This document shows positions 1 through 64,000 of a stretch of 64,000 nt of DNA, one piece after another. Origin of the DNA: Clytia hemisphaerica (taxonomy: Eukaryota > Cnidaria > Hydrozoa > Leptothecata > Clytiidae); contig CACVBU010001117.1 of assembly GCA_902728285.1 (NCBI GenBank), positions 992,001 through 1,056,000 on the forward strand, read 5' to 3'. Position numbers and translations under genes: made by a program. The notes beneath the pieces were generated by a model. The model had not been told where the DNA came from. It searched no databases and worked only from the letters and a program-made list of their open reading frames with translations. Positions within the stretch are counted from its first letter, which is position 1; each line of letters starts with the position of its first letter.

Positions 1-413
1 TGATTACAGCTGACATGATAATTTCTAATAGACACCTGTATATAGATAGCACCGGAATCGGGGGTACTGCACTGCTGGCCATAATAATTTGAAAACAGGG
101 GAATTCCTTCAAAATTTCAAAACCACAAGAGATTTTGAAGTGCTTTAATAACTTAGGATTGAAAAGTAAACATTAGACCTTAAAACTTAAAAAAATCGAA
201 AATTTCAAAAATGGTCCAAAAAGGCTTAGAATATAACCTGAAAGTCAAGTGCGAAAATTGGGTAGGTCAAAAACAGACCTTTACTGTTTACACCAGTCTT
301 TGCCTAAGTAACCCCCCTTCAGATAGATAGTTTTGTATAGCTTTCCAGGGTAAATACTTTTAATTATTTTAAGTCCAGCTCCTCGTCGACATGTTAAGTG
401 ACCCTGATACATG

Positions 414-562
414 CAGTAGCGTAGCCAAGGGGGACGCAAGATTTGTGTAGGAGAGCATATTTTTATGATACAGTAATTATCTTTTAATATCGTGAATAGA
501 TAATTACAGTATCATGAAAATCTGCTCTCCTACACTTTGCGTTCCTCCTGTCTACGCTACTG
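414..562. mobile_element. hAT-like MITE, copy 1
   Basis: A palindromic element with ends CAGTAGCGTAG / CTACGCTACTG and long imperfect arms throughout its 149 bp. The flanks repeat ATACATG (407-413 and 563-569). CAG at the tip and a 7-8 bp duplication are typical of hAT relatives. A second copy is at 18404-18558. Confidence 0.85.
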
Positions 563-591
563 ATACATGAGAAAGTGAGTTTTTTTTACAG

Positions 592-850
592 GTATTACGA
601 CCTTATGACATGAGCTTCTTCAAGATTTACGACGAAAATTTCCAAGAAATATTTACCTTGAATGCAGCGACGTCTTTTGATTACCAACTCGTTGGAGATG
701 ATAAAATTACCGTCCAAATCAGAGATGTGACGTTTGTCGAGAAAAAACGTTATTTTGTTACGTTGGACGATGGTTTTGTGACTGGTGTGAAGAAATGCGG
801 TGCACAGTCTGAATATATCCGTGACCAGGCTAGATGGAATTTTACCATTA
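592..850 (+). CDS. Giant gene exon 1: beta-rich extracellular module
   Basis: First exon visible in the window. It opens right after a T-rich acceptor (tttttttacag) and ends at a GTAAGT donor in phase 1. The 86 codons read as a beta-rich module whose end contains YFVTLDDGFVTG, then a Cys, and near the end WNFTI. That pattern recalls bacterial Ig-like modules, but I do not recognise a named family. A MITE ends only 29 bp before the acceptor. The preceding exon must lie upstream of the window, because the acceptor is good and no start codon fits. Confidence 0.75.
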
Positions 851-3800
851 GTAAGTTTTAAAAAAACAATTAAAAAATTGAGAATCCATCCAAATGATAA
901 GTTAAAACGAATTTTTTTGGCTGATATCAAAGTTTTAGAAATGTTTATTTGATCCATCCACTCTAACCAAGGGTTCTGGACAAAGCCTCTCATCCCGGCT
1001 AAGCAAAATCTTTGATTGGAGTTTTTTTTTGAAAGACGTATCCGAATGGTAGCACTATACTCAATAGTGGTGTAAATGCATCAAAAGTGCTAGATCTACT
1101 TTTCTGGAATACCTGGATATTACCTGAATTTTTAGCATTGCAATGGTTTCTTTGCGGGTACCATTTAAAAAAAAACTTTGATCAAAGATGGCGGATATAG
1201 CTTTGTCTAGGTCAGTGTCTTCATCCCCCCTATGGATGTCAAATTTAATAAATTAATCACTGATTCAATAAACTTTTGTCCAATTTTTGTCTAAGTTCGG
1301 GTGTCAAACTAACCTCCAAGTAGATTCTGATTAATAATCCACGCATTGCACTATTCACTGTAGAGGGGATAAGAATTTGTCATTGTTGGAGAGCTGTTTT
1401 GATCTTTTATACCAGAGTTGATATAAATATTAAGATATGAACTTTTGATGGCGGCGAATGCAATAAATAATTACAATAAAATCAACCGTCAATCATAAAT
1501 ATGAAAATTATAGCCCAGTTGCTTTCGCTTTCACTTTTAGGCAAAAGACAACGCGGTTTTTGAATATTCTGACTGAAAAACTAGATCAGGTCTTTACCTT
1601 CGCCATATCCCTTTAGAGCAGAGTGTGGTGTGCGCAGAACGGATGATTAGTAATGAAATTAAGGGTTATTTCTATTGCATTTAATTTTCTCCATAATCTT
1701 TTCTTTTAAAGAGGACGTCACAGAACCGAAGCTAAATTTTCAGAACGCACCATCCAAAACGAATTCTTTGGTCAATATCACTTGGCAATATGATGAAAAG
1801 GCCACAACCAAATGTGCTTTGACCACACCTAGCGCCTATTTAAACGATGTTAATTGCTCCGCAACACAGTTTACCGGTAACTTTACCAATAACGGCTTTT
1901 ACACGTTATGGATTTACGGTATGGATGAGTCCGGAAACACCGGTTTAACCGGGCAGCATAATTGGCTTGTCGGTAAGCTCTTTAAAGATATCGTTTTTTA
2001 TGGTGCAAAAAAGAAGCTCTTATGCTGACAAAGTGAAATAAACAAAAGAATTTCTCAAAATTTGGAATCGCGTGGCACGCGAAGGGGAGAATTATTTTCA
2101 TTATTTTGATAAAGAATGCTGTGTAAGCAAATTGTAGGAGATGTGTTAAATTGTACCTTTTATGTTCGATTTTTTAAATAATGTTTAAAGCTTTTGAAAG
2201 ATTTTAAAAATAATCAGGGCCTTTATGCCCATTACACCCCTGTGTCACAGACCCGCTACCCCATCACCACTTGAAAATCTGGCAAAAATTTCGTCCCCGG
2301 TAGGAAAATACCCTATAGAATTTTAGCCCCACAGGGAAATTGACTCATATTTCATCCCAACAATAGAATTTCTATCCGCGTTGGGATTTCAATAGGAATT
2401 TTTATCCTTACTGAAGAAGAAAGTTCCACCAGGACTGTGTGACAGGGGTGTCCCATTGGAAAGGACATTTTAGTAAACGGAGATAAGAATTTACAAATTT
2501 TAAAATATTTAAGACATTTTACTTTCTGCACAGACACAACGCCACCAACTGTTTTGATCGATATTTCAAAATCTCCGAATGTCTCTAACCATCGAAGATA
2601 CGAAGTGTTTTTCCGTTGCTCAAATAACGAGCCTTGTTTTGCGAAATGCCGTTTGTTACATCAAAAACAAGTTCTCCAAACATTTACTGATTGCTCTTTA
2701 AGAAGGTAAGAAATATAATTGTTACTGCATTGTATAGCGATAACTATTTTTAAATGTTCGAAAGACTAATTTAACAGCTCTAGATTGAAAATTTAGGTTC
2801 ACTATTGAAAAATATTGGCAGTTGGTACTTTTGTTGAAAACATTGCTCTTGAAAGTAAAGAAATATAATGAAAAGTAATAACTCGTTGTTAAGATAATTT
2901 TGAGTGGCTTGATTTAAGATTTTTAGAATTTGAAAATTAAGATGAAAAATGAAGGAGAAAAGAATAAAAAATTTTTTCAACTGGGCTTTCCAGCTCCCTC
3001 TCTCAAGCAGAATATTTGAATAAACACGGACTTCCAACTTATTTCGGAACAAACTTTTACAACCATTCTTACCCTTAAAAAGGAAAAACTTTTCTTCTTT
3101 GAAGCTACTCTGTGCAGAATGCAAGTTTACTTCAATCTGGTTCAAGATATTCTATTGAAATCATTGCAAATGATGATGTGGATAATGTTGCACCACCAAT
3201 GATTTGGTCATGGCTTGCTGGTAAGGTTTTCATGCTGGATTTTTTTAACACTTTTCAGCCTTAGTTGGGATAAGATGGTGAAGTATCCAGATACTAACGA
3301 GGATTAAAACATTTCCAATATCTATTGAATTTTCCCCCATTTCGACCCCAGCGGGTGTACCTCCGCCAGCGTGGAATCAACGAACAATGTCTTAAACGTG
3401 AAAATTCCCATTTTAATCACTTTCAGCTGACCTGCAACCTGAAAACGTGATCCTTTTATGACTTTATGCTCAGAATTCAACTCTGGTTAGATCAGGAAAA
3501 GTTTCAACATTTTTTTTTTCATTTTTCAAGATTTTGATAGTCCAACATTGCAAGGCTTATCCAACCATTCAATAGTATGCGGAAAACCAATAACTCCGCT
3601 ACAACTTGGAACACCAACAGTTCAAGATAGCTTAGATCCAAACCCTTCTTTGTCTTACACTGACCAAGATGTACCTGGATGTACAACCTTAAGAATTTGG
3701 ACTACGATAGATCACGCTGGTAACAAGGCTATTTTGAAACAGTTTATCAAATTAACGTCATTGTTACCTATTCGGGTAAGACGCCATAATTTTTTGGTTT

Positions 3801-6800
3801 TGCTGAACAAATATGGCTTACTTTTATCACCACAGGACTATGAGTTATAAGCCCGAAGGACTGTAGAAGAATCTTCAGTTTTCCAAGTAACCCAGCTGGC
3901 ACGTTGTTTCAACGTTCATCTAACGTATTATATGGACGTTGTGAACGTTAGATAAACGTCGAAAAAACGTCGAAAAAAACGTTATGTGCCAGCTGGGAAG
4001 AAAAATTGAAACCTAGAGATTTGAACTGCATTTGAGACGATAAATGAAATCTAGCGCTTTCTTTGTAACCCTGCACATTTTCCTCTCCAGTACTTTGGGT
4101 GGTCCACAATTAATTACAGTTAAAACTTCCAATGAACTATTATCATTTAGAAAGCTTAATGTACAAACTACACTTCAAGAAAGTCCGATTGATTGGAAGT
4201 GATTGTGTTATCTCTTCCTTATCAAAATAGTTTTTATCTAATTGAAATTAGTGACCGTAGTGCAAAGGTTGAGCGCCCTGCTGCGGTGTGCAAGGTTGCT
4301 GGTTCAACCACTTGCCGGTTTATACAAAAGACTTTGCACTTAGTACAGAAATGGTACTTGATGCCATTGAGTTTAAAGCCCGACGGGCTAAAGTAGAATC
4401 TCTAACATTTCCCAGACAAGAAAAAAGTGAAGCCACTTATCTCCCATCCAGAACGTGTCTAGAACGCGCCGTAATCATGACGAAGAATTGTATCCAGCAG
4501 TTCCTTTGTTTTTGAGGACTGCATTTTTGAAATCTTGCGGCGTTTTTGTAAAAACCACGCGCGGGCGTTCTGGATGGGAAGTAAGTGGCTTCTCATCCAG
4601 GAGTCTCGAATCTAGCCCTTTGGGCTTGGAAGTCAAACCTTGATGTCTCTCTGATGCTCAGTAATTAAGATAAAGATTAAGGCCTCCCCTACCTTCGGGT
4701 CGCCTCCAAACTGCGCTCAAAGACTTTAGACTTTGATGGGAGAGATTTTAAAAAGTTGTTCTGCAGCCTTTCTATCAAAAACATCAAAGATAATGAGCTA
4801 TTTCTTTCTTAGGTCAATCTCTTAGCCAAAGATCTGATGGCATGCTCAGATGAATTGTACGCAAAACCCGACGTCTCAACTTTTACAAAAGAAGGTCTAT
4901 TGGTTCACCCGTGTAATAAATCTATAGATGGAATCTTTACTTATTCGCCTTCAACTCTTAGATGTAATGGGTTAGTCACCAGGAAATGGGTCTTCACTGA
5001 CAGCTGTGGACAATCAACCAATTTTGATCAATTGATCAAAATTTTACCGATTCAAGACCCAAGTAAACCTAAGAAAGGTGAAGTCAACGTAGACCTTTGG
5101 TACGAACTTGAATGGCCACCATACCCGAACTGTAATAAATATCGCTTGTTTATTTGGCCACTTGGTTCAGTTCGAGGAGAGGCTATTGAAACAACATATA
5201 TCTCATACTCCCCTTCTCGAAATAACTGGTATCCTTCAAACACCAAAATGTTATGGCAAATCGAATACGTTCTTAATGATGGAATTACAATCAATGATCG
5301 CTCTATCGTTCCTTCGCCAGTTTGGGGTTTTACAACTCGTCCCATCAGCAATTTGGAGGTTATTAAAGTTACAGCACCGCCTGAAGCTTTTACAGGTCGT
5401 ACAATACGGATTACTTGGCAGGTCACAAATGTAGGTAGTGGACAAAACTTCAGGTCGTATTATTGGAACGATAAGGTCTTTCTCACCAAAAGCAAAGAAA
5501 CAACCTCTGGATTGTTGACTCGATATCAAAGACAACATCGAATCTTATTTCCCAATGATGCATACACAAGCTCTGTGGATATCTACATTCCCAAAGATTT
5601 GATTGGTGAATTCTACGTTGTGGTAGTAGCAGATATTTTTGAGAATCTAATTGATGAAGACCGCCAAAACAATCGACTTTCAACGGTCAATATGATCAAG
5701 ATTCGTCTAACACCACCTCCTGATTTGATTGTGTCAAATGTCGTTATGCCAAGTCAAATTTTCTCAGGTAAAAAAGAGTAGTATTTTCCTTTAATTATTT
5801 TCAGTGGAGTTTCCATAGCTCGAACCTCTATAACTCAATTCGAATGTCTGAAACAAAGATTTTTGGAACCATGAAAATATCCTAATGAACTATTATAAAA
5901 ATCCATTACAACTCGACTGTCTCTATAAGACTATAAGACTTTAAGTGTTAATTTTAATGAGTTCCTTTTGAGACTATTTCATAACTCTTATTTTCAAGGT
6001 TCAATTATCGCAGCTCGGTGGAAAGTTAGGAACAATGGTAACGGGCCCACCGTTAGTTCCACGTGGACAGATCTTGTCTATCTGAATTCTTCAAGTAGTG
6101 ATTACACATACTTGGCACGTCATGGTAATACTGGACAACTATTTCCTGGTAATGAGTATCAAGTCATCATGAATATCACCATTCCCAAGTATATTGCTGG
6201 CAAATACAATATATTTATTCGAACCAATGCTTATAAAGAAGAATTTGAGTTTCAATCTTATGATAACAATATTGGACAATCGGTTCGTAGTTTTCTTAGT
6301 TTTCTTCACCTAAGTACAACAGGCTCCGAAAGTCGAAACTTTACAGCTTTAATCTCTTTAATCTCTGGAACATTTTTTTATTACATCAATTCATACTTGA
6401 TTTCTATAGAGTATCCATAGCTCGATTGTGTTATTACTTGAGTACTAATTGATAGAAAAATCGACCAGTTCTTTAGTTTAATCTGATTGACCCGTAAAAT
6501 ACCATTCGCTAGTGTGTACTAATTTTTCTTCTTCTTTCCAATATTTTGTTGTTACCAATATTTCAATGTTTAACATATAACTTAGCGTTGGAAAGATTAT
6601 TCAGAACACTAAAATTGGTGAGAAAATGCAGATGAAAAACGAGCTTTTTATCATTTGTTACTAATCTGCAGCAGATATAAAAAAGTGAGTGGGATATGAT
6701 AAAACAGAAAAGATTAGAGTTCGAAGATGGAAAATGAAGAAGAAAGAAAGCAAACTTCTTGTAGAATTGTTCCATGATCTTCATATTCATATTAGGAAAT

Positions 6801-9800
6801 CTTCAATGCTAGAGTGTTTATCACTGTGAAATTTTTAATTAAAACTTCTTTTTTGATAATATTCCACTCCGAATTATCTTTTTAACAAGCACAGAACCGC
6901 TATCTAATTCTAATTCTATCAAAAGTTACAGCCGTTTCTGTCTCCGCTGCAAATTATATTGAGACAGAGTTTAGGTTCAAAATGGAAAGTAAAACAAAAA
7001 AAATGATTGCACGTTTAAACCAAATGGACTTCAATTTGGTCTCTTTTAATAAATTTTCTATATTCTTAATTTCAAGGTCATGTTTGATATCTTTTTGACA
7101 CCACCGCCAGACTTGCGTTTGAAGAAGATAATATCTACAAAATTTGTTTCCAGTCGTGGTTCTCTCAATATCACTTATACTGTTATCAACCAAGGTAGTG
7201 GCTCCACTGATAACCCTAGATGGACAGACATAATGGTTTGTATAATTATATTGTTCGACTTTATCACTTTCGATATCCTATACAGCCCCAGCGGAATAAC
7301 CGTAAGTGAGGAGGCTGAAGGCTAAAAATGTGGTAAAATTCGCTTGGAGCTTGAGCAAAAAAATCTCATTCGCTCAAAAGTGGGGAGGCTAAAGTCTCCC
7401 CAGTCTCCCCGCTTCCGCTGGGTCTCCTATGAACTCACTATTGAGTATTGTGCCATTATAAAATTGGTTCCTTAGCTGCTGTAAGTGCCGTAGGAAGTAA
7501 TTTGATATTTGGGAGGGGGTACTAAAGTTAAATAACACCGCCAGGGCCAGCCATGGCCAAACACAAAATTCATGAATTCAAGCGAAAAAAACGTATTTCC
7601 TTTAATGTTTTGAATAGTCGTCTTTAAGAAACCATATTTGGAAAAAGCATTGGGGATGAAAGTCCTCCCCTCTCCCGGTTGCTACGGCACTGTCATATGG
7701 ACCCAAGAAATCTCGTACGGTAAAATTAAGCTTGAGAAGATTTCTTTTTAATTTTCCACTATGACAAAACCGTGTTTGTTTCCGTAGAAAACATTACGTA
7801 ATAAATATCATGAATGCTTTTTTTTATCATAGGAAATTTCAAAGGATGGTCAAATCAAAGAAAGAAGATACCTAACACATTTTGGGCATTTGGAAAGGCG
7901 AGACGAATATTCTGGTAACTTTCGCTTTGTCATACCATCGTTTTGGGAGTCTGGTGAATATAGCATATCCATCACCACAAATTTCCAGCAAGATCTGTTT
8001 GAGAATGAAGAATATGTGAACAATCAGCTGTCCGAAATATTTACTGTCCAACAAATCATTCCTGACTTGAAAGTGGAGTCTTCGTTGAATTTTAGTTTAC
8101 CAGTTCAAAATCAATTTGATTCTGATGGTAATGTGTTTATTACTGTTGATGATATGGTGATTCTTAATGCTGGTGAAATCGGTGTATCTAGTGAAGTTGT
8201 TTGGAGAGATGCTATAACGATTAAGTGTGATTCTGGATACAGAGAAATGGTGAGAGGAATAAGATTCAAACAAAAGCTTGATGTTGGACAATCCTACACA
8301 TTCCCAGGTTTCAATGCAACCATCAAAAGACAAAAACCAACTAAATGTCTATTTGAATATCGCGCCAATTTTGATGAAAATATCTTGGAAAGAGGACTTG
8401 GGAATAATGTTATTCAAAGTGATGAATTTACATTACCAACTGCTTTTGATAATGTTCAGATTCGTCTTGGTTCCATCTTATTAACTGACTCAGAACCGGT
8501 AGAAACCATATTTTCTGGTAGCACTTATGTAATGGACGTTGTATATGAAGCAATTACTTACCCAGCAAGCCAACCTTTCCATGACACCTTAGAGCTTCAA
8601 CTTAATGATCAAAAGTACAGATTGGGTAGCCTTGAAATCATTCTAGATTCTGCTGGTATATCGGCTACAAAGAGATACTTAGTCAACCTTCCAAAAGATA
8701 TATTTGGAAATGGTGTGTTGATTTTACGTCACGATATCAAGGGTGTATTAATCAAGGAATCAAAAGCGAATATCATTCTTAAGAAAGAAATTTCGATTGA
8801 TTTTCCACCAACTCCAGATTTGGTTCCTACTAATCTAGCTTTTGAACGTGTATCTGACGGCATAATGAGTGTCCAATGGAGTGTGCAAAATCAAGGCAAC
8901 TCCATGGAAACTGAAGCGTCCTGGATCGATGCTGTATATATGGTGAGAGTAAATTCTACAGATTCATATCTTCTTTTCAAGAGTCCAATTGCTGCAAAAT
9001 TAGAGTCTGGTCAAATCTACCAAAAGAAGAAAGAAGTTTCTTTACCAACGAATCTGATTGGGGAATTCAACATCAAAGTTACCGTCGACTCTGGTAATGA
9101 TATCAAGGAGACTGAAGGAGAAGAGAACAATGATTTTATATCTTCTTCAATTTCTACTGGATCTGAAGGAGAACGTTCAACATTGGTAATGAAGAAAGAA
9201 TCATTGCCAGATCTTCTTATCGAACTACTTCCATCGTCTACATTAGGTGAACATTTAGTTGCTGGTGATGAATTCAATTTGGACATCAAGTTTACTAATA
9301 ATGGCAGTCTATTAGCAAAAAGTCCTCTTTTTTACACTATTGAGCTTCAAGCAATCTCCCAAGATTTCAATTTTCTTATGTATTCGACTGTAAAGTATGC
9401 AAGTTTGGAGACTGGATCTAGCCTGTTTGAGCTCTTGAAATTACGGATACCTGTCACCACTCCAATAGGCAACCATACAATTGCAATCACCTTAGATAAG
9501 AATAGGAAAATCAGGGAGAATCGGAAAGATAATAACATTTTAACAACGCATGAATTCGTAGTCAAAGAAATTCCATCTTCAAGAATTGAAATCATTTCCA
9601 ACGTTCAAAACATTTCAATTGTAGCTGGCGAACCAATCAAGATCTCTTTCCAATTCATCAATCAAGGACCAGGGATGTTGAACTACTTCACTCCTTCTTT
9701 CGTTACCATGATCCTAAGTGAAGATCAGATTGTGGATCCAATAGATCTCAGATTATGTGGTAAACCAGTAATCCAAAATCTAAATGTTCACCAAGCTCAT

Positions 9801-12800
9801 CAACACACCATGGAATGTAGCCTACCCTTTGATCTACCCTTAACCAAGTACTACCTGATCCTGACCGTCAATGGACGTACAATATCCATGGTTGAAAATA
9901 CCAACAATTCCAACATCATTGAGATGGACAATCTAGCTCAGAAACTTAGAACTGACATTGCTGTCATCAATGTCAAAACGAGGGACCATGCATTAAATAT
10001 TGGTGGTAGTTTAAGTGCCAATTGGCAGATTGTTAATAATGGCTCTGAAGTCGTTGAAAAAGCATATAAATGCGATACTTTGTATCTGTCAGAGGATATG
10101 AAATGGGATCTGGATGACCGAGAAGTTGATAAACAATGTGGAATGATGAATAGAGTACAAGCTGGTGCTGTTCTAGATTTCAATGCGAACTTGATCAATA
10201 TACCAATGTTGAAACAAGCTCCTTACTATTCAATCGTTAAAACACGATCCAGTATCCGAGAGCTGAACACCAAAAACAATAATGCAAATTCCAATCAAAC
10301 AGTTTTGATTCTACACCAAAATCTTACGCTTGGTATCGAGAATAACATCAATATTGGTGCAAGTGGTGTGGTTTTGAGAATACCTAATGTCCCACCTGGA
10401 GAATCTTTATCAATTATGGCAGAAAGTGATGAAACATCGCAATTCATTGATTTATTCATCAATAGTGGTGATATTGCAACTTCAAATAACTTCATTGCAC
10501 ATTCCGGTGCTCAGACCAGCTCTAAGCAATCAGTCACAATTTCAAATACAAAGAAATTGGACTATTATATCTTCATTCGAAGCTTGCTACCAACAAAGAC
10601 TAACTTTAATGTCAAGTTATTAGCCAAGATTGCTGTATTTGAAATCATGTCAGTGTTTCCGATGAGATTCCCAGCGCTTCAAGGACAAAAAGTAACTTTT
10701 GAAATTAAAGGTTCTCTCTTCCCTGCAGAATGCCATGCTCATTTATTGTCTAAAAAAGGTACACAGCAGATTGATTCGATTAATGTCTACAGGCTCAGCT
10801 CCACGAGACTATTCGCAACATTCGTGTTACCGCCATCTTTAATGTTCAACAATGAATTTATAATGGTGATTATAGATGTGAATGACGAACAAATATACAG
10901 TGAATACATCGATCAGTCTTTGATTGTAGACGAAGGCCAACCTGGTGTTGTTAAAATACATGTAAGCCATCCAGCTGCTGTTCGACCAGATGAAAACATT
11001 GAAGTTGAAATCATCGTTCAAAATGAAGGGAATACAGATGTTCTTCCACCACTGTTATATCTCAATATTACTGGAGATGTCAAGGTACGAAACATTCGTG
11101 AGGATGTCATATCTGATTCTGGTGATGTGTTGTTCCTTGGAAGCTCTTTCGATCAACCGGCTGGTATATTATCACCGAAATCAGCAACTAAAATATCTTT
11201 AGAAGTGATCCCAAATGAAAGGGGTTCAGCCTCGTATCCAATCTATATCCAACGCTTGGATAACATAGATCTTGGTAATCCATACTTAAAACTTAAAGAC
11301 AAGTTCAAACCTCTTCACATGAGTAACCGACGCTGGGAACCCGTTTGGAATCAACTTATAAAGAACTTAGGTTCAACAATGAAATCTTTCCACCAAAGGC
11401 TCTGTCAAACAGCTTCTCACTTTACCATGATTCAAGACCAAACAATATTCATTGATAAGTTGATTGATTACGAACTGGCTTTTGCTGATGGTCTCTACCT
11501 ATCCAATAACATACAAACGGAGATCGACTTGAAAACAGAATCGGTTAGCTTCTTACCAATCACCATTAAACGTTATATCAATCCACTGTTATCTTTTCGT
11601 GATATCCCTGGAAAGTACAATGGATATGGTCCTTTTGGAAAAGCATGGCTTGCTCCCTATTTTTGGTAAGGAAATTTCTTCCTTTGCATTTAGCCATTCC
11701 ATTTTTTATCCTTAGATGGGGTTGAATGAACATTTGGGGATCCCTATCAAAGAATAAATTCCATAGGGGGCCCAAGGAAAGCTTTTACATTTATCCAGGG
11801 AGTTCCAGATTTGAGTTGCTTTTTTTACAGGAGGTTGGATAACCATCATTATCTACATTGTATTGCTATTTTCCAGGGCTAAAGTGGTATGCTCGTTTTG
11901 TATTGGAAAATTTTGAAGAAATCTTTTGAATTTCCAGGCCCTTTTTTAAATTGTCCAGGGGTTTTTCTGAAATTTCCAAGGAGTGAAAAATTGATTTTTC
12001 TTCGTCAACCCTTGTTGCATATCACGGTATTTTAAAGTAGATCTTTTTATCCAAGGGTAAAAGAATGCCTTTTTCCAGGTTTTTCTTTGCAAATTTTGTC
12101 AATTTTCAAGTGGATATTCAAGAATTCCTTTCAACACAATTCCCTCGAACAGTCCATTTCATTAGTGATTTTGATATTCTCATACATTTTCTCCATTCTA
12201 TAAAAGGTACTAAATAAAAGCATCCCCAGTAGGTTATAAACACCCAAACAGTGTCTATCTAACTGATATGTAATGGAGGGGATGGCGGTGGCGGTGGGGG
12301 CCATGGCCCCCCATTCCCCAATCATCAATTCTTTTCTTCGGATTTTTAATAATTGTAAACATCCATCAACCTAAAGATATTAGAAAATAGAATATAATTA
12401 AATATTCAAAAATTATTATTTTCAAGCTGTTTAGGACCTTAAAACACCCCCTTCTCACAGAGCTGGTAGGAATTTTTCAGCCAGTGGGGATAAAAATAAT
12501 GGACCATATAAACAACTTGATGGGGATTGATATTTCCATGTTTTCATGGCTAGAGATTTGAGTTCCATTATTTTCGAGCCAGAAAATTCAGCGGGATGGA
12601 AAAAATAGTAAACATTTTGCCGTCATGAGGATTTGCTTATTTGATTATTTTCAGTGGGGACAAAAATTAGGGTATAATTTTCTACTGGGGACGATACCTC
12701 GGCTAATTTTTCCAATGGAAGGTTTCCTAGTGGGTCTGTGAGAAGGAGTTGTCTTAAAATTTTTATCCAAGCTTTATTTGACAATAACTAGTTACTTTGG

Positions 12801-15800
12801 TATTTTTTAGGAGTGTACATATCATTTCGGAGAGTAGCGAAAAAATTGCTTTGGCTTTCCAGTATGAATTTTACGAGTTCATTTACGTTGAAGAAGAAAA
12901 CACTTATATGAATGTAATTGGTACGATGAATAGAACTGAAGGTGCGTGAAGAAATAGTTGTTTAATATTGCATAATACACGAAAATAAATAGAGATATAA
13001 TAGAACTTTTTCCTAAAGTACGCCACGAACAGCACTTGCCTCATATTCAAACAATTGCCATGGTGATTATGTCCCTTGAGACATTAAATGATTTATTTAT
13101 GAATAGAAAGTAGTTTTAATAAAATCTGCTAGGATTAAATTACCATGACAATAATTTCAAAACGAGGTAAGTGATGCAAGTGATATTCGTAACGTAATTT
13201 GTTGAAAAGGTCTATTAACGGCCTTGAAATTAACACACAAATTATATTTGCCCTTTTCAATACCACCTTTACACTACGACCACTATCAACTTAAAAACCT
13301 CACTACAGTCGAGTCTTCATAATAGCTCGAACACGTACGGGGAAATTATTATTTCGAGTTCTATGGAGTAAGGTTTATAAGACAGGGTTAACGGAAGAGA
13401 CAATAAAACTTGTTTGAGTTACACGTTTTTTTTTAATTAGAACCTAGTTTATAAGAACATTGAGGCTGAAATTGGTCGAAAAAGCTCAGCTCAGTTTGGA
13501 AAAAAATGACAAGAAACTAAAATTTTTTCCTCTTTTCAAGCAGTTTTAACCGAACTTAGGGATGGATTTTCTAAAATCGAGAGTCAAATATTGTCCAAAT
13601 TTTACCAATTTTAAGTGCTCTTTATTTTGCATGATATTGTCTATTTAGAGTAGTCTGAAAAATTAAAAACGCATTTAAGAACATTTTAGGCTGAAAATTG
13701 CTAAAAAAAATAAGCACATCTAGTCTCAGCCAAATTTTAGGTGTTCTAATAAAAAAAAACGTGTAAACAGACGTTCGAGTTGAAGAGACTCTTTTGTATA
13801 TATTTTGTCAAGATTTCTAATCTCATTTTACAATTTTCTATCTTAGATGGTTTAATTTTCGAAAAGACTGATCAAGCTCCTCCATACATTTACCATTTCC
13901 ATAAATCAAGCAACGAACTAGTGAAAGTACAAAGTAGTGATAACTCGTCTATCATTCATATCAATGAAGCTAAAACAGCTATCAGTGATATTTTTGGAAA
14001 TCGTTTCAGTATACATTATGGAGATAATCAACTCGTGGACAGAATTCAACAATTTGAAAACGATGTTTTGATTCATACCGTAGAGTATGTTAAATATTTT
14101 GTATTTAAAGTGGTTTTAAATTTGTTTTATTCTTTATCATAGCTTGTACGCAAAACAGTTCCTCGAGAATAGGACAAGTACATAGTGAGGTTTAGCCATA
14201 GATCTGTAAAGCCCGAAGGGCTAGATCCGCGGCCTTTATCGCGAAAAGTGAAGCAAGTTTTGGTAGGATTTCCTACCAAAGAAATCACGTGACAACAAGT
14301 AATTTCAATGGTTTGAGAGATGCAAAATAGCGTTTGCCGCCTACTTTTTTTTATCTCGCGCTCCAAAAACAATTAAAATGCTAGATACTATCCATCGGCA
14401 CGAAATTTAAAAAGTCAAATTTTTGCTTCACTTTTTTTTGGCTGGAGAAAGCTTAAAGCTGCCTATCTAGCCCTTCGGGCTTTACAGATATCTGTGGATT
14501 TAGCTAGGTTTATCTTAGACTTGATCGACATTTTGCCATTCTATCACCGAACAGTTGCTGCACTTAGCGAAATCATGATTTTCCAAAATGGGAAATATAG
14601 TAGAAAAAGATATTTGACAAATTTGCCAAATTTCTTTGCAATTGGATGTAAATATCACATTTACTAAAATGTAAATTCGACTCCTTCAAATCAAAGGAAA
14701 AATGATATTTCCTAGGAATGGGAAATATAACAAAGTCAAATCTGTATATTTCTAATCTCATTAGGAAATATTTTAATTAGGAAGTATTTTATTCCTGCTA
14801 TACACCCCTGTGTCACAGACCCGGTGAACCCCCCGCCCCGGTGGAAAAATTGGCCAAAAAATCGTTCCCGGTGGAAAAAATACCCTAGATTTTCAACCCC
14901 ACTGGGAAATTGCACTATGATTCTATCCCCATTGAAAATTGAATGGAAAAAATTGGACTCCAAAACCATCCCCACTGGAATTTTTGAGCTGGAAACAATG
15001 GATTTTCTATCCCTATTGGGATTTCGATAGAAATTTCATCCCCACTGAGGGAAAAGGTTCCACCGGGGCACTGAGACAGGGGTGTTACTATATTTCCATT
15101 TTGGAAATCCATGATTTCGCCTAGTGTTGAGACCAACTACCATTTTGGTAAAGGTTTCTTTCAACGAATCACAGGCATTCCAAATAATTAGTGACAATGA
15201 GGCAGAGTTTAAAAATTACTGCTAATTACTAGTTTACTTCAAATAGCTGATCGGGAAATTAGTAATTAGTAAAAGAAACCTTCACAACCCCGAACGACTT
15301 TGCCGGAGTTTTTAAGTAAGAGTGATATCGTTTGTTTACTCATCAATTTCAATTTACAAGCTTTTTGATATTGGATATGGAGCAAGATTGGCAAGAAAGA
15401 GGAAAACATTATTTTGCTTATATCAGCACAATATAACAATAGACAGGCACTGTCCTGATATGTACACTTATGTAAAAATTAGACTTTTAAGAAAACTAAA
15501 TCTTCTTTATTCATGATATGCACCATTGCAATGTCTTCCGTTCCACCCAATAGCTGATTGGTTGAAAGTGACGTATTGACTGCTTTTACGTCACTTCCAA
15601 CCAATGAGCTATTGGTTCCGTGACGTAATGTCAGAAGAAATTGCAGTGGTGCATATCATGAATTGTAGAGTCATTTTTTTCTTGATTTTCTTTCAGTTAT
15701 GTTTACGACGAAGCCAACTTCTTGACAAAAGTTGTTTTAGACTTAAACAAAGAACAGCATTATTACTATTCGTCACGTGACTTCACGCTTGTACGCACTG

Positions 15801-18800
15801 TTAAGCAAGATACTAACCATTGGATAGAACACGAGTATAATTCTAACGGACACTTGATCGCTTCTCGGACAAATGTATTCGGACACCATTCGCAATCCTA
15901 TGAACAAGAAGGCGTTGGACATCTCATTATAAAAGAAACGCCGGGAGATAAGAAAACCGAAGTCAAATTTAACTCTGGTGGAAAAGTAGTTTGGTCCCGT
16001 TCGCAAGGTTCATTTCCCAAACTTGAAGTATTTAAAAATGATGGGCGAACCATCTATATGGATGATATGGTTAGTAAATATGCAAACTTCTTTATGAAAT
16101 GGTATTTAGAAGAGGAGCTGTTATTTTTCGCGACCTTCTAGAAATCAAAACTTCCAGAAGCTGCTATATACTGAACAATATAAGATTTTCTATTTATAAT
16201 CTAGAATAGTGCTTCTCGATTTTATTGTGGATATTCTTAACTTTTTGAGGAAAATCATCCTAAAATATCCTTCACGGTATCTTTAGGTTAGCATCCAAAT
16301 TCACCCAAAATTCAACATGCAATACAAATTTCAAGCAAAAAATATAGCATCTTTGTTAAAGTTTTTAGCATTACTGGGAGATAATTGATAATTTCAAGGT
16401 AGAAATGCTTTAAAGATGGTAGACTTAGGTTCTGTTGTCAAATTCAATGATGTTGATATTTTTAACATATCCTTATTTTCTTGGCAAATTCACCATGAAT
16501 GAATATTATCCTGATGGAATATTATATTCTTATAAGAAAAGCGTGTATTTTTTCTCTTACTTCTAGCTTCTTCTCGATGAGGTGACCAATGACGATCTTG
16601 TTCAAACATCCATCAATGCCGAAGGTGCCATTTCATCAGTACAATATTCTGAGAATGGTCGATCCTTGGTCAAACTGACTGATGGAAACGGGGTCACTTA
16701 CCATAACACATTCCTTGAAGACAGTAATTTAAATGTGACCACGTATCCTGATGGTTTGACTGAAGAATATAAATACAACGAAAAAGGTAATTTAATCAGC
16801 ATCCAATCAAGAGATGAGGAAATAACCAACTATTTATACGACCAAGATCAAAGGCTCAATCAAAAAAAATCCAAAGAAACATCCACCACTTATGAGTACT
16901 TCAATACCGGCCTGTTAAAGAAAGTAAAAACGAAAGATAGTACAGTTGAGATAAGTTATGATGAAAATAAAAGACCTGTGCGTGTTACTTATGATGGAAA
17001 GACTAACTTATTTTACAAATATAATGATATTGGTCAGCGTGTTTCACTAACAGACTCATCTGGTCTGTATAATATCACATATCATTATGACGTGAACGGG
17101 AGATTCGTTTCTGCAAAACAAAATGGCCACCATAGATTGTTGAAAGTAAATCACGGGAATGGAGTGATCGACTCTTTTGAAACTGGTGACAAAACTGTCA
17201 CCTCCCTCAAGTTTCTTAACCGAACAGGAGCTTTAGAGAAAATGAGTATCAAACGAAAAACCGGTGAAGAGCAGGTTTTTGAATACCAATATGATAGGTT
17301 AGGCCGAAAAAAGAAAATCGAAGAAACGTATGGGAATACAAAAAGAGTCTGGAAACTAGCTTATGATCGTATCTCACAGCTGATTGGCTTTGATAATGGA
17401 GGTAATATTGAGAATGAAATAACTTATGATGATAATTGGAATCGGAAAAGTATGAAAACAAAACAAAAGACATTTGAGTACCAAACGAATGACATGAATC
17501 AGTTACTCTCGGTCAACACTGATGAACAAATTACATACGATTTAAATGGAAATTTGATACGCGTTGAAAACCTTGCCGAACAAATGGATCAAAAATTTGA
17601 ATATAATGATGGTCAAAAATTGAAATCCTTCTCAGAGAAAAGTCAAACTTGTTCGTATGTTTACGACGCGCTTGATCATTTGAAGCAAGAAATATGTGCT
17701 GGAGTTGTGACAGACTTTTTGATCGATCCATTTGGTATGTTTGGTGCAGACATCATTGGAGAGGTAACACAATTTATGAAACTCCTCAAACTTTACACAA
17801 AGGGTTATGTTATGTAGAAGCAAGTCAGCAATCGTCCAAATTTCCAAGAGCCCCCTCCCCAAGCGGACCCTCAATCCATGTAATCACGCAATTTTTTTCG
17901 AAACTCGCGCATTCACGTAAATCTTTCTCGAGTTTCAAGCAGAAAATCAGAAAATGGGGGAACATTTTGAAAACCGAGAAAGTTACATCATCGGAGAAAA
18001 AAGAGAAATATCACGTATTCACACACGAAATAGTGCAAATTCCCGTATTCACGCAATTTGGATTTTTACGTTCACGCAATTTGTTTTAATTCGTGCATTC
18101 ACGAAACTGAAAAAGCCCATCTACGCACTCACGCAAACCGCTCGGAGGGGGGGGGGGGTTCAAGCAGGTACACGACGTTATTTCAACGTTAATCTAACAT
18201 TAAAGGGACGTTGAAACAATATATTATGTTTCTACTTTACCTTGATAAACCATGGACTAAGCTATATCCGTCATCTCTGATCGGATTTTTTTAAAGGAGT
18301 GATACCCTAATGGTAGCTATACTTGATGTGGGTATCAAATCTTAATACAATAAAACTCTCGGTTTTTAAATGTTTTGACCTGCAATGAGTACTATTAGGG
18401 TACCAGTAGCGTAGACAAGGAGGAGGCGCAAAATTTGTGTAGGAGGGCAGATTTTTATAACACAGTAATTATCTTTTTATGTCATGAATAGATAATTGCA
18501 TTGTCATAAAAATCTGCCCTTCTACACAAATTTTGCGCCCCTCCTGTCTACGCTACTGGGTACCACTCTCAAGAAACCCCAATTTCGTTTGGACCGGGGT
18601 CGAGAAAATTTGTCCAAGTTATAGAAAGGAAAGCTACCAGTTGGGTTGCGATTGAACTGAATGTTTAGATGTAGTTGATACTAAGCAGAGTGGTACTTTA
18701 GGGGAATTCAGGCTTTTTCTCTACTTGCTTTTACATACTAAGCATTTTAAAACACAGTGAGTTCTTTTTTTCAAGGCCTTCAATTCTTTGTTTATTTCTG

Positions 18801-21800
18801 TTTTTAGTTTACTGGTGGAAATTCAACTTACTTTTTCCACGGAATGGAACATGGACTGATCAGTCAGTTGCAAGTTCATAACAACAATGCAATGTTTTAT
18901 TATCAATTCGATCATATCGGGTCAGTAGTTTGGTTTTAAAAACTTTTCTTTTGAGGGGTAAATTTTCTTGACCCTTTTACAATGCACTTTTTTTAAAAGA
19001 ACAATTTAAAGATAAATTTGAAATTAGAAAATTGAAATTTTCTAAAACCAGGACTATTGCCCCTGAAAAAGTAAGTATATGGCCTGCAATCTAAAGCATT
19101 TTATATAGAAAAGAATATAAGAAAACGAAAACGACACAAGGTCCAAAGCTTCATTCAATTTATGACCAAATCTAATTCTAAACTCTATTTGTAGGTCAGT
19201 TATTGGTATGACAGATGTCCAAGGTCAGATTGTAAACACATACACATATGATCCATTTGGAAATATCCTTATCAAAAATGAACAATTTCAAAACCCATAT
19301 CAGTTTATCGGTCAATGGGGTGTAAAAACATTACCGCATTTATTGGGTGTCTATAGTATGAGAAATCGGATCTACTTTGCTCGATATGGGCGTTTTGGGG
19401 CGTTAGATCCAATTGGATTTGGTGGAGGATATATGAATCTTTATTGTTATGTTGGTAACAATCCTACAAAAGGTTGGTTACTGGTTACTTGTTTTTTTTT
19501 TATTTCTATAACAAGCTTTTTTATAAGAACACGAGGCTGATGTCCAAAAACATGAGTTTGAGAGGTTGCAGATGGAGGCTGTTCTTTCAAGAAAGGATTG
19601 CAAAATAATAAAAAAACAGACGCACATTTTTTTTCAACCCGGGGTGAAAAAGAAATTGTGTATATGTACATGTAAAAATCTGCCAAAATTCGCCTAAATA
19701 CCTGTATACAAAAACAGTGTTTTCTTTATAGACCGGAGTGAATTTCACCCCGGGGTGACATTTTTTTTTATTTCACCCCGGGGTGAATTTCACCCCGGCT
19801 ACGTGTAACCACCGCCTTAAGAAGATCGTAATAAGAACATCTAAGCCTAAACATTTCAAAATATTAAGAACCCATTCTGAATCAAAACTTAGCTGGTTCT
19901 TATAAAAAAAAGCGTGTACTTGTTTATAAAATTTCTGATTTTCGAAGCACATCATTTTCTTCTAAACAGGAGCCGATCGATTATATGTTTTGAAGGAAAA
20001 GGATTATAAACCAAACTAAATTTTGCTTCAATATTTTAGAAAAACTAGAAATTCTCTCAAGGTAGGTTTTGAAATCTAAATATTCTGGGTTCAGAAAGTA
20101 AGGTTCACCTGGTCTAAAGTGTATTCTTTACTCAAATAAAAAAAAAGATCAAGAATCAATATCAAGGAAATTTTCTGTTTTGTTTCAGTTATTGACCCAC
20201 AGGGAACAATTCCTTTGATTCTCGTAAGCGCTGCATGGAATGTTGGTATATATCTTGTTGATCAAGGCATCAAACATTACAATGGCGAAGGAGGTGATTT
20301 TATTGATAATAAAAAAGCTGATTGCCATTGAGAATTACCATATTCACATGATTTGTGCAAAAATTTTAAGTTTTTGTGATCATTCAATTGACTTGGAATT
20401 CAAGAGCTCTTTTCCATTGCTGTTGTTGTTTTTAGTAAAACTTAAGGTGGATTACATCTGAAGGGGAGAATCGATTATCAATCCCTGTGTCGACATAACA
20501 ATTCAGAACAAAAACAAAAACCAAAGCTGACAATCAGTTATACGAATTCTTTTATAAACTTAATTTATGTTCCCCTCGCCAAGGCCATTGTTTCAAGAGG
20601 GGGGATGGGTACCATTTCAAAGCTTATAATCATATTATTGTATATCCTTCGATTTCTTTCTCTTCAGATTCTGGTACAAAATTTTGGGCAGGTCTCGCAG
20701 GAGCGACTGTTTCAGGGCTCATTCCGATCCCTGGAACCGGTGATGCATATGGAAATATAGTGAAACAAAGTATTAATATCATGTTTGGTGATCAAGAAGT
20801 ATTCGACCTTAAAGACTATGCAAAAGATGTTATCACGGGATTAATACCTTTTGGTTTGGGCAAAGCGAAACATATAACTAAAGGAGTTCGTGGGAAGGGT
20901 AAAGTCATTTGTTTACAAACTAATTTTTATATCACCGCTTCTTCTTATGTAGTCTGGTACACAGACCCGATATCTACTGTTGAATTCATTACCGTAGATG
21001 GTCTGTCTGTCATTGTCTTTTCTGATTTAAGAATTTTCACGATGGAGTGCGGGGGAGAGAGGGGAGACGACGGGAGAAGTGTCGCTATTTATAAATCATC
21101 ACAGTGGTTTCGGGAACTTTTGTTATCAAAACAGACAATGCGCTTCGTCCGTTACCAGATTTTCTCGAGATTTCATCAATAGTTTTTTTCCGATTTTCAT
21201 GCCGAGAATCACCTGAAAACGGTTTTTCTTGAATTTCTCGAGCTCCACTTTTTTCATGAAATTTTGCAAAAAGATTTCCGGTCAAAAAATCTGGAAATAT
21301 GCTGGAAAAGCCAGTTTTTTTGGCATTTTCTCGAGCTTTTATCATTAGTTTTTTTTCCCGATTTTTTGCACAAAGATGCGTAATAGTAATGCCAAACACA
21401 TGCCCGAGTACGATTTTTGGGAAAAATTTTTTTCCAGTAGGAAATATGCCGGAAATAGCCGTTTTCGCAAATTTTCATTTGACTTTTTCCGAATATTCAT
21501 TATTGTTTTTTCACACGAAAACATTGATAACAATGCCCACCATCAGCATGATTCAATTGTCAATAAAACTGATTTTTGAAGCCGGAACTTTCTAAAAAGC
21601 CAAGAATCTCCGGAAAAAGGGTTTCTTTCTTGAATTTCTTGAGTTGTTCTGTATCATTCTGTATTTTCATACTATATAATTTGCCATTTTTCCGATTGTA
21701 TTATTACATCAATCTTCAGGTAGGTCCACTCAGCTTGTTTGTATAAGAATTGATATAGTCTTGGGAAATATGATGAGTTTTGTTTTAAGTATTGTCAGAT

Positions 21801-24800
21801 TTTATTGAAATAGCGTTTACGAGTTCTATAAAATAATTGTCAGTCGCAGCATCACTTTATCAAAATGGCAATAGAACTGTCTTTTTAATATTTCTCGAAC
21901 GGGAAGGTGGTGTTCCCTAAAAAGGATATATTTTCCCGATTTGATTACCAACAGAAAACCGATTTTTAGTACTCCGTTCGGGAAGTTTGTAAGAGGCATT
22001 TACCTGGTGAATAGCCTTTCTACCCGGTGAATATTATCTATTTTCCCTCCTTTACAAGAGATGTTATTTATCTTCCGTGACCATTTCCGGGGTGCTCAAA
22101 GCCAATTTTCCCAATTGGGAAACATGAAACTCTAGCGGTTTTGAGAAGTTTTCAACCTTCCTGTTCGGGAAATATTTCTGGCAATCTATACTTTCTCGAC
22201 CTCGACCTCGACCCTAACCTTCGAAAAAGGCCGACCCTGGACCCTTGGAAAAAGCCGAAAAGCCGAACCTCGACCAAAATACAATAAAAAGCCAACCCTG
22301 AACGCTTTAGCAGTTTTTATAAGAATTTTTTGGATGAATATTCCATAAACTTATCATTAGAACACTTTAAGAATGGTCGTCGGTCGGCGGGGGTGGGGGA
22401 GGAGGAGGAGATCATTCGTCACAAACCCCCCGCCCCAGGTCATCATATTATTGACCAACATTTAAAATCAGCCTCGTATCCGTATATCCCATGATATAAC
22501 TTACGTTTAACTCTCAGTAAAACGTCAGTAAAAAGTAAATAATACGACGAGGTAAGAGGTTGACATATTCTTAGAAAAAAGCGTGTATCCCACCCCTGCT
22601 TGTCTCCGAGATTTTTGATATTAGGATATATGTCAATCTCATTTCAAAACCCTGCCAAAAAGCTATTTTTTCACCCAGGGTCGGCCTTTTATCTTATTTG
22701 GGTCGAGGGTCGGCTTTTTCCAAGGGTTGAGGATCGGCCTTTTTCGAAGGTCAGGGTCGAGGTCGAGGTCGAGAAAGTATAGATTGCCAATATTTTCCGT
22801 TTTAAGGCAATACTTGCTATTTCGATATAGTGTTGCCAAATGATTGTACAGCTTGTATATCCACAGGCTCGACTTCAAAGAAGGCACGGCATGTGGAACC
22901 CATGATACATATTTCACTATTTATACACTTTTATTTTGTGTTTTAGTCTGGGCTGAAAGATTGAAGAATTTGCGTGGAAAAAGTAAGACTATAATTTCTT
23001 TTATAGGTCCTTCCTTTCTCCTTCTTGAACCCTTTCTAAAAAAATAACCGTACTCTATAAAAACAAAAGAGCTTGGCTATACCTTTATAGTCAAAATCCG
23101 AACATTTTTTGAAATTTTCCAAGGTTTTCTCTCAAATATAGCTAAAAAACAGACCCTGATATTCTTATGAAAAAGAGTGTCAAGAAGAAAATATCACTGA
23201 ATGGTCCTTCTTTACAGTCGTTGAAAGGGAGGCCCCCATGAGGTAACTCACTCACGATATCACGCAATATTTGTCTTCAATCACGATCACGCAAATCAGC
23301 AAAAAAATTGAAAATCACGCATCCCTTTGAAAAAGGCTTAAAAATCTTTCAAATTGCGATCACGTTTTGACCTCTCATCACGCAATCACGAAGAAAAAAT
23401 TTCCAAATCACGTAATCACGCTAAAAAAAAGTCCCTATCACGTTCTTACGAAATCCGCTCGGGGGGCCTCTTTTATATCATGAATATGTTTTTTTTTTGA
23501 AAAATATACAATACAGTTAGTTAGGCACAGGTCATAGTAAAAAAAATCTAAAAAAAAATCAAAATATTAGAATATAGAAAGAGATTAAGAAAGAAATTAT
23601 ACAATAAAGCTTAAGAAAAAAGCATCGTCGTAAAACCAAAAATTTTCAAATCTTTTGTAGGCTGGCAAATAATTGGTGGAAACATTAAGAAGATTCCTAA
23701 AGCTGGTAAATGGTTAGCAGAACAGGCTAAAAAAAGGATTAAAAATTTATTTGAAGGCATAGAAAAATATGTTGATGGGAAAATTAAAGATCAAATTTGG
23801 AATTTTATTTCTTGCAAGAATGGTACATCGGCAACAGTTTGTGATGCACCAAAATTATTTGATGACTTTTTGGAATGGGTTTTATCTATTGATCCGGTAA
23901 GTTTCCCCAAATTAATTACTTTGTAATGTACGGGAGCTGTGCAGGGGTGGAGGGTAATTTTTACACCCATCTGAAAGTCTCTCACAGGAGTTTTACTTTA
24001 TTTTCTATTATAGATCAGCGGAACCTCAAAATTCAATTTTTATATTTAATTATATGTTTTACTGGATTTATTAATTCAATAATATCTTCTTTTTGTAATT
24101 TTTGCCAGAACGACATTATTGGACCAGCAGGGTATGGCGATGGCCATTTCATACCGCTAAATACCGATCTCAAGTACAAAGTCCGATTTGAAAATGACAT
24201 CAATGCAACTGCGCCTGCGCAAAAAGTATTGATTATGTCACAACTAGACGATGATTTGGATTTGACAACTTTTGAATTCTGTTCCTTTGGGTTTGGGAAT
24301 TATACTTTTGTTGAAAAAAGATGCAGCCCGGTTGTTCAGGTAAGGCATTGAAACCAGGGGGGTCACTGACCTTGATGATCGACAGGGACGTGCCGCTGGA
24401 GTTTCAAGTGGGACCCTGTCAGATATGAATATTTGGTAAATTTGGGACCGTGTCAAAAAGAAAAATTGAAAAGTTATCCTATTTTCACCTTAAAAGGAGG
24501 CAAAAAATGACTAAAAGTAGACAAAAATTGAAAGATTTTCTAATTTCCATCCTGAAAATTGTACAAAATAGCCAAAAGTCAACCTTGTTAGTTACACTCC
24601 TTGAAAATTAGTAAATTTGAGACCCTGTCAGATAACTTCAGGACCTAAAAAAGGGGGCCTTGACCAGCAGCATGTCCCAGTACCCGAATTTGCCTGAATG
24701 AACCCCTGGGCATCGAGTTTTCCGTTTTCAGATCAGGCATGCTTTCGCTTTTCCATCGGCCTCTAACTTTTCTCAACTATCTTTTAAGAGGATAAATTTA

Positions 24801-27800
24801 TTGACTTTTTTTTACAAACAAAAAATCTTGACCAAATTTCACGAAAATAGCCAAAAATTATGAAAATTGCGGATCATCAACACGAGATTTACTCCACTCA
24901 AGGTAGCAAGCAAACGAACATAGTTATGATATGAGTCATGATAAAATGCCAAATTAAGGATTCTGGGCCCGATATATGCGTGATTTATTACTAAGCATGC
25001 CACCGTTTTGATAGCCTTTTACAAAGTAATAAAAATGTAAATGAAATTCTTTGTTTACATCGTAAGAACTATTTACCTAAAGGTCTTGGGCCCACTTGAA
25101 ACAAATTCAATCAAAATGAAACATAAACAAGTTGAAGTTAAATGGATAAACTTTGTTTCAAGTAGCCTACCTGCCTCAGAGAAATCTCAGCAAAAAAATT
25201 TTCGTCACCGTCATGTAACTATAATGAGAAAATTTTTTCTACAACTCTTTCTGTATAGAAAAGGTTGCCTTGTAAAGCTATTGAAGACGCTTACGAACGC
25301 TCCTAAGCTAAAAAAACAACTATATTTCTATTTTAAAAATGTAGCCTATTTACATGATTTCTGAACCACATACAGTCACATTTCTTTTTTATGTTTTGTA
25401 GAAAATGTTGAACGTGAAAGAAAGCATGTCAATTTATGTGAGACTATTTGCTGCATTGGATTTGAAAGAACGAAAGATAACAGTGGTAATGGAAACTCTG
25501 GAGCCTACAACAGGTATGCTGCGCCGTGTATAGTTGATAGTAGACTTCCGTGCATTGAGTTTAAAGCCTCGAAGGGACTAGAGTTGATACTCTTCAGCAC
25601 TAGACTCAATCCGTCATTCAAAAGCTTTCTTAAGAAAGGTTGTAGATTCATCTCTAGTTCTTTGGCTTTAAACTCAATGGTTCTGCGTTAGCTTTTTATT
25701 GTAAAGTAACTTGAAGCTTTGAGGCTTTGACCGCTCTAAAATAGCATGCAACGTTCTTTCGGCATTCATAAAAGTTATTTGGACGTTTTTAACCTCCGAG
25801 CATATTCTGATACTCGGTGTAGCACATATTCATTCTAAAGGCCATGGCTCCGTTAGAAAATCTGCCCGGATTTGGCGACCAATTTAATCTTTTTCATCCA
25901 GATTTGGGATATAAATATTAACTGAAGTTTCGAGCACTTTGATTGTCTAAAGCAATAAACAATTGCACCAAAATAAAGCTTAAATTAAAAACTTAAACAT
26001 TGGTACCCAGTCGCATTCGCTTACAAACGCGGTTTTGAATTTTTTGGCTGAACAACCTGGTCAGATTGTAACATACCCCATATTTCTTAAGAGCAGAGAG
26101 TGGTATACGAAGAATGGATGATCTGCTATGAGAGTAAGACGTTACGAGTGTAAGATGAACATTAAAAGTGAGTAAAGAACCATGGTCTAAGTATTCATCT
26201 GGATCTCTATCCATCAAATTAACTCAGTTTTTCAGTCTTTCTTACAGGGATCCCTTTCAGATGACCTTTCACTCGTTTTAATCATAGGTGAGAGACCATC
26301 AAGTCCATTAGTTGGTTTTTTACCTCCCAACCCTCTCAATGGGACAGATGGACAAGGATTCTTCACATATACTGTTCGCGCTAAAGAAGACACTTCAACT
26401 TATTCTGTAATCAACGCAAAAGCCAGTATTATCTTTGATCAGAATGAGGCTATAGAAACTCCACCTATATTCAATACAGTAAGATTAAATTTTCGTTTGG
26501 GACGTTTTGGTTGTAAAAAAAGCAATATAAAGATATACCAAAAGCAAAGATTTTATTCCCATTTTTAGAAAAACAAAACATTTATTTCCAGCCCCCCCCC
26601 CCCAAATATCAAAATACTTTTGATATTAGGAGGGATTTTGTTTCAAGCGCTTGCAATTTTGTCTAGCCTTGGAATTAAAGCGGTAAACTTTGTTCACGGT
26701 CTAGTTTCTTTATATTTTTGTTGCTGGTTTACCGCTTTCCCAGGCTACAATATGGTATGAGTTTTTTGACAAACAATCGAATTCATATCTTCTACGTCAA
26801 CAGATCGATGGTGATGAGCCCTTTGTCAATATTTCATTGGTGAACACCACAAGAAATTATTCATCCTCCGTCATCATCAAAGTTAACAGTCAAGATGAAG
26901 GATCAGGACTCAGTCATTATGATGTCTTCAAAATCAATGGTTGTTTTTTTTACTTCGAATAAACACCCCCGGGCGTTTATTAAATTTTCTGGATTTTAAA
27001 AGGGGCGTTTATTCGAGGCGGCGTTTAAAAGAAGGGGGGCGTTTATTGAATCATCTGTAACAAAGGTCACTTTATTAAAATGAATGGGAACTTTATTTTA
27101 CCTTTCTTTTATATTTGTGTACAAATATGTCAATATAGGGCTGTACTGTAGAAATAGGTCATAATTAGTCCAAATACTTTAAGTTTTCCTTCGTATTATA
27201 CTTCCTTATTGCTACCTGTTTCATTTAGATTTTAAGAGGTGGGCGTTTATTTGAAGCGGGCGTTTAAAAGACGGGGGCGTTTATTCAAAGTAATACGGTA
27301 TTTTAGTATTAGGTGTGTTGTCCCTGAATATAGATTTTGTTTTAATTACACCGCAAAAATTTAACCATAGAGAGATTTTCCAAATTCGAACAAAGTTTCG
27401 CAACCAAGCTGGGAATCCCCATCATTACGGGAGGAAACATTAGATAAAACAAACGATTTCTTAATGCAGAGCCGAATCCTCTACTTGAGGATAGTGACTA
27501 GACCAAGCCTGAGATCTTTTTATTAGGTCTTACTAATACATATTTTTCTGGTTTTATTCTAGAAACGGATGGGACACGAGAACCACTCTTACATAATATG
27601 AATTCCAATTTGTTCACATTGGATTTTGCCAGTGGTACAGACAATGTGATTAGTGTTTCATCTTACGATAATGTTGGTAACCAAATGGTTGATGGACCGA
27701 GATTGAATCTTCGTATCCCAAAAGGTATACCTGTTACTTGATTTGTTGATGTACCAGTTTAAGCTAGAGTGGGAGGGGATTAACGCATACATTAAGATTT

Positions 27801-30800
27801 TCAGGCTTCCTTGAAATGCCTTGTAGGGTCAATTTGAACGACGGTGCATTTTCACGAGAAGGGGTTTTCTCTTCCTCAAAAGTTGAAACAGTAAAAGTTT
27901 CGATTCTTAATAAGTATAAGAATATCTTGTTCAGAGGAATCTTTAAAGCAGTTCCGGCGGGAAAATAGAACGTTTCTTAAGGGCTCTGACCATAGTGAAT
28001 TTTTCATAATTGCCGTGTTTAAAATGTGTTTTCTGACTTATGTAACCAACAAAACTATGGCATGTTATACATTTTCTGTTAGACAAACTATTCCTGAATC
28101 TGAAAATTCAAAAATTGCATTGAAAAAATTTGATGAAGAAGAAAATGAAGACTTTTGCGAGGAAGATTATTTCAACTTTGAAGAGCTTAGTTTCGGCGAA
28201 GAAAAAACATTTTGAAAATTTTTTCGCAGTAGATGGTGTATCTTTTACCGAACAATAAGAATTTTTGCGGAAAATTTTTGTAAATGCTTCTTTGTGTCGA
28301 AATCTCCAAAATAGTGGTTTTTAATCAATTTTTCATCTGGATTTTGCTTAAAAAAACAGTCATAACTTTTGACACATCTTTTTAGAAAAATTTTCCGCAA
28401 AATTTAAAATAGTTCAATTCTTTGCGGACAGTGGAAAGAAATTTTGAAACAAAAAAGTTAATTACCCATTAAAACTAAGCACTTTTTGTAAAAGAGGGTG
28501 ATGCAACATATTATTAACATCTTTTTAAAGTTCATAACGTCATTTTTGCAATTAAGTTCTTAATTACTCTTAAGCAATTCATAAAGGCGATTCTTTGTTA
28601 AAAGTGTCAAGGAACCTGAAATATAACTTTTATGTTCAAATACCAAAATAGATTTTTGGACTATGGTAAGAGCCCTTAAAGCATTGGAGGTTTCTGCGCG
28701 GATGATGCAGATTTATGTAAATTTTCCGAACGGATTTTCCACCGAAAGAAAAAAGAACTTTAGGGGTGAAATTTTGGTAAATGCGACCATTTTTAAGTAT
28801 CTTACTAAGTTGGTGTTTAAATGACTTTATTCTCTAGCCTCGTGCAAATTGTTGAATGATTGTTCAAATAATGGTGCTTGTGTCAGTGACAACGTATGCT
28901 CATGTTTCAACTCAAGATATGGAAAAGATTGTAATTCAAGTAAGACCGTTAGATTAATATTCTTTTTTTTTTCAGCCGTATAAGGTGATGAAAATCCATT
29001 CTTTAGTTTTTATTAAGCGGTTCGAAATAACGAGCAGTAGTTCTTAAGATTTATATTGATCAAAAGTATACTGTACTCATAGATTGAGGATAATTAATAA
29101 GTTTAAGTGTTTATTTAATCAGGGATGTTTTCCCTGGCAATGCTTTTCAATTTCCGCATTTTTGTTTCTAGAAAATATTATCCAAGAAAGCTCAACTTTC
29201 AATAATTTAAAATTCACCTTTCTTTTTATAGCTGAAAAACCGCTAGAACCACCCATTATTTTTGTTAATCCTATCCAAATTTTCAACTTTACTGGAAAAC
29301 TACCGGTATTAGTATACGTTAAACGTGCGCCCGGTGATAACAAAACTCAAATCACTGCCGAACTGACCAATATTCCGGACAGTGTGAAAATTTCGACCGG
29401 ACAGCGTGTCAATAACACTGTCTTTTTGTCGGAACAAGAACTTTCTGAAATGGAAATCTCTTTTGATGGTGAACAACAGGATTTCAAGCTAAAATTAACC
29501 GTTCACGTTGAAAAGAAATCTGTCCGAAAAAGGCGTTCTTTAGATGAAAATGTCCGAAAATCACGATCATTTGAATTCACGGTCAGCACTAAAGGCTCGT
29601 TACAGCCTGATTTAACAATGGAGGACAATTGTTACCCAAAAGATGCTTCGAAATTACAATTCATGTATAACATCAGAATGCCTTTAAATTCTCTCGGTAC
29701 CGTTAAATTGATCCTTTCAAATGTGCCGAAGCATCACAACATTCAAAATGGTAACCTTGTGAGCAATGGAACATATCAGATTGACAATGCTTCAAATTTT
29801 GATTTGTTCACGATGACAGGAGCTTTTAGTGAACCGTTTAACATTTTGGTTACGGCGTCTGCAGCTCCAACGTACGGGGACGTCGAGAAAGTGATTCGGA
29901 TTACACAGTGTAAGTAGTACCGGTACCATAAAACAATAACTATAAAAGAATTTAAAATTTTGCACTACTTCTTTTATGGTGTCGGATAATGATGCGGGGG
30001 AAATTTCCCTGAATACAAAATCGATATTGAGATTTGATTCTGTTTTAATGTGGAAACAAGTTTGACTCATAAGGATAGTTTCCACATGCTGGTTTCAGTG
30101 AAAAAAAGACAAGGAAACACTTTACGAGGTTGACATTTTGAAATAAAATCACCAAAACGTTCAAATACTTGAACTGAAGACAAATTTAATATACATAATT
30201 TTGAAATAAAGTTCAAAATTGCGCTTTCCAGTCTATTTGAATAGTATTAATTGGTCTCCAGGCTAAGGGACCATCCACATAGTACGTACGCACTGAAGAG
30301 GGAGGAAAGAGGGGGCTTAGCAAAAGCGTACGTCTATTGTTTAAATGACGTAATTTCTATTGTTCTCAGCTTACAAGGGGGGAGGGGGTATTCAATATTT
30401 GGAAAAATTTTGCGTACATACAACTTGGATGACCCCTAATTATAGTTAGATATTGAAAGATGTATTTTGTTTCTTCTTAGGTCAAAATAATGAAGAAGGA
30501 AAGGAAAGCGATGATGATTCATTTCCATTGATCATTGGTTTGCTTGTTGCTGGTGTCGTTCTTGTCATTCTTATTGGCGCCATAGTAATTTGTTGTAAAC
30601 GAAAACGAGGCCCAATTATGTAAGAACTTAGTCCTTAGTTTTTGATCACGTTACCTAGTACTCCTCTTGGGATTGGTTTAAGATTTAATCACTTGATCAA
30701 AAAGTGAGCGAAACAAACTGATTTCACAGCGCTAGTTCAAGTTAGAAACAATGGAAAGAAACAAAAAGCTTCCAGACCAGAGTTTTTTATACGGACTATG

Positions 30801-31347
30801 GTAAGAACTTAATATTGATAAATGATCTCTTCCTTCTCCTCAGATTTCGAAGATTTTAATAAACATATGTATATTTTTATAGGTCTTTTTAGAGTGGCCG
30901 GGTAGCTCAGTCGGTAGAGCATTTGCCTTACAATCTAAGGGTTGTGGGTTCGATCCCCGGTCACCGCCAACTCAGCGGATGAGTAGCTTAGATTGGGTAA
31001 TCTGATCTAGGCGGTAAGTTACTGGGAGCTGAGAGTAGGTGTGGCGCTCCACCTCAGTATTCGATCTCCAAGGTCTAGCGTAAATAGAAAAGGGGATAGA
31101 CTCCCTCACTCCCGGCTCCGCCGACAGCCACCAGATCAATATACTTACTACTTATAGGTTATTACTATTAGGACTCTCTAACTTTATGGCTTTCAAAAGG
31201 ATTAGTCGTAAAAATGTTACCTATACATAAGATTTTGTTGATTTCTTAGAAAATGGAAAAAAGTGATCTTTTCGTCCGGTATTTTCATTTTTCTAATTCT
31301 CTTTTAGATCGAAATCTTCAGGAATCAAAATGAATGAATTTATTTGA
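592..31347 (+). CDS. Giant CARDB-RHS-EGF single-pass membrane protein (3' portion of gene)
   Basis: Seen: 28 exons at 592-850, 1712-1972, 2534-2705, 3105-3220, 3531-3775, 4813-5767, 5999-6282, 7077-7235, 7833-11665, 12811-12941, 13847-14084, 15697-16069, 16567-17763, 18808-18920, 19195-19472, 20189-20293, 20668-20898, 22947-22982, 23661-23896, 24109-24339, 25402-25513, 26288-26478, 26804-26939, 27563-27724, 28838-28939, 29232-29909, 30481-30619 and 31308-31347. All have AG/GT borders, and the phases agree at each join, leaving one open frame of about 3,670 codons. Domain order: Ig-like, two HYR-like, FN3-like, CARDB repeats, PPC/IPT-like, RHS/YD, post-RHS domain, DPND domain, EGF, beta stalk, membrane helix. 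The start and signal peptide lie upstream of the window. Known: CARDB, HYR and RHS are extracellular modules common in bacterial surface proteins. Inference: a cell-surface adhesion or recognition protein. It is not a teneurin, because the membrane anchor is C-terminal and no NHL domain is seen. Confidence 0.85.
1712..1972 (+). CDS. Giant gene exon 2: Ig-like module
   Basis: An 87-codon exon with phase 1 on both sides, so it is a symmetric, shuffling-competent unit. It begins KDVTEPKLNF and ends with a GMDESGNTG segment followed by WLV, the layout of bacterial Ig-like modules that begin DxTxP and end on a DxxGN turn. Two Cys and several N-x-S/T sequons suit an extracellular location. The next exon opens with DTTPPTV, the start of another module of this kind. 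Confidence 0.75.
2234..2451. mobile_element. MITE with 6-bp target duplication, copy 1
   Basis: Ends ACACCCCTGTGTCACAG and CTGTGTGACAGGGGTGT; flanked by CCCATT on both sides (2228-2233 and 2452-2457). The interior has scattered CCCCxxTGGxAA-like blocks. Other copies are at 12444-12752 and 14802-15085, with a fragment at 31814. Confidence 0.87.
2534..3220 (+). CDS. Giant gene exons 3-4: second Ig-like module
   Basis: Exons 2534-2705 and 3105-3220. Exon 3 starts DTTPPTV and ends in phase 2. Exon 4 starts at 3105, after the pyrimidine tract ending gaag, which restores the frame; the nearer AG at 3117 would break it. Exon 4 carries the IIANDDVDN turn and ends WSWLA in phase 1. Four Cys lie in exon 3. 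The module resembles exon 2. The intron between them holds nothing else I can name. Confidence 0.7.
3531..3775 (+). CDS. Giant gene exon 5: HYR-like module
   Basis: The exon starts after tttttcaag, giving DFDSPTLQG in frame. The sequence IVCGKPITP, then a conserved Pro/Asp stretch, YTDQDVPGC, RIWTTIDHAGN and a final QFIKL follows the layout of HYR and related bacterial modules (Cys-Gly-x-Pro, DPNP, a second Cys, W-x-x-x-D-x-x-GN). Known: HYR modules are extracellular Ig-fold units in animal and bacterial proteins. The exon ends in phase 0. Confidence 0.75.
3891..3997. mobile_element. MITE with CCCAGCTGGCAC ends, copy 1
   Basis: Ends CCCAGCTGGCACGTTG and its complement; interior made of repeated AACGTT blocks (TTCAACGTTCATCTAACG, GAACGTTAGATAAACG), so the whole 107 bp folds on itself. 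A near copy is at 62778-62875 and a half copy near 18175-18225. Confidence 0.82.
4370..4632. mobile_element. Inverted-repeat element with GCCCGACGGGCTA ends
   Basis: The left part reads AAAGCCCGACGGGCTAAAGT and GAAGCCACTTATCTCCCATC; the right part has the complement in order (GATGGGAAGTAAGTGGCTTC, then TAGCCCTTTGGGCTTGG). Arms of about 110 bp. GCCCGAAGGGC-type tips recur at 3851, 14210, 14478 and 25565, so this is a dispersed family. Confidence 0.65.
4813..5767 (+). CDS. Giant gene exon 6: HYR-like, FN3-like and first CARDB domain
   Basis: About 318 codons in one exon. The first 75 form a second HYR-like unit (Cys near the start, then RKWVFTDSCGQS). Next comes an FN3-like stretch with LEWPPYPNC and a long WQIEY...WGFTTR element. 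The first CARDB domain starts at ISNLEVIKVTAPP and has ITWQVTNVGSG, DKVFL and DEDRQNNRLS, the usual CARDB signposts. It closes with PDLIVSNV, the start of the next repeat. FN3-like followed by WxFTTRPxxxLxV and CARDB is a junction known from bacterial surface proteins. Confidence 0.85.
5999..7235 (+). CDS. Giant gene exons 7-8: CARDB domains 2-3
   Basis: Exons 5999-6282 and 7077-7235. Exon 7 has WKVRNNGNG, STWTDLVYLN and YDNNIGQS, completing CARDB 2. Its donor is the unusual GTTCGT, but only this cut keeps the frame into exon 8. Exon 8 begins VMFDIFLTPPPDL and carries YTVINQGSGS and RWTDIM, the first half of CARDB 3, which finishes in exon 9. The intron 6283-7076 shows nothing I can name. Confidence 0.8.
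7833..11665 (+). CDS. Giant gene exon 9: CARDB array, PPC/IPT-like modules, RHS entry
   Basis: A single 3,833-bp exon of about 1,277 codons without a stop. CARDB-like units begin with PDL-type motifs near 8061, 8814 and 9208, with further units near 9580 and 9950; most contain NQG/NNG and ENNxx signposts. From about 10320 a PPC-like unit (LTLGIENN...SIMAES) follows, then an IPT-like unit near 10640 (SVFPMRFPALQG), and another CARDB-type unit near 10950 (HPAAVRPDENIEV). The exon ends with NGYGPFGKAWLAPYF, the conserved entry segment of RHS proteins. The donor is GTAAGG in phase 2. Inference: an extended stalk presenting the RHS shell. The lack of introns contrasts with the rest of the gene. 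Confidence 0.9.
12444..12752. mobile_element. MITE with 6-bp target duplication, copy 2
   Basis: Ends ACACCCCCTTCTCACAGA and TCTGTGAGAAGGAGTTGT; flanked by CTTAAA (12438-12443 and 12753-12758). Same family as 2234-2451, diverged inside. It ends 58 bp before exon 10 of the giant gene. Confidence 0.82.
12811..16069 (+). CDS. Giant gene exons 10-12: start of the RHS/YD shell
   Basis: Exons 12811-12941, 13847-14084 and 15697-16069. Exon 9 to 10 joins in phase 2 to give W-SVHIISES, and exon 11 to 12 joins as HTVDYVYDEANFL, a clear YD repeat split by an intron. The segments have the alternating beta-hairpin pattern of RHS repeats (ISDIFGNRFSIHYGDNQ, HEYNSNGHLIAS). Introns between them are filled by MITEs at 12444-12752, 13306-13796, 14187-14508, 14802-15085 and 15509-15664. 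Confidence 0.85.
13306..13796. mobile_element. Pogo-like MITE carrying a nested insertion
   Basis: Starts TA-CAGTCGAGTCTTCA and ends with TTCGAGTTGAAGAGACTC then TA. Short relatives at 41783-41919 and 57177-57332 have the same CAG tips and TCGAA motif. The length is explained by a second element at 13422-13763 inside it. Confidence 0.7.
13422..13763. mobile_element. TA-flanked MITE of the TTATAAGAAC family, nested
   Basis: Left end TA-CACGTTTTTTTTTAATTAG, right end CTAATAAAAAAAAACGTG-TA. TA is duplicated on both sides. The family (tips CACGCTTTTTTATAAGAAC) recurs at 19511-19916, 48718-48931, 62201-62706 and 63606, and as lone ends at 16521, 22570 and 23160. Confidence 0.78.
14187..14508. mobile_element. 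Inverted-repeat element with GCCCGAAGGGCTAGAT tips
   Basis: TCTGTAAAGCCCGAAGGGC near the left end is mirrored by GCCCTTCGGGCTTTACAGA at the right. AGGTTTA occurs just outside both ends and may be the target duplication, with one mismatch if read as 8 bp. It lies between exons 11 and 12 of the giant gene. Confidence 0.65.
14802..15085. mobile_element. MITE with 6-bp target duplication, copy 3
   Basis: Ends ACACCCCTGTGTCACAGACC and its counterpart GAGACAGGGGTGT; flanks TGCTAT / TACTAT (one mismatch). The interior alternates CCCCGGTGGAAAAA, CCCCACTGGGAAA and CCCCATTG blocks, so it looks built of short degenerate repeats. Confidence 0.8.
15509..15664. mobile_element. Hairpin MITE just upstream of exon 12
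   Basis: ATTCATGATATGCACCATTG at the left is mirrored by CAGTGGTGCATATCATGAAT at the right, and the interior (TGACGTATTG / CAATAGCTCATTGG) also pairs. It ends 32 bp before the exon 12 acceptor. Confidence 0.8.
16567..17763 (+). CDS. Giant gene exon 13: YD-repeat array
   Basis: A 1,197-bp exon, phase 0 on both sides, encoding at least ten YD-type repeats, for example EYKYNEKGNLISI, YLYDQDQRL, FYKYNDIGQRVSLTDSSG, YHYDVNGRF, EYQYDRLGRKKKI, ITYDLNGNLIRVE and YVYDALDHLKQ. Known: YD repeats form the spiral beta shell of bacterial RHS/TcC proteins and of animal teneurins. The exon closes with LIDPFGMFGADIIGE, leading into the RHS core. Confidence 0.93.
17851..18161. mobile_element. CACGCAAT-array element, copy 1
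   Basis: Outer ends AGAGCCCCCTCCCCAAGCGG and CCGCTCGGAGGGGGGG. The interior is a loose series of TCACGCAATTTT / TTCACGCAATTTG / CACTCACGCAAA units. The same arrangement occurs at 23228-23471. Confidence 0.65.
18404..18558. mobile_element. hAT-like MITE, copy 2
   Basis: Same family as 414-562: arms CAGTAGCGTAGACAAGG and its complement, nearly palindromic over 155 bp. GGGTACC is repeated at both ends (18398-18404 and 18558-18564), overlapping the terminal base. It lies in the intron between exons 13 and 14 of the giant gene. Confidence 0.85.
18808..19472 (+). CDS. Giant gene exons 14-15: RHS repeat-associated core
   Basis: Exons 18808-18920 and 19195-19472, joined in phase 2. Together they carry the canonical core order: YYQFDHIGSVIGMTD, then TYTYDPFGNIL, NPYQFIGQWG, the MRNRIYFARYGRFGALDP segment and a terminal NLYCYVGNNP. 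In bacteria this is the core RYYxxxxGRFxxxDPxGxxGGxNxYxYxxNNP. The next exon supplies the closing VIDPQG. Both conserved Asp-Pro elements of the self-cleaving core of TcC-type RHS proteins are therefore present; whether cleavage happens is not visible. Confidence 0.93.
19511..19916. mobile_element. TTATAAGAAC-family element with CACCCCGGGGTG palindromes
   Basis: Left ACAAGCTTTTTTATAAGAAC, right GTTCTTATAAAAAAAAGCGTG followed by TA. Inside, at 19735-19797, are copies of TTCACCCCGGGGTGAA separated by T-rich spacers, with a related CCCGGGGTGAAAAA near 19638. Confidence 0.7.
20189..23896 (+). CDS. Giant gene exons 16-19: domain following the RHS core
   Basis: Exons 20189-20293, 20668-20898, 22947-22982 and 23661-23896; the first three are phase 1 on both sides. 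The segment starts VIDPQGTIPL, just after the RHS core. It continues with a Gly/Ala-rich hydrophobic stretch (FWAGLAGATVSGLIPIPGTG), a second hydrophobic run (VITGLIPFGLGKAK), and a basic helical part rich in Lys (exon 19) with two Cys. In bacterial RHS proteins the polymorphic effector tip occupies this position; I see no known catalytic motif here and claim no activity. Exon 18 is only 36 bp; its use rests on phase and the join VRGK-VWAERL. Confidence 0.7.
22166..22799. mobile_element. Element with about 110-bp inverted ends
   Basis: The left arm CGGGAAATATTTCTGGCAAT ... CTCGACCTCGACCTCGACC is mirrored at the right by GGTCGAGGTCGAGGTCGAG ... ATTGCCAATATTTTCCG. The arms also share GGCCGACCCTGG and AAAAAGCCGA blocks. 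Interior without recognisable coding. Confidence 0.7.
23228..23471. mobile_element. CACGCAAT-array element, copy 2
   Basis: Ends GGGAGGCCCCCATGAG and CCGCTCGGGGGGCCTC, with an interior of TCACGATATCACGCAAT-type units. It sits in the intron between exons 18 and 19 of the giant gene. Confidence 0.65.
24109..26478 (+). CDS. Giant gene exons 20-22: DPND-type bacterial surface domain
   Basis: Exons 24109-24339, 25402-25513 and 26288-26478. The exon 19-20 join gives DPNDIIGPAGYGDG. It is followed by KYKVRFENDINATAPAQKV, TTFEFCSFGFGNY, LVGFLPPNP, GFFTYTVRAKED, ASIIFDQNEAIETPPIFNT. As I recall them, bacterial surface proteins have this same order of motifs (DPNDxxGPxG, FENDxxxATAPAQ, GFGFG, LxGFLPPN, GFVxYTV, AxIxFDxNxPIxTPxxxNTID). 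The similarity is recognised from memory and should be tested by search. The domain is complete and intron-split. Confidence 0.8.
24352..24714. repeat. Probable MITE with CCAGGGG tips
   Basis: AACCAGGGGGGTCACTGACC at the left and GAACCCCTGGG at the right. Internal GGGACCCTGTCAGAT and GAGACCCTGTCAGAT copies suggest a duplicated unit. Borders are approximate. Confidence 0.45.
26804..27724 (+). CDS. Giant gene exons 23-24: Ig/FN3-like module with DNVGN end
   Basis: Exons 26804-26939 and 27563-27724. Exon 23 starts IDGDEPFVNISL and contains NSQDEGSGLSHYDVF. Exon 24 ends with SYDNVGNQMVDGP. This is the usual layout of the Ig-like module behind the DPND domain in bacterial proteins. The exon 23 donor is GTTGTT, a weak consensus, chosen because it keeps phase 1 into exon 24. 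A GGGCGTTTATT repeat element lies just inside that intron. Confidence 0.75.
26945..27298. mobile_element. Inverted-repeat element with GGGCGTTTATT motifs
   Basis: TTACTTCGAATAAACACCCC at the left is mirrored by GGGGCGTTTATTCAAAGTAA at the right. Each end has a cluster of GGGCGTTTATT and GGCGTTTAAAAGA words. It begins 6 bp after the exon 23 donor. Confidence 0.7.
27981..28675. mobile_element. PiggyBac-like nonautonomous element, TTAA-flanked
   Basis: Tips GGGCTCTGACCATAGT and ACTATGGTAAGAGCCC; both outer borders are TTAA (27977-27980, 28676-28679). TTAA targets and GGG/CCC tips are characteristic of piggyBac relatives. No transposase is encoded; the 66-codon ORF at 28015 is incidental. A second, inverted partial copy begins at 31973. 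Confidence 0.8.
28838..28939 (+). CDS. Giant gene exon 25: EGF-like domain
   Basis: A 102-bp exon, phase 1 on both sides, with six Cys spaced as C-x5-C-x5-C-x5-C-x-C-x8-C (ASCKLLNDC ... CVSDNVCSCF ... KDC). This is a complete EGF fold in one symmetric exon, the classic exon-shuffled animal form. It is the first module in the gene with no counterpart in the bacterial-like arrangement. Confidence 0.88.
29232..29909 (+). CDS. Giant gene exon 26: membrane-proximal beta-rich stalk with RKRR site
   Basis: 226 codons, phase 1 on both sides. It starts TEKPLEPPIIF and has several N-x-S/T sequons. In the middle is the dibasic stretch KKSVRKRRSLDENVRKS, whose RKRR followed by S matches the furin consensus R-x-K/R-R. 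The second half (from LQPDLTMEDNC) looks like another beta sandwich with two Cys. Inference: a proprotein convertase could cut here and leave the large ectodomain attached non-covalently or shed. Family not recognised. Confidence 0.8.
30481..31347 (+). CDS. Giant gene exons 27-28: transmembrane anchor and short tail
   Basis: Exon 27 (30481-30619) encodes an acidic stretch (ESDDDSF), a hydrophobic helix of about 24 residues (PLIIGLLVAGVVLVILIGAI) and a CCKRKRG stop-transfer segment, so the protein is type I with almost no cytoplasmic tail. Two ends are possible. If ATGTAA is read through the exon the stop is at 30621-30623. If the GTAAGA overlapping it is used as donor, exon 28 (31308-31347, after a strong cttttag acceptor) adds ISKSSGIKMNEFI and a stop. 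A tRNA-headed SINE lies in that last intron. Confidence 0.8.
30896..31140 (+). mobile_element. tRNA-derived SINE
   Basis: Starts with a tRNA-like head of about 74 bp with an RNA polymerase III A box TAGCTCAGTCGG (30903-30914) and B box GGTTCGATCCC (30947-30957). The loop CTTACAA suggests a valine-like ancestor, but the anticodon stem does not pair. An unrelated GC-rich body of about 170 bp follows. Head plus body is SINE structure. The 3' border is approximate and no target duplication was found. Confidence 0.65.
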
Positions 31348-31813
31348 TCAGGCCATCGTTAAATATGAATTATTCGGAAAACCAAAATACATACACAGTT
31401 ATGATTGATCCAATGGATGAGATTTAGTTATTCAACTGTTTTGGATGATGTTTGTTATTTGGATCGTTTATTGACAATGGGCCCATTGCGGTGGCTCATA
31501 ACTTGCTGATAAAGATTATCTACTTTAGTGATTAATTAGCTGCCTATATCTTGTAACGTTTTTGCTGATATACAAGTTTTAGGTTGTCGTGATAAAATGA
31601 TGATATTTAAAGGGAAAAAAAGAAACTGAACTTACTGTATTAATATTTGAATTTCAATTTCTTTCGGAATTGATAGCACAGAACATTGTAAATAGAACAC
31701 CAATTTATAATTTTTCTAATAATCATAGAAATTTAAATCATTTTTGCTCCCAGGACAATCTCAAAGACTGGTTTATCAATCTTTAAAATATTATCAACTA
31801 TTAATGAAAAATC

Positions 31814-31972
31814 AACCCCGTGTCACAGACCTGGTCGAGCCCCTCCCCTAACCCTTGAAATTTGGTTGAACAAATCGTCCCTGGTAAAAAAACTAGTCTT
31901 AAACTAGACCTACTAGGAAAGTGTCCTATGGTTTTATGCTTATTGGAAATCGAAAGGAAAAAATGCACTTAA
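31814..31972 (+). mobile_element. Partial copy of the 6-bp-TSD MITE, interrupted
   Basis: Begins ACCCCGTGTCACAGACCTGG and continues with the CCCTGGT/TGGAAATCGA blocks of the family. It stops at TTAAGGGCTCTGACC, the end of a piggyBac-like element, so it seems to have been hit by that insertion. No matching right end seen. Confidence 0.6.
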
Positions 31973-32431
31973 GGGCTCTGACCATAGTTGGAAAATTGAT
32001 TTTAGTATTTGAACATAAAAGTTATGTTTTAGGTTCTTTAACCCTTTTAAATTGCTTTTTAATCAAATCCCTTCAGAGTAATTAAGGATTTAATTGCAGA
32101 AATGACGTTATGAACTTTAAAAAGACGTTAAAAGCATCACCTTCTTTTATAAAAAGTTTTAATGTGTAACCTTTTTGTTTCGAAGTTTTTTTAAAATGTC
32201 CGCAAAGAATTGAACTGTTTTAGATTTTTCGGAAAATTTTTCTAAATTAATGTATAAAAAGTTATGGCTATTTTCCTATGAAAAATTTGGATGGAAAATT
32301 GGTCAAAAAGCACTATTTTCAAGATTTTGAAGTAAATAAGCTTTTAGAAGAATTTTCCGAAAAAATAATTTTAGTTCGATTAAAGATACCATCTACCGCA
32401 AAAATCTTTTCAAAATGTTTCTCAAACCGAG
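31973..32431 (-). mobile_element. PiggyBac-like element, partial inverted copy
   Basis: Begins TTAA-GGGCTCTGACCATAGTTG and then follows the complement of the right half of 27981-28675 (TTTGAACATAAAAGTTATG, CACCTTCTTTTATAAAAAG). It fades near 32431 without a second tip. Confidence 0.65.
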
Positions 32432-32872
32432 TCTCAAACTGCATTTTCATAATTATATACTTTTATACACTTGCGATTGTGTTGATACTTTTGGGTTTCT
32501 CTTTTTTTTTAAATCATTTTTGTAGTTTTTTGTATCTGTAATATACGAGTCTTCTTAGAGAATTTTTTTTAAAGTTTTGCGTTTACTTTTTCTTATTGAG
32601 AAGCTGTACCCCATACCGATACCGATACCATCATCCAACTGCTGCTGTTACCGAAATTGTTCAAATTTTAATAGTAAGCACCCAAGTAAACAAGCAACCA
32701 AGTAACCTTATAAAGGTTACACAGACAGATAAGTATAGGCACTTTAGGCCGATTTTCGAACTTTTAACTACCCCTGTCAAACTTGGTTCATTGGAAAGCT
32801 CTATCTTTTCTAAGTATCTTTTATAAGTACCTAGTTTTTTTCTCAAACTGCATGATTTTCATAATTATATAC
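32432..32872. repeat. Direct repeat flanking a 380-bp segment
   Basis: TCTCAAACTGCATTTTCATA and its continuation to ATATAC (32432-32460) recur at 32841-32872 with a 3-bp insertion. The second copy abuts the Penelope-like fragment, so this may be a duplicated end or local duplication of that element. Confidence 0.55.
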
Positions 32873-33312
32873 TCAAACAATTCATGAACATAATCCATGA
32901 CACAATAAAATTAACATTCGAACATTCCAAAGAAAGAATCAACTTCCTAGACCCCTCAATTTCTATCTCTAACCATCAGTAGTTCCACACTTCTATATAT
33001 ACAGAAAACCCACGGACCGCTCTCAATTCCTTCACTTTCAATCAAATCACCCCCTACATGTCAAAGAAGGAATTATATACTCACAAGGACTACGATACAA
33101 CCTCATAATCAGTAATGACCGTAATCTAACAAAAGAACTGAATTTCCTTACCAAAGCTTTTCTGGCTCGTGGATACTCACTATCCCTCATTAACCACAAC
33201 ATTGCAAAGACCCTGTCAATACCCCGTGACACTTTGCTCTATGGTGGCTACCGAAATGTGGAAGTATGGAGGTGATACCCATGTCCTGCGTTTAGTTTAT
33301 GTTCCCGCGGTT
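32870..33312 (+). pseudogene. Penelope-like retroelement fragment (RT C-terminal part)
   Basis: Two frames read as the conserved tail of a Penelope-like reverse transcriptase: TFEHSKERINFLDP, then after a frame break near 32985 YRKPTDRSQFLHFQSNHP, VKEGIIYSQGLRYN and LTKAFLARGYSLSLI. The YxKPTDxxxxLHxxSxHP and SQxLRxxRI-type signatures are diagnostic of this class. The copy lacks the catalytic part upstream, has at least one frameshift and ends in noncoding repeats. No GIY-YIG domain seen. Confidence 0.8.
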
Positions 33313-33390
33313 TTGATGAGGGAATCTCTACATTTTTTCTGGAAAAAAATGAAATCGCGATTCTTTTGGGAATGCGACACTTATTGGAAG

Positions 33391-33490
33391 CTCGACAGTT
33401 TGAAAGAAATCTTGACAGTTTGAAAGAAATCTCGACAGTTTGAAAGAATTCTCGACAGTTTGAAAGAAATCTCGACAGTTTGAAAGAAAT
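33391..33490 (+). repeat. 20-bp tandem repeat, five units
   Basis: Five units of CTCGACAGTTTGAAAGAAAT in perfect register, with one T in unit 2 and one T in unit 3 as the only clear changes. It lies just past the Penelope-like fragment. Confidence 0.92.
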
Positions 33491-33922
33491 CGCCAAATGA
33501 CTCTTCTCGGCTTCCATATTTTAGCGTATTAATATATATAGATTTTTTACATTAGGATTAGGTTTTGTCAGTTTGTGGTTGCTCCACAACCTTGTAAAAA
33601 TATTTTTATCCGCCATATTTGTTTATGATTTTTCGCGGGAAAACCAGTCGGGAGACCGGGGAAAATTTTCGGCTTCATAATCACTCTCCTTCGTTAAAAA
33701 GTTATCAGGCTTTTCTCAAACCCTGAAGTTATTAAAACAAAATTTATTCCGGGATTTCACCGAAAAGTCACAGCGGAGAAGAGAATCGTCAAGGATTCTC
33801 AAGCTGTGGGACGTTGCTGGCACAAACAACTGAAAACAACAACAAATCAGACTCATCCAACTACATCAACATATCAAGAAAGCTCCATCAAGTTGACCAT
33901 TTACAGATTTATTGATCCAAAA

Positions 33923-36900
33923 ATGGAACAATACAACCAATACACACATCTCGGCAGAGGAAATGGTAAGGATGCTGCTGTATATACAGTTAGTCTGGGA
34001 ATCCTAAGCTCTTAATCTTAGAAAAAACAAAAACACCTCACAAAGTTCTAAGATTATGGAGCTTGGTGCAGGTAGATTAGTCTGACACAGAATGTTATAA
34101 ACAGTCTGTGTGTGAACCCTTGTTGACAGACTTTCTAAACTTCGGAAACCCAGGCAAACATTCATAATCAACTTACCATAAAAACTCCTCCACAAGCTCT
34201 TAAGAATTTCAAAGCTACTAAAAAACACATCAAAACATCAGGCACATGTATTTAGACTTTCAGCCTTTCATTTAGACTTTATGTTTTCATTTTCATTTGT
34301 TTTTCTTTTTTCTGCAGAGTCAGCTTTTTCCATAAATTATGCTCGCACATCGAAATTATCAAAATGCGCGCAAAAGTACTGCCAAGTAATATGCTGAAAG
34401 ATGGCCAATCAGGCCGAACCTGCATTGCAGGGAAAAATCTCCCTGTAGGCGAGTTACCTGCACGTAGCGTTAAACAAGCAGCAAAAATATCATAAACTAG
34501 ACTGTGTAAAAAATGTGGGAGAGCTCCAAGTTGGAAAAATTTTCCCCGATAATCTAATTTTTCCAAATCGGAAAATCAGGAAATCGGGTGAATTTTCCTG
34601 CGAAGACCGACATCGGAAATTTTTTTCGCGAAATCGAGGAATTTTTCATCCCAATTTTCCAAACTTGGGAAATTTTGCCATTCCATTTTTTCAAAATCTG
34701 AATTTTTTTTCAGGAAATTGGAAAATTTTTGGAAATGTGGGAGATGCGGGAGAAAATCCTGAAAATGTGGGAGAGTTGACAGCTATGTGTATATACTGTA
34801 TTATGATTACCAGTTGAAGAAGTGAAAATTATTGTATCAATACTGACAGTTTCAGTCTTATTTAAAACAATCCTCAGTTGAAAATAAAATTAAAAAAAAC
34901 TAGAGTTTTGTTGCTCTTTACAAAAGAGAAGTTACTGTAAGAATATTTTCTTTTAAGGCTTTGCGAAGACTCAAAGAGTTAAAATCGTACGAGGGTGCTT
35001 CAAAAATTTTCAATGTTATTATAAAAAAATTGAATCTTAAATTATCTTTAAAATTAAGAATTCAACTACCATATTTGTCTTTTCAGTGGTTCCAAACCTG
35101 ACTCTTTTAACCACTGGGCCGCTGAGCCGCTAGAAAATTCTGTAAACTAAGTAAATTTATAAAGTGACATTTAAAGTATATAAGAGGGGTACTGTAACCA
35201 GACCTCACATAGGCTAACTGAAGCTATGAATTGCCAATCCTCTAAATGAGCCCCATCCTCCATAAATAAATCCTGGGTGGTTACTCCTCCTGAGCCATGA
35301 GCAGCTTCGGGGCCTAAACTGGAAGAAACTCTTACTTCACCCTACGTGCACAATACTTGTCTTCTTGGATGAGATTTAGCTGCTTCTGGCTGCTTGGACA
35401 TGCAGTAATTTTGAACTTTCAGATTTTAAGGCTGTTTTTGAGTAATGTTTCAAAACCTAAAACGACAAAAAGATGGAGATGTTCTTGGTAGGTTAGAAGT
35501 CATAAGTCTTTTGTTTGGTTAGTGTAAAACATAGGTCTGAGGTCACAGGTCAGTGCTGATAGGTCAGCGTCAGTTACTGTAAAACACAAAGAAAATATTT
35601 GAAAAACACCTGATGATGTCCAAAATATCATTCAAAAGGTATTTTATTGATCTAAAACTATTTTAAAGCTCAAAATCCAACCACGTGCTCAGCACGTACT
35701 TTCGCGTTCTATGCTGTGTACAACATGGACCTGATAGGTACCTGTAATATATATTACACCTATTATATCACACATGCAATAAAAATTATCTTTTCAATGT
35801 TATCAATGCATGTTACACATGTTAATTGTTATACACAAAGAACACATTAAAAAATATTAATGTCACCTTTTGCTTTAAACAGCCCATGAAAATGGTTATT
35901 TCACAATCACTATGTGATTCTCATTTTATCTTCTGCATCACTTTGGGTATGATAACAAGAATCGATTAAAATAGCGTCAATGGGATTATATCTTATAAAT
36001 ATTTAAATAATTTTATCCCCTAGCTTTTTGGAGCATTTATTGTTTTCAAAACCTGTCAAACTATATCCACTTGCAGCGTTGCAGCATTCTTATATAAGCA
36101 TGAAAAATATTTTATTGTATTGTAAATTGATGTACAAATAACTTCATATTTTGAGATAAATGTCATTATTTACATAATTTAAGTGTCATGGGTTGTGACC
36201 TGTGACCTGTGACCTGTGACCTGTGACCTGTGACCTGTGACTTGTGACCTGTTGTCATATGACCTGTGTTTTACACTAACCAATCTTTTGTATTGACATT
36301 ATTGGCATACATTTCCCAGAGTTGACAGGCATAGTGAAGATGGGGAGGCTAATATACCAAATAAAATGATAGACTTTCAAGACAATTATTAAAAATTTAT
36401 TCATCTCAGAGAAGAATCTGAATTTTACTGAAACAAACAGACACAGAATTACGAACCTTCCAATTCAGAGAAAAATCCTTGAATATTTAAAATTTCCTAT
36501 CCTTGAAATCAATCTTGAATTACATCCTTATTCTTTAAAAAACAATGATCAAAAATTTCTTTTTCTGTTTACATTGTGTGACTTACAGTAAAAGAAGATG
36601 AGAAATATTTTAAAAAGACCTTTTAAAATTATTTTTAAATATTTCCTTTCCAGAAGGAAATATTTGTTAAAACGGTAAAATTTCTTCTCCTTCAAGTCTA
36701 ACGCTCGGTTTTGGTCAATTTCGTGAGTTTGTACATGAGTCTCTTTTTAAATCAAGCTCCGGCGGTGAAAACAGTAGAAAGTTCTTTTCTTGAGGCGGAA
36801 GACGTCATTTCTTCGAGAAACGTCTGTGGTAAATGTCCGTACGGCGCTCTATTCTCCTTACGTCGATCGGGCAACGTCGGCCGTTTCAAAAGCGTATTGT

Positions 36901-39900
36901 TGATCGGACCATACTGATTTGTTTCTAACTGTCAAAACAAAGATGGCAGAAAATAGACAACAACTTTTGCTCTTTCGCTAACTTTTCTTTTGATGAGTTG
37001 AATTGGATCATGATTTTTGTACGATTGTCACAAGGAATGGTCGATAGTGAACTTTTCATAATATTCCTTTCTGGATTTGATGTTTCGTTTTTACATTCTG
37101 TTGGTTTGGCTGGAATGAGCTGGAATGAGAGATGATACAATCTCTTGGTCTTGGAAAAACAGGACATTTTATCAACTTTCACAACAAAATAACTTCAATT
37201 TTGTTTGTATATTTACATAAATTGTACGAAGGCAAGTGACTGTTAATAAATTTGACCATGTTATACCTGAAAAATTACTTACTTGCAATGAAATTAAAGT
37301 TTGCACCCAACGAATGCAAATGCCGACAATGCAACAATGGGAATGGTCGATGAACTGATTTTAGTTAAACATTTAAGCATGGAGCAAAATTGACTGGTTA
37401 ATGATTGAATTTCCCTTGGTTTTTTTTTTTATCTACAACAATAATGAATTAACTGCTGGGGTTAGTGACAGTTAGGTTAGTGAAAACTCGGTTATAAATT
37501 TAAAATTTTAAAGATGCCACAGCCCCCTTAAAAGGTTTATTGCATTGAATATGGATGTAAATAATTTGAAATCACCTCACATGTACAATTAAAATTTTTC
37601 TTGAACTTGGAGATTTTCTTCCCCGCGTGCATTTTAAAACGTGGAAAACTTTAGTTGTGAATTTAGAGATCTTTTATAACGTGTGTTTTAAACGTGGAAA
37701 CTTTTGTCGTGAATTTGGAGATTTTCTTACCGTCAACTGCTCTAACTTGGGACTATCTGACAAAACATGGGACGGCAATTTGGCCACCATTTCACCGAAC
37801 CTCCAAAGTCATTTAATTTGAGTTAATGAACGGCGTATTAAAAAATGGCAAAACGATGGAGCGCGGCAAGTTACACACGTGTTATTTTGTTAATCCCATC
37901 AGGTGATAGGCTGTTAGGCAGCGGGCGTTCTCTAATTCTTCAATCGGCGCTATCAGTGAAAGTTATCGTGACATGTTATGAAAGGAAGTATGATTGATAA
38001 ACTTGGTGGAGTTATCAAAACAAATTTGTTGTCAAAGAGATTTAACAAGTTAGTGAAAATACAGACCAGATATCAAACAGTCCCATGTTTCGACCAATCG
38101 TCCCAAGTTAAAGCAGTTGGCGGTATGTACTGTATGTACATTTAATAAAACGTGGAAACTTTTGTGATAAATTTGGAGATTTTCTTACGCGTGCATTCAA
38201 AACGTGGAAAACATTTGTCGTGAACTTGACATTTTCTTCCACATGCATTTAAAAAATGAAGAAAACTCAAGTGATTTCCTGGCATGACAATATATTTTCT
38301 TTTCTGACATTTTTTTGGAAATTTTGATTGTTTCCAAGTATGTGAAATTTTTTGCTCTTGTAGCATGCTTTTGGAAATCATAAAATGGCTTCTGTTCTAA
38401 CAGAAGATTCCCCTAAAGGGGAATTTTTTCCTATCAACATTCTTTCATATTATTAAATGTTTCCCAGTATATAAAAATGAGATTTTTTTTTTTGCATTCT
38501 GTCGGAAAATAGGAAATTGTTTGCCTGTTTTGAAAGATTTTTACTTTTTAGCACGTACATTATTTCAAAAAACTCCGAAAGTTACTTTTTAAATTTTTAC
38601 ATTTTTTACAATATTTTATATGAAAGTATAATGCAAAATATTTCATCTCATTTTGAAAATATATATTCTTTGGTTTTCTTACTGTGAATATATTCTCCTT
38701 TTTGTCATTCTTTCATTTTAAATATTTGCCCTTTTTGGCTATATAATATTTCTGGAAATCAGCGCTTAAAATAATAATTATATAATAAGGTCTTTTGATA
38801 TGTTCAACAACACTCTACTTGGTGACCGCTAGTATAATACTAAAATCCATTTAAAGTCCACCTAACGAAAATAGACCTTTTTTCAAAGAGACCACCCTGT
38901 TGAATAATTATGTAGTCCAGCAGAAAAACAATGATAAAACCATGCATAATTATTACAATATGCATGATACAGTAACTATGCATGGCTCTATCATTGTTTT
39001 TATGGCTGGACTACATAATTATTCAACAGGACGTCCTCTTTGAAAAAAGGTCTATTAAAGTTCCAGCCAATTTGATTACTGCATTGTTGTTCTCAGTCGG
39101 GTTCAGCTTGGATATATTTCGTGATCCATAGCTTTGAACCTACAGTCATCTTATGAATAATCCTGTAAATACTGGCAATATCGTAAATGGAATTTTGAAA
39201 TTCTTAGGGACTTGTGTTGCTTGATGTTATCTGAGATTTAAAGCACTTTGAAACCTTTTTAGGACATCAATTATTATTTTAACATTTGTAAAGGAAATAT
39301 TTATCCGCATCTTTGCGGCTCTTGTTAAGCATCAAAAGAATTTCAAATCGCCCTCAAACATGATTTTCAGTCATTTTGAGCACTTTGGAGTCCTCAAACA
39401 AATTTTGAAAATTTTACTTTAACCTTTTGTGCGCGCTGATTTTTTTGAAAAAGTTGAAATTTTTCTAATTTTTTTTTGAAACTCAAAACTTTAAAGCGCC
39501 ATAAAAGCTTGTAGCCTTTGATTTAGAAGATAGTTTTGGTACCATTGAAAAGCTATTTTCATACTCTTTCTTAAAGCATTTGGTTTATGCTTCTTTAAAT
39601 CAAGTGGAGCTATGGCCTCAAGTGTGAGACTCAGTATTTTGGCTTGTTTTGGACGCATATTGGCGTCCTTCGGTGTCTAAGGGTTAACAAAAAATGAATT
39701 GCCTTTTCAATTTTTTCAAAATTTTTGACAGATTGTTTCTTATACAAAATCATCAATGTAGTTCAAGGAAATAGTGAATGTATTTGAGAAATGGAAATTA
39801 GTGATTACTATTTTAGACAGGAGACCCGTCTTGTATTTTATAAACTGATGTATACAGAACAATTTTTAACCACTCAAGTAGATATCAATCCTATCTAAAC

Positions 39901-40751
39901 CATGAAGTAGCTGAAGGAAATTGCTGGACATAACCCTTTTTAACAACTCCTCAATCCAAACATCTTTAAGAAAAAACACGAATGAATAACAAAGAAATTT
40001 TCTTTAGGTCGTGGTCGAGGTAAACGAATCATGGAATTCTTAAAGAACATCCAAATAAAGGAAAAGGAGAAGATTGGTCGAAGATCCTTCAATAGAGCAC
40101 CTGGATCTCCTGTACGAGAACAATTTCAAGACGTAGCGGCGTACCAAAATTTACAGAAAGCAAATGCATGGAAAGCCAAGTTAGATATGGAAAGCCAGGT
40201 ACTGTAATAGTTTATCTTCATTTTTTTTTCTTTCCTTTGAAATTAATACTGAAGTTGATGGAACAGCTTCCCTTATTATTGAAATTTAATGCATTAGATA
40301 AATCTGATATTTAAATAGAGGAATTAGATGACCCAAGAATGATTAAATATTGCTAATTCTTATAATGTTGGCTCACAGCTCATATAAAAAGTGTCGTCGA
40401 AAGAAAACGAACAAACTCGCTTGGTCGAGCTATCAAGTAAATACAAATGACGGAAATGAATTGGATTGTTTTAAAAAACATGATGTTTATAATTTTTGTT
40501 TTCTACAGACCAATTTATTAAGTGAAGCATAAAAAGCCATAAGATGTGTAACCAAATAAAGATAGAAACTTAAGTACAAACTTATCAAATTCTTTATTTT
40601 TCAGTGTATTTGCGATGAATCGGTCGAAAAGTTGATTTGTGGCAACTGTAATGGTATCCTTAATAAAAGACCTCAGATAGTTTGCAAAGTCCATAGAATA
40701 ATTCACCTAATGGACTATAAAAACTGTCCTCATTGTAAAGTAGAGCTGTAG
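33923..40751 (+). CDS. Small Cys-rich (zinc-ribbon-like) protein
   Basis: Three exons: 33923-33965, 40008-40198 and 40605-40751, phases 1 and 0, giving 126 residues. The start MEQYNQYTHLGRGN is joined to GRGRGKRIMEFL across a 6-kb intron. The C-terminal exon has CICDESVEKLICGNC, a later Cys, a His, then LMDYKNCPHC and ends VEL. Four CxC/CxxC-type pairs suggest zinc binding. I believe similar small uncharacterised proteins with an RGRG N-terminus and a CPxC tail occur in other animals, but I cannot name a family. The first exon is short; its ATG was chosen because the join keeps the RG-rich reading frame. The long intron is packed with repeats. Confidence 0.75.
35515..36283. mobile_element. 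769-bp nonautonomous DNA transposon, 8-bp duplication
   Basis: Tips TTGGTTAGTGTAAAACA and its complement TGTTTTACACTAACCAA, flanked by TCTTTTGT on both sides (35507-35514 and 36284-36291). GGTCACAGGTCAG near the left and a GTGACCT array near the right are also in inverted relation. No transposase frame. The 8-bp duplication suits hAT-type enzymes, although the tip is not CAG. Confidence 0.85.
36194..36250 (+). repeat. 7-bp tandem repeat (TGTGACC)n
   Basis: Eight near-perfect copies of TGTGACC close to the right end of the 35515-36283 element, with one T variant in the last unit. Confidence 0.92.
37602..38262. repeat. 50-bp repeat units split by an inverted-repeat element
   Basis: Units of AACGTGGAAACTTTTGTCGT followed by GAATTTGGAGATTTTCTT occur at 37602-37730 and again at 38146-38262. 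Between them, 37733-38125 has ends CGTCAACTGCTCTAACTTGG and CCAAGTTAAAGCAGTTGGCG, a separate MITE-like insertion that seems to have split the array. Confidence 0.65.
38871..39055. mobile_element. Palindromic MITE, TA borders
   Basis: ATAGACCTTTTTTCAAAGAG at the left and CTCTTTGAAAAAAGGTCTAT at the right, continuing inward as TTGAATAATTATGTAGTCCA and its complement, so nearly all 185 bp pair. TA at each border is consistent with a mariner-type target. Confidence 0.85.
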
Positions 40752-42131
40752 GGCTCTATGCGCTATTCTAATTAGTGTTTTTTTTCTTGTTTGAGTTTTT
40801 CTTCTGTCGTGTTTTTCATCCGGGCTCCCTCCCTATGACCTCTTTTGTTTTCTTCTCGAAGGCCCCATCAACACCCTACCTCTTCTCCTCTCGCCTTCCC
40901 TTTCCCCGTCTCTTGTGTTTCTGTTTTAATATTTCACAACCATTCCTGAGAATCAAAATACCTCAATAGTTTTTATGCTTTGGCAGCTTTTGGAATTCTA
41001 ATTTTCTCCATCTATTAGAATGCTGGTCATCTATAATTCTTTTTCATCCTTTGAGTTAAATGAAAAGATAGATAATTAAACATGTAGTCATTCATCGTCA
41101 ACCGACTTTTTTTAAATCATATTCAGTCAGTCAACTTAGAATGCTTTTAAGTTGTTGCTTTTCAGAAGTTTATAATTCCCAAACCTTAAAAGATAAACTA
41201 TAGAAAGGCCTTTTTGCAACTTTCAAATAAAATAAAATGTTTGAAACAGGTTCTGAACATCTTTTAGGGGGATTTCTTGTTCTATGTATTTTTTTCCGTA
41301 GAATTTACCATGCCCCAAGTTTCAAATAATCATCGTATTCCAATTTGCTTTGTTTTTAACATGGTAATAATTGTCCAACCCTTTGTTTATCAAGTCAAGT
41401 GAAGATCGCCATGGTCTATTTTGTATGGCAGGAAATGATTGTAACTCTTATTATAACAACAATAATAATTCTTGCGAGTCTTAAAGCTTGACCCAACTCT
41501 GAAGATTTATTACTTTAAACTACAAGCTTGCAGTTTTATGCCAAAAAGCTATTCTTTATATTTTGTTTACATTCGTAGATTTTCAAGTCCGATATTTTTG
41601 TACTTTTTATGAAAAATGAAAAATTAAATCTCATTCCAAATGATAGATATTATAGAGATAGGTATATATTATGAAGGCTGTATATTTTATTTATTTTTGA
41701 AAACCGAAAAATATTATTTTCCTATTTATGAATTTCTGATTATGATTTAATTTCTATATTCCTTACTTTCCAAAATCAATTACAGTGTTGAGTCTCTGTA
41801 ACTCGAACACGTACAAATTTGTTCGAACTAAAGAATTTTAAAGTTGTTAAGGCATTGTTAACTGAAGGGGCGAGAAAACTTGTTCGAGTTAAGGTTATCG
41901 AGTTGAAGAGACATTACTGTATGATAATTTCTCAAAAAATGATTAATGACTAATTAAACATTTTCATATTGCTAACTATTATCATTCCCAAGTTAATCAG
42001 GTAATTATATGAAAATTCTATAGAAATTTTTGATTACTCAAAATTCTGATTACACTACCATGTAAATTTTTTTATGGACAATTTATTTATCTTTGCCTTT
42101 TATGTAAGTGAAATCGTTTGAAGAGTTTAAA
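40752..42131. other. Intergenic region between the Cys-rich gene and TMEM26-like gene
   Basis: The first 200 bp are pyrimidine-rich (probable 3' UTR). Then AT-rich sequence with one pogo-like MITE (41783-41919). No promoter motif I would commit to. Confidence 0.5.
41783..41919. mobile_element. Pogo-like MITE, TA duplication
   Basis: TA-CAGTGTTGAGTCTCTGTAAC at the left and GTTGAAGAGACATTACTG-TA at the right, with inner CTCGAAC / GTTCGAG. TA target, CAG tips and the TCGAA motif match short pogo/Tigger derivatives. Relatives: 13306-13796 and 57177-57332; a diverged one starts near 5803. Confidence 0.8.
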
Positions 42132-45100
42132 ATGTCGCTATGTTGGAGGTTTTCTGCGGCCATTTTAAGTCGTTTAATATTTGTTTTTCACTCTGTATGG
42201 AGTTTACGTGAAATTTTACAAAGAATTTACGTCGATGATGCAGTTAGCGTTAAAGAGAGTAAATACTGGTTGTTAACATTGATTTTAGCACTGATCGTTT
42301 TGGAAGGTGCTTATACGGTGATTATAAGGAAGGGCCACGAATATAAGTAGTAAGTATGAAATTTTAAAGTTCATCAGCTCATATCAGTCTATAGATGTTT
42401 TTCATAATCAACAAAATTTTTCCATAGGAAATCATAATTTTTACAATCTAAAAAGAAAATATAAACTTGAGTTTCTTTAATGTGCCTTTTTATGGATAGA
42501 TGAATAAACTTTCAGACTGAAGTCTCGAAATCTCTCTTGAAATCTCCTTAGCCTAGCTGCATACACTTTTTTAATTTAAAAGAACAATGAGGCTCAAAAT
42601 CGGCAAAAAATAAGAACAATTTAAGAACAATACTGAGCTTGAAATTACTTAATTTCAAGCAATTTAGGGGTCAAAGTAGCAAAAATTGGGTATACATTGA
42701 GTAGTCTGTAATTTAAAATTTACTTTATACTTTCAGTTTTTGGCCCAGTGGATTTATTTACATTCTCATTATGATACCAAACACTTGTATTCTCGAATCA
42801 TTTCTTATGGATGAAGAAATCAAATGCACTGCATTATGGGAACAACAAAATCTGAATCCAAAACTTCAGGTAATTTTAAATCTCTCCAAAATTTCAAAAG
42901 AAAGAATTACTATGTATTATGTTTGTTCGATTTTTGTTTTGTTATTCTGGATTTTCTCTTTGACACTGGTTGAACCACAGATACCTTATAAAACACTAAT
43001 AAAGCTTTTCTTAGCCCCGGGGGTACTAGGTTCGCGAGGTGACGGGTATGTCCGAGCCAAAGATCGACCCTTAAAGAGAGGGAAAATGGCGTTTTGGGGA
43101 CCCTTAGAATGACTTTTCCTAAAATGAGAGAGAAAAACTGCGACGTTCTTGCGACCCTTAGAGAGACTTTTCTTAAAATTTTCACCCGATTTTTGTCCAA
43201 ATTTTTGAAGTTCACGACACTTTGAGAGAAGAAATTTAGATTTTTTGTGAATTTTGAACCCTTACAAAGACTTTTTAATGGTTTTTGTGAGACTTTCGAG
43301 GGTGTGAAAAAGGAAAATTATATATGGTTGGTAGGTACAAGTCGTTAGGTTGAGCGTAATTATAGAGTGTAGTCATTGGTGAGGTTATTAATTATGCTTA
43401 GAACAATTTCAATACAGTGTGTCTGTCGAGAAATTTCCGCAATGACAAATAAACTGGACATTGGCACGGAAAGGGTTATTAGTGTATCAGGTTTTACTGT
43501 ATATAAGATCTGTTTCTATTCTCCGGGCATACTATATACTACCGAATTTCTTATATGCGATAAACTTCGCACCACGATTTCTCTTTTCCTTTACAGTATG
43601 ACGAAGAACAAACAAGACTTTGTCTTGCAGCCAAATCAAAGATGAAGGATGATCAGAAACTACGTGCAGCTATTGAAATTGGAATGTTAGGGGCTCTAGT
43701 AATGGGTCGTTGGTTATTGCCGAGAGGTGAATTGACACGTGATCAGTTATCTGCATTGCTATTGGCTTTCATTGGGAATGGAGCTGATTGTATTGGTAGG
43801 TTTTAGTATGCTCTGAACTTGAGGACTTAATGCATAGCACAGGATTTACACAGCCTTATTCCATCAAATTTAAATCCCGCCAAATTCAATTTACACCATG
43901 CATTCTCTAAATACTTTTTATTTCGGACCTTTTTAGCTTATTTAATAACGATTGTTGGCCAGAAATTTCCTACAACCACCAAATTCTAGCCATTTGCCAA
44001 AGTAAATTCCCTCTAAGAAACTTTTTCGACCATTCGTCAAATTGGATTCTAGCCAAAAACTTTCCTTGAAGGTAATTCATACCTATTTCACTCTCAGCCA
44101 AAATTCTTCACTGTTCCGATAGCTATTTAGAAAAATGTTTAATATTTTGGGGGTAACTTTCCATTGCTTCTTTAGTCACTCTTCCAAAAGTCGAACCATG
44201 TACGAAACAAGTCCTTTAGCATATAATAATCTTTTTGTTTTCTAGAATTTCTAAATACCTGGAATGATTTTCCTGATTTACGAAATCGTCAAGTAACAGA
44301 CACGGTCCTTGTTTTGTATTCGGTCAGTATTTTACAATTTGCTGTTGTTACCACCAAAACTACTGATGAATACAAAGAAGAAATTACTGAAGATGACCAA
44401 AATTTGTTCGGCGAAGAAACCAGGACCAGAACAGACATTAATGGAAATCTAAAGGTATTAATATAATGACGATATTTTTTATAAATACAACCCAGATTTT
44501 GGACTCAGGGCTAGAGTTGCTTAGCCTTATTTGAATTTCTGAAGAGCCTCTAAGATTATACCATATAATGTGCTTACTGGGCAAGGGATATCGGACAAAA
44601 AGCTTCTTTTGTTACGATGAAGTACAAAAGTTATCCTTCCAATTTTAGGGCCCGAGCCTTAAAGAACTGGTTGCTTATAGAGAATGTGTAAATTGTTGTT
44701 TAAAAGTATAACTGCTCTACTTTGTTTCATAATTTATTGCATCTTACATTTCTGCCTTAAATTTTCAAGATTTACGAAAGCTTGAAGAAGTAAAGGCCAA
44801 AGATGAAAAAAAAAAAAAAATCCAATTAAGAACTTTTTTTCCAATTAAATTAAAGGCCCTCTGGTTTTCCTAGTTCGCCAAACCCCCCAGTCGGTAATTT
44901 CTGTAATTTTCGTTAGGACTTGCGTATGGTTTCCAAAGAACAACATTTGGGGGGGGGCTCTGTAACCAGATGGGTAGACCTTGGGTGAAAATTTAATACT
45001 TTTTATATGTAAGTTAACAAACCTTTGTGTCTTTCAGCCTGTTCGAACGAGTGCAAGTGGAGTACCACGCTACATTCGAAAATTGATGAAACAAAAAAGT

Positions 45101-46735
45101 AAAACACGTGCTTCATATCACGCTACACTTTCTTCAGTCACCCTAGCATTGAAAGATGAACGATCTAATACACTATCTATGCCGACATCACCTCAGCGAT
45201 GTTCGTCATATGAGTTTCGTACGCGCGCGTTCACGCTGGAAAGCAAACTGATGGATGATAACGTCTTTGAGGATGATCATTCTATTACAAGAAGTCAAAT
45301 TCCTCAAATTCCTCGACGTAAACAAGGTATAGGCAAGGAATTTTAATTTATGATATTCATGACGTAATGTTTTCTACGGAAAGACCCTGGTTTTTGCGAG
45401 TAGTGAAAAATTTTATACAACTTTTGTCTAGTTTAATTTTGCCACTACTAGCTAAGACCGGGGTATTTCCATAGAAAGCATTACGTCATGAATAAAACCC
45501 TTTTATTTAATTTTCTTGGTATAACATAACCGCGATATATTTCGTGGATTGCAAAGAATATCTTGAATGAATATCCTTTTTCTTTGAACATTAAATAAGT
45601 TTTTTTTCATTTCCAAACTCGAACCCAGTCCTTTAGTTCACTTTTTATCCTGATAATGCTCACGATTATTGTCAACCTCGTCCCCGTGTATTCCAGGCTT
45701 TATTTATGTTACTGATAGACGCCAGCAATGTCAATTGAATACTATACATTTCTAGTGACTATGAATAAAGAATTCTGACGTTACAAAGTTGCACTGCAAT
45801 GCAACGGCTTCAAAAAAGAAGAACGAATGAAATCTGACGTTTTGTTTTTGGATTACGTAATCTTACACGTTCGAAAACCAGCCAATGTCAGGGTATTATC
45901 TAGCGCTATCAGTAAGCAATAAATAAAAAAACTAATACTACACAGAGAACGAGGCTGGATTATTGTATCAAGCCAGTCAGTAAATGACTTTATGTATGGG
46001 ATTGATTCACTCCAAGGAGGATTTCTGCTGCCCCACATACTAAATTTTAGGCCTCTGCTCATCCTCTTAAGGACAAGTTTCTTATAGAATATAAAAGTAG
46101 CTCTGCCAACTAGACTAAAGTATTTCGGTTTTTCTCTCTTCCAAGGTACTTTTTTATCAGACGCAGTGAAATCAGATGATCAAAAAAGAAGTAAAAAGAT
46201 CCGTTTCCGTGCAGACACCAATTTGAGTACCAATGAAAGAGAAAGCAAAGAAACTGCTCGTTACTTGCAAACACTTGCACATTATGGTCGATGGGATGAA
46301 TTCTCAAAGGTCTTGAAGCAAGCTAAGAGTTCCGGATTCAATCGTAATTCAGTCCGATTTTCCTCTACAACGGAACAGTTGGATGATGACGTCAATAACA
46401 ACGAAACGGAACAAACCAAACAAAATCGTCTTGCAGATTTTTTACAACGAATCCCAAAGTTAAAATCAATGAATTTGGTGGACCAAGATTTTTTTCAAAC
46501 CTTTTTCTTACTGACAACACTGGAGCTGCCCTATTTCATTGCCAGAGTTGTGTTTACTGTTAAATATAACGTGTCAAGTACCACAATGGTGTTTTATACT
46601 ACAAAAAATGTGGTCATGATTATTTTTTTGCTTTACAGACTTTGGGTGAAATTTTCCGCTGATTTAGATTCTGCGGACCGAGAGGAGACAGATGAGAATG
46701 GTGATTATTCAAGAGACTTGATGAATGTGAAATGA
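42132..46735 (+). CDS. TMEM26-like: TMEM26-family multi-pass membrane protein
   Basis: Six exons: 42132-42349, 42737-42869, 43597-43795, 44246-44454, 45038-45326 and 46146-46735, all phases consistent, 545 residues. Family signs: N-terminal helix followed by KYWLLTLILALIVLEGAY, then GHEYKYFWPSGFIYILIMIP, the hallmark GRWLLPRGELTRDQLSALLL, NGADCIEFLN, SVSILQF, and in the last exon LTTLELPYFIARVVFTVKY...TTKNVVMIIFLLYRLWV. Human TMEM26 has the same order but, as I recall, is clearly shorter. The extra length is a hydrophilic loop of about 200 residues in exons 4-6 (EEITEDDQN... to ...LADFLQRIPKLK) rich in Ser, Lys and Asp. Start: first ATG in frame with the helix. Function in the family is poorly known; location is probably a cellular membrane. 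Confidence 0.88.
45357..45492. mobile_element. MITE with TTCATGACGTAATG ends
   Basis: TTCATGACGTAATGTTTTCT at the left and AGAAAGCATTACGTCATGAA at the right, in the last intron of the TMEM26-like gene. The ATTACGTAATAAATATCATG near 7792 may be a relic of the same family. Confidence 0.72.
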
Positions 46736-48167
46736 TTGAAAAAACGTTAAAACCTGATGGAGCAAACTGTAGAAAATTTTCGAAATTAGCTGAAATTTTG
46801 CACACTTGCTCCTAGGGCAAATTCTGAAGATATTTTCCTTATTTTTCAAAAGTTTTTTGATTTTAGAACTCTAGAAGTTAGACTGTTACTTATTGTATTG
46901 TATCAATGATTAGAAAAGAATATTTAAGGTCTTTGGTAAGCCGAAGTATAATGTTGTATCGTCTCCAGTGGATAGTATTTTGTGCAAAGTTTTGGATGGA
47001 ATTTTATTTATATTATTTTTTGCAAAGCGAAGTCCTTCAGAAAAATAATCCACAATCCTTCACTTCCGTTACTTATACATACAACAACAACAATTTTTTT
47101 GTTTGTTTTTAAAAATAATATTTTTTAGATAATTTAAATTATTACATTTCTTACAGGAATATGGTATAACTCTTTCATATTTTTTTTTATTTATTTACAA
47201 CATTAAACTTAAGAAAAAAACAACAACAAAATTTAGATAATATTGTTAAAACAAATAATTCGATGAAAAAAAACAACTAAAAATCTTCAAAAAATCGATG
47301 TTATAAAATAAAGATGACAATTTGCTAAAATGTAATATCATCTTATTGTAACGTAAATTTATATAAGTCTAAAAGGACATATCAAGTGTCTGTGACGTAC
47401 AAACTTGTAACTTTTTTCACAACAATTTATGTAAGATGAAAGAACTTGATCCAAACTTGCTCTTAGAACTCCCTTAGAGATACCAACATGACATAATAAA
47501 CCAAACATTCACACACCTAATATTTTGGTGACGTAACTTTCTTTATTGACATTGAACATTTGTCCCACACATAACCAACACTTAACATTTTGCGTTCCAT
47601 CAGTTAGGAAAAAATTATGTTTTCCCTGTCTCGTAATTATTCTTAATTAATTTTAAAGATTTTACGAAGTTAACATCTATGTACCCGTTGCGAGTACTAA
47701 AACTTATGGGACGAGATGGAGTTTTTACAAGGTCTCATTTGATTTGGTTGGTCGTTAACCAGTAATAAAACAATTTTGTTACTTTTTCTAAAGAACGCGT
47801 CATTTTTTTAACTTCAAATGACCAATTATTAAAGTATCTTCTAAAAACTCCATCTCATCTGAAACTTATAAGATATTTCCAAAGCCGAGGACAAAAACAT
47901 GAACTTAAAACTCGTCTTAATCGAAAAGAAAGCTGTAAAAGACGAAGCGGTCGGTTACGAAAATTATAACCCCTATGATTCGTTAAAAGATTTTGACAGC
48001 CTCTGCTTGAATGGTAAAGTCTGTTAGGACAAATGAACCTATCAAATAATTCTTGATTTTGTTAATATTGTTAGAAGAAAAAAGATGACCGAAAATTCTA
48101 TTTAAATACATTTAAAAGTACCAATTCTAAAAAACATAAAACCTAAATGTCAATTTTAAAAATAAGA
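46736..48167. other. Convergent 3' region of TMEM26-like and guanylate cyclase genes
   Basis: AT-rich, probably the two 3' UTRs. AATAAA-type signals are present but not decisive. 47699-47871 has inverted ends (AACTTATGGGACGAGATGGA / TCCATCTCATCTGAAACTTA) and is another likely MITE. Confidence 0.5.
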
Positions 48168-51100
48168 CTAGCTAGAATTAAGAAAGACAAGCCCTTTTCC
48201 GTCACCATTGATTTTGTCGAGCGCTTCAATTTGTTCTCGTAGATTTTCTGGGATATTTGGACTAAGAATATCTGACATAGAGGCAGCAGTTTCAGTACGG
48301 CTTAGCCGATGGCTAGTTGCAGTGCGGCGTGAGCGGGAAGATTGCGCATCAAAATGTTGTGATTGCATATACGGCTGTTTGGTTTTGGACTTTTTAGATG
48401 TGATGTTTTTCGAAGGTGCGATAATACTTTGACGACGCTGTTCCACGAAGAAAGAGTTAACATATTTGATATTAGGATCTGATTGGTCAATAAGATTTGG
48501 CATACAGCTTCGATCACGTTGCCAGAAAATGAATTCTTGTTGATGCTTGATTTTCCTGGAAGAATAGGAAAAAGATCGTTATTACAGTAGTTATTCCTTG
48601 AGTCATCCAGTGAAGACAAGCTGTAGTCAAAATCAAAATCAGACTAAACGATTCTACGTCTCCCAGGCCCGGTGGAAGTGGGGAGACTGGGGAGACTTCA
48701 GCAACTTTGGGCAAATGAGATTTCTTTCTATAAGAACATTTTAACTATAAGAGCATTTATTTTAATAACAAAACTGACCATGTCTATGATTACTGAACAA
48801 TCAATTCAAGAGTTAAAGTAGTATAAATTAGGTATAAAGCCCAAAAACTTCCATATTGAACTAAAAATAAGAAGAAGATAAGAACAATTTAAGGGTTGGT
48901 AAAGAATTACTGGTTCTTATAAAAAAGAGCGTAATAGATTGTCCAAATGTAGAAATGAGGGGAGGTACTTACAAGTATGTGTAAGGACTGATGTGAACTT
49001 TGCCAGCTTCACTTGACGACTCCATCTTGTTAGCCAGTGTTACATTTTTACCGAATAAACAATACCTTGGCATTAAGGTACCAACTACACCAGCAACCAC
49101 TGAACCAGAATGAATACCAACTCGAATCTACAAATACAAAAGATAGAAAAACCATGAATGATGAGTTAATTTTTCGAGAGCTTACCTTAAGGGAATTAAT
49201 TTTTGTGGTAACTTACTTTCACGATGCAAGGGTTTGAAATTGGCGTTTTTTGCGGAACTAATTTTCGCGGTTGACACACACACTTTTTGTCGAAATTCTT
49301 TTCCTAGGAATTTTTAGAATTTATAGTAAAAACTAGTTTGAGTTTTGGCTAACACAAAGCATATATTTATAGTAAAGACTACATTTCACGGAACTAATTT
49401 CGCAGTAGACACCCAAAAACACCGTGAAAATTAGGTACCTCGTTTTAGCAAAAATTTACAGAGGTAAACAGATACCTTAAATGATGAGTACGTTAAGTGA
49501 AATAATCAAGTGTTCGCAAAAAAAATTGAAAATAGGATTTCTACCAAAACTCCTATAGGTCAAAATGAAAGAAATTGGTTGAAAAAGGGGTCGATTCGCA
49601 AAAGAAAGGCCCGCGTAAATTTATCCACTTAAGGTACCACGAGGCATCGATTCATTGCAAAATTTCGACCTTTATTTAACTGAAATTTAACACGAATATT
49701 GTCTAATAATCAATTCTTTGATCCTCTACAGGGAAACTAAAAGCAGAAAGGAATGTCCTGTTAACATGAAAATAGATTCCTTAAAAAAATATGAAGTCAA
49801 TCTATTTTGATATTTTTTTAATTCGACCAGGATGGAATTAAATCATGTGCATCCTATCAGTGCTAAAAATAACTGATAACATGAAATATGAGAGATTAAA
49901 GCATTTGTTGGTTTTTTAGAGTAAACTTTGCTAAATGCCTGCAAAACTATTAAAGTTGATTTCCTAATAAGGTTATAAAAATTTGATGCCCTCCCACACT
50001 CTTACACAAGCTTTTACATTTAGAAGCCTATTTAGCCGAAAGATAATTATGTTTACTGTCAATTAAGTATAGATTTGAAGACTTTTTTTCAATTCCTGTT
50101 GTCTTAATTAAAGGCTAATGAAAAGATACGAATATGAATGGCTAATTATCAGTCTGGAACATGGCGTTCTAAATTCAAGGCCTAGCAAGCGTGCTTTGAC
50201 GTCAAAATCCTGTGGACCTAATTAATGATGTCATTGCAGTGTTGACGTCAAAAGAAAGAAAAAAATCTAACGTTCACACCCATTTTTGACGTCGTTCAAG
50301 AAAAACAACACCGAAAAAATGGGTAGAAAATGCATTGTGCGTGGCTGCAAATCTAATTATAACAAAAGTAAAGCGTCGCAAAATGATAATATACGAATCA
50401 GGAATGAAGAAAAATTAGCCGATTTTCGTAAAATTCCAATGTATGGTTTCCCAAGCAAGAAGAAAAGACTCTATGAAAGGCAGCGCTGGATCAAATCCAT
50501 TCCGTACCTTACCGAAGAGATCGTCAATAATAACAATACACCAGCGGTTTGCCGTAAACATTGGCCAGAAAACACTACTTTTGAAACAGGTGTGTAACCT
50601 TATTGCTTTCGTGGAATATTTGAACAAGCTAAATAAAGTCTTCGGATAAGTTTTTCTCTGTTCATAGCTTATCTATTAACATAATTTCGATATTATAAAA
50701 AATCCAAATCTGATGCTTGTTTTTGTTGAAAATTTGTATTTATAATTCACTCATAGGCCCATAAGATACAAATCTACAACACAAAGTTCAATTAACTCTT
50801 AAACGCTATGTTTATTTCTTTCTTTAGGTCAGAACGGCCTTCCTCGACCAATCGAACCACCATCAATCTTTGATAATATACCGTCCAGTTCCATTCCAAC
50901 ACCTCTTCCACCTCCAAGACCAACAAAACGCACGTCTTTCGAAACCCGCAGCCAGCAGGAGGATGAGATGGAAGAGTTTAGAAATCGCGACAAACTAAAA
51001 TTTGAGGACATCGCCAACTCCGATCGATTGACATTACTCGGTTTGCCTATCGTCGCATTTCAAGTCAATGATGGTGAACAGTGGATTCAATCTGGTGAAT

Positions 51101-54100
51101 ATATATCAGGAATACCATCATTTTCGCTGAAAATATCGAAAGATTTGAGATTCATTGCGTACAAAATGGGTGTTCAATGTACCATAAAATCCCTTTCGAA
51201 AAATCGTATCACTCATCTCGATTCATGGTCGTGTCTTGAGGAAGCAATTTGCTTTTTGAAAAATAGTGAATTCACTCGGCATCAAACCATTTTACAAGAA
51301 CAAATAGAATCTATGAAACCACCTCAAGTCGGAAAAAAACTCTATTCTCCGCAAGTACTGATGCGAGCATTCGGCTACTTTTCTCAATCTCGTTCACTCT
51401 ACTCAAGGCTCCGATCCGATTTCAAACTCCCCTCAATCAAGACGCTAACCAACATCTCGTCCAAAGTCAACAACACATCCGACAGGACATTTATCAACGA
51501 AATCATCAAAGCTGTAAAACCTGACCAGAGAAAGTGTATAGTCATGGCAGACGAAGTGTATGTAAAACAGTGCCTACTCTATCATGGCGGAACCGTCTTT
51601 GGTCAGGCAGAAAACAACCCATCCAGTTTAGCAACTTCCGTACTCGGAATTATGGTGAAATGCTTATTCGGTGGTCCAACGTTTTTATTCAAAATGATTC
51701 CTGTGAAAGCTATGACTGCTGCTTTTTTGTTCGATCAAATTCAGCAAACTATTGCTCTGTTGCGTGGCGCTGGTGCCGATATCAAATCAATAATCGTCGA
51801 TGGAAATCGAACGAATCAGAATTTTCTTCAAGCAGTTTGATACGGTCACAGACAAACCCCTGGTTGACAACTGATGGTATTTTCCTTCTGTTCGATTTTG
51901 TTCACCTGATTAAAAGTATTCGAAATAATTGGTTAACAGAGAAGACTGGCCAACTCACATTCAAAGAAGATGATGATACATTCGTTGCCAAGTGGTCTGA
52001 CCTTATCCGATTACACGAAGTTGAAAACATGTCAAACTTCTGCGGAGTTCGTGGCTTATCAAAGTTGACCGAAGTCGCCGTACGCCCCAAACCGGTCGAA
52101 CGGCAACGTGTATCGACATGTCTCCGTGTTTTTTGTGAAGAGACGTTAGCAGCACTTAAAGTTCACCCACAGATGCAAAACATGAATGTCACCGGCACTG
52201 TCAAATTCATCGAAAAAGTCAACACTATGTGGAAGATCTTAAATGTTCGAACCGTTGGGAAAGACATCCGACACAACAACCCGTTAGAAGCCGTTATCAA
52301 CTCTCCTCAAGATTCTCGTTTGCAACAACTCATTGATTATGCTGATTGGTTTCTCTCAATCGGAAAAAAATCGGGAGGAAAGCGCATGAAAACATTGACT
52401 AAAGATACATCAAATGCACTCCACCATACTCTAAATGGTCTTGTGGAGCTGACGAAACATCTTCTTATGTCACCTCAACAAAAATATGTTATGATTGGAG
52501 AATTTTGCTCAGATCCATTGGAAAAAGAATTTGGAAAGCTGAGACAAGGTTCCGGAGGTGAGAACACTTTTTAATTTCTTCTAATTGAAATGAGGTCTTC
52601 ATTTTAAACATTGTTAATAATTTTACGGCTTGAATTGTTTACCCACGTAATTATTAATTTGCAATGCGTTTTTCGATTACTTACAAGTTTACACCGAAAA
52701 TTCAAAATTTTCCTTTTATCTTTATCTACAGGAACGTATTTTATCACTGCTCAACAAGTACTCGAAAAACTCGATATCAAGAAAACCAAACTTTTGCTAA
52801 AGTTGAATGTCGACCTGTCCGTTTTACGAGCTGAACCGGGTCATTGTTGTGACAAGTGTTTTTTTGCTCTTGATCGTGATGGAATAAGTTTGCTCAACCA
52901 GTTAGAAGAGGAAGAGATGTCCATCCCGGTCGAAACGAAAATGTCTCTTATATATATGGCCGGTTATGTAGCTCGTAAAGATGAGATGAGTGAGCAGGAG
53001 TTATTCGATGCTACGATGTTTTACGCTCAAAAGTACGGGAAATTTCTTCACGAGCTTGACCGTGGTGGTTTGAAAATTCCGACTGATACGATTTGTCAAT
53101 GGACGATGTTTTCATACATAATGTTCAATTATATCCGACATCTCGTCTGCCGAACATCACTGTCTGATGTCTTGATGTCTATATCTCACACATACGCTTT
53201 TGACTCTATCACTAAAAATAATGCTATGATATTATCGAACATCTTTCTGAACAATTTCTGCAAATCGCAGACGCCTCGCTCCTCGAAGGAGGCGAGCCAG
53301 AAAGTTCTAAAGCTAAAAGAAAAATGAAACATCTTTTTCTATCATCACACTCTGAGTGTATCCAGTTCTTTCAATTTTCTATAGTTTATTTTTTTAAATA
53401 AAGTGTTCAGATTTCATTTGTACTTAGGATATCGTAGTGAAAATAACAGAAATGATAAACTAACTTATTCCTAAATCATATTGTCTAGATAAACATTTTC
53501 CGTAGCTATCTCTCTTGAAAGATTTGAAGTTTCATCGTAAAACCTTGAGTTTTTTTCTTTCTTTTGACGTCAACACTGCAATGACATCATTAATTAGGTC
53601 CACAGGATTTTGACGTCAAAGCACGCTTGCTAGGCCTTGAATTTAGAACGCCATGGTCTGGAATGAATCAGAAAAAAAACCCTAACTTTTCAGATAACCC
53701 CACATAATCTAAATTTAGTAGGATTAACTCATGAATTTGAAATGTTCAAAAGAAAAGTCATTAAACATATGTAAAGTAAATTATGCAATTTTAATTGTTT
53801 CCTGATTTTGGATAAATCTTTTCAACAATAGACAGGATATCATTGGCACCTGGTCTCTGGATTTTATATACAATGTCATTACTTTCGACCAGGTTTTATT
53901 ATACATCTCAAATATTGGTAATAGTCTTCTATTTTACCCTGGATACTTTCATTTATACCATTTGGATATGTTTTTTTTTACTTCCACACCTAAAAAATTG
54001 GCCCTGACATGATAAATTTATCCGCCACCCTTAGTCCAGCTCCTAACCACCGCACAGCTTTTTCATTGCTGCTACTATAAGGTTTACAAAAAAAATCGAG

Positions 54101-57100
54101 AATTGACTATTCTTTCTTCGGATATTCATATCTTAGAAATTATATTTACTTCATCAAGGCTCGATGTACAATTTCTATTTAGAGGAATCTATTAGCGAGA
54201 TTATGTATCTGGAATTCTCTACGGCTACGGCTAAAGCGGCGAAGGGAAATGGCGAGTAAGTCAAGTAATGGCGGGTGAAAGCAAGTTCGATATTTGACGT
54301 ACGGCATTATGTCGGCTTTGCTTATACGGTGTTTTGGTGTTTTTCCCGTACAGAGCAAAGTAGACAACGATATGTCGCCTTTGGTGACGACCCGCATGGG
54401 CAGCCCCGCAACCGTAGCCGTAGAATATCTCCGATACATAATCTCGCTATTATTAGACAGGGGTGTGATGAAATGAATGAAATATGTCAAATTTCAATAA
54501 TCAATCGGCGGCCCATTAAGTTCTCAGTTCCATCGAATAAGATCACTAATCCTGGCTTTAGGTGTGACCACTCCTATCCATGAAAAATCATTGGATTACC
54601 TCAACCCAGTACCTTTAGAGTGAAATTCTTACCTGAATATTCTCATTCTTCCTTGGTATTTTGACTTTCTTTGCATTTTGAACCATTTCAACGCCCATGG
54701 CGGTAACATAACGCCCATGTTCACTTTCACTTTGGTGCAGGCCACCAACTGCCATGTAGGCATCACCTATAGTTTCAACCTGAATTCGAAAATGAAACAA
54801 ATGATTTCGTATTAGAAATAGAAATATAAAGTAAAATTCAAGAGAAAATTCCATAAACATCCTGGTTTGCAATTGGAGAAACTGGATGTTTATTTTCTTC
54901 GAAATACTTTAGTCTTTAATTTAGTAAAGCAGGGAGGCCTATATGCTTTTATAGGTTCTTGTTCATGTCGTTCGTTCACCGCAAGTGTGTTGGCAATTTT
55001 GACTTTAAAGGCATTCAAAATAAACCTCTGTTTCGATTTCCAGACCACTATTCTTTTAACACAAAACGTAGGAGCGATCCTGCTTCAAAGTCAAAAAGAA
55101 GAAAAAAAGCCGTACGGGAAGAAAACAAACTTCTAGGTAGGTTTTTTCTACTACTGTAAAAGAAGTTTTTGAGTAAAACTGATGTTAATGAATAATGCGT
55201 AGCAAACATCAAAATGTTAAAAACATAACTAAAAGTTTCATGCACTGATTGTACGTAAGTGCATGAAACTTTTAGTTATGTTTTTAACATTTTGATTTTT
55301 GGAAAATACATAAAACTGATGTTAAATTAGTAGTCTAGTTCTAGACTAAAATAAACCTGAAGCTATTAGCCATAATATGTAGTGTTCTTGAAACTGTGGA
55401 ACAACCTTTACCTTGTAATTTTGATATTTTTCACAGAGCAAATCGAAATTGATGTACAGCTTGTTCAACATGACAGTCACTTCTTCAGGATCGCATTGTT
55501 CACAGATAGACGTAAAACCAACAATATCGGTGAATAAAATTGTTACAGATTCGGTGGTTACCGTGGGAACAGGCTGGTTACGCATTAGTTTATCAGCCAC
55601 ATCTTTCGGGAACATCTCATCGAGAATAGATTCTGTATTGATTCTACCTAAAGCAAGTTCTTTAGATGTTTCTTTCAATCGATTGGTCATGATTTGGAGT
55701 TGATTTTTTAGCGTTTCAACAGAATGTTTTTGTTCGCCTACCAATAAAACTTCACGTGTGACGTCATGCAATGGGATATCACTTAAGAACAGGTTACTTT
55801 GACCGTTAAAATGCTTCAAATAATCTACTTTTGGTGAACCAATAAACCAAAGGCTTTTAGAACTCTCCAAAAATGAAAATTGTCCTTTCAACACAAGGCC
55901 GGCAATTTCGTTTTCAGCAACTTCACTGTCGACGAATTCTCGGCGTAACGAAACGACAAATGAAGTGTTCAAGTTTTTACGAACCATTGAGTAGGTAAAG
56001 TCTATGGCTGGTTCATCGAGTTGAAAATAAGTTTGAACATGATTACCGTAATTCCGTATAAATTGTTCCAGTAAGCGATTCAAAGAGTCTCCTAATTGTG
56101 TTATTTCTAATTTATCATTCAATATAAAATGGAATGGAAATACACGATCCATAACGTCAGGTTCTAAGATGAGATCCTTGCATTTACCGGACATTTGCAG
56201 TTTAGACAAAGATGGTTTCTTGATCAATGACGTAATAGCTTTGATTTCAACGATAGAGTAATCTTTGGGATCGCTTCGTTCTTGTTTAAGACTGACACGA
56301 CTTCGAATTCCGAAAAGATCTAAAGCAGCCCGTTTAATGAATCCGATCATAAAGTATTCTAAACTTTTGTTTCCCAGGCTAGATTGAATGTACATCGATA
56401 AAGTCTTTTTATCGTTCGTTGCATGAATAGAAGGTGGAAATTCGTCAGGGATCTTTTCAATTTTGTGGATGTGTTTTCGAATATCGTCCATGTTATTGAT
56501 AAAGTCGGTGAGATTGGTTGCAATAGATTTGAGGATACCTCCGTATTTCTCCGAGCAATATTCATAATACTTCATACCATATTTACTCAACAGCAATTTG
56601 AAATTAACAACTGTAAAGGAAAGATGAGAAAAATGAAAGATTTTTGTTTGAACAGAAAAAATACCTTAAATTCAATTGATGTACTTGGGAAAAACAGGCA
56701 AAATAATAGGCAAAGTCCTTTTCTTAGATCTTCGAAAATTTCTGAAAAAAATGAGTATCTGTAATGACACTAAATCACAAAGATTCCTCAAAGGGTTATG
56801 TATACGAAGTACAGGGCATGAAAAAACTTGGCTTAGAAGGTTAAGGTAGTTGGAAAAAAACAAGAACAAAAAAAAAAAAAAAAAAACACAAAGTATGTAA
56901 CATACGTAAATGTTTAGCAGCGGCGTTCAGAACTTTATCGGTAATTTCATCATCAAACATGATATGTTTTGCATTCTTAAACATATTCTTCTGTTCCTTG
57001 GTAAGTTTCAACGATCTCCTGAAAATGATGATGGAGATATTGTCAAAATTATCCAACGATAAGTGTACAATTAAAGCTGAGAGGAACTAAACAGTTGACA

Positions 57101-57463
57101 GTCAAATAATCTTGAACTAAGAAGCGAATAAAATATTTTAAGGGTGAGAATAATTTTCACGCTTGATACAAAAATACAGTAGAGTCTCTTTAACTCGAAC
57201 CACTATAACTCAAATGTCTCCTTAACTCGAACAAGTTTTCAGGTCCCTTTAGTTAACAATGCCTTATGAACCTTACTCTTTAACTCGAACAAAGTTGTGT
57301 TCCCTGAGGTTCGAGTTATGGAGACTCCACTGCACATTATTTGGAATAACCTCCAGCAAAAAAAAATAAAGAAAAGACAGGAAACTTACGTAATTTCAGT
57401 CCATTTATCGTTGCCGTACTCTTTGGTGATAAAGATGTAAAGAAAATGGTTAAAGTAACCAAA
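48168..57463 (-). CDS. Soluble guanylate cyclase, alpha-type subunit
   Basis: Minus-strand exons in coding order: 57463-57390, 57018-56906, 56610-55412, 54779-54633, 49127-48973 and 48555-48168; phases agree at each join, about 690 residues. The first visible exon ([17 protein letters not shown]) aligns with residue 2 onward of the HNOB domain, so the start codon is in an unseen upstream exon. HNOBA follows ([13 protein letters not shown] in the form [20 protein letters not shown]), a coiled linker, then the cyclase domain: [13 protein letters not shown] and [13 protein letters not shown] with both metal-binding Asp, and [19 protein letters not shown]. The last pattern and the Asp pair are those of alpha subunits. 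The beta heme-ligand His position reads Arg (DDIRKHI) and the YxSxR pocket motif is absent, as expected for alpha. It needs a beta partner to make cGMP. A Ser/Arg-rich tail of about 90 residues follows. Confidence 0.9.
48718..48931. repeat. TTATAAGAAC-family element
   Basis: CTTTCTATAAGAACATTTTA at the left and CTGGTTCTTATAAAAAAGAG at the right, in the last intron of the guanylate cyclase gene. Same family as 13422-13763. Confidence 0.6.
49128..50151. other. Guanylate cyclase intron 4, right-hand part: no gene seen
   Basis: AT-rich sequence. Degenerate GGAATTAATTTTTGTGG / GGAACTAATTTTCGCGG words around 49190-49410 suggest an old repeat. Nothing else recognised. Confidence 0.5.
50160..50265. 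repeat. P element left terminal inverted repeat
   Basis: 106 bp, complement of 53550-53655. Contains two copies of the palindrome TGACGTCA (50197-50204 and 50243-50250), spaced 46 bp apart. Confidence 0.95.
50319..53327 (+). CDS. THAP-domain P-element transposase, frame broken twice
   Basis: Exons 50319-50589, 50828-52557 and 52732-53327. Exon 1 encodes the THAP zinc finger: [24 protein letters not shown], a Trp in [10 protein letters not shown], and [13 protein letters not shown], matching C-x4-C ... C-x2-H. Exon 2 begins with a Pro-rich linker and continues with the RNase H-like core: [12 protein letters not shown] and [11 protein letters not shown] hold candidate catalytic Asp residues, and [16 protein letters not shown] holds the candidate Glu. 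Exon 3 ([14 protein letters not shown] to QKVLKLKEK) is the usual C-terminal part. Within exon 2 the frame shifts once near the T run 51822-51825 and again near the C run 51857-51860; both behave as one extra base. Without them the length would be about 864 residues. Probably inactive, unless these are sequencing errors. Confidence 0.9.
53550..53655. repeat. P element right terminal inverted repeat
   Basis: 106 bp, complement of 50160-50265, with TGACGTCA at 53565-53572 and 53611-53618. It follows the transposase stop codon by about 220 bp. Confidence 0.95.
53664..54193. other. Guanylate cyclase intron 4, left-hand part
   Basis: AT-rich intronic sequence between the P element and the inverted-repeat element at 54194. 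No coding or repeat signal recognised. Confidence 0.5.
54194..54448. mobile_element. GC-richer inverted-repeat element
   Basis: AGCGAGATTATGTATCTGGA at the left and TCCGATACATAATCTCGCT at the right, continuing inward as CTACGGCTACGG / CCGTAGCCGTAG. The 150-bp interior is visibly more GC-rich than its surroundings. No target duplication or known protein. Confidence 0.65.
55208..55296. repeat. Perfect 38-bp hairpin in guanylate cyclase intron 3
   Basis: Left arm 55208-55245 (starting ATCAAAATGTTAAAAACATA) and right arm 55259-55296 are exact complements around a 13-nt loop. It lies 116 bp past the end of guanylate cyclase exon 3 (plus-strand 55412), inside the intron. Confidence 0.95.
57177..57332. 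mobile_element. Pogo-like MITE in guanylate cyclase intron 1
   Basis: TA-CAGTAGAGTCTCTTTAACTC at the left and TTCGAGTTATGGAGACTCCACTG at the right with several inner CTCGAAC words. The right-hand TA has become CA. Same family as 41783-41919. Confidence 0.78.
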
Positions 57464-59244
57464 CTGAAAAATACAGAAAGCAGAAGAAATTCCTCATTAA
57501 ATTGTTCTATTAAAACTTGGGATAAGATTTAAGAAATACGTGGACAAGGAAGCCTAGAGGATAGCGATCACTTGAATGATAGCCAATCGACGTGCCTAGA
57601 AAAAGATCCACTTCTAAAATTCTATACATATATCCATGGCAATTATTTGAATCACTCCCGACCTGTTGCCGTCTATCTATCATAGGAGTGGAATATGGTA
57701 TTATCTAAAGCGAGTTTAGTCTAAAAGGTAAAAAACGACGAAAACTTTTTTAAGGGGTAGCTGTTGTTGTACCTCTCTCCTTACAACATTTTCCTTCTTC
57801 AACTTAGTTTTTCCCGAGGTTAACGGCGACAACATCGTCCATAATCGGGAATTATCAGATAAGGAAAAGCTGAGGAAAAATTAACCATGGGAGAGGGCGC
57901 TGGTAGTAGAGAAGTTGGGAAAAAGAAGGGAAATAACACACATGAATCTGTCAGCATTTAGAGTATAGATCACTTATCGGAAAGATCAAAAAGAGAGCAA
58001 AGTAATATATCACTGTAAAAGGATAGTTTAGTGACTTTCGTGCTCTTTTGTGGATTGCCTACACTCTTAAAACATACTCTGAATTCCTTTGTGATAGGTC
58101 AGAGGGTGAATGTGCTATGAAGCAATGTCATAACATTGATATTTGTTGTAAGTTTAAAGTGATGTCGAATTTTGCTAACTGAATGAGATAGAAAACTGGT
58201 CTTTCTCAAATTTTGTAGCTGATAGCGTCTAGTCTAGTACTACGAGGGAAAGGAAAGGACAGACACGTGATGTCTATATCTGTATGATGAATCTTAGAAA
58301 AATATTACTTCAGGCATATTTATCAATTTGAAAAGTTGATTTCCTGCTGACGAAAGAGAAAGAACCACATACTCTTAAACCATGTGGGATAAAAAGTCTA
58401 GAATAAGTTCAAGTGCACAAAAAATCAAAAAAAGGAAATCATCAAAAATTGTTGTTAAAGTAGTTCCGGAAAAATCATGAGATGCGTCCCTTCCGTTACT
58501 TAATCTCTTGTGGTCTCTCGATAGGAAATCAAGAAATATACAGGAAAAGTCATATTTGAAACACAAAAACCTCATTCAGACAAATGCCAAACGCGTGTTT
58601 TATTAAGACATAAGACTTTAAGAAGTAAGGTTTTGTTATTTTTCCAGTAGTTTTACCATAAAGAATCTAAAAATAGTTACGAAACCCCTTGAAAGCTTCA
58701 ACAAAATCTGATGGTAGCTCTCTTGTCATTATTTACAGTGTAAGGTAATGATTGTGCAATCGTATGGTAGGAGATACTTGACCTTAAATAAGCACATGAA
58801 GTTGTTTCTCTTATGCTGTAAAGGGAGTTTTTCCTCTAAGACTATTTCAGCTGCATTTGATTTGGGAACAGTGGTAAACATTTTAGCTGTCAAAATTCGG
58901 GTTACTACAATATAAGACTAAAACTAGCCAAAATAATGGGCTGTTCTAAAAATTTTCCACACCCTGGACGAACCTTTTCAAGTCAAAATGAATTTCTTTG
59001 AAATGTGTTAATGCCCCCTGGAAAATAGCAAAATTTGCAAAAAAGAGCCTGGAAAAAGTTATTTTCATGTATTAAAGTGAGGGTGGACGAACTAATATCA
59101 GTTGTTTACCCCCTGCCAGGAAAAGTTCGTCCACCCCCCTGTATGGTTATAAAATGGAATGACCCAATTGAGCTAAGAATTTCCAGCTTCTATCTTTTAA
59201 GATCGTAAAATTCCTATATATCAAGGGAACATATTCATCACGTA
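57464..59244. other. Region upstream of the visible guanylate cyclase exons
   Basis: Must contain, or lie before, the exon with the start codon; on the minus strand ATG-GTAAAA near 58659-58650 is one possible short first exon but is unsupported. 58960-59145 has diverged inverted ends (CCTGGACGAACCTTTTC / GAAAAGTTCGTCCACC). Confidence 0.4.
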
Positions 59245-59255
59245 ACCTACTACAT

Positions 59256-60291
59256 TTTATTTTTATTTTTTTTTTTTTTTATTTATAAGTAATGACACGA
59301 ACATAGAATACAAACACTAAAAGGTTCCAGCCCTCCCGCAAAAAACCGCTAGATTATACCGCCAGGAGAGAGGAACCTTATAAAAAGAAAAACGAGAAAG
59401 AAAAAAAAACAATAGAAAACTTAGGCAAAATTAAACAAAAAACAAACTAAATGAGCATTGTGAACAATCAAAACAACGGACCCTCGAATCGACCGGTATC
59501 TTGGATAAATTTTACGGTTATACTTATTATATCATGATTTAGGTTGTTACTAAAATTCGAATCCCCAAAGAGAAGTATTCTGGAAAGTATTCTTGGGTTT
59601 AATGGTAGCAAGCATATGTCAAGTTGAAGAAGGCTGTCAAACATTACATGTCTATCATCGGAGAAATAGAGAAATCAGAGCAATGCATCAGAAAATGCTG
59701 TGTAGTTTCGATAGAGTTATTTCGACAGTTGCAAAAAGGATCAAATGTGTCTGCAAAATTGTGTTTGAATTTATGTTCCCGAAGATGACTGAAGTCGACC
59801 CTTAAACGGTTAAGTAGAACCACACCTCTATTGTTATCAAGTCTGAAAACCGAATTGGCATTGGGTTTTAAGAATCTGAGTATCGCGGTTTTGAAAAGAG
59901 AGATTGAAGGAAGATTTCGTATGTTATTCTCGTCCAGGTTATTCCACTCACTGATACAAAAAGGAAAAAAGGAAGCACGATATCGTTCGGTTCGACAAAA
60001 GGGTGGCACAAAAGGAGGTCTAATCCTACGTCTTCCACCAGCCTCCTCATCTTCATCTTCATCAACCTCCTCCCCCCTCTGGGGAGGAAGGATATTAGAA
60101 AGATAAGTTGGCGCAAAGCCATTAATTATCTTATAGAAGAGAATAAGTCTGCGGCTAAGTCGCCTGTCCGCTAGACTTTCAAGACCTAGCTCAAGATAAA
60201 TTTTTTCTCTAGATGTTCCTCTGAAACATCCTGTTATCGCAAGACAGGCATTGTATTGAATTGATTCGATTTTTTCAGAGAAAGTGGAATT
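59256..60291 (-). mobile_element. 5'-truncated LINE retrotransposon with poly(A) tail
   Basis: Flanked by an 11-bp target duplication ACCTACTACAT (59245-59255 and 60292-60302). On the minus strand it starts inside the reverse transcriptase frame and ends in an A-rich tail next to 59256. Coding shows IQYNACLAITGCFRGTSREK, LADRRLSRRLILFYK, FFPFCISEWNNLD, FKTAILRFLKP and LSHLREHKFKHNF-like (FSHLREHKFKHNFADTF), the conserved tail of CR1/L2-type LINEs. This is a classic truncated insertion by target-primed reverse transcription. Confidence 0.92.
59468..60291 (-). pseudogene. LINE reverse-transcriptase C-terminal fragment
   Basis: Open from the truncation point to a stop at 59644. Just before that stop the family similarity moves into another frame (MFDSLLQLDICLLP ... 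ILLFGDSNFSN ... RFEGPLF then stop at 59468), so one indel near 59665 separates the two parts. An acidic run (DEDEDEE) near 60050 is unusual for this region. Confidence 0.85.
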
Positions 60292-60513
60292 ACCTACTAC
60301 ATGCTACTACTATTGGCAGAATCCTTATAAATCAGCTTGGCACTAAATTCTACTCCTACAACTATCAATTTCGTTGCCAATATTACTGAGATAAGGTAAT
60401 TATTGCTGGGAATTAGTGCGGGAGTTCTTCCTTGTTTCGTTTTTCACTCATTAACAGTAACACAACCAGCTCTCTGAATTCAAATTAGTTGGTATTTAAT
60501 TCAAAGAAAATCC

Positions 60514-60942
60514 TAGGCTGCATGCATCCCCAAATTAGTTTTGATATAGGGGATGCAAATCGGGCTCTGATATCGCTTCCGAGAAAATTACCGAATAGCT
60601 ATGTATTTTGCAGAATTTTGGCGACTTGTATTTTTCAAAAAACTCGATGTGTATTGTTTGAGTTATTTGATGACGTAAATAGAAATCAAATAAAGATTCA
60701 AATAAAAGGAACATATGGCTAGAAATCTCTCTTTCTCCTCTATTTCTTTTTGTTTATCGAAATTAATTGAATTAGCAAACAAAACTCTCAAGATAACAAA
60801 AGACGACAAACTGTCAATCAAAGTTCACTATCATTCAACTCTTTTTTTGGTTAGCAGATTTTTTGCTAAGTTCGGAACGGTTTTGTGAGCCTGATTCGCA
60901 TCCCCTATATCAAAACTTATCAGAGGGGATGTGTGCAGCCTA
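60514..60942. mobile_element. Mutator-like nonautonomous element, 9-bp duplication
   Basis: TAGGCTGCATGCATCCCC at the left and GGGGATGTGTGCAGCCTA at the right, then inward TTTTGATATAGGGGATGC and its complement. AGAAAATCC is duplicated exactly (60505-60513 and 60943-60951). 9 bp is typical of Mutator-like elements. 429 bp without transposase. Confidence 0.85.
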
Positions 60943-61489
60943 AGAAAATCCCTATTGAATATTGAACTGAAAAAGTTCGAATAATGGTAAAATAATGCAT
61001 TCTAAAACCAAGACACGGATTTTTTCAAAGAAACGACAATTTTATCGATCTAATGAGTCTTAATTAGAAATAAATATCCCATGCCGCAAAACTAAAAGAA
61101 AATACCATGGGAATAAAAACTAGCAAAATTTATGATCTGATACTTGCAATCTATATCACGTAGAAACTTTTACCTTTCGATATTATTTTTGTAATTGGTA
61201 TAAATGACTCTCCCCAAAACATGACCAATATTAAAATTTAATTTAAAAGGTTTAATTGAAACATTTTCACACGATCAATTTATGGTAGATGCCTCCTAAT
61301 TATAGATTGATCTCGCAATAGAGCACCTTATTTAGGTAAAAGTTAGAATCAGCTTTGAAAACAGTAGATGTTCTTTCTACCAATGACCATAACTTTTGTA
61401 AGTCATATACATTGGAAATTGATGGAATTCATCCTTGAAATTAAGGCAAGGGAGATGCATACATGACTACATCATTTTAAAATAGATCT

Positions 61490-61662
61490 TATCAGAGTTT
61501 TTGATTTTTCTAAAAAAGCGATGCATTGTGGGAATGTTTCGGGGGTGTTGCAATAGAAATCTCTTAGGAATTCCTCGAGGGAATTCTATTGTAATACCCC
61601 CGAAACAATCCCACAATGCATCACTGTTTTAGAAAAATCAAAAACTCCCATAAGATCTATTT
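61490..61662. mobile_element. Hairpin MITE
   Basis: AAATAGATCTTATCAGAGTT at the left and its near complement at the right, continuing inward as GATGCATTGTGGGAATGTTT and AAACAATCCCACAATGCATC. The centre holds GGAATTCCTCGAGGGAATTC. Nearly fully palindromic. Confidence 0.82.
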
Positions 61663-62200
61663 CGTGCCACGACCTGTCTGTTATTAGGATTTTGAATCAA
61701 TTTTAGGGATGGCTTTTAATTAAGTGGTGGAAAAATATTTCTGTTATCAAAAACACTTTTAAATGACCTGCTTCCGATTTTCGAGAGGTGAGAAGATATT
61801 TGTTTGTATTATGTGTGTTGTTGTGTTTCGAGTTCGACCCACTCAAAAACTTTATAAGCCACACCGAGCAAGCACTGAGTTTATTTGCTTGACGTTTAAA
61901 CAATTTTAAGCTAAATATAATTCTCGATGGATTTGAGTTCACGTTTCATAGAAACTCCAATGTTTCTATCCTCAGTTTAAAGTGGAACATTAGTTCCTGT
62001 TTAACTTGGATGAAAATCTGAAATGGTTATTTATGAAATATTTCTAAAATAATTAACCATATAAAACAGATTTAAACAGCTTTTTAAGATAAATTTGAAT
62101 GGTTAAAAATAGTTTCAAGTGGTCAAGGACATAAGAGCTTTCCAAATAAAATCAAAATCAAAATTCCTATAATCCCTTGTAAATTATGGCGCTTACTATG

Positions 62201-62706
62201 CACATTTTCTATAAGAACATCTAAAAATTTAAACGCCTTCAGATGTTCTTAACTATTTTTAAATTTCTAAGCATAAATGTTCTTAAACTGTATGTCGCTA
62301 TTTTTGAGAGTATTTTTGTGTAATTTCTTATCGGGTGTTTTAGAGTCCGCAAAGAATTGAAATGGGCTCTTCCAGAAAAAATCCGTTCATGGGGGGTGGA
62401 GGATGAATTGTCCAGGGGTATTTTAAAAATACCAAAAAATTGCAATGTCCAGGGGGTAAATTCCAATGCCCAGGGGTAATTTTTTGTGTCCAGGGGGTTG
62501 ATTTGATGTTTGTCCAGGGGTATAACCCGTGTCCAGGGGGTTAAAAATCAAAATGTCCAGGGGTGATTCATGAAAGAAATAATATATCCTCCACCCCCCA
62601 TGAACGGATTTTTTTCTGGAAGAGCCCAATGTTCTTAACTCGCGTTAAATATTTTGACAATCGAAGCCTTATATTCTTATATGGTTTGTTCTCATAAAAA
62701 AACGTG
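62201..62706. mobile_element. TTATAAGAAC-family element with nested MITE
   Basis: CACATTTTCTATAAGAACAT at the left and TTGTTCTCATAAAAAAACGTG followed by TA at the right. The middle (62363-62628) is a separate inverted-repeat element. Confidence 0.65.
62363..62628. mobile_element. MITE with GTCCAGGGG array
   Basis: TGGGCTCTTCCAGAAAAAAT at the left and ATTTTTTTCTGGAAGAGCCCA-like complement at the right (arms about 42 bp, through CCACCCCCCATGAACGG). The interior has seven GTCCAGGGG-type words, all on the plus strand, spaced 19-38 bp apart. Confidence 0.82.
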
Positions 62707-62777
62707 TATATGGGTAAGTGTTTAACATAGGCTGTATGACGTTTTGTTTGATTGTTTCAGGTCAAAAAACATCAGCT

Positions 62778-62875
62778 CCCAGCTGGCACACAACGTTGTT
62801 TCAACGTTCATCTAACATTATATGGACGTTGTGAACGTTAGATAAACGTCGAAAAAACGTTGTGTGCCAGCTGGG
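62778..62875. mobile_element. MITE with CCCAGCTGGCAC ends, copy 2
   Basis: 98 bp, CCCAGCTGGCACACAACGTT at the left and its complement at the right. It matches 3891-3997 almost base for base except for a short AACGTC indel. The flanks offer only CT/CT as a possible duplication. Confidence 0.82.
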
Positions 62876-64000
62876 CTGTCATACAATCCTAGCAAACTCG
62901 AACCCAGCCCCCGTGGCTTTACTAAGGACTCAGTAGGCTCTTGTATGTGAAACAATTTCAATTCTTTGGCATTCATCACTTCATGACTGATTTTCTTTGA
63001 GTCCCACGCCTTTATTTACAAAATCGCTAAACTTTTTTTGTGTGAAAACATAAACGTATTGGTAATATAGAGCCTTGAACGCGGCATACTCATTTTGAAA
63101 CACTTCAAGTTTTGAAGAGACATAACTAATAATGCGAATAGATTTTGGAGTGTTTTTTTTAATACCACTGTTTTCTAACTGTTCAAGGAGATTCTAACTC
63201 CGGCAAAAAATTTTGATAGAGGTACTTCAAACTTTTAAAGCTTCCAAAAACAAAATACTCCTGTATTTTAAATACCGACTTGGAGAGATCTTGGTATTTC
63301 TATGCATGTATTTACAAGCATTATGTAAAGATTATTATCTATAATCCCTTTAAGGAATTCAGCCTTCTTTTCCAACAATTGTTTGTTTAATCATCTATGA
63401 TAGCAGCTCTGAAACTGAAAAGTATGCAAAACTACAAGGATAAATGCCTGTTTTCGTTTATTTTCGTAAGGAAGTGAAACCCTAGTAAATGTACATTACA
63501 ATTTGATCACATTGCTAACAAGGAAATCGAAATTTCTAAAGGAAACTCAAGTGCATCATATACAATTATTAGTCGACCCTTGTTGTATACGCTGCAAAAT
63601 ATGTAGACTCTTTTTATAAGAACAACGAGGCTCAAAAAGGCCAAAAAAATAAGTACAACTTCACATAAATACGCCTATTTTTAATTAATTTTTGGAGTCA
63701 AAGTAGTTAAAAATTGGGTGCAAAGCCTAAAATATTTAAATTTTCAAAATATAAGAGCAGTATAAGAACAATTTAAAGCACAATTTTTTACAAAATTTAT
63801 TGCTTCCTATAGAATCCTCAATTGACAGGACGTAACATAGGTATTACTGGAAGCAAGGTTGTCAAAAGACACCAATATCTATTGTACGTTCAAAACAAAC
63901 AGATTGTAAAAAAACATACAATTATATAGTTGTTCAAATCGGAAGCTAAATTTGATACCCTATCATTAAATCTCTCAAAACATAAGATCCTTTTGATAGA
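62876..64000. other. AT-rich terminal region, no gene seen
   Basis: Contains one TTATAAGAACAACGAGGCTC repeat end at about 63615 and a TATAAGAACAATTTAA word near 63760, of the same family as 13422-13763. No coding signal on either strand. Confidence 0.5.

Follow-up and report, generated by a model that had tools for sequence, protein, structure and literature searches.

Teneurins, which occur in animals and choanoflagellates, are type 2 membrane proteins with an RHS/YD shell of bacterial origin (PMC6297184), and they also carry an NHL propeller, a Tox-GHH domain and EGF modules. They serve as the textbook example of how animals recruited a bacterial shell protein for contacts between their cells. 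According to the accessible parts of two reports, teneurins are missing from cnidarians (PMC6297184, PMC6425310), and this absence was once read as teneurins arising with complex nervous systems (PMC6297184). In a bacterial teneurin-like protein, self-cleavage has been described to involve R2103 and the DPxG aspartates D2116 and D2140, and the accessible text of the same report presents mammalian teneurins as devoid of the self-cleavage motif (PMC13018210). The mosquito protein SGS1 has an RHS/YD shell and an aspartic self-cleavage site; its core is followed by a hydrophobic segment and, more distally, by a furin site, and the reference list of that paper names a Wolbachia-mosquito gene transfer (PMC9935623). 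The class of bacterial RHS shells turned into animal surface proteins is already known from teneurin and SGS1. The sequence-only reading of the locus described here had announced a new type of animal surface protein. At the level of the class this needs qualifying, since RHS-shell animal proteins with bacterial kinship are known, whereas the family, the architecture and the topology were not found in print by a literature search, which returned no animal CARDB-RHS protein. The 'CARDB' of PMC4715348 was considered as a report of the CARDB domain and discarded, because in the accessible text it is a caspase name.

The window is the whole stretch of 64,000 nucleotides of Clytia hemisphaerica DNA that was analysed, and coordinates are given relative to it, negative values lying upstream. 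A gene model was built from codon usage and splice sites and its flanks were then read by eye; all exons are predicted. The analysis revealed one gene on the + strand (-18932..31427) with 33 exons and 4,078 codons plus stop in one open frame. The predicted ATG at -18932 corresponds to contig position 973068, 18.9 kb upstream of the window. A gene of 28 exons beginning at 592 had been proposed earlier; its single continuous frame was confirmed, but 26 exons lie in the window and 7 upstream, and 592 belongs to an internal exon. All 32 introns of the model are GT-AG and in phase, an agreement that is no independent evidence because the model demanded both. For two boundaries, where exon 15 ends and where exon 28 begins, the choice was guided by the expected domain pattern. 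Earlier models were dropped because of spurious exons (4452-4580, a read-through at 7236-7301, 22867-22982, and retroelement ORFs taken as exons). By eye, exon 1 (-18932..-18825) contains the start codon and a signal peptide, followed by SHFRGGTISW. Only one segment exceeds a 19-residue hydropathy of 1.7, starting at aa 4019 (about aa 4020-4047 of 4,078, maximum 3.26). By eye and hydropathy, the protein displays the traits of a predicted type I protein, namely a signal peptide, a single transmembrane helix and basic stop-transfer residues. The features of the gene are the following:

-18932..-18825, -16558..-16293, -15047..-14866, -14628..-14525, -11070..-10796, -3155..-2923, -419..-328, + strand: exons 1-7, upstream of the window (own gene model).
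592..31427, + strand: part of the gene within the window, 26 of the 33 predicted exons (own gene model).
592..3775, + strand: cysteine-rich ectodomain, Ig/HYR-like by eye, exons 8-12, without match in the ORFs of 74 bacterial loci.
4813..5767, + strand: HYR_4C (aa 804-848), FN3-like part and first CARDB-like unit, exon 13 (Pfam, blastp).
5999..7235, + strand: further CARDB-like units, exons 14-15 (CARDB called in exons 13-14; both junctions bridged by L038 alone).
7833..10319, + strand: CARDB-like units, first part of exon 16, which spans 7833-11665 and is open over 1,277 aa (CARDB at aa 1565-1672, unit starts).
10320..10631, + strand: PPC-like domain (PPC in 16 of 20 alignment members; 20-26% identity to four bacterial ORFs).
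10632..10940, + strand: IPT/TIG-like domain (TIG in 1 of 20 members; 26-32% identity).
10941..16069, + strand: plug region and N-terminal RHS shell, end of exon 16 to exon 19 (collinear alignment, junctions bridged).
16567..17763, + strand: YD/RHS repeats, exon 20 (RHS_repeat; 30-31% identity to four bacterial ORFs).
18808..20293, + strand: RHS-associated core with Arg 3257, DPIG 3270 and DPQG 3294, exons 21-23 (Rhs_assc_core; 41-47% identity).
20189..23896, + strand: 183-aa linker, at first hydrophobic and rich in glycine, at the site of the RHS cargo, exons 23-25 (by length).
24109..26478, + strand: DPND domain (Pfam DUF7619), exons 26-27 (Pfam; 44-48% identity to three ORFs).
26804..27724, + strand: Ig/FN3-like domain, exons 28-29, last part with bacterial similarity.
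28838..28939, + strand: single EGF-like module with six cysteines, phases 1-1, exon 30 (gene model; EGF_2 below cut-off).
29525..29536, + strand: RKRR between EGF and membrane, aa 3880, candidate furin site.
30481..30619, + strand: predicted transmembrane helix, then CCKRKR, exon 32 (hydropathy).
31352..31427, + strand: short cytoplasmic tail and stop, exon 33 (gene model).

Other coding sequences were observed in and around the gene. The intron between exons 5 and 6 contains long ORFs on the + strand (-10312..-4837), which we take to be a BEL/Pao-like retroelement, and the intron between exons 6 and 7 contains ORFs on the - strand (-2569..-768), presumably a LINE-like endonuclease and reverse transcriptase. 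Three long ORFs (345, 349 and 239 aa) at 50803-53327 (+) seem to us to resemble a P-element/THAP-type transposase, and a 439-aa ORF at 55346-56665 (-) presumably resembles a soluble guanylate cyclase subunit with the start of a cyclase domain. The segments 59644-60303 (-) and 32973-33275 (+) were assumed to be reverse-transcriptase-like fragments.

A mitochondrial contig of 14,551 bp was found in the same assembly with a COX1 query, and COX1 runs off one of its ends. Pfam identified COX1, cytochrome b, COX2, COX3, ATP synthase A and five NADH dehydrogenase ORFs, all on one strand; the names nad2, nad3, nad4, nad4L and atp8 were given by eye. The contig has the small rRNA between the ORFs of nad5 and nad6 and the large rRNA at one end, on the opposite strand. 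With the invertebrate mitochondrial code, ARAGORN returned tRNA-Trp (UCA) and tRNA-Met only; its metazoan-mitochondrial mode gave six candidates including these two, Rfam gave two tRNAs, and a bacterial-code run on the first 10 kb of the contig gave no tRNA. Eight of the ORFs contain 43 internal TGA codons. COX1 beside cytochrome b, the inverted large rRNA and the few tRNAs fit the hydroidolinan hydrozoans outside Aplanulata, as these are described in the accessible parts of PMC4655093 and PMC3519871, and point to a hydrozoan host that is probably other than Hydra.

A Pfam scan of the whole predicted protein yielded four families above the cut-offs, CARDB (2.9e-22), DUF7619, which is the DPND domain (2.4e-14), RHS_repeat (1.5e-10) and HYR_4C (2.1e-6), with EGF_2, RHS, Ig_VWA7 and DUF4832 listed below them. 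When the protein was scanned in pieces, CARDB (9.7e-11 and 4.7e-12), RHS_repeat (1.8e-16), DUF7619 (4.8e-16) and HYR_4C (2.3e-6) were obtained, and DUF4832 was barely above its cut-off on a CARDB stretch, where the whole-protein scan placed it below. The NCBIfam model Rhs_assc_core scored 60.7 bits against a cut-off of 32.5 (1.5e-16). Nine CARDB-like units were read, starting at about aa 950, 1074, 1196, 1314, 1443, 1565, 1696, 1819 and 1944; Pfam called CARDB on three stretches in the pieces and on two in the whole protein. PPC and IPT received no Pfam call in the gene's own residues, either in the whole-protein scan or in its own row of a 20-member alignment (0 families), and they are assigned because bacterial relatives carry these domains at the aligned place: at E up to 0.05, PPC was found in 16 and TIG in 1 of the 20 members, the TIG of the Gloeothece protein falling 0.3 bits short of the cut-off. 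On the EGF-like module, EGF_2 stayed under the cut-off (0.0029 for the part, 0.014 for the whole protein). From the domain list given by the sequence-only reading, HYR, CARDB, the RHS repeats and core and DPND were thus recovered, but PPC and IPT were uncalled in the gene's own residues and EGF_2 was below cut-off. The modelled DPND domain is 24 residues short (gaps of 8 and 16) compared with all six bacterial copies aligned, and a reading of the flanks (exon 26/intron 26, 24339-26248) revealed no exon for these residues. Pfam and NCBIfam scans named no toxin family in the linker. The RKRR at aa 3880 is a candidate furin site, judging by the furin consensus.

The central block of the protein is similar to single bacterial ORFs over most of its length. 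A search of the translation against bacterial ORFs, proposed earlier as a check, gave collinear matches of 378-488 bits. The best was an ORF of Gloeothece (L010, WP_245602873), aligned to aa 1557-3678 over 2,221 columns with 25.9% identity and 488 bits. Two ORFs of Chlorobiaceae (L027 and L038) reached 437 and 436 bits, both up to aa 3757, and the longer of these alignments is collinear from aa 1074 over 2,879 columns (436 bits). An Anabaena ORF gave 378 bits with an alignment up to aa 3297. One reversed and 19 shuffled versions of the sequence scored at most 28.9 bits, against the 378-488 bits of the matches; on these alignment scores, chance similarity is excluded for the block aa 1074-3757. 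This collinear part comprises CARDB units, PPC, IPT, RHS shell and core, linker, DPND/DUF7619 and an Ig-like domain, with identities of 41-48% in the RHS core and DPND and of 20-32% elsewhere where measured. Weaker similarity to other bacterial ORFs starts at about aa 857, in the FN3-like part (blastp).

Each of the 17 exon junctions that fall between aa 1074 and 3757 is crossed by at least one of the four alignments with a net gap of at most 3. The junctions at introns 13, 14, 15 and 28 are bridged by L038 alone, intron 29 falls just where the alignments run out, and the junctions at the picked end of exon 15 and start of exon 28 are not independent, because the domain pattern guided the choice. 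Gaps of nine occur in L038 at introns 23 and 24, and a gap of seven in L058 at intron 19. The CARDB-PPC-IPT-RHS-DPND-Ig order, collinear with single bacterial ORFs over 2,221 and 2,879 columns, agrees with the earlier proposal that the block was acquired as a unit, and the 16 introns inside it (exons 13 to 29), set against the single open frames of bacteria, agree with the proposed gain of introns.

Relatives are spread over many bacteria. With the DPND part as tblastn query, 16 of 72,556 plasmid records were matched (best Gloeothece verrucosa, 45%), and with the RHS core part 984 plasmid records. A GTDB scan with a four-row alignment produced 151 pattern matches, and 61 loci were confirmed as encoding a DPND domain, in cyanobacteria, Planctomycetes, Bacteroidota, Chlorobiaceae, Verrucomicrobia, Acidobacteria and others. 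A single-protein scan of genomes and an alignment scan of viral contigs gave no relatives. An RHS core with a DPND domain downstream of it was found in 23 bacterial ORFs, the two being separated by a linker of about 74-409 aa. This linker, very variable in length, occupies the place of the RHS toxin cargo. At its C-terminus the Gloeothece relative carries Cadherin_3, He_PIG and calcium-binding repeats of the RTX kind, as might be expected of a secreted adhesin. The hydrozoan protein runs as a single chain from CARDB units through RHS repeats and core to DUF7619; it is not encoded by an uninterrupted bacterial gene, given its 33 predicted exons, signal peptide and transmembrane helix. We read the 33-exon gene as a putative transferred descendant of a bacterial CARDB-RHS-DPND giant protein family.

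Separate trees, also suggested beforehand, were made for the RHS and DPND parts and placed the gene among bacteria, all other rows being bacterial. In the RHS tree (this gene and 32 bacterial rows), the gene, as the sole eukaryotic row, belongs to a clade supported at 98/96, in which it branches off first (89/86); the other members are 22 bacterial rows (cyanobacteria, Planctomycetes, Verrucomicrobia, Chlorobi and others). Outside this clade are five rows of Bacteroidota and five RHS rows that lack DPND. The end branch of the gene measures 2.36 changes per site, and the tree program warns that the placement is unsure. In the midpoint-rooted DPND tree (this gene and 67 rows, again as sole eukaryotic row), the gene falls on the side that also contains cyanobacteria, Chlorobi and most Bacteroidota (100/97), where two Acidobacteria adjoin it with unreliable support (88/40). 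By sequence comparison, the closest relatives found are cyanobacterial and Chlorobiaceae proteins; the donor is not nameable from the trees. The long RHS branch and the many introns also fit another reading, in which an ancient animal or wider eukaryotic family would have carried the block since before the cnidarian split; the transfer would then be old and the gene ordinary for its group. This explanation is a serious but still doubtful competitor, and a weak point against it is that nothing similar was found in the literature search.

The flanks of the block are of a different type. Aa 19-850 matched none of the ORFs from 74 bacterial loci at E<=1e-3, and aa 19-394 (the N-terminal 376 aa) had no plasmid match; within this genome, a 230-aa N-terminal piece matched four exons of this gene only. 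The protein has 25 cysteines in aa 1-856, 16 in aa 857-3747 (2,891 aa) and 8 in aa 3748-4020, and three bacterial ORFs of 2,738-3,898 aa have 0, 1 and 5. The N-terminal module scanned alone has a weak similarity (E 0.011) to Pfam SIBA-E_N, the N-terminal domain of Dictyostelium SibA-E; this likeness is below the family cut-off and absent from the whole-protein list, and it does not amount to membership. The comparisons show that the gene, as modelled, is a mosaic of animal-type flanks and a bacterial-kin block. Phase, splice sites and a single strongly hydrophobic segment bear out, as predictions, the fusion to an EGF module and a membrane anchor that had been put forward earlier.

Such a mosaic would also be produced by a false fusion of two adjacent genes in the model, the first an animal surface gene ending with exon 12 and the second a gene descended from bacteria that begins with exon 13. 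Kinship and cysteine content do shift near exon 13, with the similarity starting about 85 residues into this exon, and no homologue bridges the 12/13 junction. However, the phase fits, there is no intervening stop, and in the model the block lacks its own signal peptide and the N-terminal part lacks an anchor; we regard a wrong join as improbable.

That the gene is a divergent teneurin, inherited vertically from the choanoflagellate-animal ancestor with shuffled flanking domains, is very improbable. Teneurins share with it the kind of RHS/YD shell and an EGF-like module, and the closest PDB sequences of the RHS part are chains named Rhs-family protein and teneurin-like protein, the lengths of the latter agreeing with the bacterial protein in the accessible text of PMC13018210. 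But among the 12 PDB sequences matched to E = 10 no chain is named animal teneurin, and the Rhs-family chains reach 1e-26 against 1e-20 for the teneurin-like protein. Moreover, no NHL or Tox-GHH match was found in the whole protein at E up to 0.1, and the CARDB and DPND neighbours and the predicted C-terminal anchor speak against a teneurin as well. Genome searches were carried out on the assembly of 417 Mb in 951 contigs. An exon-wise search gave no TEN_YD-shell match in the genome, which is weak evidence, and genome-wide profile searches revealed no further RHS or teneurin genes, an absence that is also weak evidence because PF05593 missed the gene's own repeats. The CARDB and DUF7619 profiles each matched this gene only, with the same limit of sensitivity.

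The RHS core of the gene contains R3257, D3270 and D3294, with spacings of 13 and 24 residues equal to those of R2103/D2116/D2140 in the bacterial teneurin-like protein. The Arg/Asp/Asp pattern occurs in 29 of 30 bacterial rows, the thirtieth (L064) ending before the motif; variants among the 29 have a shorter spacing, DTxG, DAxG or no first glycine. After the second DPxG the gene has Thr, found in one of the 29 bacterial rows, where Leu prevails (17/29), so that cleavage activity is not certain. A decaying or silent transferred gene without function, to which the absent part of the DPND domain and the transposons in the introns could point, is hardly credible in view of 4,078 codons without stop, catalytic residues correctly spaced and 41-48% identity in core and DPND after long divergence.

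The interpretation that we favour, and hold to be probably correct, is an old bacterium-to-animal transfer of a giant CARDB-RHS-DPND adhesin as one piece, now a type I surface receptor. The bacterial gene would have entered the animal lineage as one piece long ago and then gained 16 introns. The C-terminal domains of the bacterial relatives have no equivalent in the predicted gene, where the block now stands behind a signal peptide and an animal-type ectodomain and before an EGF-like module, a transmembrane helix and a short tail. From the domain kinds, the N-terminal ectodomain and CARDB stalk may extend outward and bind a partner, and from RHS structures the shell would lie nearer the membrane and enclose the 183-aa linker. 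Given the kept Arg/Asp/Asp motif, the RHS core may cleave its own chain behind the second DPxG; the C-terminal part would then remain in the membrane, with the shell held on the anchored stump without a peptide bond, an arrangement comparable to that of other two-piece adhesion receptors. Tension or the binding of a ligand could then set free the linker or the ectodomain, and the candidate furin-like RKRR could be a second cut. The domain kinds suggest a role in cell-surface adhesion or recognition.

Compared with known systems, the bacterial CARDB-RHS-DPND giants have the same CARDB-to-DPND order in one chain, with 24-26% identity overall. Their other parts are Cadherin_3, He_PIG and RTX (L010), He_PIG (L038) or FG-GAP and Big_5 (L027); they lack the animal-type ectodomain, EGF module and transmembrane helix of the hydrozoan protein, and their genes are single open frames. 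SGS1 is comparable in the order of its aspartic cleavage site, hydrophobic segment and furin site (PMC9935623), but it differs in its two beta-propellers, CBM, lectin domain and Tox-SGS, in having no classical signal peptide and in several putative transmembrane helices, some inside the shell; the accessible text of its description makes no mention of CARDB or DPND (PMC9935623). Teneurins likewise bring an RHS/YD shell of bacterial origin to the animal cell surface, with EGF modules, but they are type 2 proteins with an N-terminal anchor, NHL and Tox-GHH, whereas the gene encodes a predicted type I protein with CARDB and DPND; mammalian teneurins have no DPxG motif, which this gene keeps. With the predicted signal peptide first and transmembrane helix last, the anchor opposite to that of teneurins, as anticipated by the sequence-only reading, is upheld as a prediction. 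Evenly balanced in our judgement is the wider proposal that this would be a third independent RHS-shell domestication in animals, in a phylum from which teneurins have been reported missing, type I and probably two-piece, with stalk, shell, cargo slot and DPND collar from one adhesin, serving contact, recognition or microbe binding. If true, bacterial RHS recruitment for the animal cell surface occurred more than once, here with about 2,700-2,900 bacterial residues moved as one piece and later split by 16 introns, in a laboratory-tractable group for asking what an RHS shell does in an animal cell. The contrast with teneurin would then be another bacterial RHS family, an opposite predicted topology and a kept cleavage motif.
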